A DNA stretch of 64,000 nucleotides, taken from positions 109,578-173,577 of the forward strand of contig JAVBYI010000022.1 of NCBI GenBank assembly GCA_030824115.1. Reading direction: 5' to 3'. A model generated the notes under the pieces. The model worked only from the letters and a program-made list of their open reading frames with translations, was not told the origin of the DNA and searched no databases. This document shows positions 1 to 64,000 of this stretch, in pieces. The stretch's first letter is position 1. Each line of letters begins with the position of its first letter. The position numbers and the translations under genes were made by a program. This DNA is from Rhodocyclaceae bacterium (GTDB taxonomy: Bacteria > Pseudomonadota > Gammaproteobacteria > Burkholderiales > Rhodocyclaceae).

Positions 1-438
1 CCAGGTATGTATGCTTTCGCCGACCAACAGGCCACCCTCGCCACGGGTCACCTGGAAAACAATTCGCCCGGCGCGCGGCCAGCGACTGGCCATCTCGGAG
101 ACCAGCACGGGAGCAGACGGTGGCGCGGGGGCCGGCTCAAAAGTCGGCGCTGGTGGGACGGCATCGGGTTGCGGCGCAAGTTCAGGTGCTGCACTAGGTG
201 CAGGATCGGACGGCACCGCAACCGGCGACGGGGTCACCGGTGATTTTTTTCTCGGGGATGGCCGGGGTGCGACAGGAACCGGGGCCATCGCAGGCGCTAG
301 CCGCGTTTCCAGCAGGACAGCCTCCGGTTCGTCATCCAGCCCCGGCAGCCCCCAACCCGGCGCGGTCAAGGCACCGAGATGGATCAGCACGGAAACCACC
401 AGCGCCAGCCATAATGACCGACGTGCCCCTTGCATCAT
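1..438 (-). CDS. DUF3108-type protein, N-terminal part (cut by window edge)
   Basis: The gene is cut by the left edge; 146 codons are open from ATG 438 to base 1. The N-terminus has basic residues followed by one hydrophobic segment (about residues 7-24). A long Pro/Ala-rich linker comes next, like a TonB-type periplasm-spanning anchor. The linker contains AVPPAPTF, encoded by a dispersed repeat copy. The start overlaps the purN stop (TGATG), so it is translationally coupled. Proteins of the DUF3108 family follow purN in many betaproteobacteria; the domain itself lies outside the window, so the family call is inference. Confidence 0.6.
   Translation of the reverse strand, partial: MMQGARRSLWLALVVSVLIHLGALTAPGWGLPGLDDEPEAVLLETRLAPAMAPVPVAPRPSPRKKSPVTPSPVAVPSDPAPSAAPELAPQPDAVPPAPTFEPAPAPPSAPVLVSEMASRWPRAGRIVFQVTRGEGGLLVGESIHTW
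139..163 (+). repeat. Dispersed 24-bp repeat, copy 1
   Basis: The 20-bp core lies at 143-162 with one mismatch to the consensus GTCGGCGCTGGCGGGACGGC. The copy is in the plus orientation inside the minus-strand DUF3108-type gene, where it is read as AVPPAPTF in the proline-rich linker. Confidence 0.85.
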
Positions 439-1085
439 CAGGCAGCAGGCACCCGCAGGGCGCCATCGGCCGGCGTGGCATCGCTATCCCAAACCACACG
501 ATGCTTCTCAAGCCGGCAATGGCCGTTGAGAATACCGCGCGCCGCCTGCGGGTAGACGATGTGTTCCTGTACCAGCACACGTGCCGCCAGCCGATCAGCA
601 TCGTCGTCGGGCAACACCGGTACGGCCGCCTGCACAATGATCGGGCCACAATCCAGCGCCGGGGTGACAAAGTGCACCGTGCAGCCATGAATGCGTACCC
701 CCGTCTTCAACACGGTCTCATGGGTATGCAGCCCGGGGAAGGCCGGCAGCAGCGAGGGATGAATATTCACGAGGCGCCCGTTGAAGCGCTGTACGAAAGC
801 CTCCGTCAAGACGCGCATGAAACCGGCCAGCAGCACCAACTCGGCGCCGCGCCGGTCGATCTCTTCGGCCAGCGCCACATCAAAGGCCTCGCGCGACGGG
901 AAAGCCTTATGGTCGATCACGGCAGTTGGCACGCCGCGCTCGGCGGCCCAGGCCAGTCCGGCGGCACCGGGACGATTGCTGATGACCCCGACACAGGTAC
1001 CGGGCAGCTTGGCATCGATCAGGGCCTGCATATTGCTGCCCCGGCCGGAAATCAGAATCACATATTTGTCCATGGAGTTTTTCAT
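438..1085 (-). CDS. purN: Phosphoribosylglycinamide formyltransferase PurN
   Basis: PurN transfers a formyl group from 10-formyltetrahydrofolate to glycinamide ribonucleotide in de novo purine synthesis, in the cytoplasm. The 215-residue length is normal. Visible signatures are VILISGRGSNMQALID at the N-terminus, the formate-binding stretch GFMRVLT, the catalytic NIHPSLLPAFPG and HGCTVHFVTPALDCGPII. ATG 1085 overlaps the upstream lipoprotein stop (TGATG), while ATG 1073 would give the more usual short N-terminus. It sits mid-operon on the minus strand, after dedA and the lipoprotein gene. Its partner purM is about 10 kb away. Confidence 0.97.
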   Translation of the reverse strand: MKNSMDKYVILISGRGSNMQALIDAKLPGTCVGVISNRPGAAGLAWAAERGVPTAVIDHKAFPSREAFDVALAEEIDRRGAELVLLAGFMRVLTEAFVQRFNGRLVNIHPSLLPAFPGLHTHETVLKTGVRIHGCTVHFVTPALDCGPIIVQAAVPVLPDDDADRLAARVLVQEHIVYPQAARGILNGHCRLEKHRVVWDSDATPADGALRVPAA

Positions 1086-1765
1086 CAGATGGGCAGGAAA
1101 ATGGCGGAGGTTATGCTTTGCACGACCTTGACAACCGTGCGCTGGGTCTTATCGGCGACGATCTGCGACAGCAGGTCAAGATTGCCGATCAGACGGCCGA
1201 ATTCGCGCTCGAAACTCAAATTGCGAACCGGCGTGATTTCGTTGGAAAACAGCATCGGCGCACCCACCGGAATATCGGCTTCGGGCAGTGTGCGCAGCGT
1301 ATTGGCCAGCTTCCAGGCAGCGATCTCGACATTGCGCGCTGCGTTGTAGAGCTTCTGCGCATCGAGATCGTCAAGAAAGAAAAATTCCAATTTGCCATCG
1401 AAGGCCAGGTGCAGCATCTGCGCCAGTCCGCCAATGAAGGCGGCGACCCGGTCATGCGCATAATCCTCGCGCAGGCTGGCCAGCACCAGCGTCGTACTGC
1501 GCCGACCATCTGCATCCAGCAGCAGAAAGCGCGTGGGATCGGCCAGCTGGGCCAGCGCGATTTCGAGGCTGGCATGCCCACCCTTCTTCCACTCGCGTGG
1601 ATTGCGGCGATACAGTTTCTCGGTCAGACGCTGCAGACTGGCGGCAATTTCTCGACGATGCAGGTCGGCAATCCGGTCGATATCGCTTTTGGCAAACTGG
1701 CTGGGACCAGACACGCAACCGGCGAGCAGTACAGGCAGGGCGAGCAGGCAGGCGCGGCGCTTCAT
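1085..1765 (-). CDS. Conserved lipoprotein of unknown function
   Basis: The 226-residue product starts with a lipoprotein signal peptide, KRRACLLALPVLLAGC, with the lipobox LAGC and Cys17 as the lipidated residue. The mature part is mostly helical and charged and carries no motif I recognise. ATG 1765 overlaps the dedA stop by four bases (ATGA) and its own stop overlaps the purN start by one, so it is a coupled middle gene of the operon. An upstream in-frame extension exists, but it would run through dedA and lacks a signal peptide. The function is unknown. Confidence 0.75.
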   Translation of the reverse strand: MKRRACLLALPVLLAGCVSGPSQFAKSDIDRIADLHRREIAASLQRLTEKLYRRNPREWKKGGHASLEIALAQLADPTRFLLLDADGRRSTTLVLASLREDYAHDRVAAFIGGLAQMLHLAFDGKLEFFFLDDLDAQKLYNAARNVEIAAWKLANTLRTLPEADIPVGAPMLFSNEITPVRNLSFEREFGRLIGNLDLLSQIVADKTQRTVVKVVQSITSAIFLPI

Positions 1766-2412
1766 GAGCGCGTGCTGGCCAGACGCTGCCGCAGCCAGCC
1801 GATGGCAATCGGCAGCACCGAGATGGCAATGATGGCCACAATCACCAGCGACAGGTTGTTTTTCACCACTGGCAGATTGCCAAACCAGTAGCCGGCCAGT
1901 GTCAGTGAAAACACCCACAGCACGGCACCGAGGAAATCGAAGGCGAAATAGCGCGGATAGGTCATGCGCGCCACGCCAGCCACGAAGGGCGCAAAGGTGC
2001 GCACCAGCGGAATGAAACGTGCCATGGTCATCGTCATCGGCCCATAGTGCTCGTAGAAGGCATGGGTTTTCTCATAGGCCGCGCGATTGAAGAAGCGCGA
2101 CTTCTCACCCCAGTGGAGAATGTGGCTGCCCACCCAGCGGCCAATGGCGTAATTGACGTTGTCACCCAGCACTGCGGCCGTCAGCAGCACGGCAATGAGC
2201 ACCTCGATATTCATGCCGCCAGTGGCCGCCAGCGCGCCCGCCACGAAGAGGAGCGAATCGCCGGGTAGAAAAGGCGTGACGACCAAACCGGTCTCGCAAA
2301 AAACAATGGCGAACAGGATGACGTAAATCCAGACGCCATACTCCGCCACCATCAGGGCGAGGTGCTTGTCGAGATGAAGGATGATGTCGATGAATTGGGC
2401 TAAGAGTTCCAT
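1762..2412 (-). CDS. DedA/SNARE-associated family membrane protein
   Basis: This is a 216-residue polytopic inner-membrane protein of the DedA family. These proteins are linked to proton-motive-force homeostasis and, for several members, to flipping of undecaprenyl or other phospholipids. The family signatures are clear: an acidic residue in FCETGLVVTPFLPGDSLLF near residues 38-56 and the arginine-rich motif RFIPLVRTFAPFVAGVARM near residues 130-148. Four or more hydrophobic segments are visible. It is the first gene of the minus-strand operon with the lipoprotein and purN, preceded by a 166-bp region shared with baeS. Confidence 0.93.
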   Translation of the reverse strand: MELLAQFIDIILHLDKHLALMVAEYGVWIYVILFAIVFCETGLVVTPFLPGDSLLFVAGALAATGGMNIEVLIAVLLTAAVLGDNVNYAIGRWVGSHILHWGEKSRFFNRAAYEKTHAFYEHYGPMTMTMARFIPLVRTFAPFVAGVARMTYPRYFAFDFLGAVLWVFSLTLAGYWFGNLPVVKNNLSLVIVAIIAISVLPIAIGWLRQRLASTRS

Positions 2413-2465
2413 GGCGGCGGAGTTTACAATGCCACCTCACCTCTCGCGGCACCTGTTGAATTATT

Positions 2466-2490
2466 AAAAGTCGGCGCTGGCGGGACGGCA
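2466..2490 (+). repeat. Dispersed 24-bp repeat, copy 2 (perfect core, intergenic)
   Basis: The core at 2470-2489 matches the consensus exactly. The copy lies in the plus orientation between the divergent dedA and baeS genes, about 14 bp before the tandem TTCTCC box. Confidence 0.9.
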
Positions 2491-2503
2491 TCCTCTCCGC
2501 AAC

Positions 2504-2521
2504 TTCTCCCAGATTTCTCCG
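2504..2521 (+). promoter_or_regulatory. BaeR-like tandem box upstream of baeS
   Basis: TTCTCC occurs at 2504 and 2515, exactly one helical turn (11 bp) apart, as expected for a dimer of an OmpR-family regulator. The 18-bp string TTCTCCCAGATTTCTCCG is identical to that at 6079-6096. The following ~25 bp (GCCAGATCG, then CCAGAAT) is also shared. The half-site resembles the TTTCTCC part of the E. coli BaeR box. A CAGAAT sequence about 25 bp downstream could be the -10 element. Confidence 0.55.
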
Positions 2522-2578
2522 TGACAGCTGCCAGATCGCTTGCCAGAATCCATCCCTGATCGTTTTCGACGACATACG

Positions 2579-4078
2579 ATGATGCGTCTTACCATACAGC
2601 ACAAGACCTTTCTCGCCACCTTTGCCCTGGCAACCACGCTGGCACTGCTGCTCGTCCTGATGTTGCGCTGGAACCTCGAACAGGGTTTCGCACGCTACAC
2701 CGTCGCGGCTGAGTTTTCCCGGCTGGACTGGATCGTCCGCAACATCGAACGGGAGTATGCCGCGCACGGCAATTGGGATTTCGTCCGCGCCGCGCCGGAG
2801 GCTGCGTGGCGCCGTCTCCAGCACCCAACCGAGGACGCGGTCACCCCGCCACCAATGATGATGGCCGATGGCGAAGGCGGACCGCCGCCCTGGGTGCGCG
2901 ACGGGCGTCCACCACCACCTCCCTGGGAAAAGCATGGGCCTAATGCGGCCGGACCACGGCCCTTGCCGGGCCGCCCCACTGATGCACTTGGCATCGGCCC
3001 ACGCCTCGCGCTGGTCGACGCAGAGGGGAATCGGCTCGCCGGCAATGCCGACGCCCGCGCCGCTGCGGAAAAACCGATCATGCACGGCGACGCCATCGTC
3101 GGCCACCTGACGCTGGCGGCATCCTCTGCATCGGCAAACCAACTGGACGCCGCCTTCCTCGCCAGCCAGACGCGCAACATGCTGCTCGTCGGCCTTGCCG
3201 CGCTGGGTCTGTCGCTGGCCGCCGCCTGGTTGCTGGCGCGTCATCTGCTGGCGCCGATCCGCCAACTTGCCGCCGGCGCACGCCGCATCGCCGACGGCTG
3301 GCTCGACCAACGCATCGAGGTGCAGCGCGCGGACGAATTCGGCGAACTGGCTGCCGACTTCAACGACATGGCCGAGCGTCTGGCGCGCGTCGAGGAAGCA
3401 CGCCGCGCCTGGATTTCCGAAGCCTCGCACGAGCTGCGCACGCCGCTGGCCGTGCTGCGCGCCGAGATTGAGGCAATCCAGGACGGCGTGCGCGCGGCCG
3501 ACGCGGCGACGCTGGTGCGCCTGCACAGGCAGGTGCAGCAACTGGCCCGGCTGGTGGACGATCTGCGCCTGACACTTGACCGTGCGCCCGGTGCTGCCGA
3601 TCTGGCGCAGGCACCGGTAGCGCCGCTCACCACGCTCGACGAAGTCATCGACAGTTTCCGCGACCGCTACGCCGCCGCCGGCATCGCGCTCGACACGGCC
3701 GGCCTGCAAGACGCCGGCTGGTATGTGCGCGGCGACATCACGCGCCTGACCCAGGTATTCGCCAACCTGCTCGAAAACAGCCTGCGCTACACCCACGCGG
3801 GCGGGCGGCTGCGCGTCGCCGCGCATGCCGATGGCCGACACCTGCTGCTGACCTTCGACGATACCGCCCCGGCGCCACCACCGGCCGCGCTACCACGCCT
3901 GTTCGAGCGCTTCTTCCGCGCCGAACCCTCGCGCAGCCGCGCACACGGTGGCTCCGGCCTCGGCCTGGCAATCTGCAAGTCCATCGTTGAGGCCCACGGT
4001 GGCTGCATCACCGCCAATCTCTCAGAACTCGGCGGCCTCGCCATCCGCATCGACCTGCCGCTGGAGAAGACGCCATGA
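2579..4078 (+). CDS. baeS: BaeS-like sensor histidine kinase
   Basis: This is an inner-membrane envelope-stress sensor kinase that would phosphorylate the downstream regulator. The 499 residues show TM1 (about 10-30), a periplasmic loop with AAHGNWDFVR as in BaeS and a striking proline-rich stretch (PPPW, RPPPPPW), TM2 (about 200-222) and HAMP. HisKA follows with the phospho-acceptor His near residue 283 in SEASHELRTPLAVLRAEIEA, then a HATPase domain with [19 protein letters not shown]. The start was set at ATG 2579, since an upstream in-frame ATG at 2540 overlaps the predicted promoter. It overlaps the regulator by four bases. No mdtABC-type efflux genes are adjacent, unlike E. coli. Confidence 0.9.
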   Translation: MMRLTIQHKTFLATFALATTLALLLVLMLRWNLEQGFARYTVAAEFSRLDWIVRNIEREYAAHGNWDFVRAAPEAAWRRLQHPTEDAVTPPPMMMADGEGGPPPWVRDGRPPPPPWEKHGPNAAGPRPLPGRPTDALGIGPRLALVDAEGNRLAGNADARAAAEKPIMHGDAIVGHLTLAASSASANQLDAAFLASQTRNMLLVGLAALGLSLAAAWLLARHLLAPIRQLAAGARRIADGWLDQRIEVQRADEFGELAADFNDMAERLARVEEARRAWISEASHELRTPLAVLRAEIEAIQDGVRAADAATLVRLHRQVQQLARLVDDLRLTLDRAPGAADLAQAPVAPLTTLDEVIDSFRDRYAAAGIALDTAGLQDAGWYVRGDITRLTQVFANLLENSLRYTHAGGRLRVAAHADGRHLLLTFDDTAPAPPPAALPRLFERFFRAEPSRSRAHGGSGLGLAICKSIVEAHGGCITANLSELGGLAIRIDLPLEKTP

Positions 4079-4776
4079 GCCAGCGCATCCTCGTCGTCGA
4101 GGACGAAGCCGACCTCGCCCAGATCCTCGTCGATTACCTGAAGCGCGACGGCTACGCGGCGAACGCAATCGGCGACGGCCTGGCCGCGATGGATGAACTG
4201 CGCCGCGCGCCGCCGGACCTGCTGCTGCTCGACGTCATGCTGCCGGGCATGGACGGCCTGACGATCCTGCGCGAGCTGCGCAAAACCTCGCTCTTGCCGG
4301 TGATCCTGGTGACCGCCCGCGTCGAGGAAATCGACCGCCTGATCGGGCTGGAACTCGGCGCCGACGATTACGTCTGCAAACCCTATTCGCCGCGCGAGGT
4401 GGTCGCGCGCGTCAAGACCGTGCTGCGGCGGACACAGACAGGCACTGCGGCGGGGACAGCGGCCGAAGCGACCGCCAGCGCGACCGGCGGGAAACGCGTC
4501 GAGATCGACGCCGACGGCTGGCAGGCGCGCGTCGGTGGCAGTCGCCTCGACCTCACGCCCAAGGAGTTCCGCCTGCTGCAGGCACTGGTCACCCATCCGG
4601 GGCGAGTCATGTCGCGCGGGCAGTTGCTCGATGTGCTTTACGCGGACAACCTCGACGTCTCCGAGCGTGCCGTCGACAGCCACATGAAGAACCTGCGCAA
4701 GAAGCTTGCGCAGGCGCTGCCCGAGCGCGAGGCGATCCGTTCGATCTACGGCATCGGTTTCGTCTTCGAACCTTAG
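4075..4776 (+). CDS. baeR: BaeR-like OmpR-family response regulator
   Basis: This 233-residue DNA-binding regulator is the partner of the preceding kinase. The receiver domain has the acidic pair ED at 9-11, phospho-acceptor Asp53 in LLLDVMLPGMDG and the conserved Lys in VCKPYSPRE. A low-complexity Thr/Ala linker (about residues 120-142) leads to a winged-helix output domain containing LDLTPKEFRLLQAL and DSHMKNLRKKL, close to E. coli BaeR. The start overlaps the kinase stop (ATGA). It probably binds the tandem TTCTCC boxes at 2504 and 6079, and so would control its own operon and the two genes flanking 6079. Confidence 0.9.
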   Translation: MSQRILVVEDEADLAQILVDYLKRDGYAANAIGDGLAAMDELRRAPPDLLLLDVMLPGMDGLTILRELRKTSLLPVILVTARVEEIDRLIGLELGADDYVCKPYSPREVVARVKTVLRRTQTGTAAGTAAEATASATGGKRVEIDADGWQARVGGSRLDLTPKEFRLLQALVTHPGRVMSRGQLLDVLYADNLDVSERAVDSHMKNLRKKLAQALPEREAIRSIYGIGFVFEP

Positions 4777-4779
4777 CTG

Positions 4780-6003
4780 CTATTTGGCGTTACGCACCAG
4801 CCGCACCAGGTTGTAGATGCGCCGCACGTCGCCCTGCGGCCCCATGCCCATCGGGTGGTCGGCCGGGTTACCGGCCTTGGGGTCGCTGCGTTGTGCACCC
4901 GCACCATGCACGTCGAGCAGGGTGGGCCGGTGGCCGGTACGGGGCGTGCGCATCAGGCCGAGCGCCTCGCCGAAGGCGACATAGACGGCATCGCCGCCCG
5001 GGCGCGGGCCGTCCAGATGGGTGGTGCCCGTCCAGTAGAAGCCCCAGTGGGTACGGCCCCCTTCATCGACGATGGTCGAAGTGGCAAACACCGGGGCGAG
5101 CGCCGGGCTGTCGGTCGCTTGCGGTGAGCGCGTGTAGTCGACGATGCTTTGCAGCTCCTTGGCGTTCGGCAGACGCCAGTCACGGTGGCCAGCATGCACG
5201 AAGCCGGCGGCCCAGGCCAGCGCCTGCGGCCAGTCCATACGCCCGTCGCCGAAGGGACCAGCCTTGAAGTGGCCGCTGTCCTGCTTCAGCCACATCAGGC
5301 CGGTGGCGCGATCGGTCACCGTGCCGTCGCCGTTGTCGGCGAAGTCGTTACGGCCGTAGCCCGGATTGCCGCGCACGTAGCGCACGAACATGCGGTGTTC
5401 ACCGCGCCCCGGCAGGACGCGCGGATAGCCCTTGATGCGGCCATCGGCGAAATTCACGCCGAACACCGTCGGGTTGCCATCCATGGTGCGGCCGGCGTAT
5501 TCGGTGGCGCTCCAGAACTGCGCGTCGATGGGCCGCTCGCCCGCACCGGGGTTGCCATAGCGGAAGGCGAAGACGCCGCTGTCGATGAACGGCCGGCCGG
5601 CGCGGCCCGGTCCCGGCGAGATGCCGGAAAAGTCCATCAGCGAATACAGTTCCTTGATCGTCGGCAGCCGCCAGTCGGCATGCCCGCCGAGGCGTAGCGC
5701 AGCGGCGCCGGCGCGCGCTTCGGCAAACGTCAGTTTGGCCCCCAGCCCCTGTTGCCAGATCAGGCCGGTGTTGAGGTCGGTTACTGAGCCATCGCCATTG
5801 TCGCGGTAGCGCAAGGGTGTCTGCCCATGCCAGGCGTCCTGCCCGCCCAGCGGCACTTCCGGGCCAGCGCAGGCGATGCTGCGGCCGGCCGTGTCGTAGC
5901 AAAGACGCTGGCCGGTCGGCGCCAATTGATAGGCGCGTTCGTCAGCGGCAGCGGCGAGCGGCAAGAGCAGAGCACACAACACAAAAATGGTTTTATTCAT
6001 CAT
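4780..6003 (-). CDS. Exported protein with two DUF1566 (Lcl C-terminal) domains
   Basis: This 407-residue secreted or periplasmic protein begins with an N-terminal signal peptide (MMNKTIFVLCALLLPLAAAA). Two tandem DUF1566 units are visible: NGDGSVTDLNTGLIWQQ with DWRLPTIKELYSL, and NGDGTVTDRATGLMWLKQ with DWRLPNAKELQSI. The unit has thus been duplicated. The family occurs in Lcl adhesin of Legionella and in many unannotated exported proteins. ATG 6003 (or the adjacent 6000) was chosen because a GAGG sits 8 bases upstream and the signal peptide starts there. It converges on baeR and lies divergent from the diguanylate cyclase gene across the BaeR-like box. Confidence 0.75.
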   Translation of the reverse strand: MMNKTIFVLCALLLPLAAAADERAYQLAPTGQRLCYDTAGRSIACAGPEVPLGGQDAWHGQTPLRYRDNGDGSVTDLNTGLIWQQGLGAKLTFAEARAGAAALRLGGHADWRLPTIKELYSLMDFSGISPGPGRAGRPFIDSGVFAFRYGNPGAGERPIDAQFWSATEYAGRTMDGNPTVFGVNFADGRIKGYPRVLPGRGEHRMFVRYVRGNPGYGRNDFADNGDGTVTDRATGLMWLKQDSGHFKAGPFGDGRMDWPQALAWAAGFVHAGHRDWRLPNAKELQSIVDYTRSPQATDSPALAPVFATSTIVDEGGRTHWGFYWTGTTHLDGPRPGGDAVYVAFGEALGLMRTPRTGHRPTLLDVHGAGAQRSDPKAGNPADHPMGMGPQGDVRRIYNLVRLVRNAK

Positions 6004-6078
6004 AATTAGCCTCGAAGTAGCGACGATAACCATTCTGGGCAGCAATTGCGGAAAGATCATGGCGTGTCTTTCCCCGAT

Positions 6079-6096
6079 TTCTCCCAGATTTCTCCG
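6079..6096 (+). promoter_or_regulatory. BaeR-like tandem box between DUF1566 gene and diguanylate cyclase
   Basis: This is an 18-bp copy identical to 2504-2521, with TTCTCC at 6079 and 6090, in the 119-bp divergent region. If the downstream CCAGAAT at 6118-6124 is the -10 element, transcription of the cyclase would begin near 6131, almost at the ATG at 6132. A leaderless message is therefore possible. Confidence 0.55.
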
Positions 6097-6122
6097 CGAC
6101 GCCTGCCAGATCGGCTTCCAGA

Positions 6123-8147
6123 ATGCGCTTCATGAACCCCACTACCGCACTGATCAACCTCTTTGTCACCCTGTTTATCGCCCTATGGCCGACCGCGCCG
6201 GCCGTGGCGGCGGAACGGGTGTCGGTCCTGCTGAACTGGAAACACCAGTTCGAGTTCGCCGCTTTCTATGCCGCCGAAGCGCAAGGCTACTACCGCGCAG
6301 TCGGCCTCGACGTGGAGATTCGTGAAGGCGGACCGGGCATCGATACCGTCAAGGAGGTAGCCGCCGGCCAAGCGGATTTCGGCGTCGGCGCTTCGTCGCT
6401 GGTGGCCGATCGCTATCGCGGCGCGCCGGTGGTCGCCATCGCAAGCCTGATGCAGCATTCCCCCGTCGGTATCCTGGCGCTACGCAAGAACGGCATTAAC
6501 ACTGTAAACGACCTTGCCGACCGGCCGGTGGCGGTCGATCCGCACAATCATGATGAGGTTAAAGCCTATCTGTTGGCTGCAGGCATTCCGCGTGATCGCA
6601 TCCAACTGGTTGAGCAGACCGACTGGACGCTCGCATCGCTCGAACAGGGGGAGATCGCCGCAAAGATTGTCTACGTCTCCAACGAGCCCTTCTGGTTCCG
6701 CGGCCGCGAACACGAATATCTTCTGATGACGCCGCGTTCGGCCGGCATTGACCTGTTCGGCGACGTACTATTCACCCACGAGAAGCTCCTTGCGGAACGC
6801 CCGGAGACGCTCAAGGCCTTTCGTGCGGCGACGCTGCGGGGGCTCGTCTATGCCCTCGACCATCCCGACGAGGTCGTCGATCTGATCCTCGCCCGCTACA
6901 ACAGCCAGGGCAAGTCGCGCGACCACCTGCTGTTCGAGGCGGTGCAGATGCGCGGGCTGGGCCGGCACGACATCGTCGAACCCGGTTACATGAGTCCGGG
7001 CCGCTGGCGCCATGTGGTCGAGGTGCTCGCCAGTCAGGGGCAACTCCCCGGTGATTTCGATTTGACCGGTTTCATCTACGACCCGACGCCACACAAAACA
7101 CCGCTTTGGCTGATCCAGATGTTGGCCGGACTGCTGGTCGGGCTGACAGTGATCGTGCTGGTGGCCCTCAAGCTGCGCGACCTCAATCGCAAATTGCGGC
7201 GCGAGATGAGCGAACGCGCCACGGCCGATGCGAAATACCGCGAACTGGTGGATAACGCCAACGCCATCGTCCTGCGCATGAATGTTGATGGCACGGTGAC
7301 CTATTTCAACGAGTTTGCCGAGCGCTTTTTCGGCTATCAGGCCGCAGAAATCCTCGGTCGGCATGTGCTGGGCACCATCGTGCCCGAACGCGAAAGCGAC
7401 ACTGATCGCAACCTCGCCGACATGATCGACACCATCCTCGCCCATCCGGAAAACTTCGAACACAACGAAAACGAGAACATGACCAAGGACGGCCGCCGGG
7501 TCTGGGTGCGCTGGGCAAACAAGGTCATGCTCGACAGCGACGGCCGCCCGTCCGGCGTGTCCTGCTTCGGCCAGGACATCACGGAGAGCAGGAAAGCGCA
7601 GGAGCTCATCCGCACCATGGCCTTCTACGACACGCTGACCGGCCTGCCGAACCGGCGTCTGTTGCTCGACCGCCTGCATCAGGCGCTCGCCCTGAGCGCA
7701 CGTAACGGCCGCTATGGCGCGCTGCTGTTCATCGACCTCGACAAGTTCAAGCAGCTCAACGACACGCACGGCCACGATATCGGCGACCGGCTGCTCGTCG
7801 AGGTCGCGCGTCGCCTGCAAGCCTGCGTCCGCGAGGGCGACACCGTTGCCCGGCTCGCCGGTGACGAGTTCGTCGTCATGCTGGAGGAGCTCGATGACAG
7901 CCCGGAAGCCGCGGCGCAACAGACCGAGACCGTGGCTGCCAAGATTGTCGAGCAGCTCGGCCAACCCTATCAACTTGGCATCATCGAGCATCGCGCCAGC
8001 GCAAGTGTCGGCATCGCGCTGTTCCACGACAGAGAGCCAGGTATGGAGGAATTGATTCGGCATGCCGACTTGGCGATGTACCAGGCCAAGGCCGCCGGCC
8101 GCAATACCTGGCGCTTCTTCGACACGAGCCTGCTATCCACCACCTGA
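6123..8147 (+). CDS. Periplasmic NMT1/THI5-like sensor, PAS and GGDEF diguanylate cyclase
   Basis: This 674-residue membrane protein is predicted to make cyclic di-GMP. Order: signal or anchor segment (about 1-30), an NMT1/SsuA-type solute-binding domain (LLNWKHQFEFAAFYAAEAQG onward, about 30-270), one TM segment (about 335-358), a PAS domain (about 370-490) and GGDEF (about 500-665). The active-site motif is AGDEF (near residue 580), a variant often still active. REGD lies five residues upstream as an inhibitory I-site. The substrate fold suggests sensing of a pyrimidine- or sulfonate-like small molecule, which is inference. ATG 6132 is an alternative start. It shares the BaeR-like box with the divergent gene. 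Confidence 0.88.
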   Translation: MRFMNPTTALINLFVTLFIALWPTAPAVAAERVSVLLNWKHQFEFAAFYAAEAQGYYRAVGLDVEIREGGPGIDTVKEVAAGQADFGVGASSLVADRYRGAPVVAIASLMQHSPVGILALRKNGINTVNDLADRPVAVDPHNHDEVKAYLLAAGIPRDRIQLVEQTDWTLASLEQGEIAAKIVYVSNEPFWFRGREHEYLLMTPRSAGIDLFGDVLFTHEKLLAERPETLKAFRAATLRGLVYALDHPDEVVDLILARYNSQGKSRDHLLFEAVQMRGLGRHDIVEPGYMSPGRWRHVVEVLASQGQLPGDFDLTGFIYDPTPHKTPLWLIQMLAGLLVGLTVIVLVALKLRDLNRKLRREMSERATADAKYRELVDNANAIVLRMNVDGTVTYFNEFAERFFGYQAAEILGRHVLGTIVPERESDTDRNLADMIDTILAHPENFEHNENENMTKDGRRVWVRWANKVMLDSDGRPSGVSCFGQDITESRKAQELIRTMAFYDTLTGLPNRRLLLDRLHQALALSARNGRYGALLFIDLDKFKQLNDTHGHDIGDRLLVEVARRLQACVREGDTVARLAGDEFVVMLEELDDSPEAAAQQTETVAAKIVEQLGQPYQLGIIEHRASASVGIALFHDREPGMEELIRHADLAMYQAKAAGRNTWRFFDTSLLSTT

Positions 8148-8169
8148 AAGCGGGCAAGCGGGGCTTAAA

Positions 8170-9903
8170 ATGCGCGCCTTCATGCCAACCCGATCCCGCA
8201 TCCACCCTCTGCCCGATCTCCTGATCAGCCAGATCGCTGCCGGCGAGGTCGTTGAACGTCCGGCTTCCGTCCTCAAGGAACTGCTTGAAAACAGCCTCGA
8301 TGCCGGCGCGACGAAGATCGACGTGCAACTGGAGGAAGGCGGCGTCAGCCTGATCCGCATTGCCGACGATGGCAGCGGCATGCCGCCGGACGACCTACCG
8401 CTGGCGCTGGCCCGCCACGCCACCAGCAAAATCGCCAGCCTGAGCGATCTGGAAAGCGTGGCGAGCTACGGCTTTCGCGGCGAGGCGCTGGCCTCCATCG
8501 CCGCCGTGGCGCGCGTGGACATCACCAGCCGCACACAGGACAGTACCCACGCCTGGCGCATCGAGGCGCTGACTGGCGAGATCAAGCCCGCCGCCCTCGC
8601 TGCCGGCACCGTCATCAGCGTTGCCGACCTGTATTTCAATACGCCGGCACGGCGCAAGTTCCTCAAGACCACCGCCACCGAGTACGCCCATTGCGACGAT
8701 ATGCTGGTGCGCATGGCGCAGGCCCGCCCCGATGTGGCGTTCACTCTCACGCACAATGGACAGGTAAAGCGCCGTCTCGCCAGCGCCGACATTTCGCGCC
8801 GGACACGGGAATTGGTCGGCGAAGCATTCTTCCAGCATGTTCGCAACATCGATGTCGCCGCCGGCCCGCTCACACTGACCGGTTTCGCCGCCCTGCCCGC
8901 CTATGCGAAGTCTACGCGCGCCGAGCAGTTCTTCTACGTCAATGGCCGCTTCGTGCGCGACAAGCTACTGGTCCATGCGGCGCGTGAAGCCTATGCCGAC
9001 ATCCTGCATGGCGCCCACCACCCCGCCTACGTGCTGTTCCTGACACTCGACCCGGCAACGGTGGACGTCAATGTGCATCCGGCCAAGACCGAGGTGCGCT
9101 TCCGCGATGCGCGCGGCATTCACCAGTTTATTTTCCACGCCCTGCAGCGTGCCTTGGCGACACCGTTGACCACGGCAAGTCCTAGCCATGCCGTCCCACC
9201 AGCGCCGACATTTACGCAACGTCCCCCCCAGCAAACCAGCTTCGCCATGCGCGAGCCCGCCGTCGCGGCCTATCTCGACTTCGCCCAGCAAGCGATGTCG
9301 GCAGCACCCGTGCCAGAGACGGATGCCCCCCTCGGCCACGCCCTCGCGCAACTGCATGGCATCTACATCCTCGCCGAGAATGCGCAAGGGCTGGTACTGG
9401 TCGACATGCATGCGGCCCACGAACGCATCCTCTACGAACGGCTGAAAGCCAGTACCGATGCCGCGCCCGCCATCCAGCCCTTGCTTGTGCCGGTGCTGTT
9501 TTCCGCCACGGCCGGCGAGATGGCCTGCGCCGAAGCCCATCAGGAAACGCTGCAGGTACTCGGCTGCGACATCGCCCCGACAGGCCCTGCGCAACTTGCC
9601 GTGCGCGCCGTGCCGGCCCTGCTGGCCGGCGGCAACGTCGAACAACTGGCGCGCGGCCTGCTCGCCGAGTTGGCCGAACAGCCCGCCAGCCGCGTCTTGC
9701 AGGAGCGCCGCAACGAGATTCTCGCCACGCTCGCCTGCCACGGTGCCGTGCGCGCGAACCGGCAACTCACCTTGCCCGAAATGAATGCGCTGCTGCGCCA
9801 GATGGAAGCCACCGAGCGCGCCGACCAGTGCAACCACGGCCGCCCCACCTGGGTGCAACTTTCCATCGCCGATCTCGACAAGCTGTTCATGCGCGGGAAA
9901 TGA
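8170..9903 (+). CDS. mutL: DNA mismatch repair protein MutL
   Basis: MutL couples mismatch recognition by MutS to strand incision and repair. The 577 residues have an N-terminal GHKL ATPase with [15 protein letters not shown] and [10 protein letters not shown], followed by a transducer domain with [14 protein letters not shown] variable linker then leads to the C-terminal dimerisation domain ([14 protein letters not shown] at the end). The start is ATG 8170; ATG 8182 is possible. Two dispersed repeat copies lie inside: one read as RRLASADIS near residue 202-210, the other as AVPPAPTF in the linker. The stop overlaps miaA by four bases. Confidence 0.96.
8771..8794 (-). repeat. Dispersed 24-bp repeat, copy 3
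   Basis: The core at 8771-8790 has one mismatch and is in the minus orientation inside mutL. It is read in the frame giving RRLASADIS, the same frame as the copy in hda. Confidence 0.75.
9189..9213 (-). repeat. Dispersed 24-bp repeat, copy 4
   Basis: The core at 9190-9209 has one mismatch and is in the minus orientation. It is read as AVPPAPTF in the variable linker between the two MutL domains. Confidence 0.88.
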
Positions 9904-10868
9904 ACCCACACCCGCCCGCCATTGCCCTGATCGGCCCGACGGCCAGCGGCAAGACCGATCTCGCCCTCGATATCGCCAGCCGCTTTCCGGTCGAACTCAT
10001 CAGTCTCGACTCGGCCCAGGTCTTCATCGGCATGGACATCGGCACGGCCAAGCCGGATCAGGCCACGCTGGCGCAATTCCCGCACCACCTGATCGACCTG
10101 ATCACGCCGGAAGAACGCTATTCCGCCGCGCGCTTTCGCGCGGATGCCCTGCGCCTCATGGGCGAGATCACCGCGCGTGGCCGCATTCCTCTGCTGGTCG
10201 GTGGCACCATGCTTTATTACAAGGCCCTCGTGGAAGGACTGGCCGAGATGCCGGAGGCCGATCCGTTGCTGCGCGCCGAGATCGACGCCACGGCCGCCGC
10301 ACAGGGCTGGCCGGCCCTGCACGGCGAACTGGCCCGGCTCGACCCGGAGACGGCGGCGCGTCTTGCACCCAACGACAGCCAGCGCATCCAGCGTGCCCTC
10401 GAAGTGGTGCGCCTGACCGGCAAGCCGCTGGGAGAGCACTGGCAGGCCCAGGCACGCCCCGAGCTACCCTTTCACCTGCTGACCTTTGCCCTCGCCGCCC
10501 CCGAGCGCCGAGTACTTCATGAACGCATTGCCCGACGCTTTCACGCCATGCTCGCCGCCGGACTGGTCGACGAGCTTGAAACCTTACGCACTCGCTATCA
10601 CCTTGCCGCCGATCTGCCTTCGATGCGCTGTGTCGGCTATCGTCAGGTCTGGGAAGTACTGGAAGGACAAATGCCGGCCAGGGAACTGGCCGAACGCGGC
10701 ATCTATGCCACGCGCCAGTTTGCCAAACGGCAGATCACTTGGCTGCGTGCGCTGCGCGCTGCCGGCCGGTTCAATGGTGAGTATGACTTGGAGGAATCAA
10801 CAACTCCTGCCAAAATACGCAATGAAGTCGAAAAACTGATAACGAACCCGCTTGCATTTCGCATATGA
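9900..10868 (+). CDS. miaA: tRNA dimethylallyltransferase MiaA
   Basis: MiaA transfers a dimethylallyl group to adenosine 37 of tRNAs that read UNN codons. The 322-residue product has the P-loop [11 protein letters not shown] at its N-terminus, [28 protein letters not shown] and the C-terminal tRNA-binding region with [11 protein letters not shown] and [14 protein letters not shown]. The start was set at ATG 9900, where it overlaps the mutL stop (ATGA); an in-frame upstream start would lie inside mutL. The mutL-miaA pair is a common proteobacterial arrangement. The 3' end overlaps ycgR by four bases. Confidence 0.96.
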
Positions 10869-11602
10869 GCTCCCACACCATTACCGCCGACGAACTCGAG
10901 AAACTCACGACCAATAACCGGCGTGAAATTCTTTTCTACCTGCACCAGCTTATCAACGATGGTGAGCGTATCAGTGTCATTTTTGATGGCGGCAGCGAGA
11001 CGGTTCTGACGGTGTTGCTGCATATCGATGAAGCCGAAAACATGCTGATTTTCGACTGGGGCGGCAGCGAAATCTCCAACCGCAAGTTGCTGCAGAGTGA
11101 GCGCAATTTCTTTGTCTGCGCCCCCCATGGCGTCAAGAACCAGTTTTCGACCGGGCCTATCTACGAAGTCACCTACCAGAAGCGTCCTGCCTTTTCGACC
11201 AAACTGCCCGATCACTACACTCGGCTGCAGCGTCGGGAGTTTTTCCGTCTGGTGCTGCCGATGACGCGCCGCCCGACCTGCGTCGTGCGCCAGGAAGGCA
11301 AGCCTGTACTGAATCTTTCCGTGGTTGACATCAGCATTGGCGGCATCGCCGCCGAACTGCCCGGCGGCGGGCTCGATGCCGAACTGGGACAAATCATGCC
11401 CAAGGCGCGTATCGACCTGAAAACCATCGGTACACTGGAAGTCGATCTGGAAATCCGCAACCGGTCAGAAATCCAGCGCGGCGGCAAACCGGTCAGCCGT
11501 GTCGGCTGCAACTTCGTCAAACTCAGTCAAGCCATGGAAAACCAGCTGCAGCGGTTCATCACCGACGTGCAGCGGGAAGAAAGGGCAAGACTCGGTAGCT
11601 GA
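10865..11602 (+). CDS. ycgR: YcgR-like PilZ flagellar brake protein
   Basis: This is a cytoplasmic cyclic di-GMP receptor that slows flagellar rotation when ligand-bound. The 245 residues show an N-terminal YcgR domain and a C-terminal PilZ domain. The ligand-binding RxxxR lies in [10 protein letters not shown] (about residue 120), and the D/NxSxxG motif appears as DISIGG (about 157). The start ATG overlaps the miaA stop. It is a logical effector for cyclic di-GMP made by the GGDEF protein upstream. It ends nine bases before the convergent purM. Confidence 0.9.
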
Positions 11603-11606
11603 GGTG

Positions 11607-11624
11607 GCTGATCAGACGATCAGC
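11607..11624. terminator. Hairpin between convergent ycgR and purM
   Basis: A perfect 7-bp stem, GCTGATC / GATCAGC with loop AGAC, spans the purM stop codon. It could end transcription from both sides, but no run of T follows, so this is a weak call. Confidence 0.3.
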
Positions 11625-12655
11625 GTCTGTTCCTGTCCGGTCTGGCGTGCTTCGATACGCCCGAGCCGATAGACTGTTTCACCGGATGCGGCCAGATTGG
11701 CGATTGACGCATCGGCATCCGCTGCAGCCACCACCACCACCATGCCGATGCCGCAGTTGAAGACGCGGTGCATCTCGTCGTCGACCACATTGCCCTCCTT
11801 TTGCAGCCACTGGAACAGCGGCGGCAATGTCCAGGACGACTTCCCGATCACCGCCGTGACATTCTCGGGTAGCACACGCGGCACGTTGCCGGTGATGCCA
11901 CCGCCGGTAATGTGGGCCATGCCCTTGACCGTCACAGCCTCCATCAACTTGAGCAGCGACTTGACATAGATGCGCGTCGGCGCGATCAGGGCATCGGCAA
12001 ACGGCTTGCCATGGAAGTCGGCCTTGAGGTCAGGCTTGGCCCGTTCGACGATACGACGGATCAGTGAATAGCCGTTGGAATGCGCGCCGGAGGAAGCAAG
12101 GCCGAGCACCACATCGCCGGGCGCAATCGACTTGCCGTCGATGATCTTTGATTTTTCCACGGCACCGACGGCAAAGCCGGCCAGGTCGTATTCACCGGCC
12201 GGATACATGTCGGGCATCTCGGCCGTCTCGCCGCCAATCAGCGCGCAGCCGGAGAGTTCGCAACCCTTGGCGATGCCTTCGACGACGGTCGCTGCCGTAC
12301 CGACATCGAGCTTGCCGCAGGCAAAGTAGTCAAGGAAGAACAGCGGCTCGGCACCCTGTACCAGAATGTCATTAACGCTCATCGCCACCAGATCCTGGCC
12401 GACCGTGTCATGACGATTCAGTTCGAACGCCAGTTTCAGCTTGGTACCGACGCCATCGGTGCCGGAAACCAGCACCGGTTCCTTGTATTTCTTCGAGATT
12501 TCGAACAGCGCGCCGAAGCCGCCGATACCGCCCAACACCTCGGGGCGCATGGTGCGTTTGGCGGCAGGCTTGATGCGTTCGACCAGTGCGTCACCGGCAT
12601 CGATATCGACCCCCGCATCGCGGTAGGTCATGGAACTGGAAGTTGTTGTGGTCAT
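11612..12655 (-). CDS. purM: Phosphoribosylformylglycinamidine cyclo-ligase PurM (AIR synthetase)
   Basis: PurM closes the imidazole ring with ATP to give AIR in purine synthesis. The 347 residues carry [20 protein letters not shown] at the N-terminus, [13 protein letters not shown], the Mg/ATP-binding [33 protein letters not shown] and [20 protein letters not shown] 12655 was chosen; ATG 12631 would start at MTYRDAG, and the intervening Thr/Ser residues may be untranslated. It is divergent from hda across 84 bp and convergent with ycgR. Confidence 0.96.
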
Positions 12656-12739
12656 GATCGGAATCCGAAGTTTGCGGCGATAATTCACATACCGCCCGGA
12701 AAGGGCGGATTCTAGCGAAATTACCTTCCCCGATTCGTC

Positions 12740-13438
12740 TTGACCCAACTGCTTCTCGATCTCCAGCCGGCACAGCCCCCCAGTCTGGACAACTTCATCG
12801 CCGGCACCAACCAGGAACTACTGTCCCGCTTGCGCGCGCTGGCCGAGCCCGGCTGCTGCGATGCCCTTTATCTGTGGGGAGCGGCGGGGAGCGGCAAGAC
12901 GCACCTGCTCGCCGCCGTCGCCAGCTTGGCGATGCGAAAGCGCCCGGTGATGTTTCTCGATCGCCGTCCGGCCAGCGCCGACTTTTTCGACCTGCCCGGT
13001 GGCCTGCTGGTGGTTGACGACATCGACCGTCTTGACGACGATGCGCAGATCGCCCTCTTTCGCCTCTACAACACGGCGCGCGTCATCGGGCTCGGCCTGC
13101 TACTGGCCGGCAACCGTCCGCCCCTGCAGCTTTCCCTGCGCGAAGACCTGCGCACACGTATCGGCCAGACCCTGATCTACGAGGTCAAAACCCTCAACGA
13201 CGACGAGAAGGCCGCTGCCCTGCAACGCCATGCACTGGAGCGCGGTCTCAAGATCGATGACAGCCTGCTGCGCTACCTGCTCGCCCACGGCCGGCGCGAC
13301 CTGCCCGCGCTGATGGCCGTGCTCGATCACCTTGACCGCACCACCCTGGAACGGCAGCGCCCGGCCACCCTGCCGCTGCTCAAGGAAGCCCTGCAACTTC
13401 AACGGATGCCTCAGGAAAATGAACCTCGCCCTGTTTGA
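12740..13438 (+). CDS. hda: DnaA regulatory inactivator Hda (DnaA-like AAA+ protein)
   Basis: Hda works with the loaded sliding clamp to stimulate hydrolysis of DnaA-bound ATP and prevent re-initiation. The 232-residue product starts from TTG 12740 with the clamp-binding motif QLLLDL right at the N-terminus. It then has Walker [11 protein letters not shown] and Walker [10 protein letters not shown] repeat copy between them is read as RRPASADFF. Betaproteobacterial Hda typically lies next to a HAD phosphatase and pcnB, as here. The last 20 bases overlap the HAD gene. Confidence 0.92.
12962..12987 (-). repeat. Dispersed 24-bp repeat, copy 5
   Basis: The core at 12963-12982 has one mismatch and is in the minus orientation inside hda. 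It is read as RRPASADFF, the frame also used by copy 3 in mutL. Confidence 0.75.
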
Positions 13439-14081
13439 TCTCGACAATACCCTGCTCGCCGGCGACTCGGACTTCGAGTGGGCACAATTCCTCATCTCGA
13501 AAGGTGTGCTCGATCGCGAAGTGCATGAAGCAAAGAATCAGGCCTTCTACGACGACTACAAGGCCGGCACCCTCGACATCCACGCCTTCCTCGAATTCCA
13601 GCTCGCGCCGCTGGCACGCCATGCGCGCACCGAACTCGATGCCTGGCATCGCGAATTTGTCGCCACGCGCATCCGCCCGATCATTGGCGCGGCAGCCCGC
13701 TCACTGGTCCAGCGTCATCTGGATGCCGGCGACCTGTGTGCCATCGTCACCGCCACCAACAGTTTTGTTACCGGGCCGATCTGCCACGAGTTTGGCATCC
13801 CCCACCTGATTGCCACTATCCCGGCACAGGAAGACGGGCAATTTACCGGTGCGCCGCGCGGCCTGCCGGCGTTTCGCGAAGGAAAAATTGTCCGCGTCGA
13901 TGCCTGGCTGGAGTCACTCGGCCTGTGGTGGGGCGCCTTCGAACAAAGCTGGTTCTACAGCGATTCGCTCAACGACCTGCCGTTGCTGGCCAAGGTCAGC
14001 CATCCGGTCGCTGTCGATCCCGACGACACCCTGCGCGCCCATGCCGCCGCCCACGGCTGGCCAGTCCTAAGCTTGAGATGA
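13419..14081 (+). CDS. HAD-superfamily (subfamily IB, SerB-like) phosphatase
   Basis: This 220-residue cytoplasmic hydrolase has the full set of HAD motifs: nucleophile motif [14 protein letters not shown] with Asp7 and Asp9, motif II TATNSF, and motif III/IV SDSLNDLPLL. The closest named relatives are SerB-like phosphoserine phosphatases of the IB subfamily, but the substrate is not fixed by the sequence. ATG 13419 lies inside the end of hda, so the two genes are coupled. Confidence 0.88.
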   Translation: MNLALFDLDNTLLAGDSDFEWAQFLISKGVLDREVHEAKNQAFYDDYKAGTLDIHAFLEFQLAPLARHARTELDAWHREFVATRIRPIIGAAARSLVQRHLDAGDLCAIVTATNSFVTGPICHEFGIPHLIATIPAQEDGQFTGAPRGLPAFREGKIVRVDAWLESLGLWWGAFEQSWFYSDSLNDLPLLAKVSHPVAVDPDDTLRAHAAAHGWPVLSLR

Positions 14082-14124
14082 GGTCTTCGGGTATGATCAC
14101 GGCCTCCCCGTTAGCGACAAGCGC

Positions 14125-15477
14125 ATGATCCGCAAGCTCCTGCGCCGCGTATTCAAACGCGGCGAACCTACCCCCCACGCAGTTGAAACCATCGGCCCCA
14201 GCCAGCACGGCATTCGTCCAGAGGCTGTCTCGTCGGCCGCACGCCGCACCTGCGAAGGCTTGCAACAAGCCGGCTACCGCGCCTATGTGGTCGGCGGTGC
14301 CGTGCGCGACCTGATCGCCGGGATCGAGCCCAAGGATTTCGACGTCGCCACCGACGCCACCCCCGAGCAGGTGCGTGCCCAGTTCCGCCGCTCACGCGTC
14401 ATCGGTCGCCGCTTCCAGATCGTGCACGTGATGTTCGGTGCCGAAACCATCGAGGTATCGACCTTCCGCGCCGCCCACGACGCCGACACGCTCAAGGATG
14501 AACATGGCCGCGTGCTGCGCGACAATGTCTGGGGCAACATGGAAGAGGACGCCGCACGACGCGACTTCACCGTCAATGCGCTGTACTACGATCCGGCCAC
14601 CGGCAAGGTCTTCGATTACCACCACGGCGTGCGCGACTTGCAAAGGAAAACCCTGCGCATGATCGGCGATCCGCGTGCACGCTATCGCGAAGACCCGGTG
14701 CGCATGCTGCGTGCCGTGCGCCTCGCGGCCAAGCTCGATCTGCGGCTCGATCCGCAGGTGCAGGCCCCGATTCGCGAAATGGCCGAACTGATCGAGAACG
14801 TGCCCGCCGCGCGTCTCTTCGACGAAATGCTCAAGCTGCTGTTCTCCGGCCACGCCGTCGAATGCGTCAAGCGTCTGCGCGAGGACGGGCTGCACCACGG
14901 TCTGTTGCCTCTGCTCGACGTCATCCTCGAACAGCCCCTGGGTGAAAAATTTGTCATGCTGGCGCTGGCCGATACTGATCGGCGCATCCGCGAGGGCAAG
15001 CGCACCTCGCCCGGTTTCCTGTTCGCCACGCTGCTGTGGCACGAAGTGCTGTCCAACTGGGAAACGCGCAAGAAAAACGGCCAACTGCCGGTGCCCGCGC
15101 TCCACGAAGCGATGGACGAGGTGCTTGATACGCAGGGCGAAAAACTCGCCATCACACGCCGCATCGCCGGCGACATCAAGGATGTCTGGCTGCTGCAGCC
15201 ACGCTTCGAGAAGCGCAGTGGACGCATGCCTTTCCGCCTGATTGAACAGCCGCGCTTCCGCGCCGCGTGGGATTTTCTGCGCTTGCGCGCCGAGAGCGGC
15301 GAGGCGCCGCAGGAACTGTCCGACTGGTGGGCTGCCTTCGAACAGGCCGATAACGCCGAGCGCGAAGCGATGCTCAAGCCCGACACGGGGCCGAAGAAGC
15401 GGCGGCGGCGCACCCGGGTCCGCAAACCCGGCGAGGACGCGACCAATGCCGTCCCGCCAGCGCCGACATTTGAGTAA
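14125..15477 (+). CDS. pcnB: Poly(A) polymerase I PcnB
   Basis: PcnB adds 3' poly(A) tails that mark RNAs for decay. The 450 residues have the class II nucleotidyltransferase signature YVVGGAVRDLIAG, catalytic DFDVATDA, the RRDFTVNALYY motif and a basic C-terminal tail (KKRRRRTRVRK). The last residues, AVPPAPTFE, are encoded by a dispersed repeat, so the native terminus has probably been replaced or extended. The start is ATG 14125. In related genomes folK follows directly. Here a convergent three-gene block begins three bases after the stop. Confidence 0.95.
   Translation: MIRKLLRRVFKRGEPTPHAVETIGPSQHGIRPEAVSSAARRTCEGLQQAGYRAYVVGGAVRDLIAGIEPKDFDVATDATPEQVRAQFRRSRVIGRRFQIVHVMFGAETIEVSTFRAAHDADTLKDEHGRVLRDNVWGNMEEDAARRDFTVNALYYDPATGKVFDYHHGVRDLQRKTLRMIGDPRARYREDPVRMLRAVRLAAKLDLRLDPQVQAPIREMAELIENVPAARLFDEMLKLLFSGHAVECVKRLREDGLHHGLLPLLDVILEQPLGEKFVMLALADTDRRIREGKRTSPGFLFATLLWHEVLSNWETRKKNGQLPVPALHEAMDEVLDTQGEKLAITRRIAGDIKDVWLLQPRFEKRSGRMPFRLIEQPRFRAAWDFLRLRAESGEAPQELSDWWAAFEQADNAEREAMLKPDTGPKKRRRRTRVRKPGEDATNAVPPAPTFE
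15447..15471 (-). repeat. Dispersed 24-bp repeat, copy 6 (perfect core)
   Basis: The perfect core at 15448-15467 forms the 3' end of pcnB, read as AVPPAPTF just before the stop codon. It sits 10 bases from the end of the convergent kinase gene, at the border of the block that separates pcnB from folK. Confidence 0.92.
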
Positions 15478-15480
15478 GGT

Positions 15481-17877
15481 CTAGCTGGCGCTACGCGAGG
15501 AAGCGGACGCCAACGGCGCCAGTGCACTCAGGATGCGCTGAAAAACCGCGCTGCACGCCTCAAACGCCGATGGATCGTGTTGCCCATCCGCGTAATACCC
15601 CTCCAGGGCTTTGGCACTGGCCGAAAGTTCGCCGGCACCGATCGTGGCCGCCGCCGACTTGAGCGAATGCGCCAGACGGCGTGCCCGGGGATAGTCGTGC
15701 TCTGCGACTGCTGCCACGATGGACTCCATCGTATGGCTGAACTCTGCCGGGAACCCACTCAGGATCATGTGATAAAGGTCGGCATCCCCAACGTGGAAAA
15801 GACCCCGTGCCGTGTCAATGCCATCCAGTACCGGCAGCGCCGTCGGGATCGGCGTAGGCGATGCCACCGGCATCCCGGTCGATATCTCGTCAACGCAGAC
15901 CCGTGGTTTGATCCACTGCAACAGGGCATCGAAGAGCCGTTCGGGCATGATCGGCTTTGTCAGATGGTCGTTCATCCCCGCCTCGATGCTACGCTCGCGA
16001 TCCCCGGTCATCGCATGCGCCGTCATGGCCAGGATCGGCAGTTGGGCATGGCGCGGATCCTTGCGAATCTCGCGGGCCGCCGTCAGGCCATCCATTTCCG
16101 GCATCTGGATATCCATCAGGACGAGGTCGTAATCGCTGCTCCCAACCTTGCTGACCGCCTCCAGTCCATTCACGGCAATCTCCACCTGTACGCCGGCCTG
16201 ACGCAGGAAGGCCAGCGCCACCTCACGATTGAGACGGACATCCTCGACCAGTAGCACGCGCGCCCCGCAGATCGCGCGAAAATCATGGTGTGTGCCGATT
16301 TGCGCAGACGCACGCACCAGCGCCTGCCCAATGGCCTCAGGCGCTGCGGAAAAGGGTAATTCAAACTGGAAACTGCTGCCGACGCCGGCCACGCTCTCGG
16401 CGGAAATGTGTCCGCCCATCATTTCGGTGAGTTGCTTGCAAATCGCCAAACCGAGGCCGCTGCCCCCATAGCGCCGCGTGATCGAACCATCCACCTGAGT
16501 AAAGGGTGTAAACAGTTCCGGCAGGCGTTCGGCCGGGATGCCAATGCCGGTATCGCGCACGCTGAAACGCAGTGTAAATCGGGACGGCACCTGCTCCACG
16601 AATTCATCCGGGTTGCCGAGGCCGACCGTCACCGTCACCAGCCCCTGCTCGGTAAATTTAATGGCATTGCTGGCTAGATTCAGGAGGATCTGGGAAACCC
16701 GCAGGGGATCGCCAAGCAATCCGCGCGGTACAGCAGCGTCGATATTGAGCAGCAGCTTCAGGCCCTTTTCCTGCGTCCTGAGCGACAGCTGGCTTTCGAG
16801 ATTGCGCATTACCTGCTCAAGATCGAACGGAATCGCCTCGATTTCCAGCTTGCCTGCCTCGATGCGCGAGTAATCGAGGATGTCGTTGATCACGCCGAGG
16901 AGGGATTCCGATGCCGTCAATGCCTTGTTCTGATAATCGCGTTGTTGGGGGCTGAGCGGCGTCTGCAGCAGCAGCTTGCCAAAACCGATGATGGCATTCA
17001 TCGGCGTGCGAATTTCATGGCTCATGCGAGCCAGAAAGTCCGACTTGGCCAGGTTTGCCTGTTGCGCATCCGCCGTAGCCACCGAAAGTTCCTGCGTCCG
17101 TTGCAGTACCAGATCTTCAAGGTTGTGCCGGTAACGTCCAAGCTCGCGGTCGCGCGCCTGCAGCGCGTCGATCATTGCGTTCAGCCCGCGTCCCAACTGG
17201 GCAATTTCATCGTTGCCACTCACCTCGACGCGGTCGGTCAGCGCCGCATCGCTCGACATGCGTGCAACGAGCTGGCTGAGCTCCTCGACCGGTGAGGACA
17301 AGCGATGCGCGACCTGCCTTGCCAGCCAGAGCGACCCCAGGAGGGCCAGCAGCATGGCGATACCGGTTTCTGCTGCCATGTGCAATTCCGTCTCCCGCAT
17401 GGCTTCCAGTGAAGCAACCAACTCGACCCGCGCCGGATCATCCTGCGCACCGGGGACTGCCGCCCAGACGGTCAGCAGACCATCGGCAAAGCGCGCCTGA
17501 CGGTCCGGCACCGGGGACTGTACCGTCACCCTCCCCTCAGGCAAGCCAGCGCGCACATACTCGGCAAACACCAACTGATCCTTGCCAGCAATCAGGCGGG
17601 CACGCAGGATCATGGGATTGGTATCCACCACGCCGAGCAGTCGCCCAGCCTCGGCGCGATCCTGGAAAGCCAGCGCCGCCTGGCTGTTGGTCGCGATCAG
17701 CCGTGCCTGTGCGGTCAGGGAGTCTGCCCATTCATTGCGGATCAGACGTTGCTGCTGATACAGCATCAGCATGAATACCAACATCACCCCGATCAGCAGG
17801 CCACCCGCAGACAACAACATCAACTTGCCGCGGATGGTCTGCGGACGCAGCCAGCGCAACAACGACGCCGACTTCAT
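15481..17877 (-). CDS. Hybrid sensor histidine kinase with receiver and HPt domains
   Basis: This is a 798-residue inner-membrane kinase. Order: TM1 (about 18-42), periplasmic sensor of CHASE8-like size (about 43-165), TM2 (about 168-188), HAMP, HisKA with His287 in [18 protein letters not shown], HATPase with [19 protein letters not shown], a receiver with [13 protein letters not shown], and a C-terminal HPt with [13 protein letters not shown]. This is a BarA-like phosphorelay in one chain; no DNA-binding partner is adjacent, so its output is unknown. The start overlaps the yfiR stop (ATGA). The periplasmic YfiR protein is the likely sensory partner, by analogy with YfiR-YfiN. Confidence 0.92.
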
Positions 17878-18395
17878 GGTTCGACCACCTTGGCCAGCCG
17901 CAACAACTGGGCATTGAATTCGATGCTCTGCCGTTGCGCCGCCCGCCGGTTGATCAGGATGCGAATGGCAGAACCTTCATCCCCAAGGGCCAGTTCGACC
18001 ATGCCCCCTGATCGCGCGAACCCTTCAATGTCAGAGACCGTGACGACCGGGTAGCCACCTAAACGACGCAGGATGCCGTCCAACCCATTTGCCTCACTGC
18101 GACTGATGAAAACAAACTCGCAAGCAGACGCCTCACGCGGCCCATCCAGGCGCACCGTGCGTACCGTACGGCCATCAACCGGCGCTTGCGCCAGGCGCTC
18201 CAGCAAACTGCCAAAGGGATTGCTCCCCAGCACGCAGATGCTCAGGGGCGTGCTGCGATCCAGCTCCTGCCGATAGACAAATTGCGGCAGCTTGAAGAGC
18301 AGCGCCGACTTCAGTGCATATTCAGAGACTGGCTGCGCAAACACCGGCGCAATGACCAGCAGTGCCAACAACCAGACGGCGCGCCTCACGTTCAA
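17874..18395 (-). CDS. YfiR-family periplasmic regulator (DUF4154)
   Basis: This 173-residue protein has a signal peptide (about residues 1-21, cleavage after VFAQ). It shows family features [35 protein letters not shown] [16 protein letters not shown] and [22 protein letters not shown]. In Pseudomonas, YfiR is a redox-responsive periplasmic repressor of a membrane diguanylate cyclase. Here it is coupled to a hybrid kinase instead. The start is TTG 18395, overlapping the receptor stop; GTG 18389 is an equally possible start. Confidence 0.85.
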
Positions 18396-20605
18396 AAGCG
18401 ATACTCCAGCGAAGCCATCCAGCTACGCGGCTGCTGAGGCATATCCCAGAAAGTGCGGCTACCGGAGCCATGTGCTGCGTAGTAGCGCTTGTCGAAGAGG
18501 TTGTAGACGTCAAGCCACAGGGTTGCCTTGCCGTCCATCAACTTGTGCCAGCCGACATGCAGATTCATGATGGCATAGCCCTTTGTCTCGCAACGGTCGG
18601 GGGCGACCATGTCCTGTGCGCACTGCTGAACTGGCAACGACTTTGTCAGGTCCGGTGCCTTTTTGCGACCATTGGTGGTATCACCGATGATCTGCAACTG
18701 CGGTGTGATACTCAACTGATCGTAATAACGGAAGGTCGCTCCCAGTTTGAACTTGCGTCTGGCGACATGCGGGATTTCCCATATCAGATTGTCGCTGTCC
18801 AGTATCTCGCCTTTGATCCAGCTTGCGCTCCCCCACAAGTCGCCACTCCACGCGTTGTTCATCTGAAAACGCCATTGCCCCATCAAATCCAGACCGCGCT
18901 GCTTTTGCCAGCCTGTATTCGCCTTTGTTTCAGGGGCAATCAGCTTTGCGCCAGGGATACAGGTATCAATGCAATCCGGAAGGGTCCGATTGGTCACTAG
19001 GTTCTCAATCCGGCTTTGATACAGGTTGCTCACCAGATTTAGGTTGTCCTGCGGACGCCAGTCCCAAGTCAGGCTGAGTGTCTTGGCTTTTTCCGGTTTC
19101 AGACCAAAGTTGGGAACCCGAAATCCAGTACCTTTAAACCGCCCTGCATCCATCGTGCCATCAAAGCTGCCGAAAGAACTCAGGCTCTCCTCGGGAGAGG
19201 GCGCACGGAAGGCTTCGCCATACAGTGCCTTGAAGACATGCTGCTCATTCACACGCCACACGGTGCCCAAACGAGGATTGACGGATTGGCCGTAATCCGA
19301 ATGTTGGTCGACGCGCAGCCCCGCCATCGTCGAGAGCTGACTGTTCCACTCGGACTGAAGTTGCCCATAGAAGGAGTAATTATCAAAGCTCGCGTCGTAT
19401 ATCTGCAGCGGCAGCGTCGTGTTGGGATACAGGAAACCCTGATTTTTCGGCCCCTTGTCCGTATCGTAGGGCGCCGGCAACGACGCCGATTCGATAGCGT
19501 AGTACTTCTGGTAGCCCAGGCCGGCCTGAATGCGGTGCGTATCGCTCAGGGTCCAGTTGATGTTCTGCTCGATGGCCAAGCGCTCACCCAGCACATAGGA
19601 ATAACCGTCGGTAAAGTTGTTATAGGTATTGTTGTACTTGGACTTCGGGTCAACTTCCATGCGCGAATAATCGACGACCATCTCACCGGACAGCTTCGGT
19701 GAGATGTCGAAACGATACTTGCCATACACCGTATCCGTCGTGGTCATCCATTGCGAATTCTCCACATAGCGCGCCGTCGCGGGGGGATCGCCGGTACTGG
19801 TCAGGCTTTGAAAGACATTACGGTAAAAGCCGAATGTCAGGTCTTTGCCCAAATCCATGCGGGCAAACAAACTATGGCTGCCAATATCGCCCACGTAATC
19901 CTCGGTTCGCGGGGCAATCTTGCTGAACTCGCGTACGTAGTAATCCTGCAACGGCGCTCGATCCGAACGCTGCACATGCCCGCCCACATTCAAGGCCAAG
20001 GCGTCATTCTTGTAACCCGCCATGAACGAGGCTTCACGCGAACCGAAATTGCCCGCGCCCACTTCGGCCCAGGCACCCTCCCGGTCCGCCGCATGATCGG
20101 TGATGATATTCACCACCCCAGCTACCGCATCGGCGCCATAAAGGGCTGCAGCAGGGCCGTATAAAAACTCGACCTGCCGCGCCGGATACAGCGCCAGATT
20201 CTCGGCCACCGGAATGTTGCCACCCGACGGGTGGCCAATACGAACGCCGTCAAGCATGATCACCAGCTTGCTCGGGCCGACGTAGCCCTGAATGGAGAAC
20301 TGGTTGTACTGCGAGGATTTTGTGCCGCGCTGAAAATCAACACCGGGCATATCTTCAAGCAGATCGGCCAGATTCTTGTAGCGCCGTTCGCGGATTTGCT
20401 CGCGGGTGATCACCACGATGTGCGATGGCGTCTGATCGCGTGTCTCGGACTGGCGGGAGGCCGTCACCACGGGCGTATTGATCAGCTCCATCAGCGACAG
20501 GGACATCAGCTTGTCGAGCTCTGCTTCGGCCGGTACCGCCGCAAATGTCAGCGGTGCCCTCATGGCAACGCAAGCCAACACGGCCCAATGAGCGATTTTT
20601 TTCAC
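18392..20605 (-). CDS. TonB-dependent outer-membrane receptor
   Basis: This 737-residue receptor has a signal peptide, an N-terminal plug (SRQSETRDQTPSHIVVITRE, LADLLEDMPGV, YGADAVAGVVNIIT) and a 22-strand-type barrel that ends in the aromatic residue F (MASLEYRF). The substrate is unknown; the plug resembles the colicin I/vitamin B12 receptor group. GTG 20605 is preferred because GGAAG lies six bases upstream; a TTG at 20611 is the longer alternative. It heads the minus-strand operon with yfiR and the hybrid kinase. Receptor, YfiR and kinase together look like a transport-linked sensing cassette. Confidence 0.9.
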   Translation of the reverse strand: MKKIAHWAVLACVAMRAPLTFAAVPAEAELDKLMSLSLMELINTPVVTASRQSETRDQTPSHIVVITREQIRERRYKNLADLLEDMPGVDFQRGTKSSQYNQFSIQGYVGPSKLVIMLDGVRIGHPSGGNIPVAENLALYPARQVEFLYGPAAALYGADAVAGVVNIITDHAADREGAWAEVGAGNFGSREASFMAGYKNDALALNVGGHVQRSDRAPLQDYYVREFSKIAPRTEDYVGDIGSHSLFARMDLGKDLTFGFYRNVFQSLTSTGDPPATARYVENSQWMTTTDTVYGKYRFDISPKLSGEMVVDYSRMEVDPKSKYNNTYNNFTDGYSYVLGERLAIEQNINWTLSDTHRIQAGLGYQKYYAIESASLPAPYDTDKGPKNQGFLYPNTTLPLQIYDASFDNYSFYGQLQSEWNSQLSTMAGLRVDQHSDYGQSVNPRLGTVWRVNEQHVFKALYGEAFRAPSPEESLSSFGSFDGTMDAGRFKGTGFRVPNFGLKPEKAKTLSLTWDWRPQDNLNLVSNLYQSRIENLVTNRTLPDCIDTCIPGAKLIAPETKANTGWQKQRGLDLMGQWRFQMNNAWSGDLWGSASWIKGEILDSDNLIWEIPHVARRKFKLGATFRYYDQLSITPQLQIIGDTTNGRKKAPDLTKSLPVQQCAQDMVAPDRCETKGYAIMNLHVGWHKLMDGKATLWLDVYNLFDKRYYAAHGSGSRTFWDMPQQPRSWMASLEYRF

Positions 20606-20707
20606 TTTCAACTTCCGATTACCCCTGATGACGCAATCAAGACAGCGTTTAACGGAGGGATATTATCAGCGCCTGCGGCATAATGCGGGCGGTTTTTCCA
20701 CCTCGCC

Positions 20708-21223
20708 ATGCAGAACACCCATTCCCCTCCCAAAGCCTATGTCGCACTGGGCGCCAATCTCGGCGATCCCATCGCCACCGTAGAGGCAGCCATCGCCTCA
20801 CTCAAGGGCATGCCAGACACCCGCTTTATTGCGGCCTCCGCGCTGTACCGCACGGCGCCTGTCGGCCTGCACCACCAGCCGGACTTCATTAATGCCGTTG
20901 CCGTCCTGGAGGTCAATGACGCCGTCCTGCCAGCACCGACATTTCTGGGGTACCTGTTTGCCATCGAAGCCGCGTTCGGGCGCCAGCGCAGCGTGAAGAA
21001 TGCGCCGCGCACGCTCGACCTCGATCTGCTGCTGTTCGGTGAAGTGCAACTTGATCTGCCCGGCCCCCCCCACCTCGTACTGCCCCACCCGCGCATGACG
21101 GAACGCGCTTTCGTCCTTGCGCCACTGGCCGAAATCGCGCCGGATCTCGTCATTCCAGGCCACGGGCCGATCGCGCTCATGCTAGCGGCCGTTGCCGGGC
21201 AACAGATCGAAAGACTGCCGTGA
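20708..21223 (+). CDS. folK: 2-amino-4-hydroxy-6-hydroxymethyldihydropteridine pyrophosphokinase FolK
   Basis: FolK pyrophosphorylates hydroxymethyl-dihydropterin in folate synthesis. The 171-residue enzyme shows YVALGANLGDP, LYRTAPVG, the signature RTLDLDLLLFG and LPHPRMTERAFVLAPL. The loop before the FAIEAAFGR helix contains AVLPAPTF from a repeat copy. By comparison with E. coli FolK this segment is about three residues longer. In related genomes it follows pcnB; here the pair is split by 5.2 kb. The stop overlaps the next GTG start. Confidence 0.95.
   Translation: MQNTHSPPKAYVALGANLGDPIATVEAAIASLKGMPDTRFIAASALYRTAPVGLHHQPDFINAVAVLEVNDAVLPAPTFLGYLFAIEAAFGRQRSVKNAPRTLDLDLLLFGEVQLDLPGPPHLVLPHPRMTERAFVLAPLAEIAPDLVIPGHGPIALMLAAVAGQQIERLP
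20921..20944 (-). repeat. Dispersed 24-bp repeat, copy 7
   Basis: The core at 20921-20940 has two mismatches and is in the minus orientation. It is read as AVLPAPTF in a folK loop. It has the same orientation as copy 6, so the two copies bracket the kinase/YfiR/receptor block as direct repeats. Confidence 0.8.
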
Positions 21224-21579
21224 CCCTCAAGGACATGCCGATCATCTGGCAAACCACGCTGCTGCTGACGGCCTCGAACGTCTTCATGACCTTCGCCTGG
21301 TATGCCCACCTGAAAAATCTCAACGACCGGCCGTGGTGGATCGCCGCACTCGCCTCGTGGGGCATTGCGCTGTTCGAGTATCTGCTGCAAGTGCCCGCCA
21401 ACCGCATCGGCCATCAGGAAATGTCGCTGGCCCAGTTGAAAATTCTGCAGGAAGTCATCACCCTGACGGTCTTCGTGCCCTTTGTCCTGTTCTACATGCG
21501 CCAGCCGCTGAAACTCGATTATCTGTGGGCGGGTTTGTGTATCCTTGGCGCCGTTTATTTCATATTCCGCTCCCCATAG
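21220..21579 (+). CDS. DMT-superfamily small membrane protein (DUF486)
   Basis: This 119-residue integral membrane protein has four hydrophobic segments (about 8-27, 35-55, 72-90, 97-115). The PF04342-type signature is TASNVFMTFAWYAHLK near the start and LKLDYLWAGLCILGAVYFIF at the end. The function is unknown; the family is distantly related to drug/metabolite transporters. GTG 21220 overlaps the folK stop (GTGA); ATG 21235 is an alternative. It sits between folK and panB in one plus-strand run. Confidence 0.8.
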   Translation: MTLKDMPIIWQTTLLLTASNVFMTFAWYAHLKNLNDRPWWIAALASWGIALFEYLLQVPANRIGHQEMSLAQLKILQEVITLTVFVPFVLFYMRQPLKLDYLWAGLCILGAVYFIFRSP

Positions 21580-23225
<1,646 letters not shown>

Positions 23226-23264
23226 AGCTCGTTTATTACGCCCTACTTGTTACGGAGAGCGACC

Positions 23265-23648
23265 ATGCAACGCACGATGTTGAAGTCCAAGCTGCACCGC
23301 GTCACGGTAACCCAGGCCGAACTGCACTACGAAGGCTCCTGTGCCATCGATGAGCACCTCATGGACGAAGCCGATATCAAGGAATACCAGCAGATCGAGA
23401 TCTACAACGTGACGAATGGCGAGCGCTTTTCCACCTATGCCATCCGTGCCGAACGCAACAGCGGCACAATTTCCGTCAATGGCGCCGCAGCCCGCAAGGC
23501 GGCCCCCGGCGACCTGCTGATCATCTGCACCTATGCCGCTTTCAGCGAGATCGAACTGGCCAAGCATGAACCCGATCTAGTCTATGTGGACGCAAAGAAC
23601 CGCATCACCCACCGCAGTCAGGCAATTCCCATCCAGGCCGTCGCCTGA
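23265..23648 (+). CDS. panD: Aspartate 1-decarboxylase PanD
   Basis: PanD forms beta-alanine from aspartate for pantothenate synthesis. The 127-residue proenzyme self-cleaves between Gly24 and Ser25 in [12 protein letters not shown] to create the pyruvoyl cofactor; this numbering fits exactly if translation starts at ATG 23265. A GGAGA lies seven bases upstream. [13 protein letters not shown] and [15 protein letters not shown] complete the active site. A longer TTG start at 23247 is not supported. Confidence 0.97.
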
Positions 23649-23729
23649 TCAAATCCACCTTCATCGTTGGCGTTTCCGGTTTCTGCTAGGATTCGCACCT
23701 TCGATTCACTTTTCCGCCAAGAGAAACTC

Positions 23730-24056
23730 ATGAGCGAACATATCCAATACGTCACCGACGCCAGCTTCAAAAGCGACGTTCTGGACTCTGCCGTCCCCGT
23801 CCTGGTTGATTACTGGGCGGAGTGGTGCGGTCCGTGCAAAATGATCGCCCCGATCCTCGATGAAGTGGCCAAGGAATATCACGGTCGCCTCAAGGTCGCC
23901 AAGCTGAACATCGACGAAAACCCGAAGACGCCGGGCGAGTTCGGTATCCGCGGCATTCCCACCCTGATTCTGTTCAAGGGCGGCAATGTCGAAGCCACCA
24001 AGGTGGGCGCCCTGTCCAAGTCGCAACTGACCGCGTTTATTGACAGTAACCTCTAA
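23730..24056 (+). CDS. trxA: Thioredoxin TrxA
   Basis: This is the cytoplasmic thiol-disulfide reductant, 108 residues long, with the classic redox site [10 protein letters not shown] (Cys-Gly-Pro-Cys at about 32-36) and the cis-proline in [11 protein letters not shown] 23730 was chosen, which gives the standard thioredoxin length. It precedes rho, a conserved trxA-rho-rpmE order. Confidence 0.96.
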
Positions 24057-24225
24057 TCCCTTTACATTCCTCCCGGAATCGCGCCATACCCCTCGTCGGT
24101 AGCGCTCATCGGTAGCGATTCTGGGCAGCAGGCTCCCCCTCCAGCCTGCAATACACCGCACTCCCCTCTCGCAGCACTCCTTCCCCCCGGGCAATCCCCT
24201 GCCTGCGCTTACTCCAAGCACAACC
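24057..24225 (+). promoter_or_regulatory. C-rich rho leader, probable rut region
   Basis: The 169 bases before rho are markedly rich in C and poor in G, with runs such as CTCCCCCTCC, CTCCCCTCTC and CTCCTTCCCCCC. They lack a strong hairpin. This is the composition of Rho-utilisation sites, and Rho limits its own transcription in E. coli. A short direct repeat TCGGTAGCG is present at about 24099 and 24111. The functional role is inference. Confidence 0.45.
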
Positions 24226-25488
24226 ATGCACCTTTCCGAACTCAAGAACCACCATGTCAGCCAACTGATCGACATGGCCACCACCGTTGGCATCGAAGGT
24301 GCCAACCGCCTGCGCAAGCAGGAACTGATCTTCGCCATCCTCAAGGAACACGCCAAGAAAGGCGAGGTCATCTTCGGCGACGGCTGTCTTGAGGTGATGA
24401 ACGACGGCTACGGCTTCCTGCGCTCTGCCGACACCTCCTACCTCGCCAACCCCGATGACGTCTATGTCTCACCCTCGCAGATCCGCCGTTTCAACCTGCG
24501 CACTGGTGACACCGTCGAAGGCGAGATCCGCACCCCCAAGGATGGCGAACGCTACTTCGCGCTGGTCAAGCTTGATCAGGTCAATGGCGAGTCACCCGAG
24601 ATCTGCAAGAACAAGATCCTCTTCGAGAACCTCACACCGCTGCACCCGACCGAGCATCTCAAGCTTGAGCGCGAGATCAAGGCCGAAGAGAACATCACCA
24701 GTCGCGTCATCGACATCATTGCGCCGATCGGCAAGGGCCAGCGTGGCCTGCTGGTCTCAGCACCGAAGTCCGGCAAGACCGTGATGCTGCAGCACATCGC
24801 CCACGCCATCTCGGCGAATCACCCGGAAGCCGTACTGATCGTCATGCTGATCGACGAGCGCCCTGAGGAAGTCACCGAGATGACGCGCACGGTGCGCGGT
24901 GAAGTGGTCGCCTCGACCTTTGACGAACCCGCCTCGCGCCATGTTCAGGTCGCTGAGATGGTCATCGAGAAGGCCAAGCGCCTCACCGAGCACAAGAAGG
25001 ATGTCGTGATCCTGCTCGACTCGATCACCCGCCTCGCGCGCGCCTACAACACCGTGCAACCGGCTTCCGGCAAGGTGCTGACCGGCGGCGTGGATGCCAA
25101 TGCCCTGCAGAAGCCCAAGCGTTTCTTCGGCGCCGCACGCAACATCGAGGAAGGCGGCTCACTGACCATCATCGCCACCGCGCTGGTCGATACCGGCAGC
25201 CGCATGGATGAGGTGATCTATGAAGAATTCAAGGGCACCGGCAACTCCGAAATCCACCTCGACCGCCGCATGTCCGAGAAGCGTGTCTATCCATCGATCA
25301 ACGTCAACCGCTCCGGCACACGCCGCGAAGAACTGCTGCAGAAGCAGGACGTGCTGCAGAAGGTCTGGGTGCTACGCAAGCTGATGTACGGTCTGGACGA
25401 CCTCGAAGCCACCGAATTCCTGCTCGACAAGGTCAAATCCACCAAGAACAATGCCGAGTTCTTCGACGCAATGCGTCGTGGCAACTAA
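24226..25488 (+). CDS. rho: Transcription termination factor Rho
   Basis: Rho is a hexameric RNA-dependent ATPase that ends untranslated transcripts. The 420 residues have the N-terminal SAP-like domain, the RNA-binding GYGFLRSAD and [10 protein letters not shown], the Walker [24 protein letters not shown], Walker [14 protein letters not shown] and the Q/R-loop region [20 protein letters not shown]. The start ATG 24226 has no good Shine-Dalgarno sequence, which fits tight leader control. Confidence 0.98.
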
Positions 25489-25558
25489 TCGGGCAAAGGC
25501 AACAGCGACAACAGCTATTGATTTTTCTTCAATTTTTCAGGATAATCCTGCCCTTTTC

Positions 25559-25574
25559 CGCGGGTACTCCCGCG
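25559..25574 (+). promoter_or_regulatory. Leader hairpin upstream of rpmE
   Basis: A perfect 6-bp stem CGCGGG / CCCGCG with loop TACT lies 20 bases before the rpmE start. Ribosomal protein leaders that bind L31 are known in other groups. Without an alignment this hairpin can only be noted as a candidate autoregulatory structure. Confidence 0.3.
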
Positions 25575-25594
25575 CAGTTTCCGAGGACACCGAA

Positions 25595-25810
25595 ATGAAA
25601 GATGGCATCCACCCGAAGTACGACGAGATCGAGGTGACTTGCAGCTGCGGCAACAAGTTCCAGACCCGCTCGACCAACAGCAAGCCCCTGCACATTGAAG
25701 TGTGCTCGGCCTGCCACCCGTTCTATACCGGCAAGCAGAAGATCGTCGACACCGCTGGCCGTGTCGAGCGCTTCAAGCAGAAGTACAAGCGCCCCGGCGC
25801 CGCTGCTTGA
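25595..25810 (+). CDS. rpmE: 50S ribosomal protein L31 (zinc-binding type)
   Basis: This 71-residue ribosomal protein has the family start [19 protein letters not shown] and a four-cysteine zinc set (CSC and CSAC with [10 protein letters not shown]), so it is the C+ form used when zinc is plentiful. ATG 25595 was chosen because it matches the conserved N-terminus; the in-frame upstream codons cover the leader. It follows rho and precedes a strong terminator. Confidence 0.96.
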
Positions 25811-25837
25811 TCGCTGGTCGTTTATGCACCGCTAAGC

Positions 25838-25865
25838 AAAGGCAGCCTCGGCTGCCTTTTGTTTT
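25838..25865 (+). terminator. Rho-independent terminator after rpmE
   Basis: A stem of AAAGGCAGCC and GGCTGCCTTT closes on a TC loop and is followed by TTGTTTTG. It lies 28 bases after the rpmE stop and 20 bases before the next gene. Confidence 0.85.
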
Positions 25866-25885
25866 GTCCTCATGTTTATTTGCCG

Positions 25886-27463
25886 ATGAATTTCAGTCTG
25901 CATCACGACCATAGCCCCCGCCTGCCGCGCTTGGCGTTGGGGCTGCTCGTGGGCATCTATCTGCTGGCTGGTATGTTCGGTCATGATCCGTGGAAAGGCG
26001 AGGATGCCATCCACCTCGCCATCGCGCATGGTTTCTGGCAGGGCAATGACTGGCTAATCCCGCGCATTGCCGGCGAAATCTGGCCCCATACGGCTCCGCT
26101 CTACCACTGGGTCGCCGCATCGCTGGGTGGTCTGCTGACGCCCATGCTCGCCTTTCATGACGCAGCGCGCCTCACCACCACCTTATTCGGCATCCTGTTT
26201 CTGGTTGCGCTGACCGGCGCAGCACGCAGCTTTCATGGCGATACCGCCAGTCGCATCGCGCCCCTGCTGGCCATCGGCACCATCGGCCTGCTGGTGTCGC
26301 TGCATGAGGCCCAGCCGGCCATCGCCGGGCTGGCGTTTGCCGCACTGGCCTGGTGGGGTGCTGGCTTGCTCACGCAGGGCAATCGCAAGGGTGCCCCCCT
26401 GCTCGGCCTGGGACTCGGCTTGGCCTTTGCTGCGCATGGTCTGGTTGGCCTGCTAATGGCCATTGCCGTCCTGCCAGCGCCGATTTTCCAGCGTGATCTG
26501 AAGAGCTTGCTGATCGCCCTTGCCATCGCCCTGCCGGTAGCGCTTATCTGGCCGATCCTGCTGTGGCAAACCGCCCCGGAAACTCTCGCCATCTGGTGGC
26601 AGAATGAATGGGCCGAAGCCACTCTTGGACGGCATCTGCCTACACCAGGGCATCTCGAAATCATTGCCTGGGCGACCTGGCCGATCCTGCCCCTGTCGCT
26701 CTGGGGTGCCCGCATTCTGCCGCGTGACAGCGCCCGCCTGTGGCTACCGCTGGCCGGCATCTTCCTTGGGCTGGCCTGGTATCTGAGCGGTCCAGCGCGC
26801 ACCCTGAGCCTGTTCCCTGTCCTGATTCCCCTGATCCTGTTGGCCAGTGCCGGGGCCGAACGCCTGCGCCGCAGCACCACCAATGCCTTCGACTGGTTCG
26901 GCGCCATTACTTTCAGTCTGGTCGCCCTGCTGATCTGGCTCGGCGCCAGCGCCATCGTCCTCGGCTGGCCGGCGCCCATTGCCCGCAACTTCGCCAAGCT
27001 TGCCCCCGGGTATGACGGCCATATCGGGTTGCTGGCATTCGCCTTCGCCATCACGGCAACGCTCGGCTGGCTGGCAGCCTGGCGGCTACCGCGCGCGCCC
27101 TGGCGCTCCAGCCTACGTTGGGCCTCAGGAGCAACGATGATGTGGGTACTGGTCACTGCATTGTGGATGGGCTGGATTGACCACTACAAAAACCACCGGC
27201 CCGTGGCGCTCTCCCTGCGCAACGCCCTACCGGATGGCATCGATTGCATCGAACGTAACGGCCTCGGCGTCAGTCAGCGCGCCATGCTCGATTATTTTGC
27301 CAATATCCGCACCGTGGCGCCCTCACCCGCGCGCAACTGCTCGTGGCGGCTTGCCATAGACGACCTCGACCGTGAAACGCCCGCGGGATGGATGCAGGTA
27401 TGGCAAGGCGCCCGACCCAGCGATCGCAAAGAACGCTGGTATCTCGAGCGGCGGGAAGACTAG
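25886..27463 (+). CDS. ArnT-like polytopic glycosyltransferase (GT83/PMT type)
   Basis: This 525-residue inner-membrane protein has about 11-12 hydrophobic segments and a soluble C-terminal tail. The first periplasmic loop has acidic DPWKGEDAIHLAIA, the position of the catalytic acidic motif in ArnT and PMT-type enzymes. Such proteins use polyprenyl-phosphate sugars to modify lipid A or other envelope molecules; the acceptor here is unknown. ATG 25886 is preferred over 25859, which overlaps the terminator. A repeat copy is read as AVLPAPIF within a membrane-adjacent region. It is convergent with orn, with a four-base gap. Confidence 0.75.
   Translation: MNFSLHHDHSPRLPRLALGLLVGIYLLAGMFGHDPWKGEDAIHLAIAHGFWQGNDWLIPRIAGEIWPHTAPLYHWVAASLGGLLTPMLAFHDAARLTTTLFGILFLVALTGAARSFHGDTASRIAPLLAIGTIGLLVSLHEAQPAIAGLAFAALAWWGAGLLTQGNRKGAPLLGLGLGLAFAAHGLVGLLMAIAVLPAPIFQRDLKSLLIALAIALPVALIWPILLWQTAPETLAIWWQNEWAEATLGRHLPTPGHLEIIAWATWPILPLSLWGARILPRDSARLWLPLAGIFLGLAWYLSGPARTLSLFPVLIPLILLASAGAERLRRSTTNAFDWFGAITFSLVALLIWLGASAIVLGWPAPIARNFAKLAPGYDGHIGLLAFAFAITATLGWLAAWRLPRAPWRSSLRWASGATMMWVLVTALWMGWIDHYKNHRPVALSLRNALPDGIDCIERNGLGVSQRAMLDYFANIRTVAPSPARNCSWRLAIDDLDRETPAGWMQVWQGARPSDRKERWYLERRED
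26464..26488 (-). repeat. Dispersed 24-bp repeat, copy 8
   Basis: The core at 26465-26484 has two mismatches and is in the minus orientation. It is read as AVLPAPIF in the glycosyltransferase, the same peptide as in nnrS (copy 19). Confidence 0.8.
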
Positions 27464-27467
27464 ACCT

Positions 27468-28028
27468 TCAGGAAGTGGGCCCCGGCACTTTAAGAAAGTG
27501 CTCCCGGTAATACTTGAGCTCCTCGATGGACTCATAGATGTCCGCCAGCGCCTCGTGCTTGCCACCCTTCTTGACGCCCTTGGCAATCTCCGGCGTCCAG
27601 CGCTTGCACAACTCCTTGAGCGTCGACACATCAAGGTTGCGGTAGTGGAAATAGGTTTCCAGCTTGGGCATATAACGCGCCATGAAGCGACGATCCTGAC
27701 AGATCGAATTGCCACACATCGGCGACTTGCCGGCCGGCACATGGCGCTTGAGAAAATCCAGCGCCTGCGCCTCGACTTCGGCTTCGGCCAGCACCGATGA
27801 CTTGACCTTCTCAATCAGGCCGGACTTGCCGTGCGTCTTCTTGTTCCAGTCGTCCATGCCATCGAGCACCGCATCGGACTGATGCACCACCCATACGGCG
27901 CTTTCGGCAATCAGTTCGAGCTGAGAGTTGGTGATCACCATCGCCAGTTCGATGATGCGATCCCGGTCCGGCTCCAGCCCGGTCATCTCCATGTCAAGCC
28001 AGACAAGCGCGTTTTGATCCTGTGCCAT
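27468..28028 (-). CDS. orn: Oligoribonuclease Orn
   Basis: Orn degrades di- to pentanucleotides, including pGpG from cyclic di-GMP breakdown, and is essential in many proteobacteria. The 186 residues show the DEDDh set: [20 protein letters not shown] near the start, [10 protein letters not shown] in the middle and [20 protein letters not shown] at the end. ATG 28028 is the start; a few upstream codons are probably not translated. It is convergent with the glycosyltransferase and divergent from the protease gene. Confidence 0.97.
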
Positions 28029-28089
28029 ACTTCGTTCCCGCAAGTGTTGATGGCTTGCATTTTGTCACAACTCCCCTATTTCACGCTTC

Positions 28090-29331
28090 ATGGCCGATCT
28101 GTTTGCCACCCTGTTTTTCGTCGCTCTCGCGTTCTCCACCGCGCTGCGTGTGTGGCTGGCGCTGCGCCAGCGCCGCCATGTACTGGCGCATCGCACCGCA
28201 GTGCCGGCCGAATTTGCCGATCACATCGCGCTGACCGATCACCAGAAGGCGGCGGACTACACTACCGCCAAGATCAGACTGGGGCTTGCTGAGCTGGCGA
28301 TGGATATCGTCCTGCTGCTGGCGCTGACCTTCGGCGGCATCCTGGCAGCGCTCGATAATTTCTGGCGTGCTCAACTGGATGCCAGCCTCTTTCATGGCCT
28401 CACCCTGTTCGCCAGCCTCGGCCTCATCAGCTTCGTGGTCGGCCTGCCCTTCTCGCTCTACCGTACCTTCATCCTTGAAGCGCGCTTCGGCTTCAACAAG
28501 ATGACACCCGGCCTCTACCTCGGCGACCTCGCCAAACAACTGGTGCTGACGGTACTGATCGGCGGCCCCTTGTTGCTCGCCGTGCTATGGCTGATGGGCG
28601 CGATGGGTGAACGCTGGTGGTTCTACGTCTGGGCCGTCTGGCTCGGTTTCAACCTCCTCGTACTGCTGCTCTACCCGACCTTCATCGCGCCGCTGTTCAA
28701 CAAGTTCAACCCGCTGGCCGAAGGCGAGATGAAGACACGCATCGAAAGCCTGCTGGCGCGTTGCGGCTTTGCCAGTTCGGGCCTGTTCGTGATGGACGGT
28801 TCCAAGCGTTCGGCGCACGGTAACGCCTATTTCACCGGCTTCGGCAAGGCCAAGCGCATCGTCTTTTTCGATACGCTGCTGGAGAAACTGGCACCGGGCG
28901 AAGTGGAGGCGGTGCTGGCGCACGAGCTGGGCCACTACAAACACCATCACATCATCAAGCGTATCGTCATGATGTCCATCATGTCACTCACCCTGCTGTG
29001 GCTGCTTGGTCAGTTAATCGACCAGCCCTGGTTCTATGCTGCCCTAAATGTCGGCGCTGGCGGGACGGCAATGGCGCTGATCCTGTTCTCGCTGGTGCTG
29101 CCTGTCTTCAGCTTCCCGCTCTCGCCGCTGTTTTCCTGGCTGTCGCGTCGCCACGAATTCGAGGCCGATGCCTATGCGGCCAAGCAGGCCAGTAGCGACG
29201 ACCTGATCACCGCGCTGGTCAAGCTCTATCGCGACAATGCCGCAACGCTCACGCCCGACCCGCTGCATTCGCTGTTCTACGACTCGCATCCGCCAGCCAG
29301 CGTACGCATCGCCCATTTGCGCGCATGCTGA
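28090..29331 (+). CDS. Ste24/CAAX-type M48 membrane endopeptidase
   Basis: This 413-residue inner-membrane zinc protease has several TM segments. The catalytic HELGHYKHHH lies near residue 280 and the third zinc ligand in RRHEFEADAYA near residue 355. SKRSAHGNAYFTGFGKAKRIVFFDTLLE is typical of the Ste24-like family. Bacterial members are thought to act in membrane protein quality control. A repeat copy is read as VGAGGTA in the loop before a late TM segment. The stop overlaps the rsgA start by seven bases. Confidence 0.9.
   Translation: MADLFATLFFVALAFSTALRVWLALRQRRHVLAHRTAVPAEFADHIALTDHQKAADYTTAKIRLGLAELAMDIVLLLALTFGGILAALDNFWRAQLDASLFHGLTLFASLGLISFVVGLPFSLYRTFILEARFGFNKMTPGLYLGDLAKQLVLTVLIGGPLLLAVLWLMGAMGERWWFYVWAVWLGFNLLVLLLYPTFIAPLFNKFNPLAEGEMKTRIESLLARCGFASSGLFVMDGSKRSAHGNAYFTGFGKAKRIVFFDTLLEKLAPGEVEAVLAHELGHYKHHHIIKRIVMMSIMSLTLLWLLGQLIDQPWFYAALNVGAGGTAMALILFSLVLPVFSFPLSPLFSWLSRRHEFEADAYAAKQASSDDLITALVKLYRDNAATLTPDPLHSLFYDSHPPASVRIAHLRAC
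29046..29070 (+). repeat. Dispersed 24-bp repeat, copy 9 (perfect core)
   Basis: The perfect core at 29050-29069 is in the plus orientation. It is read as NVGAGGTA in the M48 protease, between two membrane segments. Confidence 0.92.
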
Positions 29332-30206
29332 CAGGACTCATCACCGCTGCATTCGGTCGGCACTATGAAGTGCGGCTCGACGATAGACGCCTCGTCAATG
29401 GTATTCCGCGCGGCAAGAAAAGTCCCTTCGCCTGCGGCGACCGCGTCAAGCTCGGTCCGCTCGCCGACAGCGAGGCGCAAATCCTTGAGCATCTGCCGCG
29501 CACCACCTTGCTCTATCGCAGCGACCAGTGGAAGCAGAAGCACATCGCCGCCAACGCCAGTCAGATCGTGCTGGTGGTCGCCACCGAACCGGCCTTCTCC
29601 ACCGAACTCATCTCGCGCGCCCTCGTCGCCGCGCGCGACCAGGGCATGCGCGCCCTCATCGTGCTCAACAAGTGCGATCTCACCGATCTGCTCCCCGCCG
29701 CGCGTGCGCAACTGGCAGCCTACAACGCGCTCGGCATGCCGGTAATCGAACTCTCCGCCCGCGACGATGCCCGTCCGCTGCTGCCCTGGCTCAGCGATCA
29801 AGTCTCCGTCCTCGTCGGCCAGAGCGGCATGGGCAAGTCGACGCTGGTGAACGCACTGATTCCCGGCGCGTCCGCCGCCACGCGCGAAATCTCCACCGCC
29901 CTCGATTCCGGCAAGCACACCACCACCCATGCGCGGCTCTACGATCTGATCGATGCCCCCGGCCAGTTGATCGACTCGCCCGGCCTGCAGGAATTCGGCC
30001 TCGCCCATCTCACGCGTGGCGCCATCGAACTGGGCTTCAGCGAGATCGCTGCCCTTGACGGCCAGTGCCGCTTTCGCGACTGCCGCCACGAAACCGAACC
30101 GGATTGCGCCTTGAAAGCCGCCATCGCCACCGGCAAAGTCGACGCGCGCCGGCTTGAACATTTCATCACCATCGCCAGTGAAGGTGATCGCGCCAAGACG
30201 TACTGA
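29325..30206 (+). CDS. rsgA: Ribosome small-subunit GTPase RsgA (YjeQ)
   Basis: RsgA is a late 30S maturation factor. The 293-residue protein has an N-terminal OB fold, then a circularly permuted GTPase domain with G4 NKCD before G1 GQSGMGKSTLVNAL and G3 DSPG. The zinc-binding region CRFRDCRHETEPDCAL is at the C-terminus. It overlaps the upstream protease gene, and its stop overlaps the next start (TGATG). Confidence 0.95.
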   Translation: MLTGLITAAFGRHYEVRLDDRRLVNGIPRGKKSPFACGDRVKLGPLADSEAQILEHLPRTTLLYRSDQWKQKHIAANASQIVLVVATEPAFSTELISRALVAARDQGMRALIVLNKCDLTDLLPAARAQLAAYNALGMPVIELSARDDARPLLPWLSDQVSVLVGQSGMGKSTLVNALIPGASAATREISTALDSGKHTTTHARLYDLIDAPGQLIDSPGLQEFGLAHLTRGAIELGFSEIAALDGQCRFRDCRHETEPDCALKAAIATGKVDARRLEHFITIASEGDRAKTY

Positions 30207-31336
30207 TGCCGCACCTGTTTGTCGACATTTCGGCACACGGCTTCGGCCATCTCGCGCAAGCCGCGCCTGTCCTCAACCGCCTCGTCGAGCAATTACCGGC
30301 ATTGCAACTCACCGTACGCAGCGTCCTGCCGCTCGACCGCTTGAGCCAGCGCATCCACGCCCCCTTCACCCACATTGCGGCAGCCAGCGACTTTGGCTAT
30401 GTCATGCACGATGCCGTCACCCTCGACCTGCCTGCCACCGCAGCGGCCTATCGCGCCGCTCATGCCGACTTTCCTGCGCGCGTGGCAGCAGAGGTACGAC
30501 GACTGACAAGCCTCGGCATCGATGCCGTATTCACCGATGTCGCCTACCTACCGCTGGCCGCCGCCGCACAGGCCGGACTGCCGGCGTTGTCGATGTGCTC
30601 ACTTAACTGGGCCGACCTGTTTCAGCACTACTTCGGTAAGGAGCGTTGGGCCGCACCGGTTCACGCCGAAATCCTTGCGGCCTATCGCAGCGCCCCCTTC
30701 CTGCACGTCACGCCCGGCATACCAATGCCCAATTTCGCACAGGTGATCAAAATCGGCCCCATCGGGACAATGGGCATCGAGCGCCGCTCGGCGCTTCGTG
30801 AAAAAGTCGGCGCTGGTAAAGCGGCACGCGTTGTCATGATCGCGCTGGGCGGCATTCCCATGCGCTTGCCAATTGAACACTGGCCCGTGCAGGAGAACAT
30901 CCTCTATCTGGTCCCTGCCGCCTGGCAACCTACACGTACCGACTTTCACAGCATCGAATCGATTGGCTGGCCGTTCGTCGATCTGCTGCGCTCGGTCGAT
31001 GCGGTCGTCACCAAACCCGGCTACGGCACCTTCGCCGAAGCCGCCGGCAACGGCACGGCAGTCCTATACCAGCGCCGTGAAGACTGGCCGGAGCAGGACT
31101 ATCTGATTGACTGGCTGCAAACGCATGCCCGTTGTGCCGAGATCAGCGCAGACAAGCTCGCTTCGGGAAATTTCGCCGACACACTCGATACCGTACTGGC
31201 AGCTGCCGTCCCGCCAGCGCCGACTTTTACGGGTATAGAAGGCGCTGCCAGCTATCTCCTAAAATTCCTCACTGCACCAGGGCTGCAAGTCGAGGCCTGT
31301 CGAGGATATGCAGATGCTTGCCCTGCACGGCAATGA
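30206..31336 (+). CDS. Glycosyltransferase-like (MurG/UGT fold) protein of unknown function
   Basis: This 376-residue cytoplasmic protein starts with FVDISAHGFGHLAQAAPVL, like the N-terminal loop of GT-B fold transferases. A C-terminal nucleotide-sugar-type motif is VTKPGYGTFAEAAGNGTAVLYQ. Sugar donor and acceptor are unknown. It contains two repeat copies: VGAGKAA near residue 201-207 and AVPPAPTF near residue 334-341. Sequence after the second copy runs on for about 37 residues and overlaps the convergent regulator gene by 68 bases, so the C-terminus may be altered. It is coupled to rsgA by TGATG. Confidence 0.7.
   Translation: MPHLFVDISAHGFGHLAQAAPVLNRLVEQLPALQLTVRSVLPLDRLSQRIHAPFTHIAAASDFGYVMHDAVTLDLPATAAAYRAAHADFPARVAAEVRRLTSLGIDAVFTDVAYLPLAAAAQAGLPALSMCSLNWADLFQHYFGKERWAAPVHAEILAAYRSAPFLHVTPGIPMPNFAQVIKIGPIGTMGIERRSALREKVGAGKAARVVMIALGGIPMRLPIEHWPVQENILYLVPAAWQPTRTDFHSIESIGWPFVDLLRSVDAVVTKPGYGTFAEAAGNGTAVLYQRREDWPEQDYLIDWLQTHARCAEISADKLASGNFADTLDTVLAAAVPPAPTFTGIEGAASYLLKFLTAPGLQVEACRGYADACPARQ
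30801..30826 (+). repeat. Dispersed 24-bp repeat, copy 10 (degenerate)
   Basis: The core at 30806-30825 keeps GTCGGCGCTGG and CGGC but differs at five central positions. It is in the plus orientation, read as VGAGKAA. It is probably a decayed copy. Confidence 0.6.
31204..31229 (-). repeat. Dispersed 24-bp repeat, copy 11 (perfect core)
   Basis: The perfect core at 31205-31224 is in the minus orientation. It is read as AVPPAPTF near the 3' end of the glycosyltransferase-like gene. Confidence 0.92.
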
Positions 31337-31946
31337 TCTTCGATTCGACAAAATCACGTAGCGCACGCGAGAAGGCCTCGGGGGTCATGGCCAGTTTGGA
31401 CGCAATCACCCATTTGTAGGCTGGCAATTCGATGACCGCTTGTGTCGGTGTACTGCTGGCCAGCAGATAGCCGGCAATACGCTGGACCGGTGCAAGGCAA
31501 CTGGTCGCCACGATATCCTGTTTCAGCAACAGGATGCGCTCGGACAGGCTCGTCATCAGGCGCAATCTGAAACGTGGCTCCCGTGCTGCCAACTGCCGTA
31601 TCGCCCGCAGCTCAATATGCAAAATCTGTGTGCGCGCGAGCGCCGTGACAAAGACCGGATGCGTCCCTCCTGGCGACACCAATGCCTCGCCGTAAGTCTG
31701 CCCTGGAGAAAGGATGTCGATGACACGCTCATTGCCATCCGGCAACTGGCATGTCATCTTGAGTTTGCCGGCCAGCACGAGGAGCAGGCTGGTTGGCGCA
31801 TCGCCTTTTTTGACGATTGGATCGTCCCGGACATAATACCGCTCGACCGCATCGAGGATCAGCAGGCTGCGTTCCTCATCGGTCAGATCGGCAAACAATG
31901 CACAGCGTTCGAGACTCGCTCTGCGTTGCACCAGCGCGCACCTCAC
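31269..31946 (-). CDS. Crp/Fnr-family transcriptional regulator
   Basis: This 225-residue regulator has an N-terminal cyclic-nucleotide-binding fold (IVKKGDAPTSLLLVLAGKLKM, GQTYGEALV) and a C-terminal winged helix. The recognition helix TPEAFSRALRDF keeps the E-x-x-S-R residues that read TTGAT half-sites. FNR-type iron-sulfur cysteines are not in their usual places, so it is more like DNR/CRP. It reads from GTG 31946 or GTG 31931. It lies beside the copper and nos genes, so control of the anaeroboxes there is plausible. Its 3' end overlaps the convergent gene by 68 bases. Confidence 0.85.
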   Translation of the reverse strand: MRCALVQRRASLERCALFADLTDEERSLLILDAVERYYVRDDPIVKKGDAPTSLLLVLAGKLKMTCQLPDGNERVIDILSPGQTYGEALVSPGGTHPVFVTALARTQILHIELRAIRQLAAREPRFRLRLMTSLSERILLLKQDIVATSCLAPVQRIAGYLLASSTPTQAVIELPAYKWVIASKLAMTPEAFSRALRDFVESKIIAVQGKHLHILDRPRLAALVQ

Positions 31947-31989
31947 TGATCGGATACCTCGGCAATCAGGTGGAGGAACTACAGGCTCA

Positions 31990-32472
31990 TCAGTGCTTCA
32001 TCTTGCTGTGATCCATCGGCGCCGGCATGCCGATCGTCGATTTCGTCACCGATGCATGCACTTCTTTGCTGCTGCCGTCGCCAAAGCCAAGCTTGATCAC
32101 CACATGATCACCATCCTTGAGGGGCGCCCTCATGTCGATCAGCATGACATGGTAGCCACCCGGCTTGAGTACGGCCTCGCCTTTGGCGGGGACGGCAATT
32201 TCCTTGACCTGGCGCATGCGCATGATGCCGTTGTCGTTGATGTGATTGTGCAGTTCGGTGATGTTGGCAACCTGTGCGCTCGCGCTCACAAGCAGAGTGT
32301 CCTTGTCACCGCTATTTCTGATGACCATAAAGGCCCCCGTGGTTTTGGCACCGGGAGGTGCCATGCGCACGTAGGGATCAACCACGCTGATCTGATCGGC
32401 CACGCCGGCAGCAAAAACAGGGGCGGCAAAGCTGGTCGCCAGCAGCAGGGTGAGCGCGAAATGCTTGTTCAT
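31990..32472 (-). CDS. Periplasmic copper chaperone PCu(A)C
   Basis: This 160-residue periplasmic protein has a signal peptide (cleavage after VFAA). The copper-binding pattern H-x10-M-x21-H-x-M is visible as ELHNHINDNGIMRMRQV and GGYHVMLIDM. PCuAC passes Cu(I) to SCO proteins and to CuA centres. It is the third gene of the minus-strand trio (FixH-like, SCO, PCuAC) divergent from nosZ, so it likely supplies copper to NosZ. A His/Met-rich tail (DHSKMKH) may also bind copper. Confidence 0.92.
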   Translation of the reverse strand: MNKHFALTLLLATSFAAPVFAAGVADQISVVDPYVRMAPPGAKTTGAFMVIRNSGDKDTLLVSASAQVANITELHNHINDNGIMRMRQVKEIAVPAKGEAVLKPGGYHVMLIDMRAPLKDGDHVVIKLGFGDGSSKEVHASVTKSTIGMPAPMDHSKMKH

Positions 32473-32487
32473 GGGGGGGACTCCTTA

Positions 32488-33120
32488 TCAGGTTTTAGGA
32501 AGATACTTGCGAATTTCGGCGAGCAACTGCTCGGCACTGGCACCATGGGGAACACTGGCCACCAATTGGCCGTGCGCATCGACAACATACGTCATGGCAC
32601 TGTGGTCAACGACATAACCACTGGCTGAGGCGCCCTCCACACGCGCAAACACCGCACCGTAGCGACCGGCGATTTCCTTGAGTTGCTCGGGTTTGCCGGT
32701 CAGTCCGATCATGCTCGAGTGAAAAAACTGGGCGTAGTCGGCCAGCCGTTCGATGGTATCGCGCTCAGGATCGACGCTGACGAAAATCGGCTGCACCTTG
32801 ACCATCTCGGCCGGCGACAAGGCCGCCAAAGCCTGCTGCCAGACCATCAGCGAGGTCGGGCAAATATCCGGGCAGTAGGTGTAACCGAAATAGAGCAGCA
32901 CCAGTTTGCCGGCGTAATCATGCAGGGCCACCGGGCCTTTCGGGCCATCCAGCGAAAAATCTCCGCCGGTCGGTGCCGCCGCCAAGGGAACCGCCTGTCC
33001 AAGCCGCGCCTCGTGGGTACCGGGCAAGGGAGCCTGGTCGATTACGGGCTGCCAGAAAAAGCCCGCCCAAAGAATCAGGGCCAGTAAGGCAACATTCAGA
33101 ACAATCAGCATTTTTTTCAT
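32488..33120 (-). CDS. SCO1/SenC-family copper metallochaperone
   Basis: This 210-residue protein is anchored by one N-terminal TM segment, with a thioredoxin fold in the periplasm. The copper/redox site is YTYCPDICPTSL, and the distal histidine is in DHSAMTYVVD. SCO proteins prepare or load CuA sites in cytochrome oxidase and, by location here, perhaps in NosZ. It is followed 15 bases later by PCuAC and preceded four bases earlier by the FixH-like gene. Confidence 0.93.
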   Translation of the reverse strand: MKKMLIVLNVALLALILWAGFFWQPVIDQAPLPGTHEARLGQAVPLAAAPTGGDFSLDGPKGPVALHDYAGKLVLLYFGYTYCPDICPTSLMVWQQALAALSPAEMVKVQPIFVSVDPERDTIERLADYAQFFHSSMIGLTGKPEQLKEIAGRYGAVFARVEGASASGYVVDHSAMTYVVDAHGQLVASVPHGASAEQLLAEIRKYLPKT

Positions 33121-33124
33121 GGCC

Positions 33125-33586
33125 TTAACCTGTTACAAAGCGGAAAGGCACGGCCATACGCTGGCCCCCCGTCTCCAGCAATATCGTCGCCTGCCAGGTC
33201 ATGCGCCCCGTCACACAGACGGGCAAAGTTGTCGAGCCCGTAAATCGTCCCGAACCTGCCGCTTTCAGCGTAGGCCGAGTGAAGCCCATGGCCATATCGA
33301 CCCCGGCAAAATCGATCTGTACCCTGTCCGGCGACATACCCTCGACGCTCACCGCCATCTCGACCGGCTGTGCCACCGGGATCGGTCGCGGCATCAGAGA
33401 GAGCGTCAGGCGCCCACCCGAAGGCAACACCGCACCGCAGGGAGTCTTGTGCAGATCGCAGCCCGCCTCCGGCGTAACCGTCACATCGGCCTTGGGCATC
33501 AGCAGCGGGGAAAGCTTATAGCCGACGATACCAATCAGAATGAGCGCCAGCATCAGCGCGGTATCGATAAGAAGGGAGCGACTCAT
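33125..33586 (-). CDS. FixH/YtkA-like membrane-anchored protein
   Basis: This 153-residue protein has one N-terminal TM segment (about 8-28) and a periplasmic beta domain. PVEMAVSVEGMSPDRVQIDF, MAMGFTRPTL and GRMTWQATILLETGG resemble the FixH/YtkA-like fold found near copper enzymes. Two cysteines (DLHKTPCG and EAGCD) could bind metal. ATG 33586 (or 33589) is preferred over ATG 33655, which would add 22 residues with no signal character. It is the first gene of the copper-delivery trio and is divergent from nosZ. Confidence 0.65.
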   Translation of the reverse strand: MSRSLLIDTALMLALILIGIVGYKLSPLLMPKADVTVTPEAGCDLHKTPCGAVLPSGGRLTLSLMPRPIPVAQPVEMAVSVEGMSPDRVQIDFAGVDMAMGFTRPTLKAAGSGRFTGSTTLPVCVTGRMTWQATILLETGGQRMAVPFRFVTG

Positions 33587-33641
33587 CATGTGTCTAGCAA
33601 AAAGTAAGCCGGGACGATAGCCCAGCGAAGTATAAGTAAGG

Positions 33642-33655
33642 TTGACCGTAATCAA
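33642..33655 (+). promoter_or_regulatory. Anaerobox (FNR/DNR site) upstream of nosZ
   Basis: TTGAC-CGTA-ATCAA differs from the consensus TTGAT-N4-ATCAA at one position. It lies in the 177-bp divergent region between the FixH-like gene and nosZ, centred about 118 bp before the nosZ ATG, and may serve either direction. Confidence 0.65.
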
Positions 33656-33694
33656 GGATATGCAATCCTCACCTCCCTACAGTGTGCGGCATAT

Positions 33695-33723
33695 TGTCGC
33701 AGTGGCAACATGTCGCAGTGGCA
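33695..33723 (+). repeat. Tandem 13-bp repeat in the nosZ promoter region
   Basis: TGTCGCAGTGGCA is present at 33695-33707 and 33711-33723, with a 16-bp period. CATAT flanks both sides. It may be an operator for a second regulator, such as the NarL-type regulator at 37626; this is inference. Confidence 0.5.
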
Positions 33724-33766
33724 TATGTGTCGATCTGAACCGTCCTAACCACCTGGGAGCAATGAT

Positions 33767-36058
33767 ATGAAGAAAATTACCCAGCGAACCGTGCCTCTGC
33801 TGCTTGCAGCCGGTATGGGTCTCGCCGCGGCCACCGCCTGGTCGGCCGAAAGCCTGCAAGACGTCCTGAAACGCCGCAGCCTGTCGCAGCAAGACCTGCT
33901 GGCCGCTGCCAAGACCTACGTCCCCACGGGTAAGCGCGACGAGTTCGTTGCTTTCAGTTCGGGTGGTCAGTCCGGTCAGATCATTGTTTATGGCATCCCC
34001 TCGATGCGCATCCTCAAGTACATCGGTGTGTTCACCCCCGAACCTTGGCAGGGCTACGGCTTCGACGAGAACTCGAAGGCCGTGCTGGCACAGGGCAAGA
34101 TCGACGGCAAGGACATCACCTGGGGTGACACGCACCACCCGGCCATCTCCGAGACTAACGGTGAATACGACGGTCAGTTCCTCTTCATCAACGACAAGGC
34201 CAACCCGCGCCTCGCCGTGATCGACCTGCGTGACTTCGAGACCAAGCAGATCGTCGTCAACCCGATCTACAAATCAGAGCACGGTGGCGCCTTCGTCACC
34301 ACCAACACCGAATACGTGATCGAAGCTGCCCAGTATCCGGCACCGCTCGAAAACAAGAAATTCCAGCCGCTCGAAGAGATGAACGACAAGTTCCGCGGCG
34401 GCGTGACCTACTGGAAATTCGACCGCAAGGAAGGCCGCATCGTCCCGAAGGAATCCTTCTCGCTCGAACTGCCGCCTTACTGGCAAGACCTGAGTGACGC
34501 CGGCAAAGGCCCGTCCGAAGGCTGGTCGTTCACCAACTCCTTCTGCTCCGAACGTTACGTCGGCGGCATCGAGAAGGGTCGCCCCCCGTATGAAGCCGGC
34601 TGCTCCGCCAAGGACACCGACTATCTGCACGTGATCAACTGGAAGAAGGCCGCTGAAATCGTCAAGCAGGGCAAAGCCAAGAAGATCAACGGCCATGACG
34701 TGCTGCCGATCGATGTCGCCGTCAAGGAAGGCATCCTGTTCCTGATCCCCGAACCCAAGTCGCCGCACGGCGTCGATGTCACCCCGGACGGCACCAAGAT
34801 CATCGTCTCCGGCAAGCTCGACACCCACACCTCGGTGTACAGCTTCGAGAAGATCCAGGCCGCCATCAAGGCCGGCAAGTTCGAATCCAAGGATCCGTAT
34901 GGCATCCCGGTGATCGGCATGAAGGACGCACTGCACACGCAAGTGCAACTCGGCCTCGGCCCCCTGCATACCCAGTATGACTCCAAGCCCTGTACCGCCT
35001 ACACCTCCCTGTATGTGGATTCGCAAGTGGCCAAGTGGGACTTCTGCGAAGGCAAGGTGCTCGACAAGATCAGCGTGCACTACAACATCGGTCACCTGAT
35101 GACCATGGAAGGCGACTCGGCCAAGCCGGCCGGCCGCTTCCTGGTGGCGCTGAACAAGCTGGCGATCGACCGTTTCGTGCCGGTTGGCCCGCTGCATCCG
35201 CAGAACCACCAGCTGATCGACATCGCCAACGACAAGATGCAGCTCCTGTACGACATGCCGCTGCCGCTGGGTGAGCCGCACTACGTGGTTGCTATCGATG
35301 CCAAGAAGCTGAAGCCGGGCGTCCGCTACAAGGTGGGTACCGACAGCCGTACCGACAAGCCGCACCCGGGTGCCGTCCGTGCCGGTGAAGAAGTGACCAC
35401 ACGCAAGGGCAACAAGGTTGAAGTCAAGGGTACGCTGATCCGCTCGCACATCACGCCGGAAACCATCGACGTTGAAGTGGGCGATGAAGTGACCATCCAC
35501 CTGACCAACCTTGAGCGCGCTCAGGACGAGACCCACGGCTTCACCGTCTCGACCTACAACGTGCATGCCTCGATCGAGCCGGGCAAGACGGTCACCGTCA
35601 AGTTCAAGGCCGACAAGGAAGGTGTCTATCCCTACTACTGCACGGAGTTCTGCTCCGCCCTGCACCTCGAAATGATGGGCTACCTGCTTGTCAAGCCGAA
35701 GGGCTGGAAGCCGACCAAGACCGAGATGGCCAAAGCCAACTACACCGAAGCCGACTACAAGGCAACGCTGAAGAAGGTGGCGGACACCCAGGCCGTGATC
35801 GACTCCGTGGTTGGCTACATCACCTCGGTCAACTTCAAGGACTTCCCGGATGTCGTTGCAATGGTGGAAGATGCAACCGACCAGCTCAGCAAGATCCCGG
35901 AAGCCAAGGCCAAGCATGAAGCCGCTGCAGCCAAGAAGGATTGGGAACAGGCCAACCTGTGGGCCGAGCAGATCTGGCAATACCAAGTCAAGACCGCTGA
36001 CCTCGGTCTGCGTGCCAAGACCTACCTTGAGCAGAACGGCGCCAAGAAAGTGAAGTAA
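33767..36058 (+). CDS. nosZ: Nitrous oxide reductase NosZ, clade II (Sec-exported)
   Basis: NosZ reduces N2O to N2 in the periplasm. The 763-residue precursor has a Sec signal peptide (about 1-28) without twin arginines, the hallmark of clade II. The beta-propeller with the CuZ histidines includes DTHHPAISETNGEYDG and HGGAFVTTNTEYVIE. The cupredoxin CuA site is YYCTEFCSALHLEMMGY at about 624-640. A further helical, coiled-coil-like extension of about 115 residues follows CuA and has no CxxCH haem motif. GGGAG lies seven bases before the ATG. A strong terminator separates it from the next gene, so it is probably transcribed alone. Confidence 0.98.
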   Translation: MKKITQRTVPLLLAAGMGLAAATAWSAESLQDVLKRRSLSQQDLLAAAKTYVPTGKRDEFVAFSSGGQSGQIIVYGIPSMRILKYIGVFTPEPWQGYGFDENSKAVLAQGKIDGKDITWGDTHHPAISETNGEYDGQFLFINDKANPRLAVIDLRDFETKQIVVNPIYKSEHGGAFVTTNTEYVIEAAQYPAPLENKKFQPLEEMNDKFRGGVTYWKFDRKEGRIVPKESFSLELPPYWQDLSDAGKGPSEGWSFTNSFCSERYVGGIEKGRPPYEAGCSAKDTDYLHVINWKKAAEIVKQGKAKKINGHDVLPIDVAVKEGILFLIPEPKSPHGVDVTPDGTKIIVSGKLDTHTSVYSFEKIQAAIKAGKFESKDPYGIPVIGMKDALHTQVQLGLGPLHTQYDSKPCTAYTSLYVDSQVAKWDFCEGKVLDKISVHYNIGHLMTMEGDSAKPAGRFLVALNKLAIDRFVPVGPLHPQNHQLIDIANDKMQLLYDMPLPLGEPHYVVAIDAKKLKPGVRYKVGTDSRTDKPHPGAVRAGEEVTTRKGNKVEVKGTLIRSHITPETIDVEVGDEVTIHLTNLERAQDETHGFTVSTYNVHASIEPGKTVTVKFKADKEGVYPYYCTEFCSALHLEMMGYLLVKPKGWKPTKTEMAKANYTEADYKATLKKVADTQAVIDSVVGYITSVNFKDFPDVVAMVEDATDQLSKIPEAKAKHEAAAAKKDWEQANLWAEQIWQYQVKTADLGLRAKTYLEQNGAKKVK

Positions 36059-36081
36059 TCCCGATAGCAGTATTCTGCTAA

Positions 36082-36112
36082 AAAGGGGGCGGGCAACCGC
36101 CCCCTTTGCATT
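36082..36112 (+). terminator. Rho-independent terminator after nosZ
   Basis: A perfect 11-bp stem AAAGGGGGCGG / CCGCCCCCTTT closes on a GCAA tetraloop and is followed by GCATTTG. It lies 24 bases after the nosZ stop and ends just before the sensor kinase start. Confidence 0.88.
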
Positions 36113-36123
36113 TGTCCGCATCG

Positions 36124-37629
36124 ATGAATATCACCCCGAACACTCATCACGCCAGCCCGCTAGCGCGGATCGCCCCGCCGATCACGCTGCTGCTCGCAGC
36201 AATGTTGTGGACGGTGCTGGTGCTGATCTCGCTATGGACACAACGCGAACAACTCAATCGCATGGCGATTGAACTGGCACGGATCGATGCCATTGCCAAT
36301 CTCAAGAAAGACATGGCGATCCGCAAATGGGCCTCGGAAGTCGGCGGTATTTTCATCAACGAAGCCAAGGCCCCCAACGTCGATAATTATTCCGAACAGG
36401 AGCGCCTGCAGGCGCAACGATTGACCGGTGAGAATTTCACCCTGATCTCGCTCACCTCGATCCATATCCTGATGGGCATTCAGGAAGTCAGCAACAAAGA
36501 ATATGGCAGCAAGGAACGGCTCACCTCGCTGCAACTGCACAACCCGGCCAACGCACCGGACCAGTGGGAGACCCAGGCACTCAAGACACTCCAGCAGGGT
36601 TCCCAGGTTGTGGCAGATGCGATGCCGCAGAAAAAAGGGCATGGTCTGATGCGCGTGATGATCCCGATGCGCATGGAAGAGGAATGCCTCGAATGCCACC
36701 GCGAAACGCTCGTGCCCGTTGGCGGTCTGCGTGGCGGCGCCGGTGTCTCGATCGATCTCAATACCTACTGGAATGCCCAGGAACCGGCCTGGCGGGCCAT
36801 CCAGTACTGGCATATCGGTATATGGCTGGTCGGCTTTGCCACCCTGTTCGCCTACTGGTTGTTTCTGCGCCGCCGTGCCGCAGAACATGCCCATCAGGAT
36901 ATCGAGCGACGTGAAAACGAAGCCATCCTGCAACAGCACAAAATTCGTCTGGAGGCCTCGGAAGCCCGCTTGCGCGAACTCGCCGGATTCCTCCAGAGTG
37001 TGCGCGAGGAAGAGCGCACGCGCATTGCCCGCGAACTGCATGACGAACTGGGCCAGGCACTCACGGCACTACGCATCGATCTGGGCTGGCTGCGCGGCAA
37101 ATGCGGCGTCGCTGGCGGGCCGGAATCGGCCGCTGCAGAACGGGTCGCCTCTGCCCTCGGCGTCGTCGAGCACAGCATCGTCTCGCTGCGCCGCATTTCC
37201 GAAGACCTGCGTCCAGCCATGCTCGACAGTCTCGGTCTGGCCGCCGCCATCGAGCACCACGTCACACAGTTCTCCCAGCGCACCGACCTGCCCTGCCAAC
37301 TGTGGATGAACCGCGAGGAGTTTGACTTGCCCGGCGATATCGCCACGGCCGTCTTCCGCATTGTTCAGGAAGCGCTCACCAATATCGCCCGTCACGCGAC
37401 GGCCACCGCAGCCAGCGTGACCATCGAAGCGAGCGAGCGGGAAATTCGTCTCGCCGTCAGTGACGATGGCTGCGGCTTCGATGCCACCGTGCCGAAGAAA
37501 ACTTTTGGTCTGCTGGGCATGCACGAACGCGTCGCGCTGCTGGGCGGTCACCTCGACATTGACAGCGTGCCAGGACAAGGTACGCGCATTACCGGCAGTT
37601 TGCCGTTGCCACAGGACGTTTCACCATGA
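36124..37629 (+). CDS. NarX-type sensor kinase with periplasmic DUF3365/CxxCH domain
   Basis: This 501-residue membrane kinase has TM1 at about 20-42 and a periplasmic Tll0287-like (DUF3365) domain. That domain ends in EEECLECHRE, a c-type haem motif with Cys188, Cys191 and His192. TM2 is at about 225-248, followed by a short coiled coil. The HisKA_3 kinase has His306 in RIARELHDELGQALTALRID, and HATPase carries SDDGCGFD and GLLGMHERVALLGG. A covalently bound haem would make it a redox or gas (NO, O2) sensor. It lies between nosZ and the nos cytochromes, so regulation of nos genes is likely. ATG 36124 is preferred over TTG 36106, which falls in the terminator. It is coupled to the regulator by ATGA. 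Confidence 0.88.
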   Translation: MNITPNTHHASPLARIAPPITLLLAAMLWTVLVLISLWTQREQLNRMAIELARIDAIANLKKDMAIRKWASEVGGIFINEAKAPNVDNYSEQERLQAQRLTGENFTLISLTSIHILMGIQEVSNKEYGSKERLTSLQLHNPANAPDQWETQALKTLQQGSQVVADAMPQKKGHGLMRVMIPMRMEEECLECHRETLVPVGGLRGGAGVSIDLNTYWNAQEPAWRAIQYWHIGIWLVGFATLFAYWLFLRRRAAEHAHQDIERRENEAILQQHKIRLEASEARLRELAGFLQSVREEERTRIARELHDELGQALTALRIDLGWLRGKCGVAGGPESAAAERVASALGVVEHSIVSLRRISEDLRPAMLDSLGLAAAIEHHVTQFSQRTDLPCQLWMNREEFDLPGDIATAVFRIVQEALTNIARHATATAASVTIEASEREIRLAVSDDGCGFDATVPKKTFGLLGMHERVALLGGHLDIDSVPGQGTRITGSLPLPQDVSP

Positions 37630-38273
37630 TCAATATCCTCATCGCCGACGACCATGCCATTTTGCGCGCCGGCATCAAACACATGCTCTCCGAACATGCC
37701 GATCTGCATGTCGCCGGTGAGGCTGGCAACGGTCAGGAAGTGCTCGACCTGGTGCGCAGAGAGCCTTGGGATGTCCTGCTGCTTGACATGACCATGCCTG
37801 GCAAGAGCGGTATCGAACTGATCAAACAGATCAAGCAAATCATCCCCAGGCTGCCGATCCTGATTCTGAGCATGCACAAGGAAGATGTCTATGCCGTCCG
37901 CGCGCTCAAGGCGGGCGCCTCGGGCTACCTGTGCAAGGACAATGCCGAAGCGCAGTTGGCCGAGGCCTTGCGCAAAGTAACCGCCGGTGGCCTCTACATC
38001 ACGCCCGCCGTCGCAGAAAGGCTCGCCGCCGACATGGTGCAGGGCCGGCCGCAAGATGCAGCGCCACATACACGCTTGTCCGATCGCGAATACCAGATTT
38101 TCCAATTGATCGCCTCTGGCGACAGCGTCACCGACATCGCCCAATCACTCAATCTCAGTGTAAAAACCGTCAGCACGCACAAGACGCATATCCTTGAAAA
38201 AATGGCGTGCGGCAGCGTTGCCGATCTGGTGCGCTATGCCATGCAGCATCACCTATTGACCCATAACAACTGA
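37626..38273 (+). CDS. NarL/FixJ-family response regulator
   Basis: This 215-residue DNA-binding regulator is paired with the haem-motif kinase. The receiver has DD at 8-9, phospho-acceptor Asp54 in LLLDMTMPGKSG and the conserved Lys in GYLCKDN. The LuxR-type HTH is LSDREYQIFQLIASGDSVTDI followed by SVKTVSTHKTHI. Its targets may include the repeat-rich 235-bp region immediately downstream and the tandem repeat before nosZ. Confidence 0.92.
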   Translation: MINILIADDHAILRAGIKHMLSEHADLHVAGEAGNGQEVLDLVRREPWDVLLLDMTMPGKSGIELIKQIKQIIPRLPILILSMHKEDVYAVRALKAGASGYLCKDNAEAQLAEALRKVTAGGLYITPAVAERLAADMVQGRPQDAAPHTRLSDREYQIFQLIASGDSVTDIAQSLNLSVKTVSTHKTHILEKMACGSVADLVRYAMQHHLLTHNN

Positions 38274-38508
38274 AGCTGCCAAATAGGAATAATCCGACCC
38301 CAAGAATCAGCCGCCACCGATAGGCAAACAATAGGAATTACCCTAGCCTAGGCTGGGTGAAGCTTGGTGTGCGATAACTTTGATTTACCTAGGGTTATGG
38401 CGCACAGACCACAGAATATGGATACGGATTTGATTTACTTCAAAGAAACGCTTGGAAAATCCGACTAGGATGCTCAGCGAATCGACCACCATGACGAAAG
38501 GATTAACC
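38274..38508 (+). promoter_or_regulatory. Regulatory region with paired direct repeats upstream of cytochrome c
   Basis: This 235-bp non-coding stretch contains AATAGGAAT at 38282 and 38330 (48 bp apart) and TTTGATTTAC at 38379 and 38429 (50 bp apart). It also has a 10-bp palindrome AGCCTAGGCT at 38345-38354. The second TTTGATTTAC is part of an anaerobox. Paired sites about five helical turns apart suggest cooperative regulator binding; the assignment of factors is inference. Confidence 0.5.
38430..38443 (+). promoter_or_regulatory. Anaerobox upstream of the small cytochrome c gene
   Basis: TTGAT-TTAC-TTCAA has one mismatch to TTGAT-N4-ATCAA. Its centre is about 72 bp before the ATG at 38509, a usual place for an FNR/DNR-activated promoter. 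Confidence 0.62.
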
Positions 38509-38814
38509 ATGAAACACCCCCTGTTGATTGCCGCTGCCCTGGCGGTTGCTACCCCCGCCCTGGCACTGGATGGCGCCAAACTGTTTCAGGAAAAGACTTG
38601 CTGGTCATGCCACGGCAAGGATGCCAAGAAAACCCTGACCCCCACCTATCCGAAGCTCGCCGGCCAGAACGCCGCCTATGCCGAAGCCCAGATGAAGGAC
38701 ATCAAGAGCGGCGCCCGCAACAACGGCCAGACCGCCGCGATGAAAGGCGTGATGGGCCTCGTCAATGACGAGGAAATGAAAGCCATCGCCGTTTACCTAT
38801 CCACGCTCAAGTAA
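38509..38814 (+). CDS. Small periplasmic c-type cytochrome (c553-like)
   Basis: This 101-residue precursor has a signal peptide (cleavage after ALALA region, near residue 19), one haem motif CWSCHG near residue 31 and a C-terminal Met in the KGVMGLVND region as a possible distal ligand. It would carry electrons to NosZ or another periplasmic reductase. ATG 38509 follows AAAGGA at good spacing. It lies between the nos-linked two-component pair and the dihaem cytochrome. Such monohaem cytochromes recur in clade II nos clusters. Confidence 0.92.
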   Translation: MKHPLLIAAALAVATPALALDGAKLFQEKTCWSCHGKDAKKTLTPTYPKLAGQNAAYAEAQMKDIKSGARNNGQTAAMKGVMGLVNDEEMKAIAVYLSTLK

Positions 38815-38830
38815 GAATTTGCAGCACGGG

Positions 38831-38844
38831 TTGAGTTATATCAA
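38831..38844 (+). promoter_or_regulatory. Anaerobox upstream of the dihaem cytochrome c4 gene
   Basis: TTGAG-TTAT-ATCAA has one mismatch to consensus. It sits in the 88-bp gap before the cytochrome gene, centred 65 bp before its ATG, so this gene can have its own anaerobic promoter. Confidence 0.65.
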
Positions 38845-38902
38845 TGAAGTCTGATATAGCACGCCGTAAAGTGAAACCACACGTACGCAAGAGGAGTTTG
38901 AC

Positions 38903-39634
38903 ATGAAGAAACTGTTCAATCTGGCCGCTGCAGCCCTGCTGTTCCCCGCTGTTGCCTTCGCCGGCCCCCCCGCCCCGCATGCTGCTGGCATCGAATCCAA
39001 GGATTACCAGTGGGCCAAGATGGAAGGCGAACTCAAGGAAGCGCTCGCCAAGAAGGGTAACGTCAAGCGCGGTGAGGAAACCTACGAAATCTGTGGCGCC
39101 TGCCACCTGCCCTCCGGTGCCGGCCGCACCGACGGCACCTTCCCGCAGCTTGCCGGCCAGCACAGCACGGTGCTGATCAAACAGATGGCTGACATCCGCA
39201 TGGGCCTGCGCGACAACCCGACGATGTACCCGTTCGCCAAGGAAATGACCGAACCACAGGATCTGGCCGACACCGCCGCCTACATCAACAGCCTGTGCAT
39301 TCCGCTTGATCACGGCAAGTACGAAGGTGCCGATGCCGCCAAGCAAATCGCTGCCGGCAAGGAACTCTACGAGAAGCAGTGCAAGGAGTGCCACGGCGTC
39401 AATGGCGACGGCAACAAGGAAAAGTTCTACCCCGTCATCGCCGGTCAGCACTACAAGTACCTGCTGCGCCAGATGACCGAGATTCGTGACGGCCATCGCC
39501 GCAACGCCAACCCCGACATGGTCAAGGTCATCAAGCCCTACACCAATGATCAACTGGTCGCCATCTCGGCTTATCAGGCCAGCATGACGATGCCCGGCGC
39601 AATGTGCAAGCCCAAAGGCGGCAAGAAGAAGTAA
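38903..39634 (+). CDS. Dihaem cytochrome c4-like protein of the nos cluster
   Basis: This 243-residue periplasmic cytochrome has a signal peptide (cleavage after FAG region, near residue 21) and two haem motifs, CGACH (about residue 64) and CKECH (about residue 165). Each half has a c4-type FPQLAGQH or YPVIAGQHYKYL helix, which indicates an internal duplication. It probably links quinol oxidation to NosZ. A basic tail (KPKGGKKK) ends the protein. A terminator follows. Confidence 0.93.
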   Translation: MKKLFNLAAAALLFPAVAFAGPPAPHAAGIESKDYQWAKMEGELKEALAKKGNVKRGEETYEICGACHLPSGAGRTDGTFPQLAGQHSTVLIKQMADIRMGLRDNPTMYPFAKEMTEPQDLADTAAYINSLCIPLDHGKYEGADAAKQIAAGKELYEKQCKECHGVNGDGNKEKFYPVIAGQHYKYLLRQMTEIRDGHRRNANPDMVKVIKPYTNDQLVAISAYQASMTMPGAMCKPKGGKKK

Positions 39635-39690
39635 ACGCAGCACACCGCAACGTTCCCCTGAGGCGCCTCAATCCTCCTGAGGCGTCTCAC

Positions 39691-39725
39691 CCCACCCGCC
39701 CGACTCATTGGACGGGTGGGTTTTT
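39691..39725 (+). terminator. Rho-independent terminator after cytochrome c4 gene
   Basis: CCCACCCG pairs with CGGGTGGG across a 14-base loop and is followed by TTTTT. It ends 15 bases before nosB, so nosB-D-G-H must rely on readthrough or a promoter inside this short gap. A GAGGCGCCTC palindrome just upstream (about 39660-39669) may add to it. Confidence 0.75.
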
Positions 39726-39740
39726 CAAACAGAGAATGTC

Positions 39741-40724
39741 ATGCAAACCAATAATAAAACCGACAAAACGATTACCGGACTGAGCTTCATTGCCCTGGTG
39801 GCGATGATCGCCGCCTACTTCGCCCCGATCTGGTGGGTCTCGCTCACCGCCCCGAACTATCCGCCCGATGCCTTCCCCGATGGCATCCGCATCCACTTCC
39901 ATTTCGACGGTGTCTATAACGGCTGCAAGGCGGCCGGCAAAGGCACGCGCATGGGCGACGAGATCATCCAGAAGGATCTCGCCCACGACGACGAGCGCTA
40001 CAACCCGATTCTCGACAAGCAGAAGAACGTCGACAAGGGCGCCGAAGGTCTCGACTGCGTGCACGAGATGAACACTATCAACCACTACGTCGGCATGTTC
40101 CCCATCGCCACCGGCGCCCCCGTGGAAAAGCCGCTGGCCAAGTTCTTCTTCGGCTTCTTCGCCGTGATGCTGGCCGGCTTTGCATGCACGCAGGCGAAGC
40201 GCCGCCTGATCATCCTCTCGGTCGGCTTTGCCGCCGTCGCCACCTGGATGGTGGTTGACCAGTACGTGCTGGGCCATCTGGCAAAGCATGTCACCGACTA
40301 TGTGCAGGAAGCCGGCACCTTCTTCAAGGAACCCGAGCGGATCAAGATCTGGGGCGATAACGTCACCCTGATCTCACACATCGTGATCGGCGGCCTCATC
40401 GCGGCCATGGTCGTCGTGGTTGCCGGCGTGGCGATGCTGCCCAGCTTCCAGCTATTGCTCGCGCTCGTACCCGCGCTGTTGCCGGTGTTCTTCGTCATCG
40501 AGTATGCCGCCTGGCTGTGGTTCTTCGGCCACAACCTGCACCCGTGGGGCGCCTTCACCGTCAAGCCGTTCATGCCCACCGTTTTTGGCGAGGGCAAGGT
40601 CGCGCAGTTCTCGACCTACTCCTATCCGTACTGGGGCTACGCCTTGCTGGTGGTCGTGTTTGTCTGCCTGATGCTGGCGATCCTGATGCGGCGCAAGCAA
40701 TTGCGCGAACAGGCCGGTAACTGA
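39741..40724 (+). CDS. nosB: NosB-like polytopic membrane protein
   Basis: This 327-residue inner-membrane protein has a TM segment at the N-terminus (about 15-38), a periplasmic domain of about 90 residues with two cysteines (VYNGCKAAG, GLDCVHEMN) and about five further TM segments. A membrane protein in this position, between nosZ-linked cytochromes and nosD, is called NosB in clade II clusters and is needed for N2O respiration in Wolinella. The exact role is not established. ATG 39741 was chosen because the upstream codons fall in the terminator. Confidence 0.75.
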   Translation: MQTNNKTDKTITGLSFIALVAMIAAYFAPIWWVSLTAPNYPPDAFPDGIRIHFHFDGVYNGCKAAGKGTRMGDEIIQKDLAHDDERYNPILDKQKNVDKGAEGLDCVHEMNTINHYVGMFPIATGAPVEKPLAKFFFGFFAVMLAGFACTQAKRRLIILSVGFAAVATWMVVDQYVLGHLAKHVTDYVQEAGTFFKEPERIKIWGDNVTLISHIVIGGLIAAMVVVVAGVAMLPSFQLLLALVPALLPVFFVIEYAAWLWFFGHNLHPWGAFTVKPFMPTVFGEGKVAQFSTYSYPYWGYALLVVVFVCLMLAILMRRKQLREQAGN

Positions 40725-40727
40725 GTC

Positions 40728-42137
40728 ATGATCCGCTGGCGCAATCTGCTGCCAGGCATCACCCTCGGGGTATTCTCGCTGCTGGTCACGGCGCAAACCG
40801 CGCATGATGAGATCGGCTGGCGGGGTCAGGAAAATGTCGGCGCTGGCAAGACGGCCCCTGATCCCGCAGATGTCCCTGGCGCATCCGGGATGGGCGCTCC
40901 ACGCGTCGGCGTTGATCGGCCCAAGCCCACCTATCCGCTCTATCAGCGCGACAAGCGCATTCACGGCTTCAAGCCCTTTCAGGAACTCGTCGACGCCGCG
41001 CCGGAAGGCAGCGTACTGATCCCGCCGCCCGGCCAGTACGCCGGCCCGGTGGTCCTGAAAAAACAACTGACGATTGATGGCAAGGGACAGGTCAGCATCG
41101 ACGCCGGCGACAAGGGCACGGTGTTTTCGCTCGAAGCCGACGATGTCGTGATCCGTGGCCTGCACCTCAGTGGTTCGGGTGACTCGCACGACAGTGATGA
41201 CAGTTGCCTCGACGTACGCGGACACCGCGCCCTGATCGAAAACAACCGCATCGACAACTGCCTGTTCGGCATTGACCTGAAGCAGTCCAGCAAGAGCATC
41301 GTGCGCAACAACAGCGTGCGCTCCAAGCCGCTCGATCTTGGCGTGCGCGGCGATGGCCTGCGCCTCTGGTACAGCAACGACAATCTGATCGAAGGCAATA
41401 CCGTCAGCGATTCGCGCGACATGGTGGCCTGGTATTCGCATCGCAACACCTTCCGCAATAACGTCGGCATGCGCAGCCGCTACTCGATTCACTTCATGTT
41501 CGCCAACCAAAACATCGTTGAAGGCAACAAGTTCTACGATAACGCGGTCGGCATCTACTTCATGTACACCGAAGGCGGCGGCGCGCGCAACAACCTGATT
41601 TCGCATGCCACCGGCGCGGCCGGCATGGCGCTCGGCTTCAAGGAATCCTCCGATCACTTCATCGAAGACAACGAGATCATCTACTGCGCCGTCGGCATCG
41701 GCTCGGACTTGTCGCCCTTCCAGCCCGGCACAACCATCCGCTTCAAGAACAACCGCATCGCCTACAACGGCATTGCCGTCCAGCTCACCAGCGAACTGGG
41801 CGGCAACCACTTCAACGACAACCTCTTTGAAGGCAACCTTACCGACATCTTCCAGGCCGGCCGCGATCAGGGCGACAAGAACAAGTGGACGGGCAACTAC
41901 TTCGACAGCTATCAGGGTTTCGACAAGAACGGCGACGGCATTGGCGACACGCCACACGAGCACTATGCCTATGCCGATCAGATCTGGATGGAAATGCCGG
42001 TCGCGCGTTTCTTCAAGACCTCGCCGGTGCTTGAACTGCTCGACTTCCTGGAACGCCTCGCGCCCTTCTCCACCCCGGAGCTGCAGGCACGCGACCCGCA
42101 GCCGCGCTACGCCAAACCCGTAAGGAATGCAGGATGA
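40728..42137 (+). CDS. nosD: NosD, periplasmic beta-helix maturation factor for NosZ
   Basis: NosD is a periplasmic protein needed, with the NosFY transporter, to assemble the CuZ centre. The 469-residue product has an N-terminal signal sequence and right-handed beta-helix repeats (IENNRIDNCLFGID, IEGNTVSDSRDM, IVEGNKFYDNAVGIYF). The C-terminal signature is NGDGIGDTPHEHYAYADQIWME. A repeat copy is read as NVGAGKTA in the segment after the signal peptide. The stop overlaps nosG. It is a paralogue of the protein at 57454. Confidence 0.95.
   Translation: MIRWRNLLPGITLGVFSLLVTAQTAHDEIGWRGQENVGAGKTAPDPADVPGASGMGAPRVGVDRPKPTYPLYQRDKRIHGFKPFQELVDAAPEGSVLIPPPGQYAGPVVLKKQLTIDGKGQVSIDAGDKGTVFSLEADDVVIRGLHLSGSGDSHDSDDSCLDVRGHRALIENNRIDNCLFGIDLKQSSKSIVRNNSVRSKPLDLGVRGDGLRLWYSNDNLIEGNTVSDSRDMVAWYSHRNTFRNNVGMRSRYSIHFMFANQNIVEGNKFYDNAVGIYFMYTEGGGARNNLISHATGAAGMALGFKESSDHFIEDNEIIYCAVGIGSDLSPFQPGTTIRFKNNRIAYNGIAVQLTSELGGNHFNDNLFEGNLTDIFQAGRDQGDKNKWTGNYFDSYQGFDKNGDGIGDTPHEHYAYADQIWMEMPVARFFKTSPVLELLDFLERLAPFSTPELQARDPQPRYAKPVRNAG
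40831..40856 (+). repeat. Dispersed 24-bp repeat, copy 12
   Basis: The core at 40836-40855 has two mismatches and is in the plus orientation. It is read as NVGAGKTA near the N-terminus of NosD. Confidence 0.82.
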
Positions 42138-43003
42138 GCGAAGAAGAAAAAGTCGGCGCTGACGAGACGGCAAGTGTTGGCAGCAAGCCGCCCCTTTCCA
42201 AAGAACGCAAGCAGCAAGCTCGCCGCCGCTTCCTGCGCACCGCCTTGCTTACTGGCGGTGTGCTCGGCGCCGCCCTCTCGGGCTATCTGCCGATTGCCTA
42301 CGCACAGAAAAAACGTCTGCGCCCACCCGGCGCACTCGACGAGCAGGATTTCTTGTCCAGTTGCATCAAGTGCGGCCAGTGCGTGCAGGTCTGTCCGGTC
42401 TTCGCCATCAAGCTGGCCGACCTCACCGACGGCTTTGGCGTCGGTGTCCCCTACATCGATGCACGCGAACAGGCCTGCGATTTTTCCTGCGATGCCGTGC
42501 AGTGCATCCTCGCCTGTCCGACCGGCTCGCTCACCTACAAAAAACCCGACTTCCTCAAGGTACGTCCCGGCGCCAAAATGGCCGGCAAACCCGTATTGCT
42601 GGCCAAGGAAAACGATGCCGAGCCAACGCTCAACCTCGCCGAACGCATCGGCGTTGCCCGCCTGACACGCCCCGAATCCTGCCTGGCCATCCAGGGCAAA
42701 GGCTTCAAGGGCCAGGCGCGCGGCCCGGCTTTCGAGGGAGAGTTGCGCTACATGAAGGTCGACCGCTGGAAGCCGATCAAGGTGGCCGACCACCCGTACG
42801 ACACCGAGCTGTGCGACCTGTGTGTGCAGGCCTGCCCGATCAAGGGCGCCATCAGCATCGAAACCGTGTTTGCCCCGGACGGCACGCAAAGAAAATCGCC
42901 AGTCGTGCATGAGCCCTGCGTCGGCTGCGGCGTCTGCGAAATGATCTGCCCGACCGAGCCGGCCAGCATCGAGATCATTCCCGGTGAAGGATGGAGAGCA
43001 TGA
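42134..43003 (+). CDS. nosG: NosG, MauM/NapG-type polyferredoxin
   Basis: This 289-residue iron-sulfur protein passes electrons from NosH towards the periplasm. Its N-terminus has a twin-arginine-like motif (RRRFLRTALLTGG). Several 4Fe-4S patterns follow: CIKCGQCVQVCPVFAIK, CDFSCDAVQCILACP, CDLCVQACP and CVGCGVCEMICP. NosGH resembles NapGH and is thought to oxidise menaquinol. A repeat copy near the N-terminus is read as KVGADETA. It is coupled to nosD and nosH by ATGA overlaps. Confidence 0.95.
   Translation: MSEEEKVGADETASVGSKPPLSKERKQQARRRFLRTALLTGGVLGAALSGYLPIAYAQKKRLRPPGALDEQDFLSSCIKCGQCVQVCPVFAIKLADLTDGFGVGVPYIDAREQACDFSCDAVQCILACPTGSLTYKKPDFLKVRPGAKMAGKPVLLAKENDAEPTLNLAERIGVARLTRPESCLAIQGKGFKGQARGPAFEGELRYMKVDRWKPIKVADHPYDTELCDLCVQACPIKGAISIETVFAPDGTQRKSPVVHEPCVGCGVCEMICPTEPASIEIIPGEGWRA
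42147..42172 (+). repeat. Dispersed 24-bp repeat, copy 13
   Basis: The core at 42152-42171 has two mismatches and is in the plus orientation. It is read as KVGADETA in the leader region of NosG, before the twin-arginine motif. Confidence 0.78.
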
Positions 43004-43983
43004 ACGCTGCATTGAAACGCCGGTTCATCGAGCAAATCAAAGTCATGTTCGGCGCCGAGCCGAAGAAGCCCGCCTTGATCGCCGACAGTGCGCTCAAGGC
43101 CCACGAGCTGAAGCGCATGACCAACAAGAACGACCTCCAGGCGGCCAAGGCGCACATGCGTGCGCATCAGGAAACCTCGAACAAATGGCGCAATCGCCGC
43201 TGGGTCACGCTGATCCTAGCCAATCTGTTGTTCGTCGTCTCGTTCTATTTCGACATCCAGATTCTCGAAGGTGCCCTCACCGCCTCACGTTTCATCGGCT
43301 TTCATCTGATCGACCTCAACTCGGCGCTACAGGTGATGCTCGCCCACAAGCACATCATCACCAACCTGCTGATCGGCACCGGCACCGTACTGGTGCTGTG
43401 GATTCTGTTTGGTGGCCGCACCTTCTGCTCCTGGGTCTGCCCATACCACCTGCTCGCCGAGTGGGCCGAGAAAATTCACCTCTGGCTGGTGAAAAAGAAA
43501 CTGGTGACCGACGCGCCCGTCGACCGCCGCCTGCGCACCATGTTCTGGGTCATCTTCGCCGTGCTGGCGATTGTTACCGGCTACACCGTCTTCGAATCCA
43601 TCTCGCCCACCGGCATCGTCTCGCGCGCCCTGATCTACGGCCCCGGCCTTGCCCTGCTGTGGGTATTCGCCCTGCTCGTCTTCGAAGTCTTCTTCGTCCG
43701 CCGCGCCTGGTGCCGCTATGCCTGCCCGATCGGCCTCACCTACGGCGTCGTCGGCATCATCTCACCGCTACGCATCAAATACACGCTTGAAGGCTGCTTC
43801 CATGAAGGCGACTGCCGCAAGGTCTGCCTCGTGCCGCACGTTCTCGACACCGTCATCAAGGGCCGCGCCGTCGCCACCGAAGTCCCCATCGGCCCCGACT
43901 GCACCCGCTGTGGCCTGTGCGTCGACACCTGCCCGACCGGTTCGCTCAAATTCGACGTCAAGGGATTGTCGAAGCTGATGTAA
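43000..43983 (+). CDS. nosH: NosH, NapH-type membrane quinol dehydrogenase
   Basis: This 327-residue inner-membrane protein has about four TM segments, the two conserved CxxxCP motifs CSWVCPYHLL and CRYACPIGL, and a cytoplasmic ferredoxin-type site CTRCGLCVDTCPTG. With NosG it is expected to draw electrons from menaquinol. ATG 43000 overlaps the nosG stop and follows GGAGAG; ATG 42991 is the longer option. The nos operon breaks off here: the next nos gene, nosF, is 7.5 kb away. Confidence 0.94.
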   Translation: MNAALKRRFIEQIKVMFGAEPKKPALIADSALKAHELKRMTNKNDLQAAKAHMRAHQETSNKWRNRRWVTLILANLLFVVSFYFDIQILEGALTASRFIGFHLIDLNSALQVMLAHKHIITNLLIGTGTVLVLWILFGGRTFCSWVCPYHLLAEWAEKIHLWLVKKKLVTDAPVDRRLRTMFWVIFAVLAIVTGYTVFESISPTGIVSRALIYGPGLALLWVFALLVFEVFFVRRAWCRYACPIGLTYGVVGIISPLRIKYTLEGCFHEGDCRKVCLVPHVLDTVIKGRAVATEVPIGPDCTRCGLCVDTCPTGSLKFDVKGLSKLM

Positions 43984-43996
43984 CAGGCCACGCGCC

Positions 43997-44021
43997 AAAA
44001 GTCGGCGCTGGCAGGACGGCA
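43997..44021 (+). repeat. Dispersed 24-bp repeat, copy 14, at left border of the RM island
   Basis: The core at 44001-44020 has one mismatch and is in the plus orientation, 13 bases after the nosH stop. With copy 15 (minus orientation) it brackets the restriction-modification island as an inverted pair. The rest of 43984-44144 shows no gene. Confidence 0.88.
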
Positions 44022-44144
44022 CAGATCGGCCACGACCAGCCGGTCACAACTCTCCGAAGCCGTCAATCAAAGGCCCGGTTGACTCCAAGTCTGAAACCTG
44101 CCGGACGACCCACGGTCATTCAACGATAAATTCAGCAGCGTGCG

Positions 44145-44480
44145 TCAGCACGTGCGCTGCGGCGCCCTGTTGCCCGCGATCCGTTTCAACTCGCCTTCAT
44201 GGGCTTCATAGTCGCCCAGATGTGAGCGCATCAGGCTTTTCCAGAGTTTTCCGTGGTTGGGAACGGAGAAGTGGAGCAGTTCGTGAACGATCACATAGTC
44301 CCACAGCTCGGGTTTCAGGGCGGGCAGTTCATTGCTGAAATTCAAATGGCCTGCGGTTGAACACGATGCCCATTTGTTGCGCATCGGCCGCACACCCAGC
44401 CAGACGATCTTTACGTCCAGCTTGTCGGCCCAGCGCCGGACGCGCTGTTTGAACAGGCCTTTGTGATCGACTGCCGTCAT
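44145..44480 (-). CDS. YgjP/SprT-like M48 metallopeptidase of the type I RM locus
   Basis: This 111-residue putative zinc peptidase has YVIVHELLHFSVPNHGKLWKSL, with the HExxH site and a second NH motif typical of the YgjP-like (DUF45) family. Members are often encoded with hsdR. The usual family length is about twice this, so it may be a short form. Start ATG 44480 lies four bases after the hsdR stop, so it is the last gene of the hsd operon. The substrate and role are unknown. Confidence 0.8.
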   Translation of the reverse strand: MTAVDHKGLFKQRVRRWADKLDVKIVWLGVRPMRNKWASCSTAGHLNFSNELPALKPELWDYVIVHELLHFSVPNHGKLWKSLMRSHLGDYEAHEGELKRIAGNRAPQRTC

Positions 44481-44484
44481 TGCG

Positions 44485-47406
44485 CTAAATCCGGTCCGCC
44501 TTGTCCAGCAGCGTAAACAACGCATCCACCAACGCCGTCACCCGGTCCAGGTCGTCCGTTTCCGCGAAGATGGCGAAGGTCACTTTCTTGCGGAGTTCGC
44601 GCAGGGCGTTCTCGCTGCATTTCCAGTTCGGAAACTCGGTGAAGGCGTGGCGAATCTTCCGGCTGACCACCTCGGCGTTCTGAATCTTCGCATCCAGCAG
44701 GCTGCGGTAGACAAAATAGGTCAGGCCATCGAAAGATTTTTCGGCCTGCTCCTTTTTCCTCGCTTCATTGCCTTCCACTTCACGCAGCAATTCGGCCAGG
44801 GCCTCGGCCGTGCTGGTCTGGCGCTGCTCGAAGCTCTCCTGCACCGCCCGCGCGCGTTCCGCCATGGCGATGAGGTAAGGGTCATCGCTGTTTTCCTGCG
44901 CCAGTTTTTCGATGCTCTTGATCAGGTTGATGACCTTGGTGCCATCTCCGCCCTCCTTGTTCTTGATCAGCTCGATGGTGTTGCCGTCGATCGCGACAAT
45001 CTCGCCCAAACCACCCACGCCATAACTACCCACCTGCTCCTGCACCAGATGGTTGGTCTTGGCCTGAAACTCGCGGTCGACCATCACGGTTCGGGTGTAG
45101 GCCTTGCGGACGATCTGGTAGATCGCCGACAAGGTGCCATAGTCGTCAATGAACGGGCGCAGGAAGGCATCGGGCGAGATGATCTCGTAGAGCATCTCGA
45201 TCTCTTTGTATTCCTTGAAGAACTCCTTGCGTCGCTCGGGGTCGCGGAAGTGCTCGATGAGGGTATCGACGTCCTTGTCGTTGAAGTTGCACTCGATCAG
45301 CCCGAGGTACTCCGGCGCCCTGGATTCCATCTTGTTCTTGAACAGCAGCTTGAGCAGCTTCAGGTCCTTGACGATGGCGTTGATCTCGTCGCTGTCGAAG
45401 GCCAGCGCCTTTTCCAGCTTGTCGAAGATGCCGACAAAATCCAGCACGAAGCCATGCGGCTTCACCATCTCCTGCGCCTCGTTCTCGTAGGGGCGATTCA
45501 CCCGGGCAATGGCCTGCAGCAGGGTATGGTCGCGCATCGGCTTGTCGAGATACATGGCATAGAGCACGGGCGCGTCGAAGCCGGTGAGCAGTTTCTCGGT
45601 GACGATGAGAATTTTCGGCATTTGATCGAGCTTGCCGAAGCTCTTGCGAATCTGCCGCTCCTTCTTCGGGTCGAGGTGGAATTCCTTCAGCAGCTTGGAA
45701 TCGTTGTTGCTGCCGGTGTAAACCACTTCGGAATACTCCGGCGGCAGGAACTGGTCGAGGGCGTGTTTGTAATGGGCGCAGGCTTCGCGGTCGACACCGA
45801 CCAGGAAGGCCTTGTAGCCCAGCGGCTCGACGTTCTGGCGGTAGTGCTCGGCGACGAACTTGGCCACCTGTTGGATGCGCTCCTTGCCCTTGAGAAAGTT
45901 CTTCAGGTTCACCGCCCGTTCGAGAATCTTGTTCAGCTCCTCGATGTCGGCCACGCCCTCGGCTTCGGCCAGCGACAGGAACTCCTTGTCCAGCGTCTCG
46001 TGCGGCACCAACATTTCGTTGGGGGCGAGCTGGTAGTAGAGCGGCAGCGTGGTGCCGTCCTCGATGCTGTCGGCGATGGAATACTTGTGCAGGTAGCCCT
46101 GGTCGTCCTCGCAGCCGAAGGTTTTGAAGGTGCCCTTGCCATACACCGTCTTGTCCACCGGCGTGCCGGTAAAGCCGATAAAGCTCGCGTTCGGCAGGCC
46201 GGCCATGAGGAAGTTGCCGAGGTCGCCGCCGGTGGTGCGGTGGGCTTCGTCGATGAGGACGTAAATGTTCGCGCGCGTGTTCAGGTTCGCCGGCATGTCG
46301 CGGAACTTGTGGATCATCGTCACGATGATGCCCCGGTAGTCGTCGCGCAGCAGCTGGTTGAGCCGGGCGATGCTGCTGGCGTGCTCCAGGTTGCCCAGGC
46401 CGAGCGCAGCGAGGTTCTTGAGCATCTGGTCTTCCAGCTCGTTGCGGTCGATCATCAGCAGCACGGTCGGCTTGTCCGCGCCGGGCGCGCGGAACAGCCG
46501 CTCCGCCGCCTTGATCATCGTGAAGGTCTTGCCGCTACCCTGGGTGTGCCAGACCAGGCCGCGCGTGCGCCCGGGATCGAGGGCGCGGCCGACGGTGGCC
46601 TCCACCGCGCCGGTCTGGTGCTGGCGCAGGAGGTACTTGTTGAGTTCCTCGTCCTTCTCGGCAAAGACGATGTAGTCCTTCAGGAAGGCGAGCACCTGCG
46701 GAATGGCGCAGAAGCTCTTCAACTTGGCCTCCAGCTTGCCGACTTCCCCGTCCTTCCAGTTGAAGATGTTCCGCCGCACCGTGTTCCAGCTCACCCCGTA
46801 GGAAAAGCCGATGGCGTCGGTGGCGGTGAACAACTGCTGCGGCACGAACAGCTCGGGCGTCTCGCGGTGGTAACGGCGGATCTGGTCCACCCCCAGGGCA
46901 ATCGCCTCGTCCTTGTTGGCGTTCTTGCACTCGATCACCAGCACGGGGATGCCGTTGATCAGAAAGACCACATCCTCCCGCGTGCCGTAGTGGCCGTTGT
47001 GGAAGGCCCACTCCTCGGTGACTTCATAAACATTGCGCGCCGGATCGTCGTAATCGATCAGCAGCAGGTCGCGCTCGCGCTTCTCCTTGTGGTCGAAGAA
47101 CTTGCCCCGGTTGCGCAGGTGCTCGACAAATTCCCGGTTGCCGTAGATGTCGGCGTGCAGATGCCGAAACTGCCCGAGCAAGGCGCCCTCGGCCTCGGCG
47201 TAACGCGGGTTGAATTCCCGCAGCATGGCGTCGAGCAGGTCGTCGAAGAAGAGCGAACGGTTTTTGGCGCGGTCGGCGGGCGGCACGTCCGGATCAAAGC
47301 CGCGCCGCCGCTCGGCTTCCTCGCGGGACACAGGCGTCCAACCGATGGCCTCGGCGTAAGCGAGGATGCGGGCTTGGACGGTTTTGTGTTCGCCGGGGGT
47401 TGGCAT
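44485..47406 (-). CDS. hsdR: Type I restriction enzyme R subunit HsdR
   Basis: This is the motor and nuclease subunit that translocates and cuts unmodified DNA. The 973 residues include a nuclease domain ending in LINGIPVLVIECKNA, the Walker A WHTQGSGKTFTM, the helicase motif LIDEAHRTTGGDLG, FIGFTGTPVD and the motif VI region IARVNRPYE. The reading frame is intact. It lies downstream of hsdS on the minus strand, with a two-base gap. A long open frame on the opposite strand is a codon-bias shadow. Confidence 0.96.
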   Translation of the reverse strand: MPTPGEHKTVQARILAYAEAIGWTPVSREEAERRRGFDPDVPPADRAKNRSLFFDDLLDAMLREFNPRYAEAEGALLGQFRHLHADIYGNREFVEHLRNRGKFFDHKEKRERDLLLIDYDDPARNVYEVTEEWAFHNGHYGTREDVVFLINGIPVLVIECKNANKDEAIALGVDQIRRYHRETPELFVPQQLFTATDAIGFSYGVSWNTVRRNIFNWKDGEVGKLEAKLKSFCAIPQVLAFLKDYIVFAEKDEELNKYLLRQHQTGAVEATVGRALDPGRTRGLVWHTQGSGKTFTMIKAAERLFRAPGADKPTVLLMIDRNELEDQMLKNLAALGLGNLEHASSIARLNQLLRDDYRGIIVTMIHKFRDMPANLNTRANIYVLIDEAHRTTGGDLGNFLMAGLPNASFIGFTGTPVDKTVYGKGTFKTFGCEDDQGYLHKYSIADSIEDGTTLPLYYQLAPNEMLVPHETLDKEFLSLAEAEGVADIEELNKILERAVNLKNFLKGKERIQQVAKFVAEHYRQNVEPLGYKAFLVGVDREACAHYKHALDQFLPPEYSEVVYTGSNNDSKLLKEFHLDPKKERQIRKSFGKLDQMPKILIVTEKLLTGFDAPVLYAMYLDKPMRDHTLLQAIARVNRPYENEAQEMVKPHGFVLDFVGIFDKLEKALAFDSDEINAIVKDLKLLKLLFKNKMESRAPEYLGLIECNFNDKDVDTLIEHFRDPERRKEFFKEYKEIEMLYEIISPDAFLRPFIDDYGTLSAIYQIVRKAYTRTVMVDREFQAKTNHLVQEQVGSYGVGGLGEIVAIDGNTIELIKNKEGGDGTKVINLIKSIEKLAQENSDDPYLIAMAERARAVQESFEQRQTSTAEALAELLREVEGNEARKKEQAEKSFDGLTYFVYRSLLDAKIQNAEVVSRKIRHAFTEFPNWKCSENALRELRKKVTFAIFAETDDLDRVTALVDALFTLLDKADRI

Positions 47407-47408
47407 GC

Positions 47409-48575
47409 TTACACGTCGAGTTCGTGAACGCGGGTCTTCGCGGTCATCAGTTCGTGAAGGAGGGTGCGGAAGATGTCGTGGAGTTGGGCCCGCTTCTCAT
47501 CGTGAAGCTCCTCCTTCCGTTCGAGGTTTTGAATCGCTGAAGCGATCTCTTTCTGCACCGCCAAATCGGGAAGTGGGATTTTGAATGCAGCCACCTCGTG
47601 GCCCATCAAAGTGCACGTTCCGTGACCCGAACGCCCGACCTTCTTGAAGAGGTTTTCCCGCAGTGCCTCCAAGGCGTAGAGAAGGAAGTCCGAGCGGAGC
47701 TTGGGCCCAGGAACGATGGCCTTCATGTCTTGATTGATGGCCATGGGGACTTCTGCGAGCGCGACGGGAACGGTCTTTGCCAGAATCATTCCTCGCACAA
47801 CGACAAAGACCGAACCAGCAGGAGCAAGCTTGCTTCCGCTTTCGAGCGCCTCCTGTGAAATGTGGTCTTCAACGTCCGTGAGTCGTGGGCGCTTCATATC
47901 CTTTGGGGATACCCAAGGAATCGTCCCCACCCAAAACTCTGGATTCTTCTTCGAAGGCGTTCCTCCACTCTGGAAGCGGCAGACATCGGAAAGCGGCACC
48001 ACCGCCCAGCTTTCTGGCACGGGGCCGATTTCCGTTTGTTTTTGGGGTTCGTTGCGGAGGCCTTCGGTGAAGAGCTTGTGCATGAGGGCCTTTTTCAGCT
48101 CGGTGGTGGTCTGAATGATCCGCTCTTGCGCTTCGATCGCCCGCTGCACCGTCGAAAGGATGTGCGCGATCTTCTTCTGCTCGGGGAGTGCCGCTGGCAG
48201 TCTGACTGGCTCCATGTAGGCCATTTCTCGATTCAGGCCCGGAACGCCAACGTCTCCGGTTATTCGCCTCAAATCGACGTGCCGTAAGAGGTAGAACAGA
48301 AACTCGAGATCGGTGTCTGGCGCGTCGTCTTCGGTGACGTAAAACGTCGTATCGATGGGGCAAAATGGGCCGCGTGAGAAGTGAACCTCGCCAGCGGAGC
48401 CTTTTCGCCCGACGATGAGTCCTGGCTTATCGACGATTGGATAATTGTGAGAACCTACGACTCCGTTTGAACCGTAGACGGGGATTGCCCCATCGATACG
48501 GCTCTTCAATGGAAGGCTCTTCCCGTAGTTCAGTTGGAGAACGTCCCCGAGGCGTCTTGTTTGCCACTCGCTCAC
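47409..48575 (-). CDS. hsdS: Type I restriction specificity subunit HsdS
   Basis: This subunit sets the DNA target for both modification and restriction. The 388 residues contain two target-recognition domains. The first starts EWQTRRLGDVLQL, and the second follows the central conserved helix (EQKKIAHILSTVQRAIEAQE). A second conserved helix lies at the C-terminus (VQKEIASAIQNLERKEELHD). Its base composition looks visibly lower in GC than its neighbours, as is common for the variable hsdS. ATG 48575 overlaps the rhuM stop. Confidence 0.95.
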   Translation of the reverse strand: MSEWQTRRLGDVLQLNYGKSLPLKSRIDGAIPVYGSNGVVGSHNYPIVDKPGLIVGRKGSAGEVHFSRGPFCPIDTTFYVTEDDAPDTDLEFLFYLLRHVDLRRITGDVGVPGLNREMAYMEPVRLPAALPEQKKIAHILSTVQRAIEAQERIIQTTTELKKALMHKLFTEGLRNEPQKQTEIGPVPESWAVVPLSDVCRFQSGGTPSKKNPEFWVGTIPWVSPKDMKRPRLTDVEDHISQEALESGSKLAPAGSVFVVVRGMILAKTVPVALAEVPMAINQDMKAIVPGPKLRSDFLLYALEALRENLFKKVGRSGHGTCTLMGHEVAAFKIPLPDLAVQKEIASAIQNLERKEELHDEKRAQLHDIFRTLLHELMTAKTRVHELDV

Positions 48576-49639
48576 TCCGCACCGCCTTCCTCGTTCCCGC
48601 TTTCCTCATCATTCCTTGCGATCCGCATGACTTCGGCATCGAAATCCGAGACAAACAAGCGGTCCTGGACGATGCGGTATTTCTCGAACTCGGATTCAGC
48701 GTGGGCCTTGGCGATTTCGGCGGTGACTTTGCCGGCGTCCTGCAGGATTTCCCGGTCGGTGGCTTCGATGAAACGGTTGAGCCGTGTTTCCCAGTCCTGC
48801 ATGGTCATGGGGATGTGCCGCTGGGCCATGTCTTCGGCGACATCGAGGTAGGCGTTGACGAGGCGGGAGAGTTGCGCCATCTCCGGCTCGGTCAGGTAGT
48901 TTTTGGCGACGCTGACATCGAATTTCTGGATTTTTCCATGGGGCGCATCTTTCCATGTGGTCAGGCCCATGTGCTGTTTCCCGGCATCGGCCCGGTCCAC
49001 GATGACCTCGGCGGCGGTGTGGCCGTGGATGGCCCAGTGGAGCTTGTTCTGCACGGTGGCGAAGAAGCGCTGGGTGGCCGTGGCGCTGCGGTCGTAGTCG
49101 ATGGCGGTGGCGTAGATGTCGGTGATCTTCTGGTAGAACTTGCGCTCGCTGAGGCGGATTTCGCGGACGCGCTGGAGTTGTTCTTCGAAGTACTGTTTGG
49201 TCAGGATGGTACCGCCGGCCTTGAGGCGTTCGTCGTCCATCGCGAAGCCCTTGATGGTGTATTCCTTGACCACGGTGGTGGCCCATTTGCGGAATTGGAC
49301 GGCCCGCTCGGAGTTGACCTTGTAGCCGACGGCGATGATGGCGGAGAGGTTGTAGTGGCCGGTGTCGTAGTTCTTGCCATCGGCGGCAGTTATTCGAAAT
49401 TTTCGAATAACTGAATCCTCCGTGAGTTCGTTGTCGGCGAAGATGGTTTTGAGGTGGTAGTTGATGGTGGGGGTCTTCACGTCGTAGAGGACGCCCATCA
49501 TTTTTTGAGTCAGCCAGATGTCCTCGTCGGCATAAACCACCTCGACGCCACCTTGACCCTGTGCAGCGACAAAGGTGAGGTATTCGACGGCGGAGGAACG
49601 TGTCAGGGAAGTTTCCTTGTTGTCCGGCTTCTTTTTCAT
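48572..49639 (-). CDS. rhuM: RhuM-family protein within the RM operon
   Basis: This 355-residue protein of the virulence RhuM family is named from Salmonella SPI-3; its molecular role is unknown. Features are WLTQKMMGVLYDVKTPTINYH (a DNA-binding-like N-terminus), GHYNLSAIIAVGYKVNSERA, FRKWATTVVKEY and a helical C-terminal half. ATG 49639 overlaps the hsdM stop (ATGA) and its own stop overlaps hsdS, so it is translated as part of the RM operon. RhuM genes recur between hsdM and hsdS in many genomes, which suggests an accessory role in defence. Confidence 0.85.
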   Translation of the reverse strand: MKKKPDNKETSLTRSSAVEYLTFVAAQGQGGVEVVYADEDIWLTQKMMGVLYDVKTPTINYHLKTIFADNELTEDSVIRKFRITAADGKNYDTGHYNLSAIIAVGYKVNSERAVQFRKWATTVVKEYTIKGFAMDDERLKAGGTILTKQYFEEQLQRVREIRLSERKFYQKITDIYATAIDYDRSATATQRFFATVQNKLHWAIHGHTAAEVIVDRADAGKQHMGLTTWKDAPHGKIQKFDVSVAKNYLTEPEMAQLSRLVNAYLDVAEDMAQRHIPMTMQDWETRLNRFIEATDREILQDAGKVTAEIAKAHAESEFEKYRIVQDRLFVSDFDAEVMRIARNDEESGNEEGGAE

Positions 49640-51198
49640 GCCGACACGCCCAATTGTTTCAGGATGCCCCGCAATGCCTTGTCCGTCTCCCGTGCCTCGG
49701 CCTCGATCACGGCCAGCTCTTCGACGATCTCTGCAATGGGCCGGTAGGTTTCGGCGTCCGAGGTGTGAATGTAGCGGCTGGGGGAGATGTTGTAGTCGTT
49801 CTTCTTCAGTTCGGCATGGTCGACGATGCGGCTGAGTTTTTCGGCTTCGGTCCAGCCGATAAGGGTGTCGGCGATACGCTGGATACCGGCTTCGGGGATG
49901 AAGTTCTTGGGGTCGCCCTTTTCGAAGACCTGGCTGGAGTTGACGAGGAAGATTTTGCCCTGGCGCGCCTGCGGCTTGGCCTTGTTCAGGAACAGCACGA
50001 TGCCGGGGGCGGTGGTGTTGTAGAAAAGGTTTTCGGGCAGGTAGAGCACGCTCTCGATGAGGTCGTGGTCGACGAACCACTGGCGGACGGTCTTTTCCTT
50101 GTTGGTGCCGGCATTGCCCGATCCGCGCGAGACGGCGCCGGTGTCGAGGACGACGGCGGCGCGGCCGGTGGCGTTCATGCTGGCGTGGATGTGCTGGACC
50201 CAGCCCCAGTCGGCAGAGGATTTGCCGGGAAAGCCGGCACCGGCGGGGAAGCGGTCGAGTTCGTCGTTGTCGTAGTCGGCCTCGGCGAACCAGTCCTGGT
50301 TCCACATGGGATTGGCGACGACACGGTCGAAAGTGCGGAGCTTGCCTTTGCTGCGGAATTTGGGGTTTTTGAAGGTGTCGCCGATCTCGATCTGACCTTC
50401 CATGTCGTGGATGATCATGTTCATGTTGGCCATGGCCCAGGTCTCGGGGGTGAATTCCTGGCCGAACAGTTTCAGCGGGGCAACGGTGCGCTTCTTGCCC
50501 TTGGCGGTTTCCTCCATGGCGATCTCGCATTTCACGAGCAGGCCGCCGGAGCCGCAGGTGGGGTCGTAGATTTCCATGCCGGGCTCGGGCTGGAGCACGC
50601 GGGACATGATGGTGCCGACTTCGGGCGGGGTGTAGAACTCGCCGGCGCTCTGGCCGCCGCCTTCGGCGAACTTGCGGATCAGGTATTCGTAGCTCTTGCC
50701 GATGATGTCGGCCTCGACGTCATCGAGCCCGAGGCGCTTGGTGCTGATGGCCTCGATGAGGTTGGAGAGGCGGTCGTCGTCGAGGTCGCGCTGGCCGTGG
50801 GTGGTGGCGTTGAAGTCGACGCGGTCGATGATGCCCTGCAGCAGCGGGTTTTCCCGGGCAATGGCGCGCATGTGGCTGGTGACGCCTTCGCCGATCTTGT
50901 CGGCGAGCTTGCGGATGACGGACCAGACCGGCTGCTCGGGATCGTCCGGCAGCAGGGGTAGATAGAAGCGGACGAGCTTGTGGTCGGCCTTGGCGAGCTG
51001 GAAGGCTTTCTTGCGCGAGCCGACTTCCTTCGCGATGCGGTTCAGCTCGTCGTCGAAGACGTCGCAGAGGCGCTTGGTGAAGATGAGGGGGAGGATGTAG
51101 TCCTTGTATTTCGGCGCGTCCTTGGCGCCACGGATGGAGCAGGCCGCGTCCCAGATCCAGGACTCGAGAGATTTGTCTTTACCGTTATTGCTTGCCAC
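49636..51198 (-). CDS. hsdM: Type I DNA methyltransferase subunit HsdM (N6-adenine)
   Basis: HsdM methylates adenine in the HsdS-defined target. The 520 residues begin with the N-terminal four-helix domain. The SAM-binding motif I DPTCGSGGLL lies near residue 211. The catalytic motif IV, usually NPPF/Y, reads NPMWNQDWF near residue 294; NPMW forms are seen in one HsdM subgroup and need not be inactive. It is the first gene of the minus-strand hsd operon, with its promoter in 51199-51381. Confidence 0.95.
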   Translation of the reverse strand: MASNNGKDKSLESWIWDAACSIRGAKDAPKYKDYILPLIFTKRLCDVFDDELNRIAKEVGSRKKAFQLAKADHKLVRFYLPLLPDDPEQPVWSVIRKLADKIGEGVTSHMRAIARENPLLQGIIDRVDFNATTHGQRDLDDDRLSNLIEAISTKRLGLDDVEADIIGKSYEYLIRKFAEGGGQSAGEFYTPPEVGTIMSRVLQPEPGMEIYDPTCGSGGLLVKCEIAMEETAKGKKRTVAPLKLFGQEFTPETWAMANMNMIIHDMEGQIEIGDTFKNPKFRSKGKLRTFDRVVANPMWNQDWFAEADYDNDELDRFPAGAGFPGKSSADWGWVQHIHASMNATGRAAVVLDTGAVSRGSGNAGTNKEKTVRQWFVDHDLIESVLYLPENLFYNTTAPGIVLFLNKAKPQARQGKIFLVNSSQVFEKGDPKNFIPEAGIQRIADTLIGWTEAEKLSRIVDHAELKKNDYNISPSRYIHTSDAETYRPIAEIVEELAVIEAEARETDKALRGILKQLGVSA

Positions 51199-51381
51199 TA
51201 GTCCTAAATCCTTTTTGTCTGTCGAACGGCCTTATGCCAATTGCAGACTATATCAAAGCGGGCAGCATTAGACTTTGTAGGCCGATGAGCACTCGGCTGC
51301 CAGATCACCCGAATGACCGCTGCAATCAACTACTCGCCGTTAGACGATCGTAGTGACGAATGACAATAACGGGTCGCAAAC

Positions 51382-51406
51382 TGCCGTCCCGCCAGCGCCG
51401 ACTTTT
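51382..51406 (-). repeat. Dispersed 24-bp repeat, copy 15 (perfect core), at right border of the RM island
   Basis: The perfect core at 51383-51402 is in the minus orientation, 80 bases before nosF. It forms an inverted pair with copy 14 around the hsd genes. Confidence 0.92.
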
Positions 51407-51433
51407 GATTCTCCTGAATAATTATCTGCTGAC

Positions 51434-51447
51434 TTAACAAGAATCAA
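51434..51447 (+). promoter_or_regulatory. Weak anaerobox-like site upstream of nosF
   Basis: TTAAC-AAGA-ATCAA matches the right half of an FNR/DNR site fully and the left half with two mismatches. It lies 36 bp before nosF and could restore anaerobic transcription to nosFLY after the island cut them off from upstream promoters. This is a weak match. Confidence 0.3.
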
Positions 51448-51482
51448 GGCTTGCGCGGGTTTGCCCAATAAAATGGCTGACC

Positions 51483-52340
51483 ATGATCCATTGTTCTGAC
51501 CTCTCCAAAACCTTCAAGCGCGCCCGCGTGCTCGACGGCATCAGTCTCGATATTGCCCTCGGCGAGCGCATTGCGCTGATCGGTTCGAACGGCGCCGGCA
51601 AGACCACGCTGATCCGCTGTCTGCTCGGTGAATACACTCACGACGGCACCGTCGCCATCGACGGCCGCTCACCGCGCAATGAGCGCACGGCCGTGCTCGG
51701 CAGCATTGGCTTCGTCCCGCAACTGCCGCCACCGCTGAAGATGCCGGTCGGTCAGTTGATTGAATTCTCGGCCGCACTCTCGGGCGCCGATCCCAAGAAG
51801 ATTGACGCCATCGCCGGTCGCCTAGGTCTCGCCGTCGACGAGATTCGCAGTCGCCCCTTCATCAAGCTCTCGGGCGGCATGAAGCAGAAGCTGCTGATCG
51901 CCATTGCGCTGGGGCGCGATGCCAAGCTGCTGATCATGGACGAGCCGGCCGCCAACCTTGATCCCGAAGCCCGTCGCATCTTCTTCGATCTGCTCGCCGA
52001 ACGGCAGCACGACGCCACCATGATCATCTCCAGCCATCGCATCGACGAAGTGGCCGCGCTGGTCAACCGCGTCATCGAGATGGACATGGGCAAGGTGGTC
52101 CTCGATGACAAGGTCGCCGATGATGTCTCGCTCTCCGGCCGCTTCGCCTGCCGGCTGGTTGCCCGGCGCAGCGATGCCGCGCTCGCCAAGGCATTGACCG
52201 CCTGGAAATTCACCGCCGACACCGACAATCTGGTGTGGACGGGCGAAGTCGCCGGCCCGGATCGCCTGCGCTTCATCGGTGTACTGTCGCGCTATGTCGC
52301 GCTGATTGGCGATCTGTCGCTGCACGAGGTGAACGAGTGA
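51483..52340 (+). CDS. nosF: NosF, ABC transporter ATPase for NosZ maturation
   Basis: This 285-residue cytoplasmic ATPase has Walker A GSNGAGKTTLIRCLLG, a Q-loop FVPQLP, the signature LSGGMKQKLLIA, Walker B LLIMDEPAANLD and the switch histidine in ISSHRIDE. NosF works with membrane partner NosY and periplasmic NosD to build the CuZ site. The start is ATG 51483. The stop overlaps nosL. It resumes the nos operon after the inserted restriction island. Confidence 0.95.
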   Translation: MIHCSDLSKTFKRARVLDGISLDIALGERIALIGSNGAGKTTLIRCLLGEYTHDGTVAIDGRSPRNERTAVLGSIGFVPQLPPPLKMPVGQLIEFSAALSGADPKKIDAIAGRLGLAVDEIRSRPFIKLSGGMKQKLLIAIALGRDAKLLIMDEPAANLDPEARRIFFDLLAERQHDATMIISSHRIDEVAALVNRVIEMDMGKVVLDDKVADDVSLSGRFACRLVARRSDAALAKALTAWKFTADTDNLVWTGEVAGPDRLRFIGVLSRYVALIGDLSLHEVNE

Positions 52341-52813
52341 ATCGCCGCAACTTCTGTTGCACCATCGCGCTCACGCCCATTGCCCTCGCACTGTCCGGCT
52401 GCGGCAAGAAAGGCGACTGGCCCGAGGGCATGGCCAAGATCAAGTGGGATCGCGACACCTGCATCGTCTGCAACATGGTCATCTCTGATCGCCGTTTTGC
52501 CGGCCAGATGCGCGGCGGCGACAAAAATACCGTCTTCAAATTCGACGACCCCGGCTGCATTGCCCTGTGCATCCATGACAAAGCCGAGAAGTTCCCCTGG
52601 GTGCGCGACCCGGCAACGAAAATCTGGGTGGCCGATTCCAATGTCACCGGCAAAGATCCCCGCTGGCTGGATGCTCGCAAGGCACAGTACGCCGGCAAGT
52701 TTTCGCCGATGGGCTACAACTTCGGCGCCGTGGAATATCCTGCACCCGGCTCGGTTGATTTCGCCACCATGAGCGAGCACGTCGTCAGCAAAGTCAGAAA
52801 GAAACCCGCATGA
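52337..52813 (+). CDS. nosL: NosL, copper-binding lipoprotein
   Basis: NosL delivers Cu(I) for CuZ assembly. The 158-residue precursor begins at GTG 52337, overlapping the nosF stop. Its lipobox is LALSGCGKKG with Cys near residue 17, and the family copper-binding motif is DTCIVCNMVISDRRFAG. The order here is nosF-nosL-nosY rather than the nosDFYL order of clade I operons. It overlaps nosY by four bases. Confidence 0.93.
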   Translation: MNRRNFCCTIALTPIALALSGCGKKGDWPEGMAKIKWDRDTCIVCNMVISDRRFAGQMRGGDKNTVFKFDDPGCIALCIHDKAEKFPWVRDPATKIWVADSNVTGKDPRWLDARKAQYAGKFSPMGYNFGAVEYPAPGSVDFATMSEHVVSKVRKKPA

Positions 52814-53637
52814 AACAACTCTGGCTCACCGCCCGCCTCGATATCGTCGAATCCCTGCGCGCACGCTGGTTCATGATCTATGTTGCCGTGTTCGGCGGCA
52901 TCGTCGCACTGCTGTTCCTCTTCGGCCTGACCGAATCGCGCGTACTCGGCTTCATCGGCCTCTCGCGCCTGCTGGTCACCTACATCCAGCTCACCATGGC
53001 GATCCTGCCGATCTTCGTGCTGATCACCACGGTGCGCTCGGTCGCAGGCGACCGCGAGGCCGGCGTGTTCGAATATCTGCTGTCGCTGCCGGTGAGTCTG
53101 GGCGCATGGTTCTGGGGCAAGATTCTCGGCCGCTACATCGTCATCTTCGCCCCGGTGTTCTGCGCCATGCTGGCCGCCGTGCTGATCGCGCTGATCAAGG
53201 ATATCGACGTGCCATGGGGCATGTTCGGCTACTACACCGGCCTGCTCGCGGCGATGGCGGCATGCTTCCTCGGCCTCGGCATGCTGATCTCGTCGATCGC
53301 CCGCACCACCGACATGGCGCAGGGCGCCGCCTTCATGACCTGGCTGATCCTGCTGCTGTTCCTCGACCTGATCCTGCTCGGTGTCATGATCCAGGGGCGC
53401 ATCGCGCCGGAACTGGCCGTCAGTATCGCCCTCGCCAATCCGCTGCAGGTATTCCGCACCGCAGCGCTGGCGCTGTTCGATCCGCAACTGATCGTGCTCG
53501 GCCCGGCAGCCTATGTGATCCTTGATGCTTTCGGCGTCACCGGTTACAAGATTTTCGCCCTCGTCTATCCGACGACACTCGGTTTGCTGGCGGCCAGCCT
53601 GGGTTATTTCCTGTTCCGCCGTGGAGATCTGCCGTGA
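52810..53637 (+). CDS. nosY: NosY, ABC transporter permease for NosZ maturation
   Basis: This 275-residue ABC-2 type permease has six hydrophobic segments (first at about 18-40, last at about 245-265). TTVRSVAGDREAGVFEYLLSLPVS is the conserved cytoplasmic coupling region. It forms the channel with NosF. It is coupled to nosL (ATGA) and to the downstream thiol-disulfide gene (GTGA), so all four are one translation unit. Confidence 0.94.
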   Translation: MKQLWLTARLDIVESLRARWFMIYVAVFGGIVALLFLFGLTESRVLGFIGLSRLLVTYIQLTMAILPIFVLITTVRSVAGDREAGVFEYLLSLPVSLGAWFWGKILGRYIVIFAPVFCAMLAAVLIALIKDIDVPWGMFGYYTGLLAAMAACFLGLGMLISSIARTTDMAQGAAFMTWLILLLFLDLILLGVMIQGRIAPELAVSIALANPLQVFRTAALALFDPQLIVLGPAAYVILDAFGVTGYKIFALVYPTTLGLLAASLGYFLFRRGDLP

Positions 53638-54122
53638 CCTTTTCCCGCTTTTACCTATCAAGCTTCCTCCTGCTGGCGGCTGGCTGCGTACACGCCGCCG
53701 GCGTCGACTCGTTTTTCGCTGCGGGACTGGAAACCCCCAATGGCCAGGCCGTGGCGCTCGACAGCTTTCGCGGCAAACCGCTGATCGTCAATTTCATTAC
53801 ACGCGCCTGCGAGTCTTGTCCCGCCGACACCGGCGAACTGGCGCGTCAGCGGCAAGCCAACGGCAAGCTGACACTCGTCACCATTCTCGTTGAAGAGAAT
53901 CAGGAAACCGTCGCTGACTTTGTCAAATCACTGGGGGTTGCCCATCCGGTACTGGTCTCCGGCAACCGCAAGGGCGTCTGGCTGATGCAGAACCTCGGCA
54001 ATCCGCGCGGCAAGGCACCCTTTGCCGTCGCCATCGACAAGGCCGGCAAGCTCGTCTTCGCAACGCCCGAAGCGCTGACAGCCGCCACGGCCGCCAGCGT
54101 CGCCGAAGCCGCGCTCAAGTAA
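53634..54122 (+). CDS. Periplasmic thioredoxin-like (TlpA/SCO-like) protein
   Basis: This 162-residue exported protein has a signal sequence whose AAGC could be a lipobox, or signal cleavage at HAAG. A thioredoxin fold carries the redox pair RACESCPAD (CxxC near residues 59-62) and a cis-Pro-like GKAPFAVAI. By location it may keep NosL or NosZ cysteines reduced or deliver copper. It starts at GTG 53634 within the nosY end. Its membership in the nos unit is clear from overlap; its function is inference. Confidence 0.78.
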   Translation: MTFSRFYLSSFLLLAAGCVHAAGVDSFFAAGLETPNGQAVALDSFRGKPLIVNFITRACESCPADTGELARQRQANGKLTLVTILVEENQETVADFVKSLGVAHPVLVSGNRKGVWLMQNLGNPRGKAPFAVAIDKAGKLVFATPEALTAATAASVAEAALK

Positions 54123-54125
54123 GCC

Positions 54126-54854
54126 ATGGCGGCGCTCGACCAGAGCTTCGGTCGGGAAGACGTCGCCAATGCCGAGCGGCGCTCGCGCATCCGTCAGGTC
54201 TTTGCGGCCGTCGCCCCGCGCTACGACCTGATGAACGACCTGATGAGCTTTGGCATTCATCGCCTGTGGAAGCGCACCCTCGCGCGTCGCTGTGCGGATG
54301 TATCCGGCGTCACCGTCGATCTGGCTGGCGGTACCGGCGATGTCGCCCGCCTGCTGCTGCGTCCCGACCGGCAGGTCAGCGTCTGCGATCCCAGCCCGGA
54401 AATGATGCAGGCCGGAAAAGTCGGCGCTGGCAGGACGGCAAGTATCGAGTGGATTACCGGCGAAGCCGAAGCCCTGCCCTTCGCCGACCGCAGCGTCGAC
54501 TTGCTAACCATCTCCTTCGGCATCCGCAACGTCACCCAGCTCGCCGCCGCGCTGGCCGAGATTTATCGCGTCCTCAAGCCCGGTGGCCGCTTCGTCTGTC
54601 TCGAATTCTCGCGCCCGCAGTGGTGGCTCGCGCCTTTCTACGACTTCTATTCCTGGCTGGTCATTCCGCGCCTCGGCGCCGCCGTGGCGCGCCAGCCGAT
54701 CGCCTATCAGTATCTGGTCGAATCGATCCGCCGCTTTCCCGATCAGCGGGCATTCGCCGACCTGATCAGTGCCGCCGGCTTTACCAAGGTGCAGTGGGAA
54801 AATCTCTCCTTCGGCATCGCCTGCCTGCACCGTGGCGAGAAAGCCGCCGCATGA
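54126..54854 (+). CDS. ubiE: Ubiquinone/menaquinone C-methyltransferase UbiE (MenG)
   Basis: UbiE methylates the quinone ring in ubiquinone and menaquinone synthesis using SAM. The 242-residue enzyme shows VAPRYDLMNDLMSFGIHRLWKR, motif I VDLAGGTGDVARLL, AEALPFADRSVD and the C-terminal FGIACLHRG. A repeat copy is read as KVGAGRTA between motif I and the acidic loop. It starts four bases after the thiol protein gene. With menA next to it, the pair is devoted to menaquinone here. Confidence 0.95.
   Translation: MAALDQSFGREDVANAERRSRIRQVFAAVAPRYDLMNDLMSFGIHRLWKRTLARRCADVSGVTVDLAGGTGDVARLLLRPDRQVSVCDPSPEMMQAGKVGAGRTASIEWITGEAEALPFADRSVDLLTISFGIRNVTQLAAALAEIYRVLKPGGRFVCLEFSRPQWWLAPFYDFYSWLVIPRLGAAVARQPIAYQYLVESIRRFPDQRAFADLISAAGFTKVQWENLSFGIACLHRGEKAAA
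54416..54440 (+). repeat. Dispersed 24-bp repeat, copy 16
   Basis: The core at 54420-54439 has one mismatch and is in the plus orientation. It is read as KVGAGRTA in ubiE. Confidence 0.88.
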
Positions 54855-54863
54855 AACCTGCTC

Positions 54864-55772
54864 ATGAAACCTGAACTTCCCGACGCGCTCACAAATGCCC
54901 CGCCCACCGGCTGGACCGTTTGGTGGACCGCCGCCCGGCCGCGCACGCTGACACTGGCGACCGCGCCCGTCCTCGCCGGCACCGCGCTGGCTTGGGCCGA
55001 AGGCGCCGTGCCCCAATGGCTGACGCTGCTCGCCACTCTACTGGCCGCCTTGCTGATCCAGATCGGCACCAATCTGCACAATGACGCTGCCGACTTTGTG
55101 CGCGGCAACGACCGCGCCGACCGTCTCGGCCCACTGCGCGTCACGGCCGCAGGCTGGGCCAGTGCGTCGCACGTTCGCTTTGCCGCACACCTTGCCTTCA
55201 GCTTGGCCTTCGCGCTCGGCCTCTACCTTGTCGCTGTCGGCGGCTGGCCAATCTTCGCCATCGGCTGTACTTCGCTGCTGGCCGCCGTGGCCTATTCGGG
55301 CGGCCCGCGACCGATCTCGCACACCCCCTTCGGCGAAGTATTCGTCTGGATCTTCTTTGGCGTGCTGGCCGTCGTCGGCAGCTACTGGCTGCAGGCTGAC
55401 GCTTTTTCATTCAATGCCCTGATCGTCGGCAGCGCGGTCGGACTGCCGGCCGCCGCTGTGCTGCTGGTCAACAACCTGCGCGATCTCGATGCCGACACGC
55501 GCGCCGGCCGCCGCACGCTGGCCGCCGTTCTTGGTGATGCAGGGACGCGCAAGGCCTATGCGCTGCTGATGCTGTTGCCCTACGCCAGCCTGCCCCTGCT
55601 GCATAAAGACGGTGCCTGGCTGGCCGTCCTCGCACTCCCGGCCAGCATGGCGTTGGCACGCCAACTGCGTGGCAACATCGTTGGCCCAGCCCTCAACCTC
55701 GTTCTGGCGCGCACCGCGCAGTGCGCCCTCGGCTTTGCTGTGCTGATTGCCCTTGGAGTTCTGCTGACATGA
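54864..55772 (+). CDS. menA: 1,4-dihydroxy-2-naphthoate prenyltransferase MenA
   Basis: MenA attaches the polyprenyl tail to dihydroxynaphthoate in menaquinone synthesis, in the inner membrane. The 302 residues have about eight TM segments. The UbiA-family acidic motifs are NLHNDAADFVRGNDRADR (about 72-89) and NNLRDLDADTRAGRRTLA (about 208-225). Its place beside the nos genes fits NosGH, which are thought to oxidise menaquinol. The 3' end overlaps the porin gene by four bases. Confidence 0.9.
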   Translation: MKPELPDALTNAPPTGWTVWWTAARPRTLTLATAPVLAGTALAWAEGAVPQWLTLLATLLAALLIQIGTNLHNDAADFVRGNDRADRLGPLRVTAAGWASASHVRFAAHLAFSLAFALGLYLVAVGGWPIFAIGCTSLLAAVAYSGGPRPISHTPFGEVFVWIFFGVLAVVGSYWLQADAFSFNALIVGSAVGLPAAAVLLVNNLRDLDADTRAGRRTLAAVLGDAGTRKAYALLMLLPYASLPLLHKDGAWLAVLALPASMALARQLRGNIVGPALNLVLARTAQCALGFAVLIALGVLLT

Positions 55773-56590
55773 AACGCCTTGCTGCCGCCGTCTTCTGTGC
55801 GCCGACATTTGCCCTTGCGGCCGATTTCAGCGATCTGGCCCTCGCCTATCGCTACGGCAGCGGATTCACCGAACCGAATCGTCCCAACGAAATCGTCAAG
55901 CACATCCCGACCCTGAGTTACCTCAACAGCAACCAGACCGGCATTCATTTCGCCAGTCTCGAAGGGCGCTTTTCCGATCGCGAAGATCCCGCCAGAAATT
56001 CGAATGACGGCGCAGACGAATATCTCTTCAACTATCGCTGGCAACTGCCCGCCGGCCGCGTGCTCGACAAGCCGCTCGCCTTCGGCCCCGTCCGCGATCT
56101 GGGGCTGCTTGCTGGCATCGATCTGACCCACAAGAACACCCTGTTTGCGCCCCGCAAACGCGCCTGGATGATCGGCCCGGTAGTCAAGCTCAACGTGCCG
56201 GGTTACCTCGACATCGGGCTGCTGTATTACAAGGAGCGCAACCACAAGGGCATCCCGGGCACGCCGCGTCCCGAGACCGAATTTGCCGGTACCTGGCTGC
56301 TGAATGTCACCTGGGGCATCCCGTTCCAGGCCGGCCCGCTGCCCGCCGTTTTCCAGGGTCTGTTCAATCGCCTCGGCGAAAAGGGTAACGATTTCAACTA
56401 CCGGCCGACGGCCAGCGAAACCCTGTTGCGCACCGCCGTGCTGTTCGACATCGGCCAGGGCTTTGGCTGGGGTACCAAACGCTTCATGGCCGGCATGGGT
56501 TACGAGTGGTGGAAGAACAAGTACGGTACGCCGGCCGGCGTCGGCACGCACACCAAGACGCCCACGCTCAACGTCGAAATGCACTTCTAA
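55769..56590 (+). CDS. Tsx/OmpK-like outer-membrane channel protein
   Basis: This 273-residue outer-membrane beta-barrel has a short signal peptide and the terminal pattern NVEMHF with aromatic F. AYRYGSGFTEPNRPNEIVKHIPT and WKNKYGTPAG fit the nucleoside-specific channel (Tsx/OmpK) family; the substrate is unproven. A degenerate repeat copy forms part of the signal peptide (AAVFCAPTFA). It is coupled to menA by ATGA and followed six bases later by the symporter gene. Confidence 0.75.
   Translation: MKRLAAAVFCAPTFALAADFSDLALAYRYGSGFTEPNRPNEIVKHIPTLSYLNSNQTGIHFASLEGRFSDREDPARNSNDGADEYLFNYRWQLPAGRVLDKPLAFGPVRDLGLLAGIDLTHKNTLFAPRKRAWMIGPVVKLNVPGYLDIGLLYYKERNHKGIPGTPRPETEFAGTWLLNVTWGIPFQAGPLPAVFQGLFNRLGEKGNDFNYRPTASETLLRTAVLFDIGQGFGWGTKRFMAGMGYEWWKNKYGTPAGVGTHTKTPTLNVEMHF
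55787..55810 (-). repeat. Dispersed 24-bp repeat, copy 17 (degenerate)
   Basis: The 20-bp core at 55787-55806 keeps both conserved ends (GCCGTC and GCGCCGAC, then ATTT) but differs at six central positions. The encoded peptide AVFCAPTF still resembles AVPPAPTF. It is probably a decayed copy. Confidence 0.5.
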
Positions 56591-56596
56591 ACGAAG

Positions 56597-57448
56597 ATGG
56601 TCACCGAAAAGCTGCTGCCGCTGGCGCTGGCCTTCATCATGCTCACGCTTGGGCTGGGGCTGACCCTCGGCGACTTCGCGCGGGTATTCCGCCAGCCACG
56701 CGCCATCGCCATCGGACTGGTCAGCCAGATGCTGATGCTGCCGATCCTCGCCGTGGGCATCAGCACGCTCTTGCCGTTATCGAGCGAAATGGCGGTCGGG
56801 CTGATCCTGCTGTCCGCCTGTCCGGGCGGTGCCAGCGCCGGGTTGATCACCAAGCTGGCCGGCGGCGAAACCGCGCTGTCGATTTCGCTCACGGCCATCA
56901 CCAGCGTGCTGGCGGTATTTTCCGTGCCGCTGATCGTCAACTTCGCCTTGCATCAGCACACCGGCACACTCATCACCACCGATCTACCCATCCTCGATGT
57001 GGTGCGCGGGGTCTTCATCATCACCACCATGCCGGTCGCCCTCGGCATGCTGTTGCGTCACCTCAAACCGCAGTGGGTCGCACGCATCGATGTGCCGGCC
57101 AACCGCATGGCGACCGGCCTGTTCATCCTGATCGTCATCGCCACCTTCGTCAGCCAGCGGCAAGCCCTGTTCGACCACCTGACGAGCATTGGCCCTGCTG
57201 CTCTCGCCTTGTGCGTGCTGACCATGACGGTCGGCTATCTGCTCGGCGCCATGGTGCGCATCGACCGGCCCGGGCGGATTGCCATTGCGGTGGAAAGTGG
57301 CCTGCAGAATGCTGCGCTGGCGATTTTTCTGGCCGTCACTGTCCTGCAAATGCCGGCGCTGGCGGTGCCCGGCGTGATCTATGCGCTGCTGATGAACGTC
57401 TGCGCCCTCGGCTTTATCGGCTGGATGCGGCACAGCGCCAGCCGCTGA
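56597..57448 (+). CDS. Bile acid:sodium symporter family (SBF) transporter
   Basis: This 283-residue inner-membrane protein has about nine TM segments. Family motifs are LTLGLGLTLGDFARVFRQPRA, SACPGGASAGLITKLAGGETALS and AIAVESGLQNAALAIF. The two sodium-binding crossing regions are recognisable. The substrate cannot be read from sequence; bacterial members carry organic anions. It lies between the porin and the second nosD in one run of plus-strand genes. A longer open frame starting at 56506 in another frame is not real. Confidence 0.87.
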   Translation: MVTEKLLPLALAFIMLTLGLGLTLGDFARVFRQPRAIAIGLVSQMLMLPILAVGISTLLPLSSEMAVGLILLSACPGGASAGLITKLAGGETALSISLTAITSVLAVFSVPLIVNFALHQHTGTLITTDLPILDVVRGVFIITTMPVALGMLLRHLKPQWVARIDVPANRMATGLFILIVIATFVSQRQALFDHLTSIGPAALALCVLTMTVGYLLGAMVRIDRPGRIAIAVESGLQNAALAIFLAVTVLQMPALAVPGVIYALLMNVCALGFIGWMRHSASR

Positions 57449-57453
57449 ATCCG

Positions 57454-58689
57454 ATGCCGCCTCACCTGCTTACACATCACCTGCTCTTTTTCTGCGCACA
57501 CTGGCTGCTGGCGAGTCTGGCGGTGGCGCAAACGTCCCTGCAAACCCTCATCGATACCGCCGCCCCCGGCAGCATCGTACGCCTGAAACCCGGCGTCTAT
57601 ACCGGCCCGGCAACCATCAGCAAACCGCTCACGCTGGAAGGCGGTGGTCAGGCCGAAGTACGCGGTAACGGCAAGGGCACCGTGTTGACCCTGCGTGGTG
57701 AGAACATCACCCTGCGCGGTCTGCGCATCAGCGGCAGCGGCGAACTGCACGACAGCATCGATGCCGGCATTCAGGTCGAGGGTAAAGACCATGTTGTCGA
57801 ATATAACCGCATCGAGGATGTGCTGTTCGGCATCCACCTGCGCCAGGCCAGTGGCTCGCTCGTGCGTCACAACGAGATCACGGGCAAGGATCTGAGCCTG
57901 GGCATGCGCGGCGATGCCATCCGCATCTGGAACGGCACCGCCAATCGCATCGAGGACAACCGCTTCCAGCGGGCGCGCGATCTCACCTTCATCAATGCGC
58001 CGGACAACCGGATTGCCGGCAACCACTTCACCGATGGCCGCTATGGTCTGCACGCCATTTTTTCGCCGCGCCTGCGCATCGAGAAGAATCGCCTGTCGCA
58101 GATGGGCACCGGCATCATTATCCTGTATTCGCGTGATGTCGTGATCAAGCAGAATCATGTCGAACATGCGCTCGAAGGCGGCGGGGCCGGCATCGTCTTC
58201 AAGGATAGCGACACCGGCGTGGTCGAGGGCAATACCGTTCTGCACTGTGCCGTCGGCCTCAAGGTGGATGCGCCGCCGGAACCGGTGGGCGTACTGGAAG
58301 TCAGCGGCAATCGTTTTGCCCACAACATCATCGGCCTGTTTTTCTATGGCGAAGCCGGCGGCCATCGCTTCACCGCCAACCACTTCGACAAGAACCTCAC
58401 CACGGTGGCCATCAGCGGGCAGGGCACCGCCGCCGCCAATGTCTGGCAAGGCAATTACTGGGACGATTACGAGGGCTTCGACCGCAATCAGGATGGCATC
58501 GGCGACACGCCGCACGAAGTCTGGCTGCACGCCGACCGCATCTGGATGGAAACGCCGATGGCCACCTTCTTCCGCAATGCGCCCGGGATGGAACTGCTCG
58601 ACTTCCTCGAACGACTGGCGCCCTTCTCTGCGCCCTACCGCGTACTGCAGGACCCCTCTCCGCGGATGCAACCCGGTCTGCCACGCTAA
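57454..58689 (+). CDS. Second NosD-like periplasmic beta-helix protein
   Basis: This 411-residue paralogue of nosD has a signal peptide (cleavage after AVAQ, near residue 26). Beta-helix repeats include VEYNRIEDVLFGIHLR, IEDNRFQRARDL, IAGNHFTDGRYGL and IKQNHVEHALEGGG, and the family end is NQDGIGDTPHEVWLHADRIWMET. It lies with a cytochrome and an SCO gene rather than a transporter. It may mature a different copper protein or back up NosD. ATG 57454 follows the symporter stop by five bases. Confidence 0.9.
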   Translation: MPPHLLTHHLLFFCAHWLLASLAVAQTSLQTLIDTAAPGSIVRLKPGVYTGPATISKPLTLEGGGQAEVRGNGKGTVLTLRGENITLRGLRISGSGELHDSIDAGIQVEGKDHVVEYNRIEDVLFGIHLRQASGSLVRHNEITGKDLSLGMRGDAIRIWNGTANRIEDNRFQRARDLTFINAPDNRIAGNHFTDGRYGLHAIFSPRLRIEKNRLSQMGTGIIILYSRDVVIKQNHVEHALEGGGAGIVFKDSDTGVVEGNTVLHCAVGLKVDAPPEPVGVLEVSGNRFAHNIIGLFFYGEAGGHRFTANHFDKNLTTVAISGQGTAAANVWQGNYWDDYEGFDRNQDGIGDTPHEVWLHADRIWMETPMATFFRNAPGMELLDFLERLAPFSAPYRVLQDPSPRMQPGLPR

Positions 58690-58702
58690 CTGGCAAACAT
58701 AC

Positions 58703-58716
58703 CTGATCAATATCAA
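58703..58716 (+). promoter_or_regulatory. Anaerobox upstream of the second dihaem cytochrome
   Basis: CTGAT-CAAT-ATCAA has one mismatch to TTGAT-N4-ATCAA. It lies in the 87-bp gap after the second nosD, centred about 68 bp before the cytochrome ATG. Confidence 0.6.
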
Positions 58717-58776
58717 GGACTATGGCTTGATGGATGTTCAAAATACAGCTCATCACTCACCCGCCACCTGACCACC

Positions 58777-59502
58777 ATGCGCCTGATCGCTTTCCTGATT
58801 GCTCCTCTGTTGATGACAGCCAGTCTCGGCCATGCCGCCGAGCAGCCCGGTCAGCAGGACAGCGGCAAGGAAGTGAACGGGCCTTGCGCGGCCTGCCACG
58901 GCGAGTTCGGCCAGGGCGGCAAGCGCGGCGAATATCCGCGTATCGCCGGGCAGCGACCCGCCTATATCGAGCAACAATTACGCAACTTCCGCTCGCGCGA
59001 ACGTCTGAATATCCCGATGTTCCCCTACACGCAGGAGCGCGAACTGCCGGACGCCGACATCAAGGCCGTCGCTGCCTATCTCGCCGGCATCGAACTGCCG
59101 ACCAAGCCGCCGGAATTCAAGGACACCGACGGTGCCCTGACCCGCCTGCTGGCGATGGAAAAGGTCATGATCATCCCGCGCCTGGAAGGCGATCTCGACA
59201 ACGGCAAGAAGCTTTATGATGAAAACTGTGCCCACTGCCACGGCAAAACCGGCCGGGGCGTCAATCGCTTTCCGATGCTGGTCGGGCAATACACCAACTA
59301 CCTCCAGCGCCAGATCGACATTTACCTGAAAGGCGAACGGCTGCACGATCAAGTCGCCGACGAAGAGGAAGAAGAAGCCCCCAAAGCCAAGCCAGCCGAC
59401 CAGCCAAAGCCCGTCAAAAAGGGCATCCTGAATCGGCTTGCCGAAAAAGATATCAACGACATTCTCGCCCACATCACCTACCTGCAGGACGCCACGCCAT
59501 GA
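58777..59502 (+). CDS. Dihaem c4-type cytochrome with acidic insert
   Basis: This 241-residue periplasmic cytochrome has a signal peptide (cleavage after GHAA, near residue 21) and two haem motifs, CAACH (about 37) and CAHCH (about 152). YPRIAGQRPAYIEQQLRNF and FPMLVGQYTNYLQRQIDIY are the c4-type helices. The second half carries an acidic and Lys/Pro-rich insert (DEEEEEAPKAKPADQPKP) not usual in c4. It overlaps the SCO gene by four bases. Confidence 0.92.
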   Translation: MRLIAFLIAPLLMTASLGHAAEQPGQQDSGKEVNGPCAACHGEFGQGGKRGEYPRIAGQRPAYIEQQLRNFRSRERLNIPMFPYTQERELPDADIKAVAAYLAGIELPTKPPEFKDTDGALTRLLAMEKVMIIPRLEGDLDNGKKLYDENCAHCHGKTGRGVNRFPMLVGQYTNYLQRQIDIYLKGERLHDQVADEEEEEAPKAKPADQPKPVKKGILNRLAEKDINDILAHITYLQDATP

Positions 59503-60431
59503 AGCCCATGTTTTCGACCTGTTGCATGCTCGCCTCACTGTTCGCCTTGCTGATGTGGGCTGGCAGTGCCCGCGCCGATAGTGCGGTTGATGCCGACAAG
59601 CTGGCGGCCACCGTCCAGACCCTCGGCCGCCTGAATGGTCAGGCGCTGGCCTGTCAGCATAAGGAAGTCGGTGCGCGGATCAAGTCGATCATGATCAACC
59701 GCGTGCCAAAAACCCGGCCGATGGGTGAGCTGTTTGAGAATGCCACCACGGCCGCCTTCCTCGCCCAGGGGCAAAATAAGGCCGCCTGCCCGCCGCAGGT
59801 CGCCCTGACGGTCGAACTCGACGCCGCCGCGCGTCCGCTGGCACCGCCCAGTGCGCACCAACTGGCCGATCCCGCCGCCGCCGGACCGGAAGGCATCAAC
59901 CCGCGCTATTTGCTGCAGGCCACCAACGGGCGCGCCATCATGGATGGCGACTTTCCCCATCGTTTCCAGTTGATCAGCTTCGGCTACACCTTCTGCCCGG
60001 ACATCTGCCCAACCACCCTGCTGGAAATGGCCGCCCTGCTCAAGCAACTGGGCGACAACGCGCCTCACGTGCAGCCCATCTTCATCTCCGTCGATCCCGA
60101 GCGCGACACACAGGCACACCTGCACCAATACCTCGCCTTCTTCGACAAACGCATCATCGGCGTCACCGGCAAGCCGGAGTTTGTCAAACGCGCCGCCGAA
60201 AGCTTCAAGGTTCGCTACGAGAAGGTGGTCGAGCCGAATGCCAACCCGCAAAACTACGCCATCGACCATTCGGCCGGCATGTACCTGCTAGCCCCGGGCG
60301 GACGCTTCATCACCAAGTTCACCTACGGCATGCCGCTCAACGAAATCCTTGAGCGTCTGAATACCGAGGTCAAGCAATATCTGGCCAACAAGGCTGCGGC
60401 GGTGCGCCCCACCGAAGCGGGCAACAACTGA
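59499..60431 (+). CDS. SCO1/SenC-family protein with N-terminal extension
   Basis: This 310-residue exported protein has a signal peptide and an extra N-terminal region (about 30-130) with two cysteines (ALACQHKEV, KAACPPQV). An SCO domain follows with the copper site YTFCPDICPTTL and the distal histidine in IDHSAGMYLL. The extension is unlike the 210-residue SCO at 32488 and may be a partner-binding or cytochrome-derived domain. It is translated with the dihaem cytochrome. Copper delivery to a periplasmic or membrane oxidoreductase is expected. Confidence 0.85.
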   Translation: MKPMFSTCCMLASLFALLMWAGSARADSAVDADKLAATVQTLGRLNGQALACQHKEVGARIKSIMINRVPKTRPMGELFENATTAAFLAQGQNKAACPPQVALTVELDAAARPLAPPSAHQLADPAAAGPEGINPRYLLQATNGRAIMDGDFPHRFQLISFGYTFCPDICPTTLLEMAALLKQLGDNAPHVQPIFISVDPERDTQAHLHQYLAFFDKRIIGVTGKPEFVKRAAESFKVRYEKVVEPNANPQNYAIDHSAGMYLLAPGGRFITKFTYGMPLNEILERLNTEVKQYLANKAAAVRPTEAGNN

Positions 60432-60444
60432 ACAGGCACTGAGC

Positions 60445-61434
60445 ATGCGCCACACCAAAGCCACCCGCGAAGAAGTCGTTGCCGCGATTCGGTCCAACAC
60501 CCGGCCGCTGCTCGAACTGGCGCGCGAGTTCGAGGTGTCCACCAACACCCTGCGCGCATGGCTGCGCGAGAGCAACCTGCGCCAGCGCTCGCAGGAAGAA
60601 GCACGCCGCATTGCCACCACGCTGACCACGCCGCAAGGAGAAACGTCGGCGCAAGGAGATACCCCGGGGCATGCCCCGGCGCAGCGTGACCGACTGCTGA
60701 TGCACGCGCTGGAACACAGCCCCGCCACCATCATCATCACCGACAGCGACGGCCGCATCGTCTATGCCAACCCGAAATTCGTCGAGACCACCGGCTACGA
60801 GATCAGCGAGGTCATCGGCCAGAATCCGCGCGTGCTCAAGTCCGGCATCACCTCCAGCGCCGACTATCGCAAGCTGTGGAAAACCATTCTCAGCGGCGAG
60901 TCGTGGCGCGGCAACTTCCGCAACCGGCGCAAGGACGGCTCACTCTACTGGGAACGCGCCTCCATCTCCCCGGTCTTCGGCGACGACGGCAAGATCACCC
61001 ACTTCATGGCCGTCAAGGAAGACATCACCGAACTGATGGAAGCCGAACTGGCCAGCCGCAGAAATGTCAGCATGTTCCGCAGCATGTTTGCGGCCCTGCC
61101 CTTTCCGGTCATGCTGGTCGATTTTCGCGGCTTCCTCCAGTATGCCAACCAAGCCGCCGAGTTGCTTTGCGGCATTGCCCTCACCGCCGGCCATCACTTT
61201 GCCCAACTCAACCTGCGCTGGGTCGACGCCGAAGGCCGCGCCCTCGGCAGCGATCACCCACTGGTACGCCTGCTCGCGGGCGACGAACTCAGCGAAGACA
61301 ACTGGACCCGCCTCGGCATCGTGCCCCCCACCGGCGGCGTGCGCTGGGTCGACGGCTTCCTGCAGCGCCTCTCCCTGCCCGAAACGCGCGACCACGCCGC
61401 GCTACTGGTCATCACCCCGGTCGAAGCGGCCTGA
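60445..61434 (+). CDS. HTH-PAS domain protein, putative regulator
   Basis: This 329-residue soluble protein starts with a helix-turn-helix of the transposase/recombinase type (LAREFEVSTNTLRAWLRESN). After a linker rich in Gln, Gly and Ala it has a PAS domain (TIIITDSDGRIVYANPKFVE, TGYEISEVIGQNPRVLKSG, with PAC VKEDITELMEAE). A second PAS-like segment follows at about 215-260. There is no kinase, GGDEF or sigma-54 domain. It could be a one-component sensor with a ligand- or haem-binding PAS. It lies 13 bases after the SCO gene and is probably co-transcribed. Confidence 0.75.
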   Translation: MRHTKATREEVVAAIRSNTRPLLELAREFEVSTNTLRAWLRESNLRQRSQEEARRIATTLTTPQGETSAQGDTPGHAPAQRDRLLMHALEHSPATIIITDSDGRIVYANPKFVETTGYEISEVIGQNPRVLKSGITSSADYRKLWKTILSGESWRGNFRNRRKDGSLYWERASISPVFGDDGKITHFMAVKEDITELMEAELASRRNVSMFRSMFAALPFPVMLVDFRGFLQYANQAAELLCGIALTAGHHFAQLNLRWVDAEGRALGSDHPLVRLLAGDELSEDNWTRLGIVPPTGGVRWVDGFLQRLSLPETRDHAALLVITPVEAA

Positions 61435-61446
61435 GCATCAACCACC

Positions 61447-61511
61447 TGCCGTCTCGCCAGCACGGAGGCCGTCAAGGCGGAAGCGGCCCGAAGAGGCTGC
61501 GCCGACTTTTA
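61447..61511 (-). repeat. Dispersed 24-bp repeat, copy 18, split by 39 bp
   Basis: The left part (GCCGTCTCGCCAGC, 61448-61461) and right part (GCCGACTTTT, 61501-61510) together make a near-complete repeat in the minus orientation. They are separated by 39 bases (61462-61500). It is intergenic between the HTH-PAS gene and the gene at 61523. It looks like a copy interrupted by a small insertion. Confidence 0.6.
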
Positions 61512-61522
61512 TCTGCCGGGGG

Positions 61523-61888
61523 TTAACTGCCTAGCCAGCTTCTGGCTTCCTCCGCATCGGGAAACACCCTGACAGGATAGGGACTCAATTCAGTCCCGAT
61601 GTAATCCCTGACTACCGAGAGGACATCTGGCCGCGTTGCCACCACGGCCACCTTGATGTGCGGATTGGAGATAGCACCCGCACTATCCATCGCTGCCAGT
61701 TCCTCGATATTGGAATGAGAGAAGGCGGTTCCGGTGCACGCCGTGAAGTCGTGCAAGGAATATCGCAGACCATCGAAATCAGGATGGGCATGCCCTGTCT
61801 TGATGAAGGCGAGCAACTCTTCGCCCGTCACAAGGCCGGTCCATTTGGTGACAACAGTTCTTGATTCCCATGATGACTGAAAAGGCAT
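61523..61888 (-). CDS. Small SpoIIAA/STAS-like protein of unknown function
   Basis: This 121-residue cytoplasmic protein has a VTKWTGLVTGEELLAFI start, LRYSLHDFTACTG in the middle and VRVFPDAEEARSWLGS at the end. The alternating strands and helices and the final EEARxWL pattern resemble SpoIIAA/STAS-like proteins. No catalytic residues are evident. It is 14 bases downstream of the DNR-like gene on the same strand, so it probably belongs to the nnrS-dnr transcription unit. The function is unknown. Confidence 0.65.
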   Translation of the reverse strand: MPFQSSWESRTVVTKWTGLVTGEELLAFIKTGHAHPDFDGLRYSLHDFTACTGTAFSHSNIEELAAMDSAGAISNPHIKVAVVATRPDVLSVVRDYIGTELSPYPVRVFPDAEEARSWLGS

Positions 61889-61902
61889 GGAGGGAAACCT
61901 GG

Positions 61903-62610
61903 CTAAATATCGTATTCGCGCAGTTGTCGGGCGTTGTTGATGGTGATCTGCTTGCCCTGCACGCTGATGAGTTTGGCTTCGGCCAGGTCATGGAAGATGC
62001 GCGACAGGGTTTCCGGGGTGAGGTTGAGGCGCGAGGCGATGATCTGTTTGGTGGTCGGTAGTGTCACCTGAATCTCGCCCTCGCCCAGTTCACCCGCATC
62101 CCCCGGGCATTGCTGGAGCAGGTAGCCCACGACGCGCTGCGCGCTGGAGCGCAGGGAGTAGGTTTCCACGTCCTGCAGCAGGCTGTGCAGGCGCAGCGAC
62201 AGGCCGGCCAGCATCATGTGGGCAAAGTTCGGTTCGGTTCTGATCAGTTCGAAGATGACGTCGCGCGGCACATGCAGCACCAGCGTGTCGCTGATCGCTT
62301 CGGCAAACACGGGATAGGGCTTGTCCATGAACATCACCGCCTCGCCGAAACTTTGCTTCGGGCCGATGATATCCACCACTTTCTCGTTGCCGGCCGACGA
62401 AGGAAAAGCCAGCTTCAGTTGGCCGAAGATCACCACGTAGAAGCCGCGCGGCAGATCGCCTTTCTGGAACAGCATTTCGCCACGTGCCAGCCGCTTCTCG
62501 CGCGCCTGGGCGGCCATCAGGTTGACGTGCTCCATCGACATTTGCTGAAACAACGGCAAGCGGGCCAACAACTCGGGGATGTCGACACGAAAATCGTTCG
62601 TATGCGTCAA
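61903..62610 (-). CDS. dnr: DNR-like Crp/Fnr-family regulator
   Basis: This 235-residue regulator has a sensor domain (EMLFQKGDLPRGFYVVIFGQLK, GPKQSFGEAVMF), a long dimer helix and a winged HTH with TKQIIASRLNLTPETLSRIFHD. The E-T-L-S-R residues match FNR/DNR reading of TTGAT. N-terminal iron-sulfur cysteines are missing, which points to a DNR-type, haem-based NO sensor. It starts at TTG 62610, with GGAG seven bases upstream. It lies downstream of nnrS, as in NO-responsive units, and is the best candidate to bind the anaeroboxes in this window. Confidence 0.85.
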   Translation of the reverse strand: MTHTNDFRVDIPELLARLPLFQQMSMEHVNLMAAQAREKRLARGEMLFQKGDLPRGFYVVIFGQLKLAFPSSAGNEKVVDIIGPKQSFGEAVMFMDKPYPVFAEAISDTLVLHVPRDVIFELIRTEPNFAHMMLAGLSLRLHSLLQDVETYSLRSSAQRVVGYLLQQCPGDAGELGEGEIQVTLPTTKQIIASRLNLTPETLSRIFHDLAEAKLISVQGKQITINNARQLREYDI

Positions 62611-62638
62611 TTCAATTCTCCAACCTGATGTGGGGTGA

Positions 62639-63793
62639 CTAATGTTCCCGTCCGTCGATACGCGGTGCCAGCAACATGGGGGCGAAACGCCACAGCAGTG
62701 TACCGAATCCGAGCAGCCATGCGGTGGCCGATAGATGCAAGGCCATGGTATAGCCCGCCGGGTACAACTGCGGCAGGACGACTCGGGCGAAGAGGCCGCC
62801 GATCAGCAGCCACAGGGCGAACTTGTCAGTTGCGCTGAAAACGATCTCCCGCCCGGTCATGCCCTGTGAAATTCGGATGATCATCGCCGGCAGCACCAGA
62901 CCCATGGCCCCGACGGTGAACACATGCACGCTGACGGTGCCAACCCAGGGCATCTCGGTGAGGCGGCCGAGCGCGGACAGGATCAGTTGCAGGACGATCA
63001 TCAGGTAGGCGAGATACATGATGCCGATGTCGAGGCGCGTCAGGGCACGATGCGGATGCCAGCCGAAGAATCGTTCGAGCAATAGCACCGCCAGCGCCAG
63101 CTCGCCCACCACGGCGACGGGCAGCGGCAGCCAGCCGGCAAACACCAGTAGCAGCGCCAGCCATTTGATCGGCATGTCGAGATTGGGATCGCGGCGAATC
63201 TCCAGCTTGAAGGCAAAGCGCATGTATTGCTGCTGGGTGCGTTCCAGCATGATGAGAATGATGACGCGGAACAGCGCCAGCGCCATGCCCCAGCCGAGCT
63301 GGAAATAATCGCCCTGCACAATCAGCAGCTTGGCGACGGGAAACAGCGGCAGGAGCACCCAGAAAAAATAGTTGTCGCTGCCATCCATGTGATGGCGCTG
63401 TTGCAGGAAGATTTGCAGCAGCATCACAATGACGGCCACTTGGAACAACAGGGTGGCCGTCCAGAACAGCACCGGTGGCCAGCCCGCCCCGAAACTTATC
63501 GCCACGCGATCGAGCAGCCACGCGGCCACCAGAAAGACCAGGGCCTTGCCGTGCCAGCCGCGCACGCCGATCCAGTTCTTGCTCGCTGTCAGCAAAAAGC
63601 CCCCAAGCCCGGCCCAGCCGAAACCGTAGAACATTTCGTGGACATGCCATTGCAAAGGTGAGACCGGAAATATCGGCGCTGGCAGGACGGCACCTGTGTA
63701 GAGCAGCACCCAGACCAGTGGCAAGCCAAGCCCGGTCAGGCAGGTGAGGATGAAGAAAGGACGGAAAGGGACCAGCCAGAGCGGATGTTTCAT
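62639..63793 (-). CDS. nnrS: NnrS family haem-copper membrane protein
   Basis: This 384-residue inner-membrane protein has about twelve TM segments. The NnrS signature is PFRPFF at the N-terminus, followed by WHVHEMFYGFGWA and the conserved HVFTVGAMGLV. NnrS proteins are linked to nitric oxide tolerance and denitrification. A repeat copy is read as AVLPAPIF in the first periplasmic loop. Two anaeroboxes precede it. It is co-directional with the DNR-like gene. Confidence 0.94.
   Translation of the reverse strand: MKHPLWLVPFRPFFILTCLTGLGLPLVWVLLYTGAVLPAPIFPVSPLQWHVHEMFYGFGWAGLGGFLLTASKNWIGVRGWHGKALVFLVAAWLLDRVAISFGAGWPPVLFWTATLLFQVAVIVMLLQIFLQQRHHMDGSDNYFFWVLLPLFPVAKLLIVQGDYFQLGWGMALALFRVIILIMLERTQQQYMRFAFKLEIRRDPNLDMPIKWLALLLVFAGWLPLPVAVVGELALAVLLLERFFGWHPHRALTRLDIGIMYLAYLMIVLQLILSALGRLTEMPWVGTVSVHVFTVGAMGLVLPAMIIRISQGMTGREIVFSATDKFALWLLIGGLFARVVLPQLYPAGYTMALHLSATAWLLGFGTLLWRFAPMLLAPRIDGREH
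63668..63692 (+). repeat. Dispersed 24-bp repeat, copy 19
   Basis: The core at 63672-63691 has two mismatches and is in the plus orientation on the minus-strand nnrS gene. It is read as AVLPAPIF between the first membrane segment and the WHVHEM motif. Confidence 0.8.
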
Positions 63794-63855
63794 TGTGCTT
63801 TAGTTGTATCAATAATCGATGGGGGACAGCATAAGGCAGACCGCTGGCAGCCACC

Positions 63856-63869
63856 TTGACCCATATCAG
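63856..63869 (+). promoter_or_regulatory. Second, weaker anaerobox in the nnrS divergent region
   Basis: TTGAC-CCAT-ATCAG has two mismatches to consensus. It is centred about 70 bp upstream of the nnrS start and so is well placed to activate nnrS. Confidence 0.45.
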
Positions 63870-63883
63870 CCCAAACCGACGAT

Positions 63884-63897
63884 TTGACTATCATCAA
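63884..63897 (+). promoter_or_regulatory. Anaerobox between nnrS and the next gene
   Basis: TTGAC-TATC-ATCAA has one mismatch, with the same TTGAC/ATCAA halves as the nosZ site. It is 73 bp before the plus-strand start at 63971 and about 91 bp before nnrS, so it can serve both directions. Confidence 0.62.
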
Positions 63898-63970
63898 GGC
63901 GAGGATGAGGGCAGATACCTAGAGTGCGCTCCACGTCACATTGGGTGGCGGAACATGACAAGGGGGCCCT

Positions 63971-64000
63971 ATGAGCGAAGCATTCACCACCTCGACGGCG
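63971..64000 (+). CDS. Start of an unidentified gene (cut by window edge)
   Basis: Ten codons are visible (MSEAFTTSTA). A strong AGGGGG ribosome site lies a few bases before the ATG. An anaerobox at 63884 is placed to activate it, so a denitrification or anaerobic gene is likely, but the product cannot be named from this fragment. Confidence 0.5.
   Translation, partial: MSEAFTTSTA

Follow-up and report, generated by a model that had tools for sequence, protein, structure and literature searches.

Examination of the window, the whole 64,000-nucleotide stretch of DNA analysed here, revealed a short motif dispersed on both strands. The genome that holds the window is designated G000 (other G-numbers denote compared genomes, and C1 and C7 are contigs of G000), and the host organism is probably an environmental betaproteobacterium. 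The repeat unit comprises 25 bp, AAA[A/T]GTCGGCGCTGGC[G/A][G/A]GACGGC[A/G], and not the 24 bp assigned to it by an earlier sequence-only reading. Sixteen of the 19 places listed by that reading were recovered in position with the 20-bp core at up to 3 mismatches (shuffles expect 0.06), and the place at 30806 was added by a search with the full 25-mer and its IUPAC positions, which gave 17 copies in the window and none in 100 shuffles.

Two minus-strand copies fall within mutL. The first (8770..8794) is read in the antisense frame as the peptide RRLASAD and is kept, with at most 3 mismatches, in 9 of 17 aligned sister genomes (gap-free alignment in 11/17); the second (9189..9213, peptide AVPPAPT) lies in the linker that joins the DNA_mis_repair domain to MutL_C and is retained with at most 3 mismatches in 8 of 15 sister genomes despite changes in linker length. 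Further minus-strand copies occur within an hda-like gene (12962..12986), at the C-terminus of a pcnB-like poly(A) polymerase gene (15447..15471), where a perfect core gives AVPPAPTFE followed by the stop, in a folK-like (HPPK) gene (20920..20944) and in an open frame without Pfam match (26464..26488). A perfect plus-strand core in an M48 CAAX protease gene (29046..29070) is read in the sense frame as VGAGGTA, and another open frame without Pfam match holds both a diverged plus-strand copy with 3 mismatches (30802..30826, sense frame VGAGKAA) and a perfect minus-strand copy (31204..31228, antisense AVPPAPT). Plus-strand copies are also found near the N-terminus of a nosD-like gene (40832..40856), where the copy is missing at the orthologous place in the sister genome G011, at the N-terminus of a 4Fe-4S ferredoxin-like gene (42148..42172, MSEEEKVGADETA), in a ubiE-like gene (54416..54440) and in an nnrS-like gene (63668..63692, antisense AVLPAPI).

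Between genes, a perfect plus-strand copy lies upstream of a histidine kinase gene (2466..2490). No gene is called at 139..163 (plus strand, 1 mismatch, found by the 25-mer search), at 43997..44021 (plus strand), whose syntenic counterpart in G011, with the same left flank, bears a 39-bp class B insert, or at 51382..51406 (minus strand, perfect copy), beside a type I restriction-modification block. Within this block (44485-51198) the 25-mer search of the window found no copy. Two of the places listed earlier had to be redefined: the one at 61448 is the right half of a minus-strand copy outside called genes (61447..61510), which is split by a 39-bp class B insert between AAAAGTCGGCG and CTGGCGAGACGGCA, and the one at 55787 is a half-like match only, AAATGTCGGCG...GACGGC (55786..55810, minus strand, AAATGTCGGCGCACAGAAGACGGCG). 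The five cores described as perfect are indeed so, and the orientation of nine plus and ten minus copies holds once 30806, 61448 and 55787 are counted in; most copies do differ at central positions, but those at 20921, 26465 and 63672 differ near the 5' end too. Rfam and ARAGORN searches across the window gave no match.

Abundance and placement in the genome

The 3.0-Mb genome contains 611 copies with at most 2 mismatches (control 0), divided 312/299 between the strands. The sequence-only reading had made its genome-wide claim depend on density and on occurrence outside the window; the density is far above the control and the motif spreads beyond the window, so both points favour a genome-wide motif. 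In 864 kb of sequence, the motif edges are sharp and the columns beyond 25 bp are nearly information-free, which excludes a piece of a larger repeat. Mismatch classes 0-3 hold 207 copies there, as against 1 match for the reversed core at up to 3 mismatches, and the background level is met at 5 mismatches. An origin by chance or composition, from GC-rich codon words such as KVGAGGTA, could draw on the mild repeated peptide of the sense frame; with that single reversed-core match, a reversed-pattern control of 0 in G000 and 0-3 in relatives, and copies that occupy several frames on both strands and also lie between genes, we regard it as next to impossible.

The location of 204 copies (864 kb) is genic for 146, intergenic for 56 and partial for 2. 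Genic copies use mainly four frames, which give mild peptides (frame counts 51/43/29/19/3/1), and many sit in housekeeping genes. Close pairs are few: 6 pairs less than 500 bp apart on C7 (14.1 expected) and 0 on C1 (7.1 expected). Low GC was used as a proxy for recently acquired DNA. The number of copies per 20-kb bin increases with GC (Spearman 0.42, p 0.0075, 40 bins), and the seven bins with GC of at most 0.582 hold 7 copies in total, which, by this proxy, indicates scarcity in likely foreign DNA, where the earlier reading had called the motif absent, and corresponds to the depletion expected of the DNA-uptake sequences known as DUS and USS. Three of the four gaps longer than 15 kb are lower in GC, the exception being a 16-kb gap on C7; for the C1 gaps, 10 proteins were scanned.

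Several observations count against an uptake function. The information content of the motif, about 38 bits as a sum over columns and thus an upper figure, exceeds the need of a tag at such density; C7 and C1 together carry 109 plus and 79 minus copies (p 0.034); spacing on C1 is uneven (CV 1.40); and an insert-bearing copy, at C1 242262-242325, falls within a low-GC gap. The weak strand bias in these two contigs, together with the genome-wide occurrence, conservation and rarity of close pairs, would suit a motif used by a cytoplasmic DNA-binding protein in chromosome organisation, segregation or repair (KOPS-, matS- or Chi-like). We nevertheless consider such a role unlikely: the whole genome displays no strand polarity (an argument that is partly telling, the contig directions being arbitrary), copies are few in low-GC stretches, where an organising motif would be equally needed, and the dialects described below differ between species. 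The scarcity in low-GC stretches, the empty restriction block of the window and the lineage-wide spread would also agree with a self-marking motif, with a defence or nuclease system sparing tagged DNA, a reading to which we give very little credence.

Conservation and short inserts

Only one sister, G011, is close enough for a site-by-site comparison. Copies common to G000 and G011 amount to 55/66 and 53/60, and none of the 66 + 60 aligned copies, judged by eye, corresponds to a clean 25-bp insertion; among the unshared copies, one shows an indel of about 46 bp, and 5 of the differences leave the length unchanged. Ungapped orthologous copies show 1.02 differences per 18 fixed positions, less than half the rate of the flanks (2.30), and the motif is the lower of the two at 50 of 56 sites. 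As judged from this one sister, the motif thus behaves as DUS and USS do in being more conserved than its flanks and in occupying permissive gene parts such as the mutL linker, and the same sister pair gives no sign of dispersal as an inserted element.

Short dispersed repeats are also produced by mobile elements. REP/BIME repeats, associated with a RAYT (Y1) transposase, form palindromic hairpins; Rickettsia palindromic elements and MITEs are palindromic or terminal-repeat units with clean insertion polymorphism; and Neisseria dRS3, a repeat of about 20 bp present in hundreds of copies, is palindromic, mostly intergenic and said to be an insertion target. The present motif resembles REP/BIME as a short dispersed repeat but differs in being largely genic and without significant fold, the 25-mer folding no better than shuffles. 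Neither this fold test nor the comparison of the one sister pair revealed the traits of Rickettsia palindromic elements or MITEs. With dRS3 it shares approximate length, copy number and the occurrence of insertions, but it is neither palindromic nor mostly intergenic.

The sequence-only reading had named a miniature mobile element as the main alternative. For the 25-mer itself, spread by a transposase as a MITE-, REP- or RPE-like unit, the uniform sequence, the sharp edges and a Y1 transposase in G002, G007, G009, G010 and G012, five of the 19 genomes compared within the genus, would fit. The missing clean presence/absence of 25 bp and the missing fold, the conservation above flanks and the failure to find a Y1/RAYT transposase in G000 or G011 speak against it, and we judge it improbable. 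In altered form, the alternative re-emerges with separate short inserts inside the motif, which come and go.

Some copies in some species carry such inserts, whose lengths are mostly 24/27, 39 and 21 nt. They sit at two fixed internal points: GTCGGCG^CTGGC for classes A and B (class B being the 39-bp insert) and GGRGA^CGGC for class C. Nearly all short inserts sit within the tag, and gain, loss or swapping at orthologous sites was seen for classes A and B. Composites of the motif with a class A or class C insert fold no better than shuffles (46 and 130 of 200, respectively, were as good), and the class B composite folds weakly (17 of 200), so that insert hairpins rest solely on visible inverted repeats. 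A full-size element at the insert site was sought via lone half motifs: small inserts account for all 6 right halves and for 7 of 11 left halves, and the remaining 4 left halves are diverged or chance matches. As searches of G000 and G011 found no Y1 transposase, we did not retain an origin from REP/RAYT or IS200/IS605; the two genomes richest in class A inserts, G007 and G009, do have Y1, which may play a part in the inserts there.

Relatives, competence genes and a candidate uptake system

Counting the core in sister genomes, as had been proposed, showed that 17 of 18 sampled congeners are rich in the motif (149-658 copies); G005 has zero copies, and counting words over 63.5 kb of this genome turned up no 12-mer above 4 occurrences. 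Two further genera of the family are also motif-rich, and among 300 genomes of the order all those with at least 94 copies belong to this same family, the range elsewhere being 0-5. The consensus varies between species: that of G016 is AAACTCGGCGCTGGCGGGGCGGCG (13 copies, 80 kb), and those of G001 and G017 are also unlike that of G000 (16 and 19 copies, 80 kb each). G019, a sequence with runs of N, gave 6 core matches at up to 4 mismatches.

Competence genes are encoded in G000, namely ComEC (38/41 genomes), DprA and a ComP_DUS-family pilin (37/41 genomes). ComEC and ComP-family pilins occur in motif-free relatives too, including G005; conversely, ComEC was not found in the motif-rich, less complete G018, nor the pilin in the motif-rich, less complete G012 and G015. 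These genes therefore do not point to the receptor, and the ComP_DUS pilin was dropped as a discriminating clue.

The abundance of the motif, its presence on both strands in near balance, its tolerable frames often in housekeeping genes, the few close pairs, the low-GC scarcity, the slow divergence relative to flanks, the dialects, the lineage spread and the lack of clean insertions lend good indirect support to the DNA-uptake reading first proposed, and judged from sequence we favour, with some reservation, a genus-wide 25-bp tag serving as a DNA-uptake sequence in a candidate system of self-recognition akin to those of Neisseria and Haemophilus. On free DNA, the tag would be bound by a predicted receptor at the cell surface, perhaps a type IV minor pilin, and we propose that cells would thereby acquire DNA from their own lineage. 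Recognition would occur during uptake and would tolerate a split motif; recombination of tagged DNA could restore or spread the tag, by molecular drive or by selection for kin DNA, and inserts may be copied from one motif copy to another through conversion or through template switching at short homologies. Since G005 lacks the tag, two other genera carry it and the dialects vary, comparisons of gene content and co-variation should be able to reveal the receptor.

Among known systems, DUS of Neisseriaceae (receptor ComP) resemble the present motif in their many copies on both strands, often genic and conserved above flanks, in their dialects and in their occurrence in betaproteobacteria. They are conserved at 97%, compared with about 85% in flanks, and, within core genes, occupy permissive regions (PMC2397512); their dialects follow lineage, according to the excerpt consulted of PMC3630211. 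DUS reach only about 13 nt, the present motif being about twice as long and having short inserts at fixed positions; the consensus differs, and a search for GCCGTCTGAA alone found 0 in the window. USS of Pasteurellaceae are similar in being longer, multi-part motifs but belong to another bacterial group; their core AAGTGCGGT, searched apart from the Apl-type core, also occurs 0 times in the window. USS are said, in excerpts of PMC7811141 and PMC1939737, to evolve through point mutations, not through the insertion of elements, whereas recombination has been argued for DUS (PMC2397512). Among the open-licence PMC papers listed by literature searches, no title or abstract opening dealt with the present motif.

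The excerpt of PMC7811141 describes strong sequence-specific DNA uptake in species belonging to two bacterial families and suggests that the proposed processes may matter most on mucosa, with host DNA competing for uptake. Only tentatively do we suggest that free-living betaproteobacteria evolved a third such system, independently of those in Neisseriaceae and Pasteurellaceae. Its tag would be long, a continuous 25 bp, its receptor site would have two parts and tolerate cassettes, and the tag copies would dock cassettes of 21-39 nt that hop, swap and invert via transformation without a transposase of their own. If environmental betaproteobacteria do carry such a tag, this would mean that self-tagging evolves elsewhere too, and would offer a natural test of drive versus selection. 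Inserts within the motif are not described for DUS or USS in the excerpts consulted; the short inserts within the tag are new here, an unexplained kind of genome change at micro-scale whose before-and-after sites are clear.

Abundance and form of the repeat

The dispersed repeat listed by the sequence-only reading is borne out in the window, where its 20-bp core was recovered at the listed places in 16 copies with at most 3 mismatches, where 0.06 would be expected. For the complete 25-mer, variable positions included (AAA, A or T, the core and one base), 17 copies are present there, and none in 100 shuffles. Two of the listed places have to be read differently: 61448 is motif-derived but not a plain copy, being half of a copy at 61447-61510 that carries a 39-bp insert, and 55787 is a half-like copy, not a full motif. 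The proposal that the motif extends beyond the window held as well, since G000, the genome from which the window comes (2,999,174 bases in 24 contigs), harbors 611 copies with at most 2 mismatches vs 0 for the backwards pattern. These copies (312 forward, 299 reverse) display no genome-wide strand bias (p 0.63); on contigs C7 and C1 of G000 taken together the strand counts are 109 vs 79 (p 0.034).

In a sample made up of the window and 400 kb each of C7 and C1, 207 copies were found with at most 3 mismatches to the core vs 1 for the reversed core, the counts becoming 20 vs 6 at 4 mismatches and 59 vs 66 at 5. The column table reveals a signal spanning three A's and an A/T 5' of the core to one base 3' of it, with almost none outside. 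The summed columns amount to about 38 bits, which is an upper figure because likeness guided the choice of copies. Density alone would call for a shorter motif, and the 25-mer folds no better than shuffles.

Distribution among relatives and placement in the genome

With the pattern used for G000, 17 of the 18 same-genus genomes sampled carry 149 to 658 copies, and G005 is the sole congener without the motif (0 copies). Of six genomes from other genera of the family, G019 holds 480 copies and the remaining five 0 to 2; 16 genomes from other families of the order hold 0 to 5 each, and the reversed-pattern control gives 0 to 3 in relatives. A wider survey of 300 genomes drawn from the order, with the pattern shortened by one base and one mismatch allowed, produced any match in 50 of them: counts of at least 94 were found in G000, its congeners G001 and G017, and G270, all from one family, and the highest count outside that family was 5. 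Three genomes of other families (G058, G106 and G035) have 4-5 copies, clustered in G058 at C3 26-31 kb and C14 8-10 kb, as if DNA of the motif-rich lineage had been acquired or misbinned. Among 80 public matches listed, the exact core belongs mostly to Rhodocyclaceae, Sulfuritalea or Sulfurisoma; no published description of the motif was found in the literature searched. In small samples, the consensus of the congener G016 is shifted to AAACTCGGCGCTGGCGGGGCGGCG (13 copies), and those of G001 and G017 are looser at positions about 13-15 (16 and 19 copies).

Placement was determined for 204 copies (IUPAC core, at most 2 mismatches) in 864 kb, with genes called by our own script: 146 lie inside called genes, 56 are intergenic and 2 span an edge, in a sample that is 86-95% coding sequence. 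In-gene copies use the six frames 51, 43, 29, 19, 3 and 1 times, the preferred frames encoding VGAGxTA, AVxPAPT, RRxASAD and KSALAGR. Window genes with the motif are hda, pcnB, folK, nosD, ubiE, nnrS, those for an M48 protease and a ferredoxin, and mutL, which has two copies, one within the interdomain linker. The 25-mer search listed no copy in the type I restriction-modification block (HsdR, HsdM) at 44485-51198 of the window.

Pairs less than 500 bp apart number 6 on C7 and 0 on C1, vs 14.1 and 7.1 under random placement, although the window holds two such pairs (8770/9189 and 30802/31204). Spacing is a little more even than random on C7 (CV 0.80 vs 0.83-1.18) and, owing to long gaps, uneven on C1 (CV 1.40). 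GC falls to 0.569, 0.519 and 0.502, vs 0.591, in three C1 gaps spanning 42, 24 and 45 kb, and is ordinary in a fourth gap, a 16-kb one on C7. As these gaps had been selected for motif absence, copies were also counted in 40 bins of 20 kb, where they increase with GC (Spearman 0.42, p 0.0075), the seven bins with GC of at most 0.582 holding 7 copies in total. An insert-bearing copy (C1 242262-242325) sits within the 24-kb gap. Ten proteins scanned from the C1 gaps comprise a Mu-type transposase, an SbcC-like protein, an RND pump, radical-SAM enzymes and ordinary enzymes. The motif-free stretch at C1 73350-115284 of G000 encodes an SbcC-like ATPase together with a Mu-type transposase and is possibly a defence or mobile island.

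Upkeep of the copies and candidate function

Comparison of G000 with its closest sister, G011, the one relative near enough for copies to be matched individually, relied on 57 blastn blocks from fetched stretches (264.5 kb of columns, at least 82% identity). Of 66 G000 copies, 55 are shared, 4 lie opposite length-equal diverged sequence, 6 opposite gapped sequence and 1 within an indel of about 46 bp. The 60 G011 copies comprise 53 shared ones, 1 opposite length-equal sequence and 6 opposite gapped sequence. The gapped cases include intra-motif inserts, two opposite-direction linkers, gap placement around surviving motifs and true absences, and no clean 25-bp insertion was seen by eye among the 66 and 60 copies. 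In the two protein linkers (G000 C1 at about 52.1 and 188.1 kb) the G011 motif lies in the same linker but is reversed, which points to an independent gain or a local inversion.

At 56 ungapped sites, taken whether or not the sister retains the motif, a mean of 1.02 of the 18 fixed positions differ, vs 2.30 in flanks under the same mask, and 50 of the 56 fall below their own flank mean. The 10 bp adjoining the motif diverge faster (0.20-0.22 vs 0.12-0.15 in wider flanks, 49 shared sites); copies therefore occupy permissive stretches, a placement like that reported for DNA uptake sequences (DUS; PMC2397512). At mutL site 8771 the motif is kept (at most 3 mismatches) in 9 of 17 sister genomes, the alignment being gap-free in 11 of 17 and two of the rest having 27-base gaps; at site 9190 it is kept in 8 of 15 while the surrounding linker varies in length.

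These features of the motif fit an uptake sequence best, as its candidate function. DUS and the uptake signal sequences of Pasteurellaceae are described as hundreds to thousands of conserved motifs that lie in permissive segments of core genes and form lineage dialects (PMC3630211, PMC12616744, PMC2397512). G000 encodes ComEC, a ComP_DUS-family pilin and DprA. Recognition of the motif by a pilin stays a prediction, because ComEC and the ComP_DUS-family pilin fail to separate motif-rich from motif-free relatives.

Short inserts inside the motif

Some motif copies are split by short inserts of three classes. Class A usually measures 27 nt (TGACCGAAGGGAATCCCCTTTTCGGGA and its variants), but some species have 24 nt, and 3 of 12 copies of one set have 26 nt; class B is 39 nt, with one of 42. 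Both interrupt the motif between GTCGGCG and CTGGC, a single fixed point, as at window 61447-61510 and at C7 89732-89783, 121039-121102 and 217900-217951 of G000. Class C, 21 nt by our own count, lies between GGRGA and CGGC. Most A and B lengths are divisible by three (24, 27, 39, 42). Inserts A and C contain visible inverted repeats and fold no better than shuffles, so the word "hairpin" describes their appearance and does not report a finding.

In the G000 and G011 stretches, class A words fall within the motif in 13 of 16 matches (the other three are 2-mismatch; control 1) and class B words in 14 of 15 (control 0); among 13 class C matches, all 5 exact ones are in the motif and 8 one-mismatch ones outside it (control 3). 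The left motif arm is present at 29 of 30 class A loci of the genus (28 by script, one by eye); at L383 it is present and the right arm absent. At its single insertion point class A is found in either orientation (4 of 13). One copy in G009 (L369) holds A and C inserts, each at its own point.

At orthologous sites, G000 has A and G011 none at C1 about 125.7 kb; G000 has none and G011 has B at two C7 sites and at window copy 43997; at C7 121039 B stands against A, and at C1 about 242.3 kb both have B. At one C7 site, private letters to either side, AAAT and TTGGCAAG, are identical in both genomes, and therefore the inner piece alone was gained or lost. Of 19 genus genomes, 12 carry class A (peaks 89, 78 and 36) and 5 carry class B (peak 30), which suggests late spread in bursts.

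Inserts would be copied between motif copies via the two motif arms, as suggested by their keeping to the motif and by a search for a Y1 transposase that found none in G000 or G011. Against such copying, a Y1 transposase could itself be the agent: it is encoded in 5 of 19 genus genomes, including G007 and G009, the richest in class A, yet G004 has 36 class A inserts without one in the same search. At G011:C44:185418 a class B-like word is found with no clear motif around it, and two class B-like copies start 39 bp apart at G007:C142:34156/34195, like a small tandem repeat from which the class B insert may derive.
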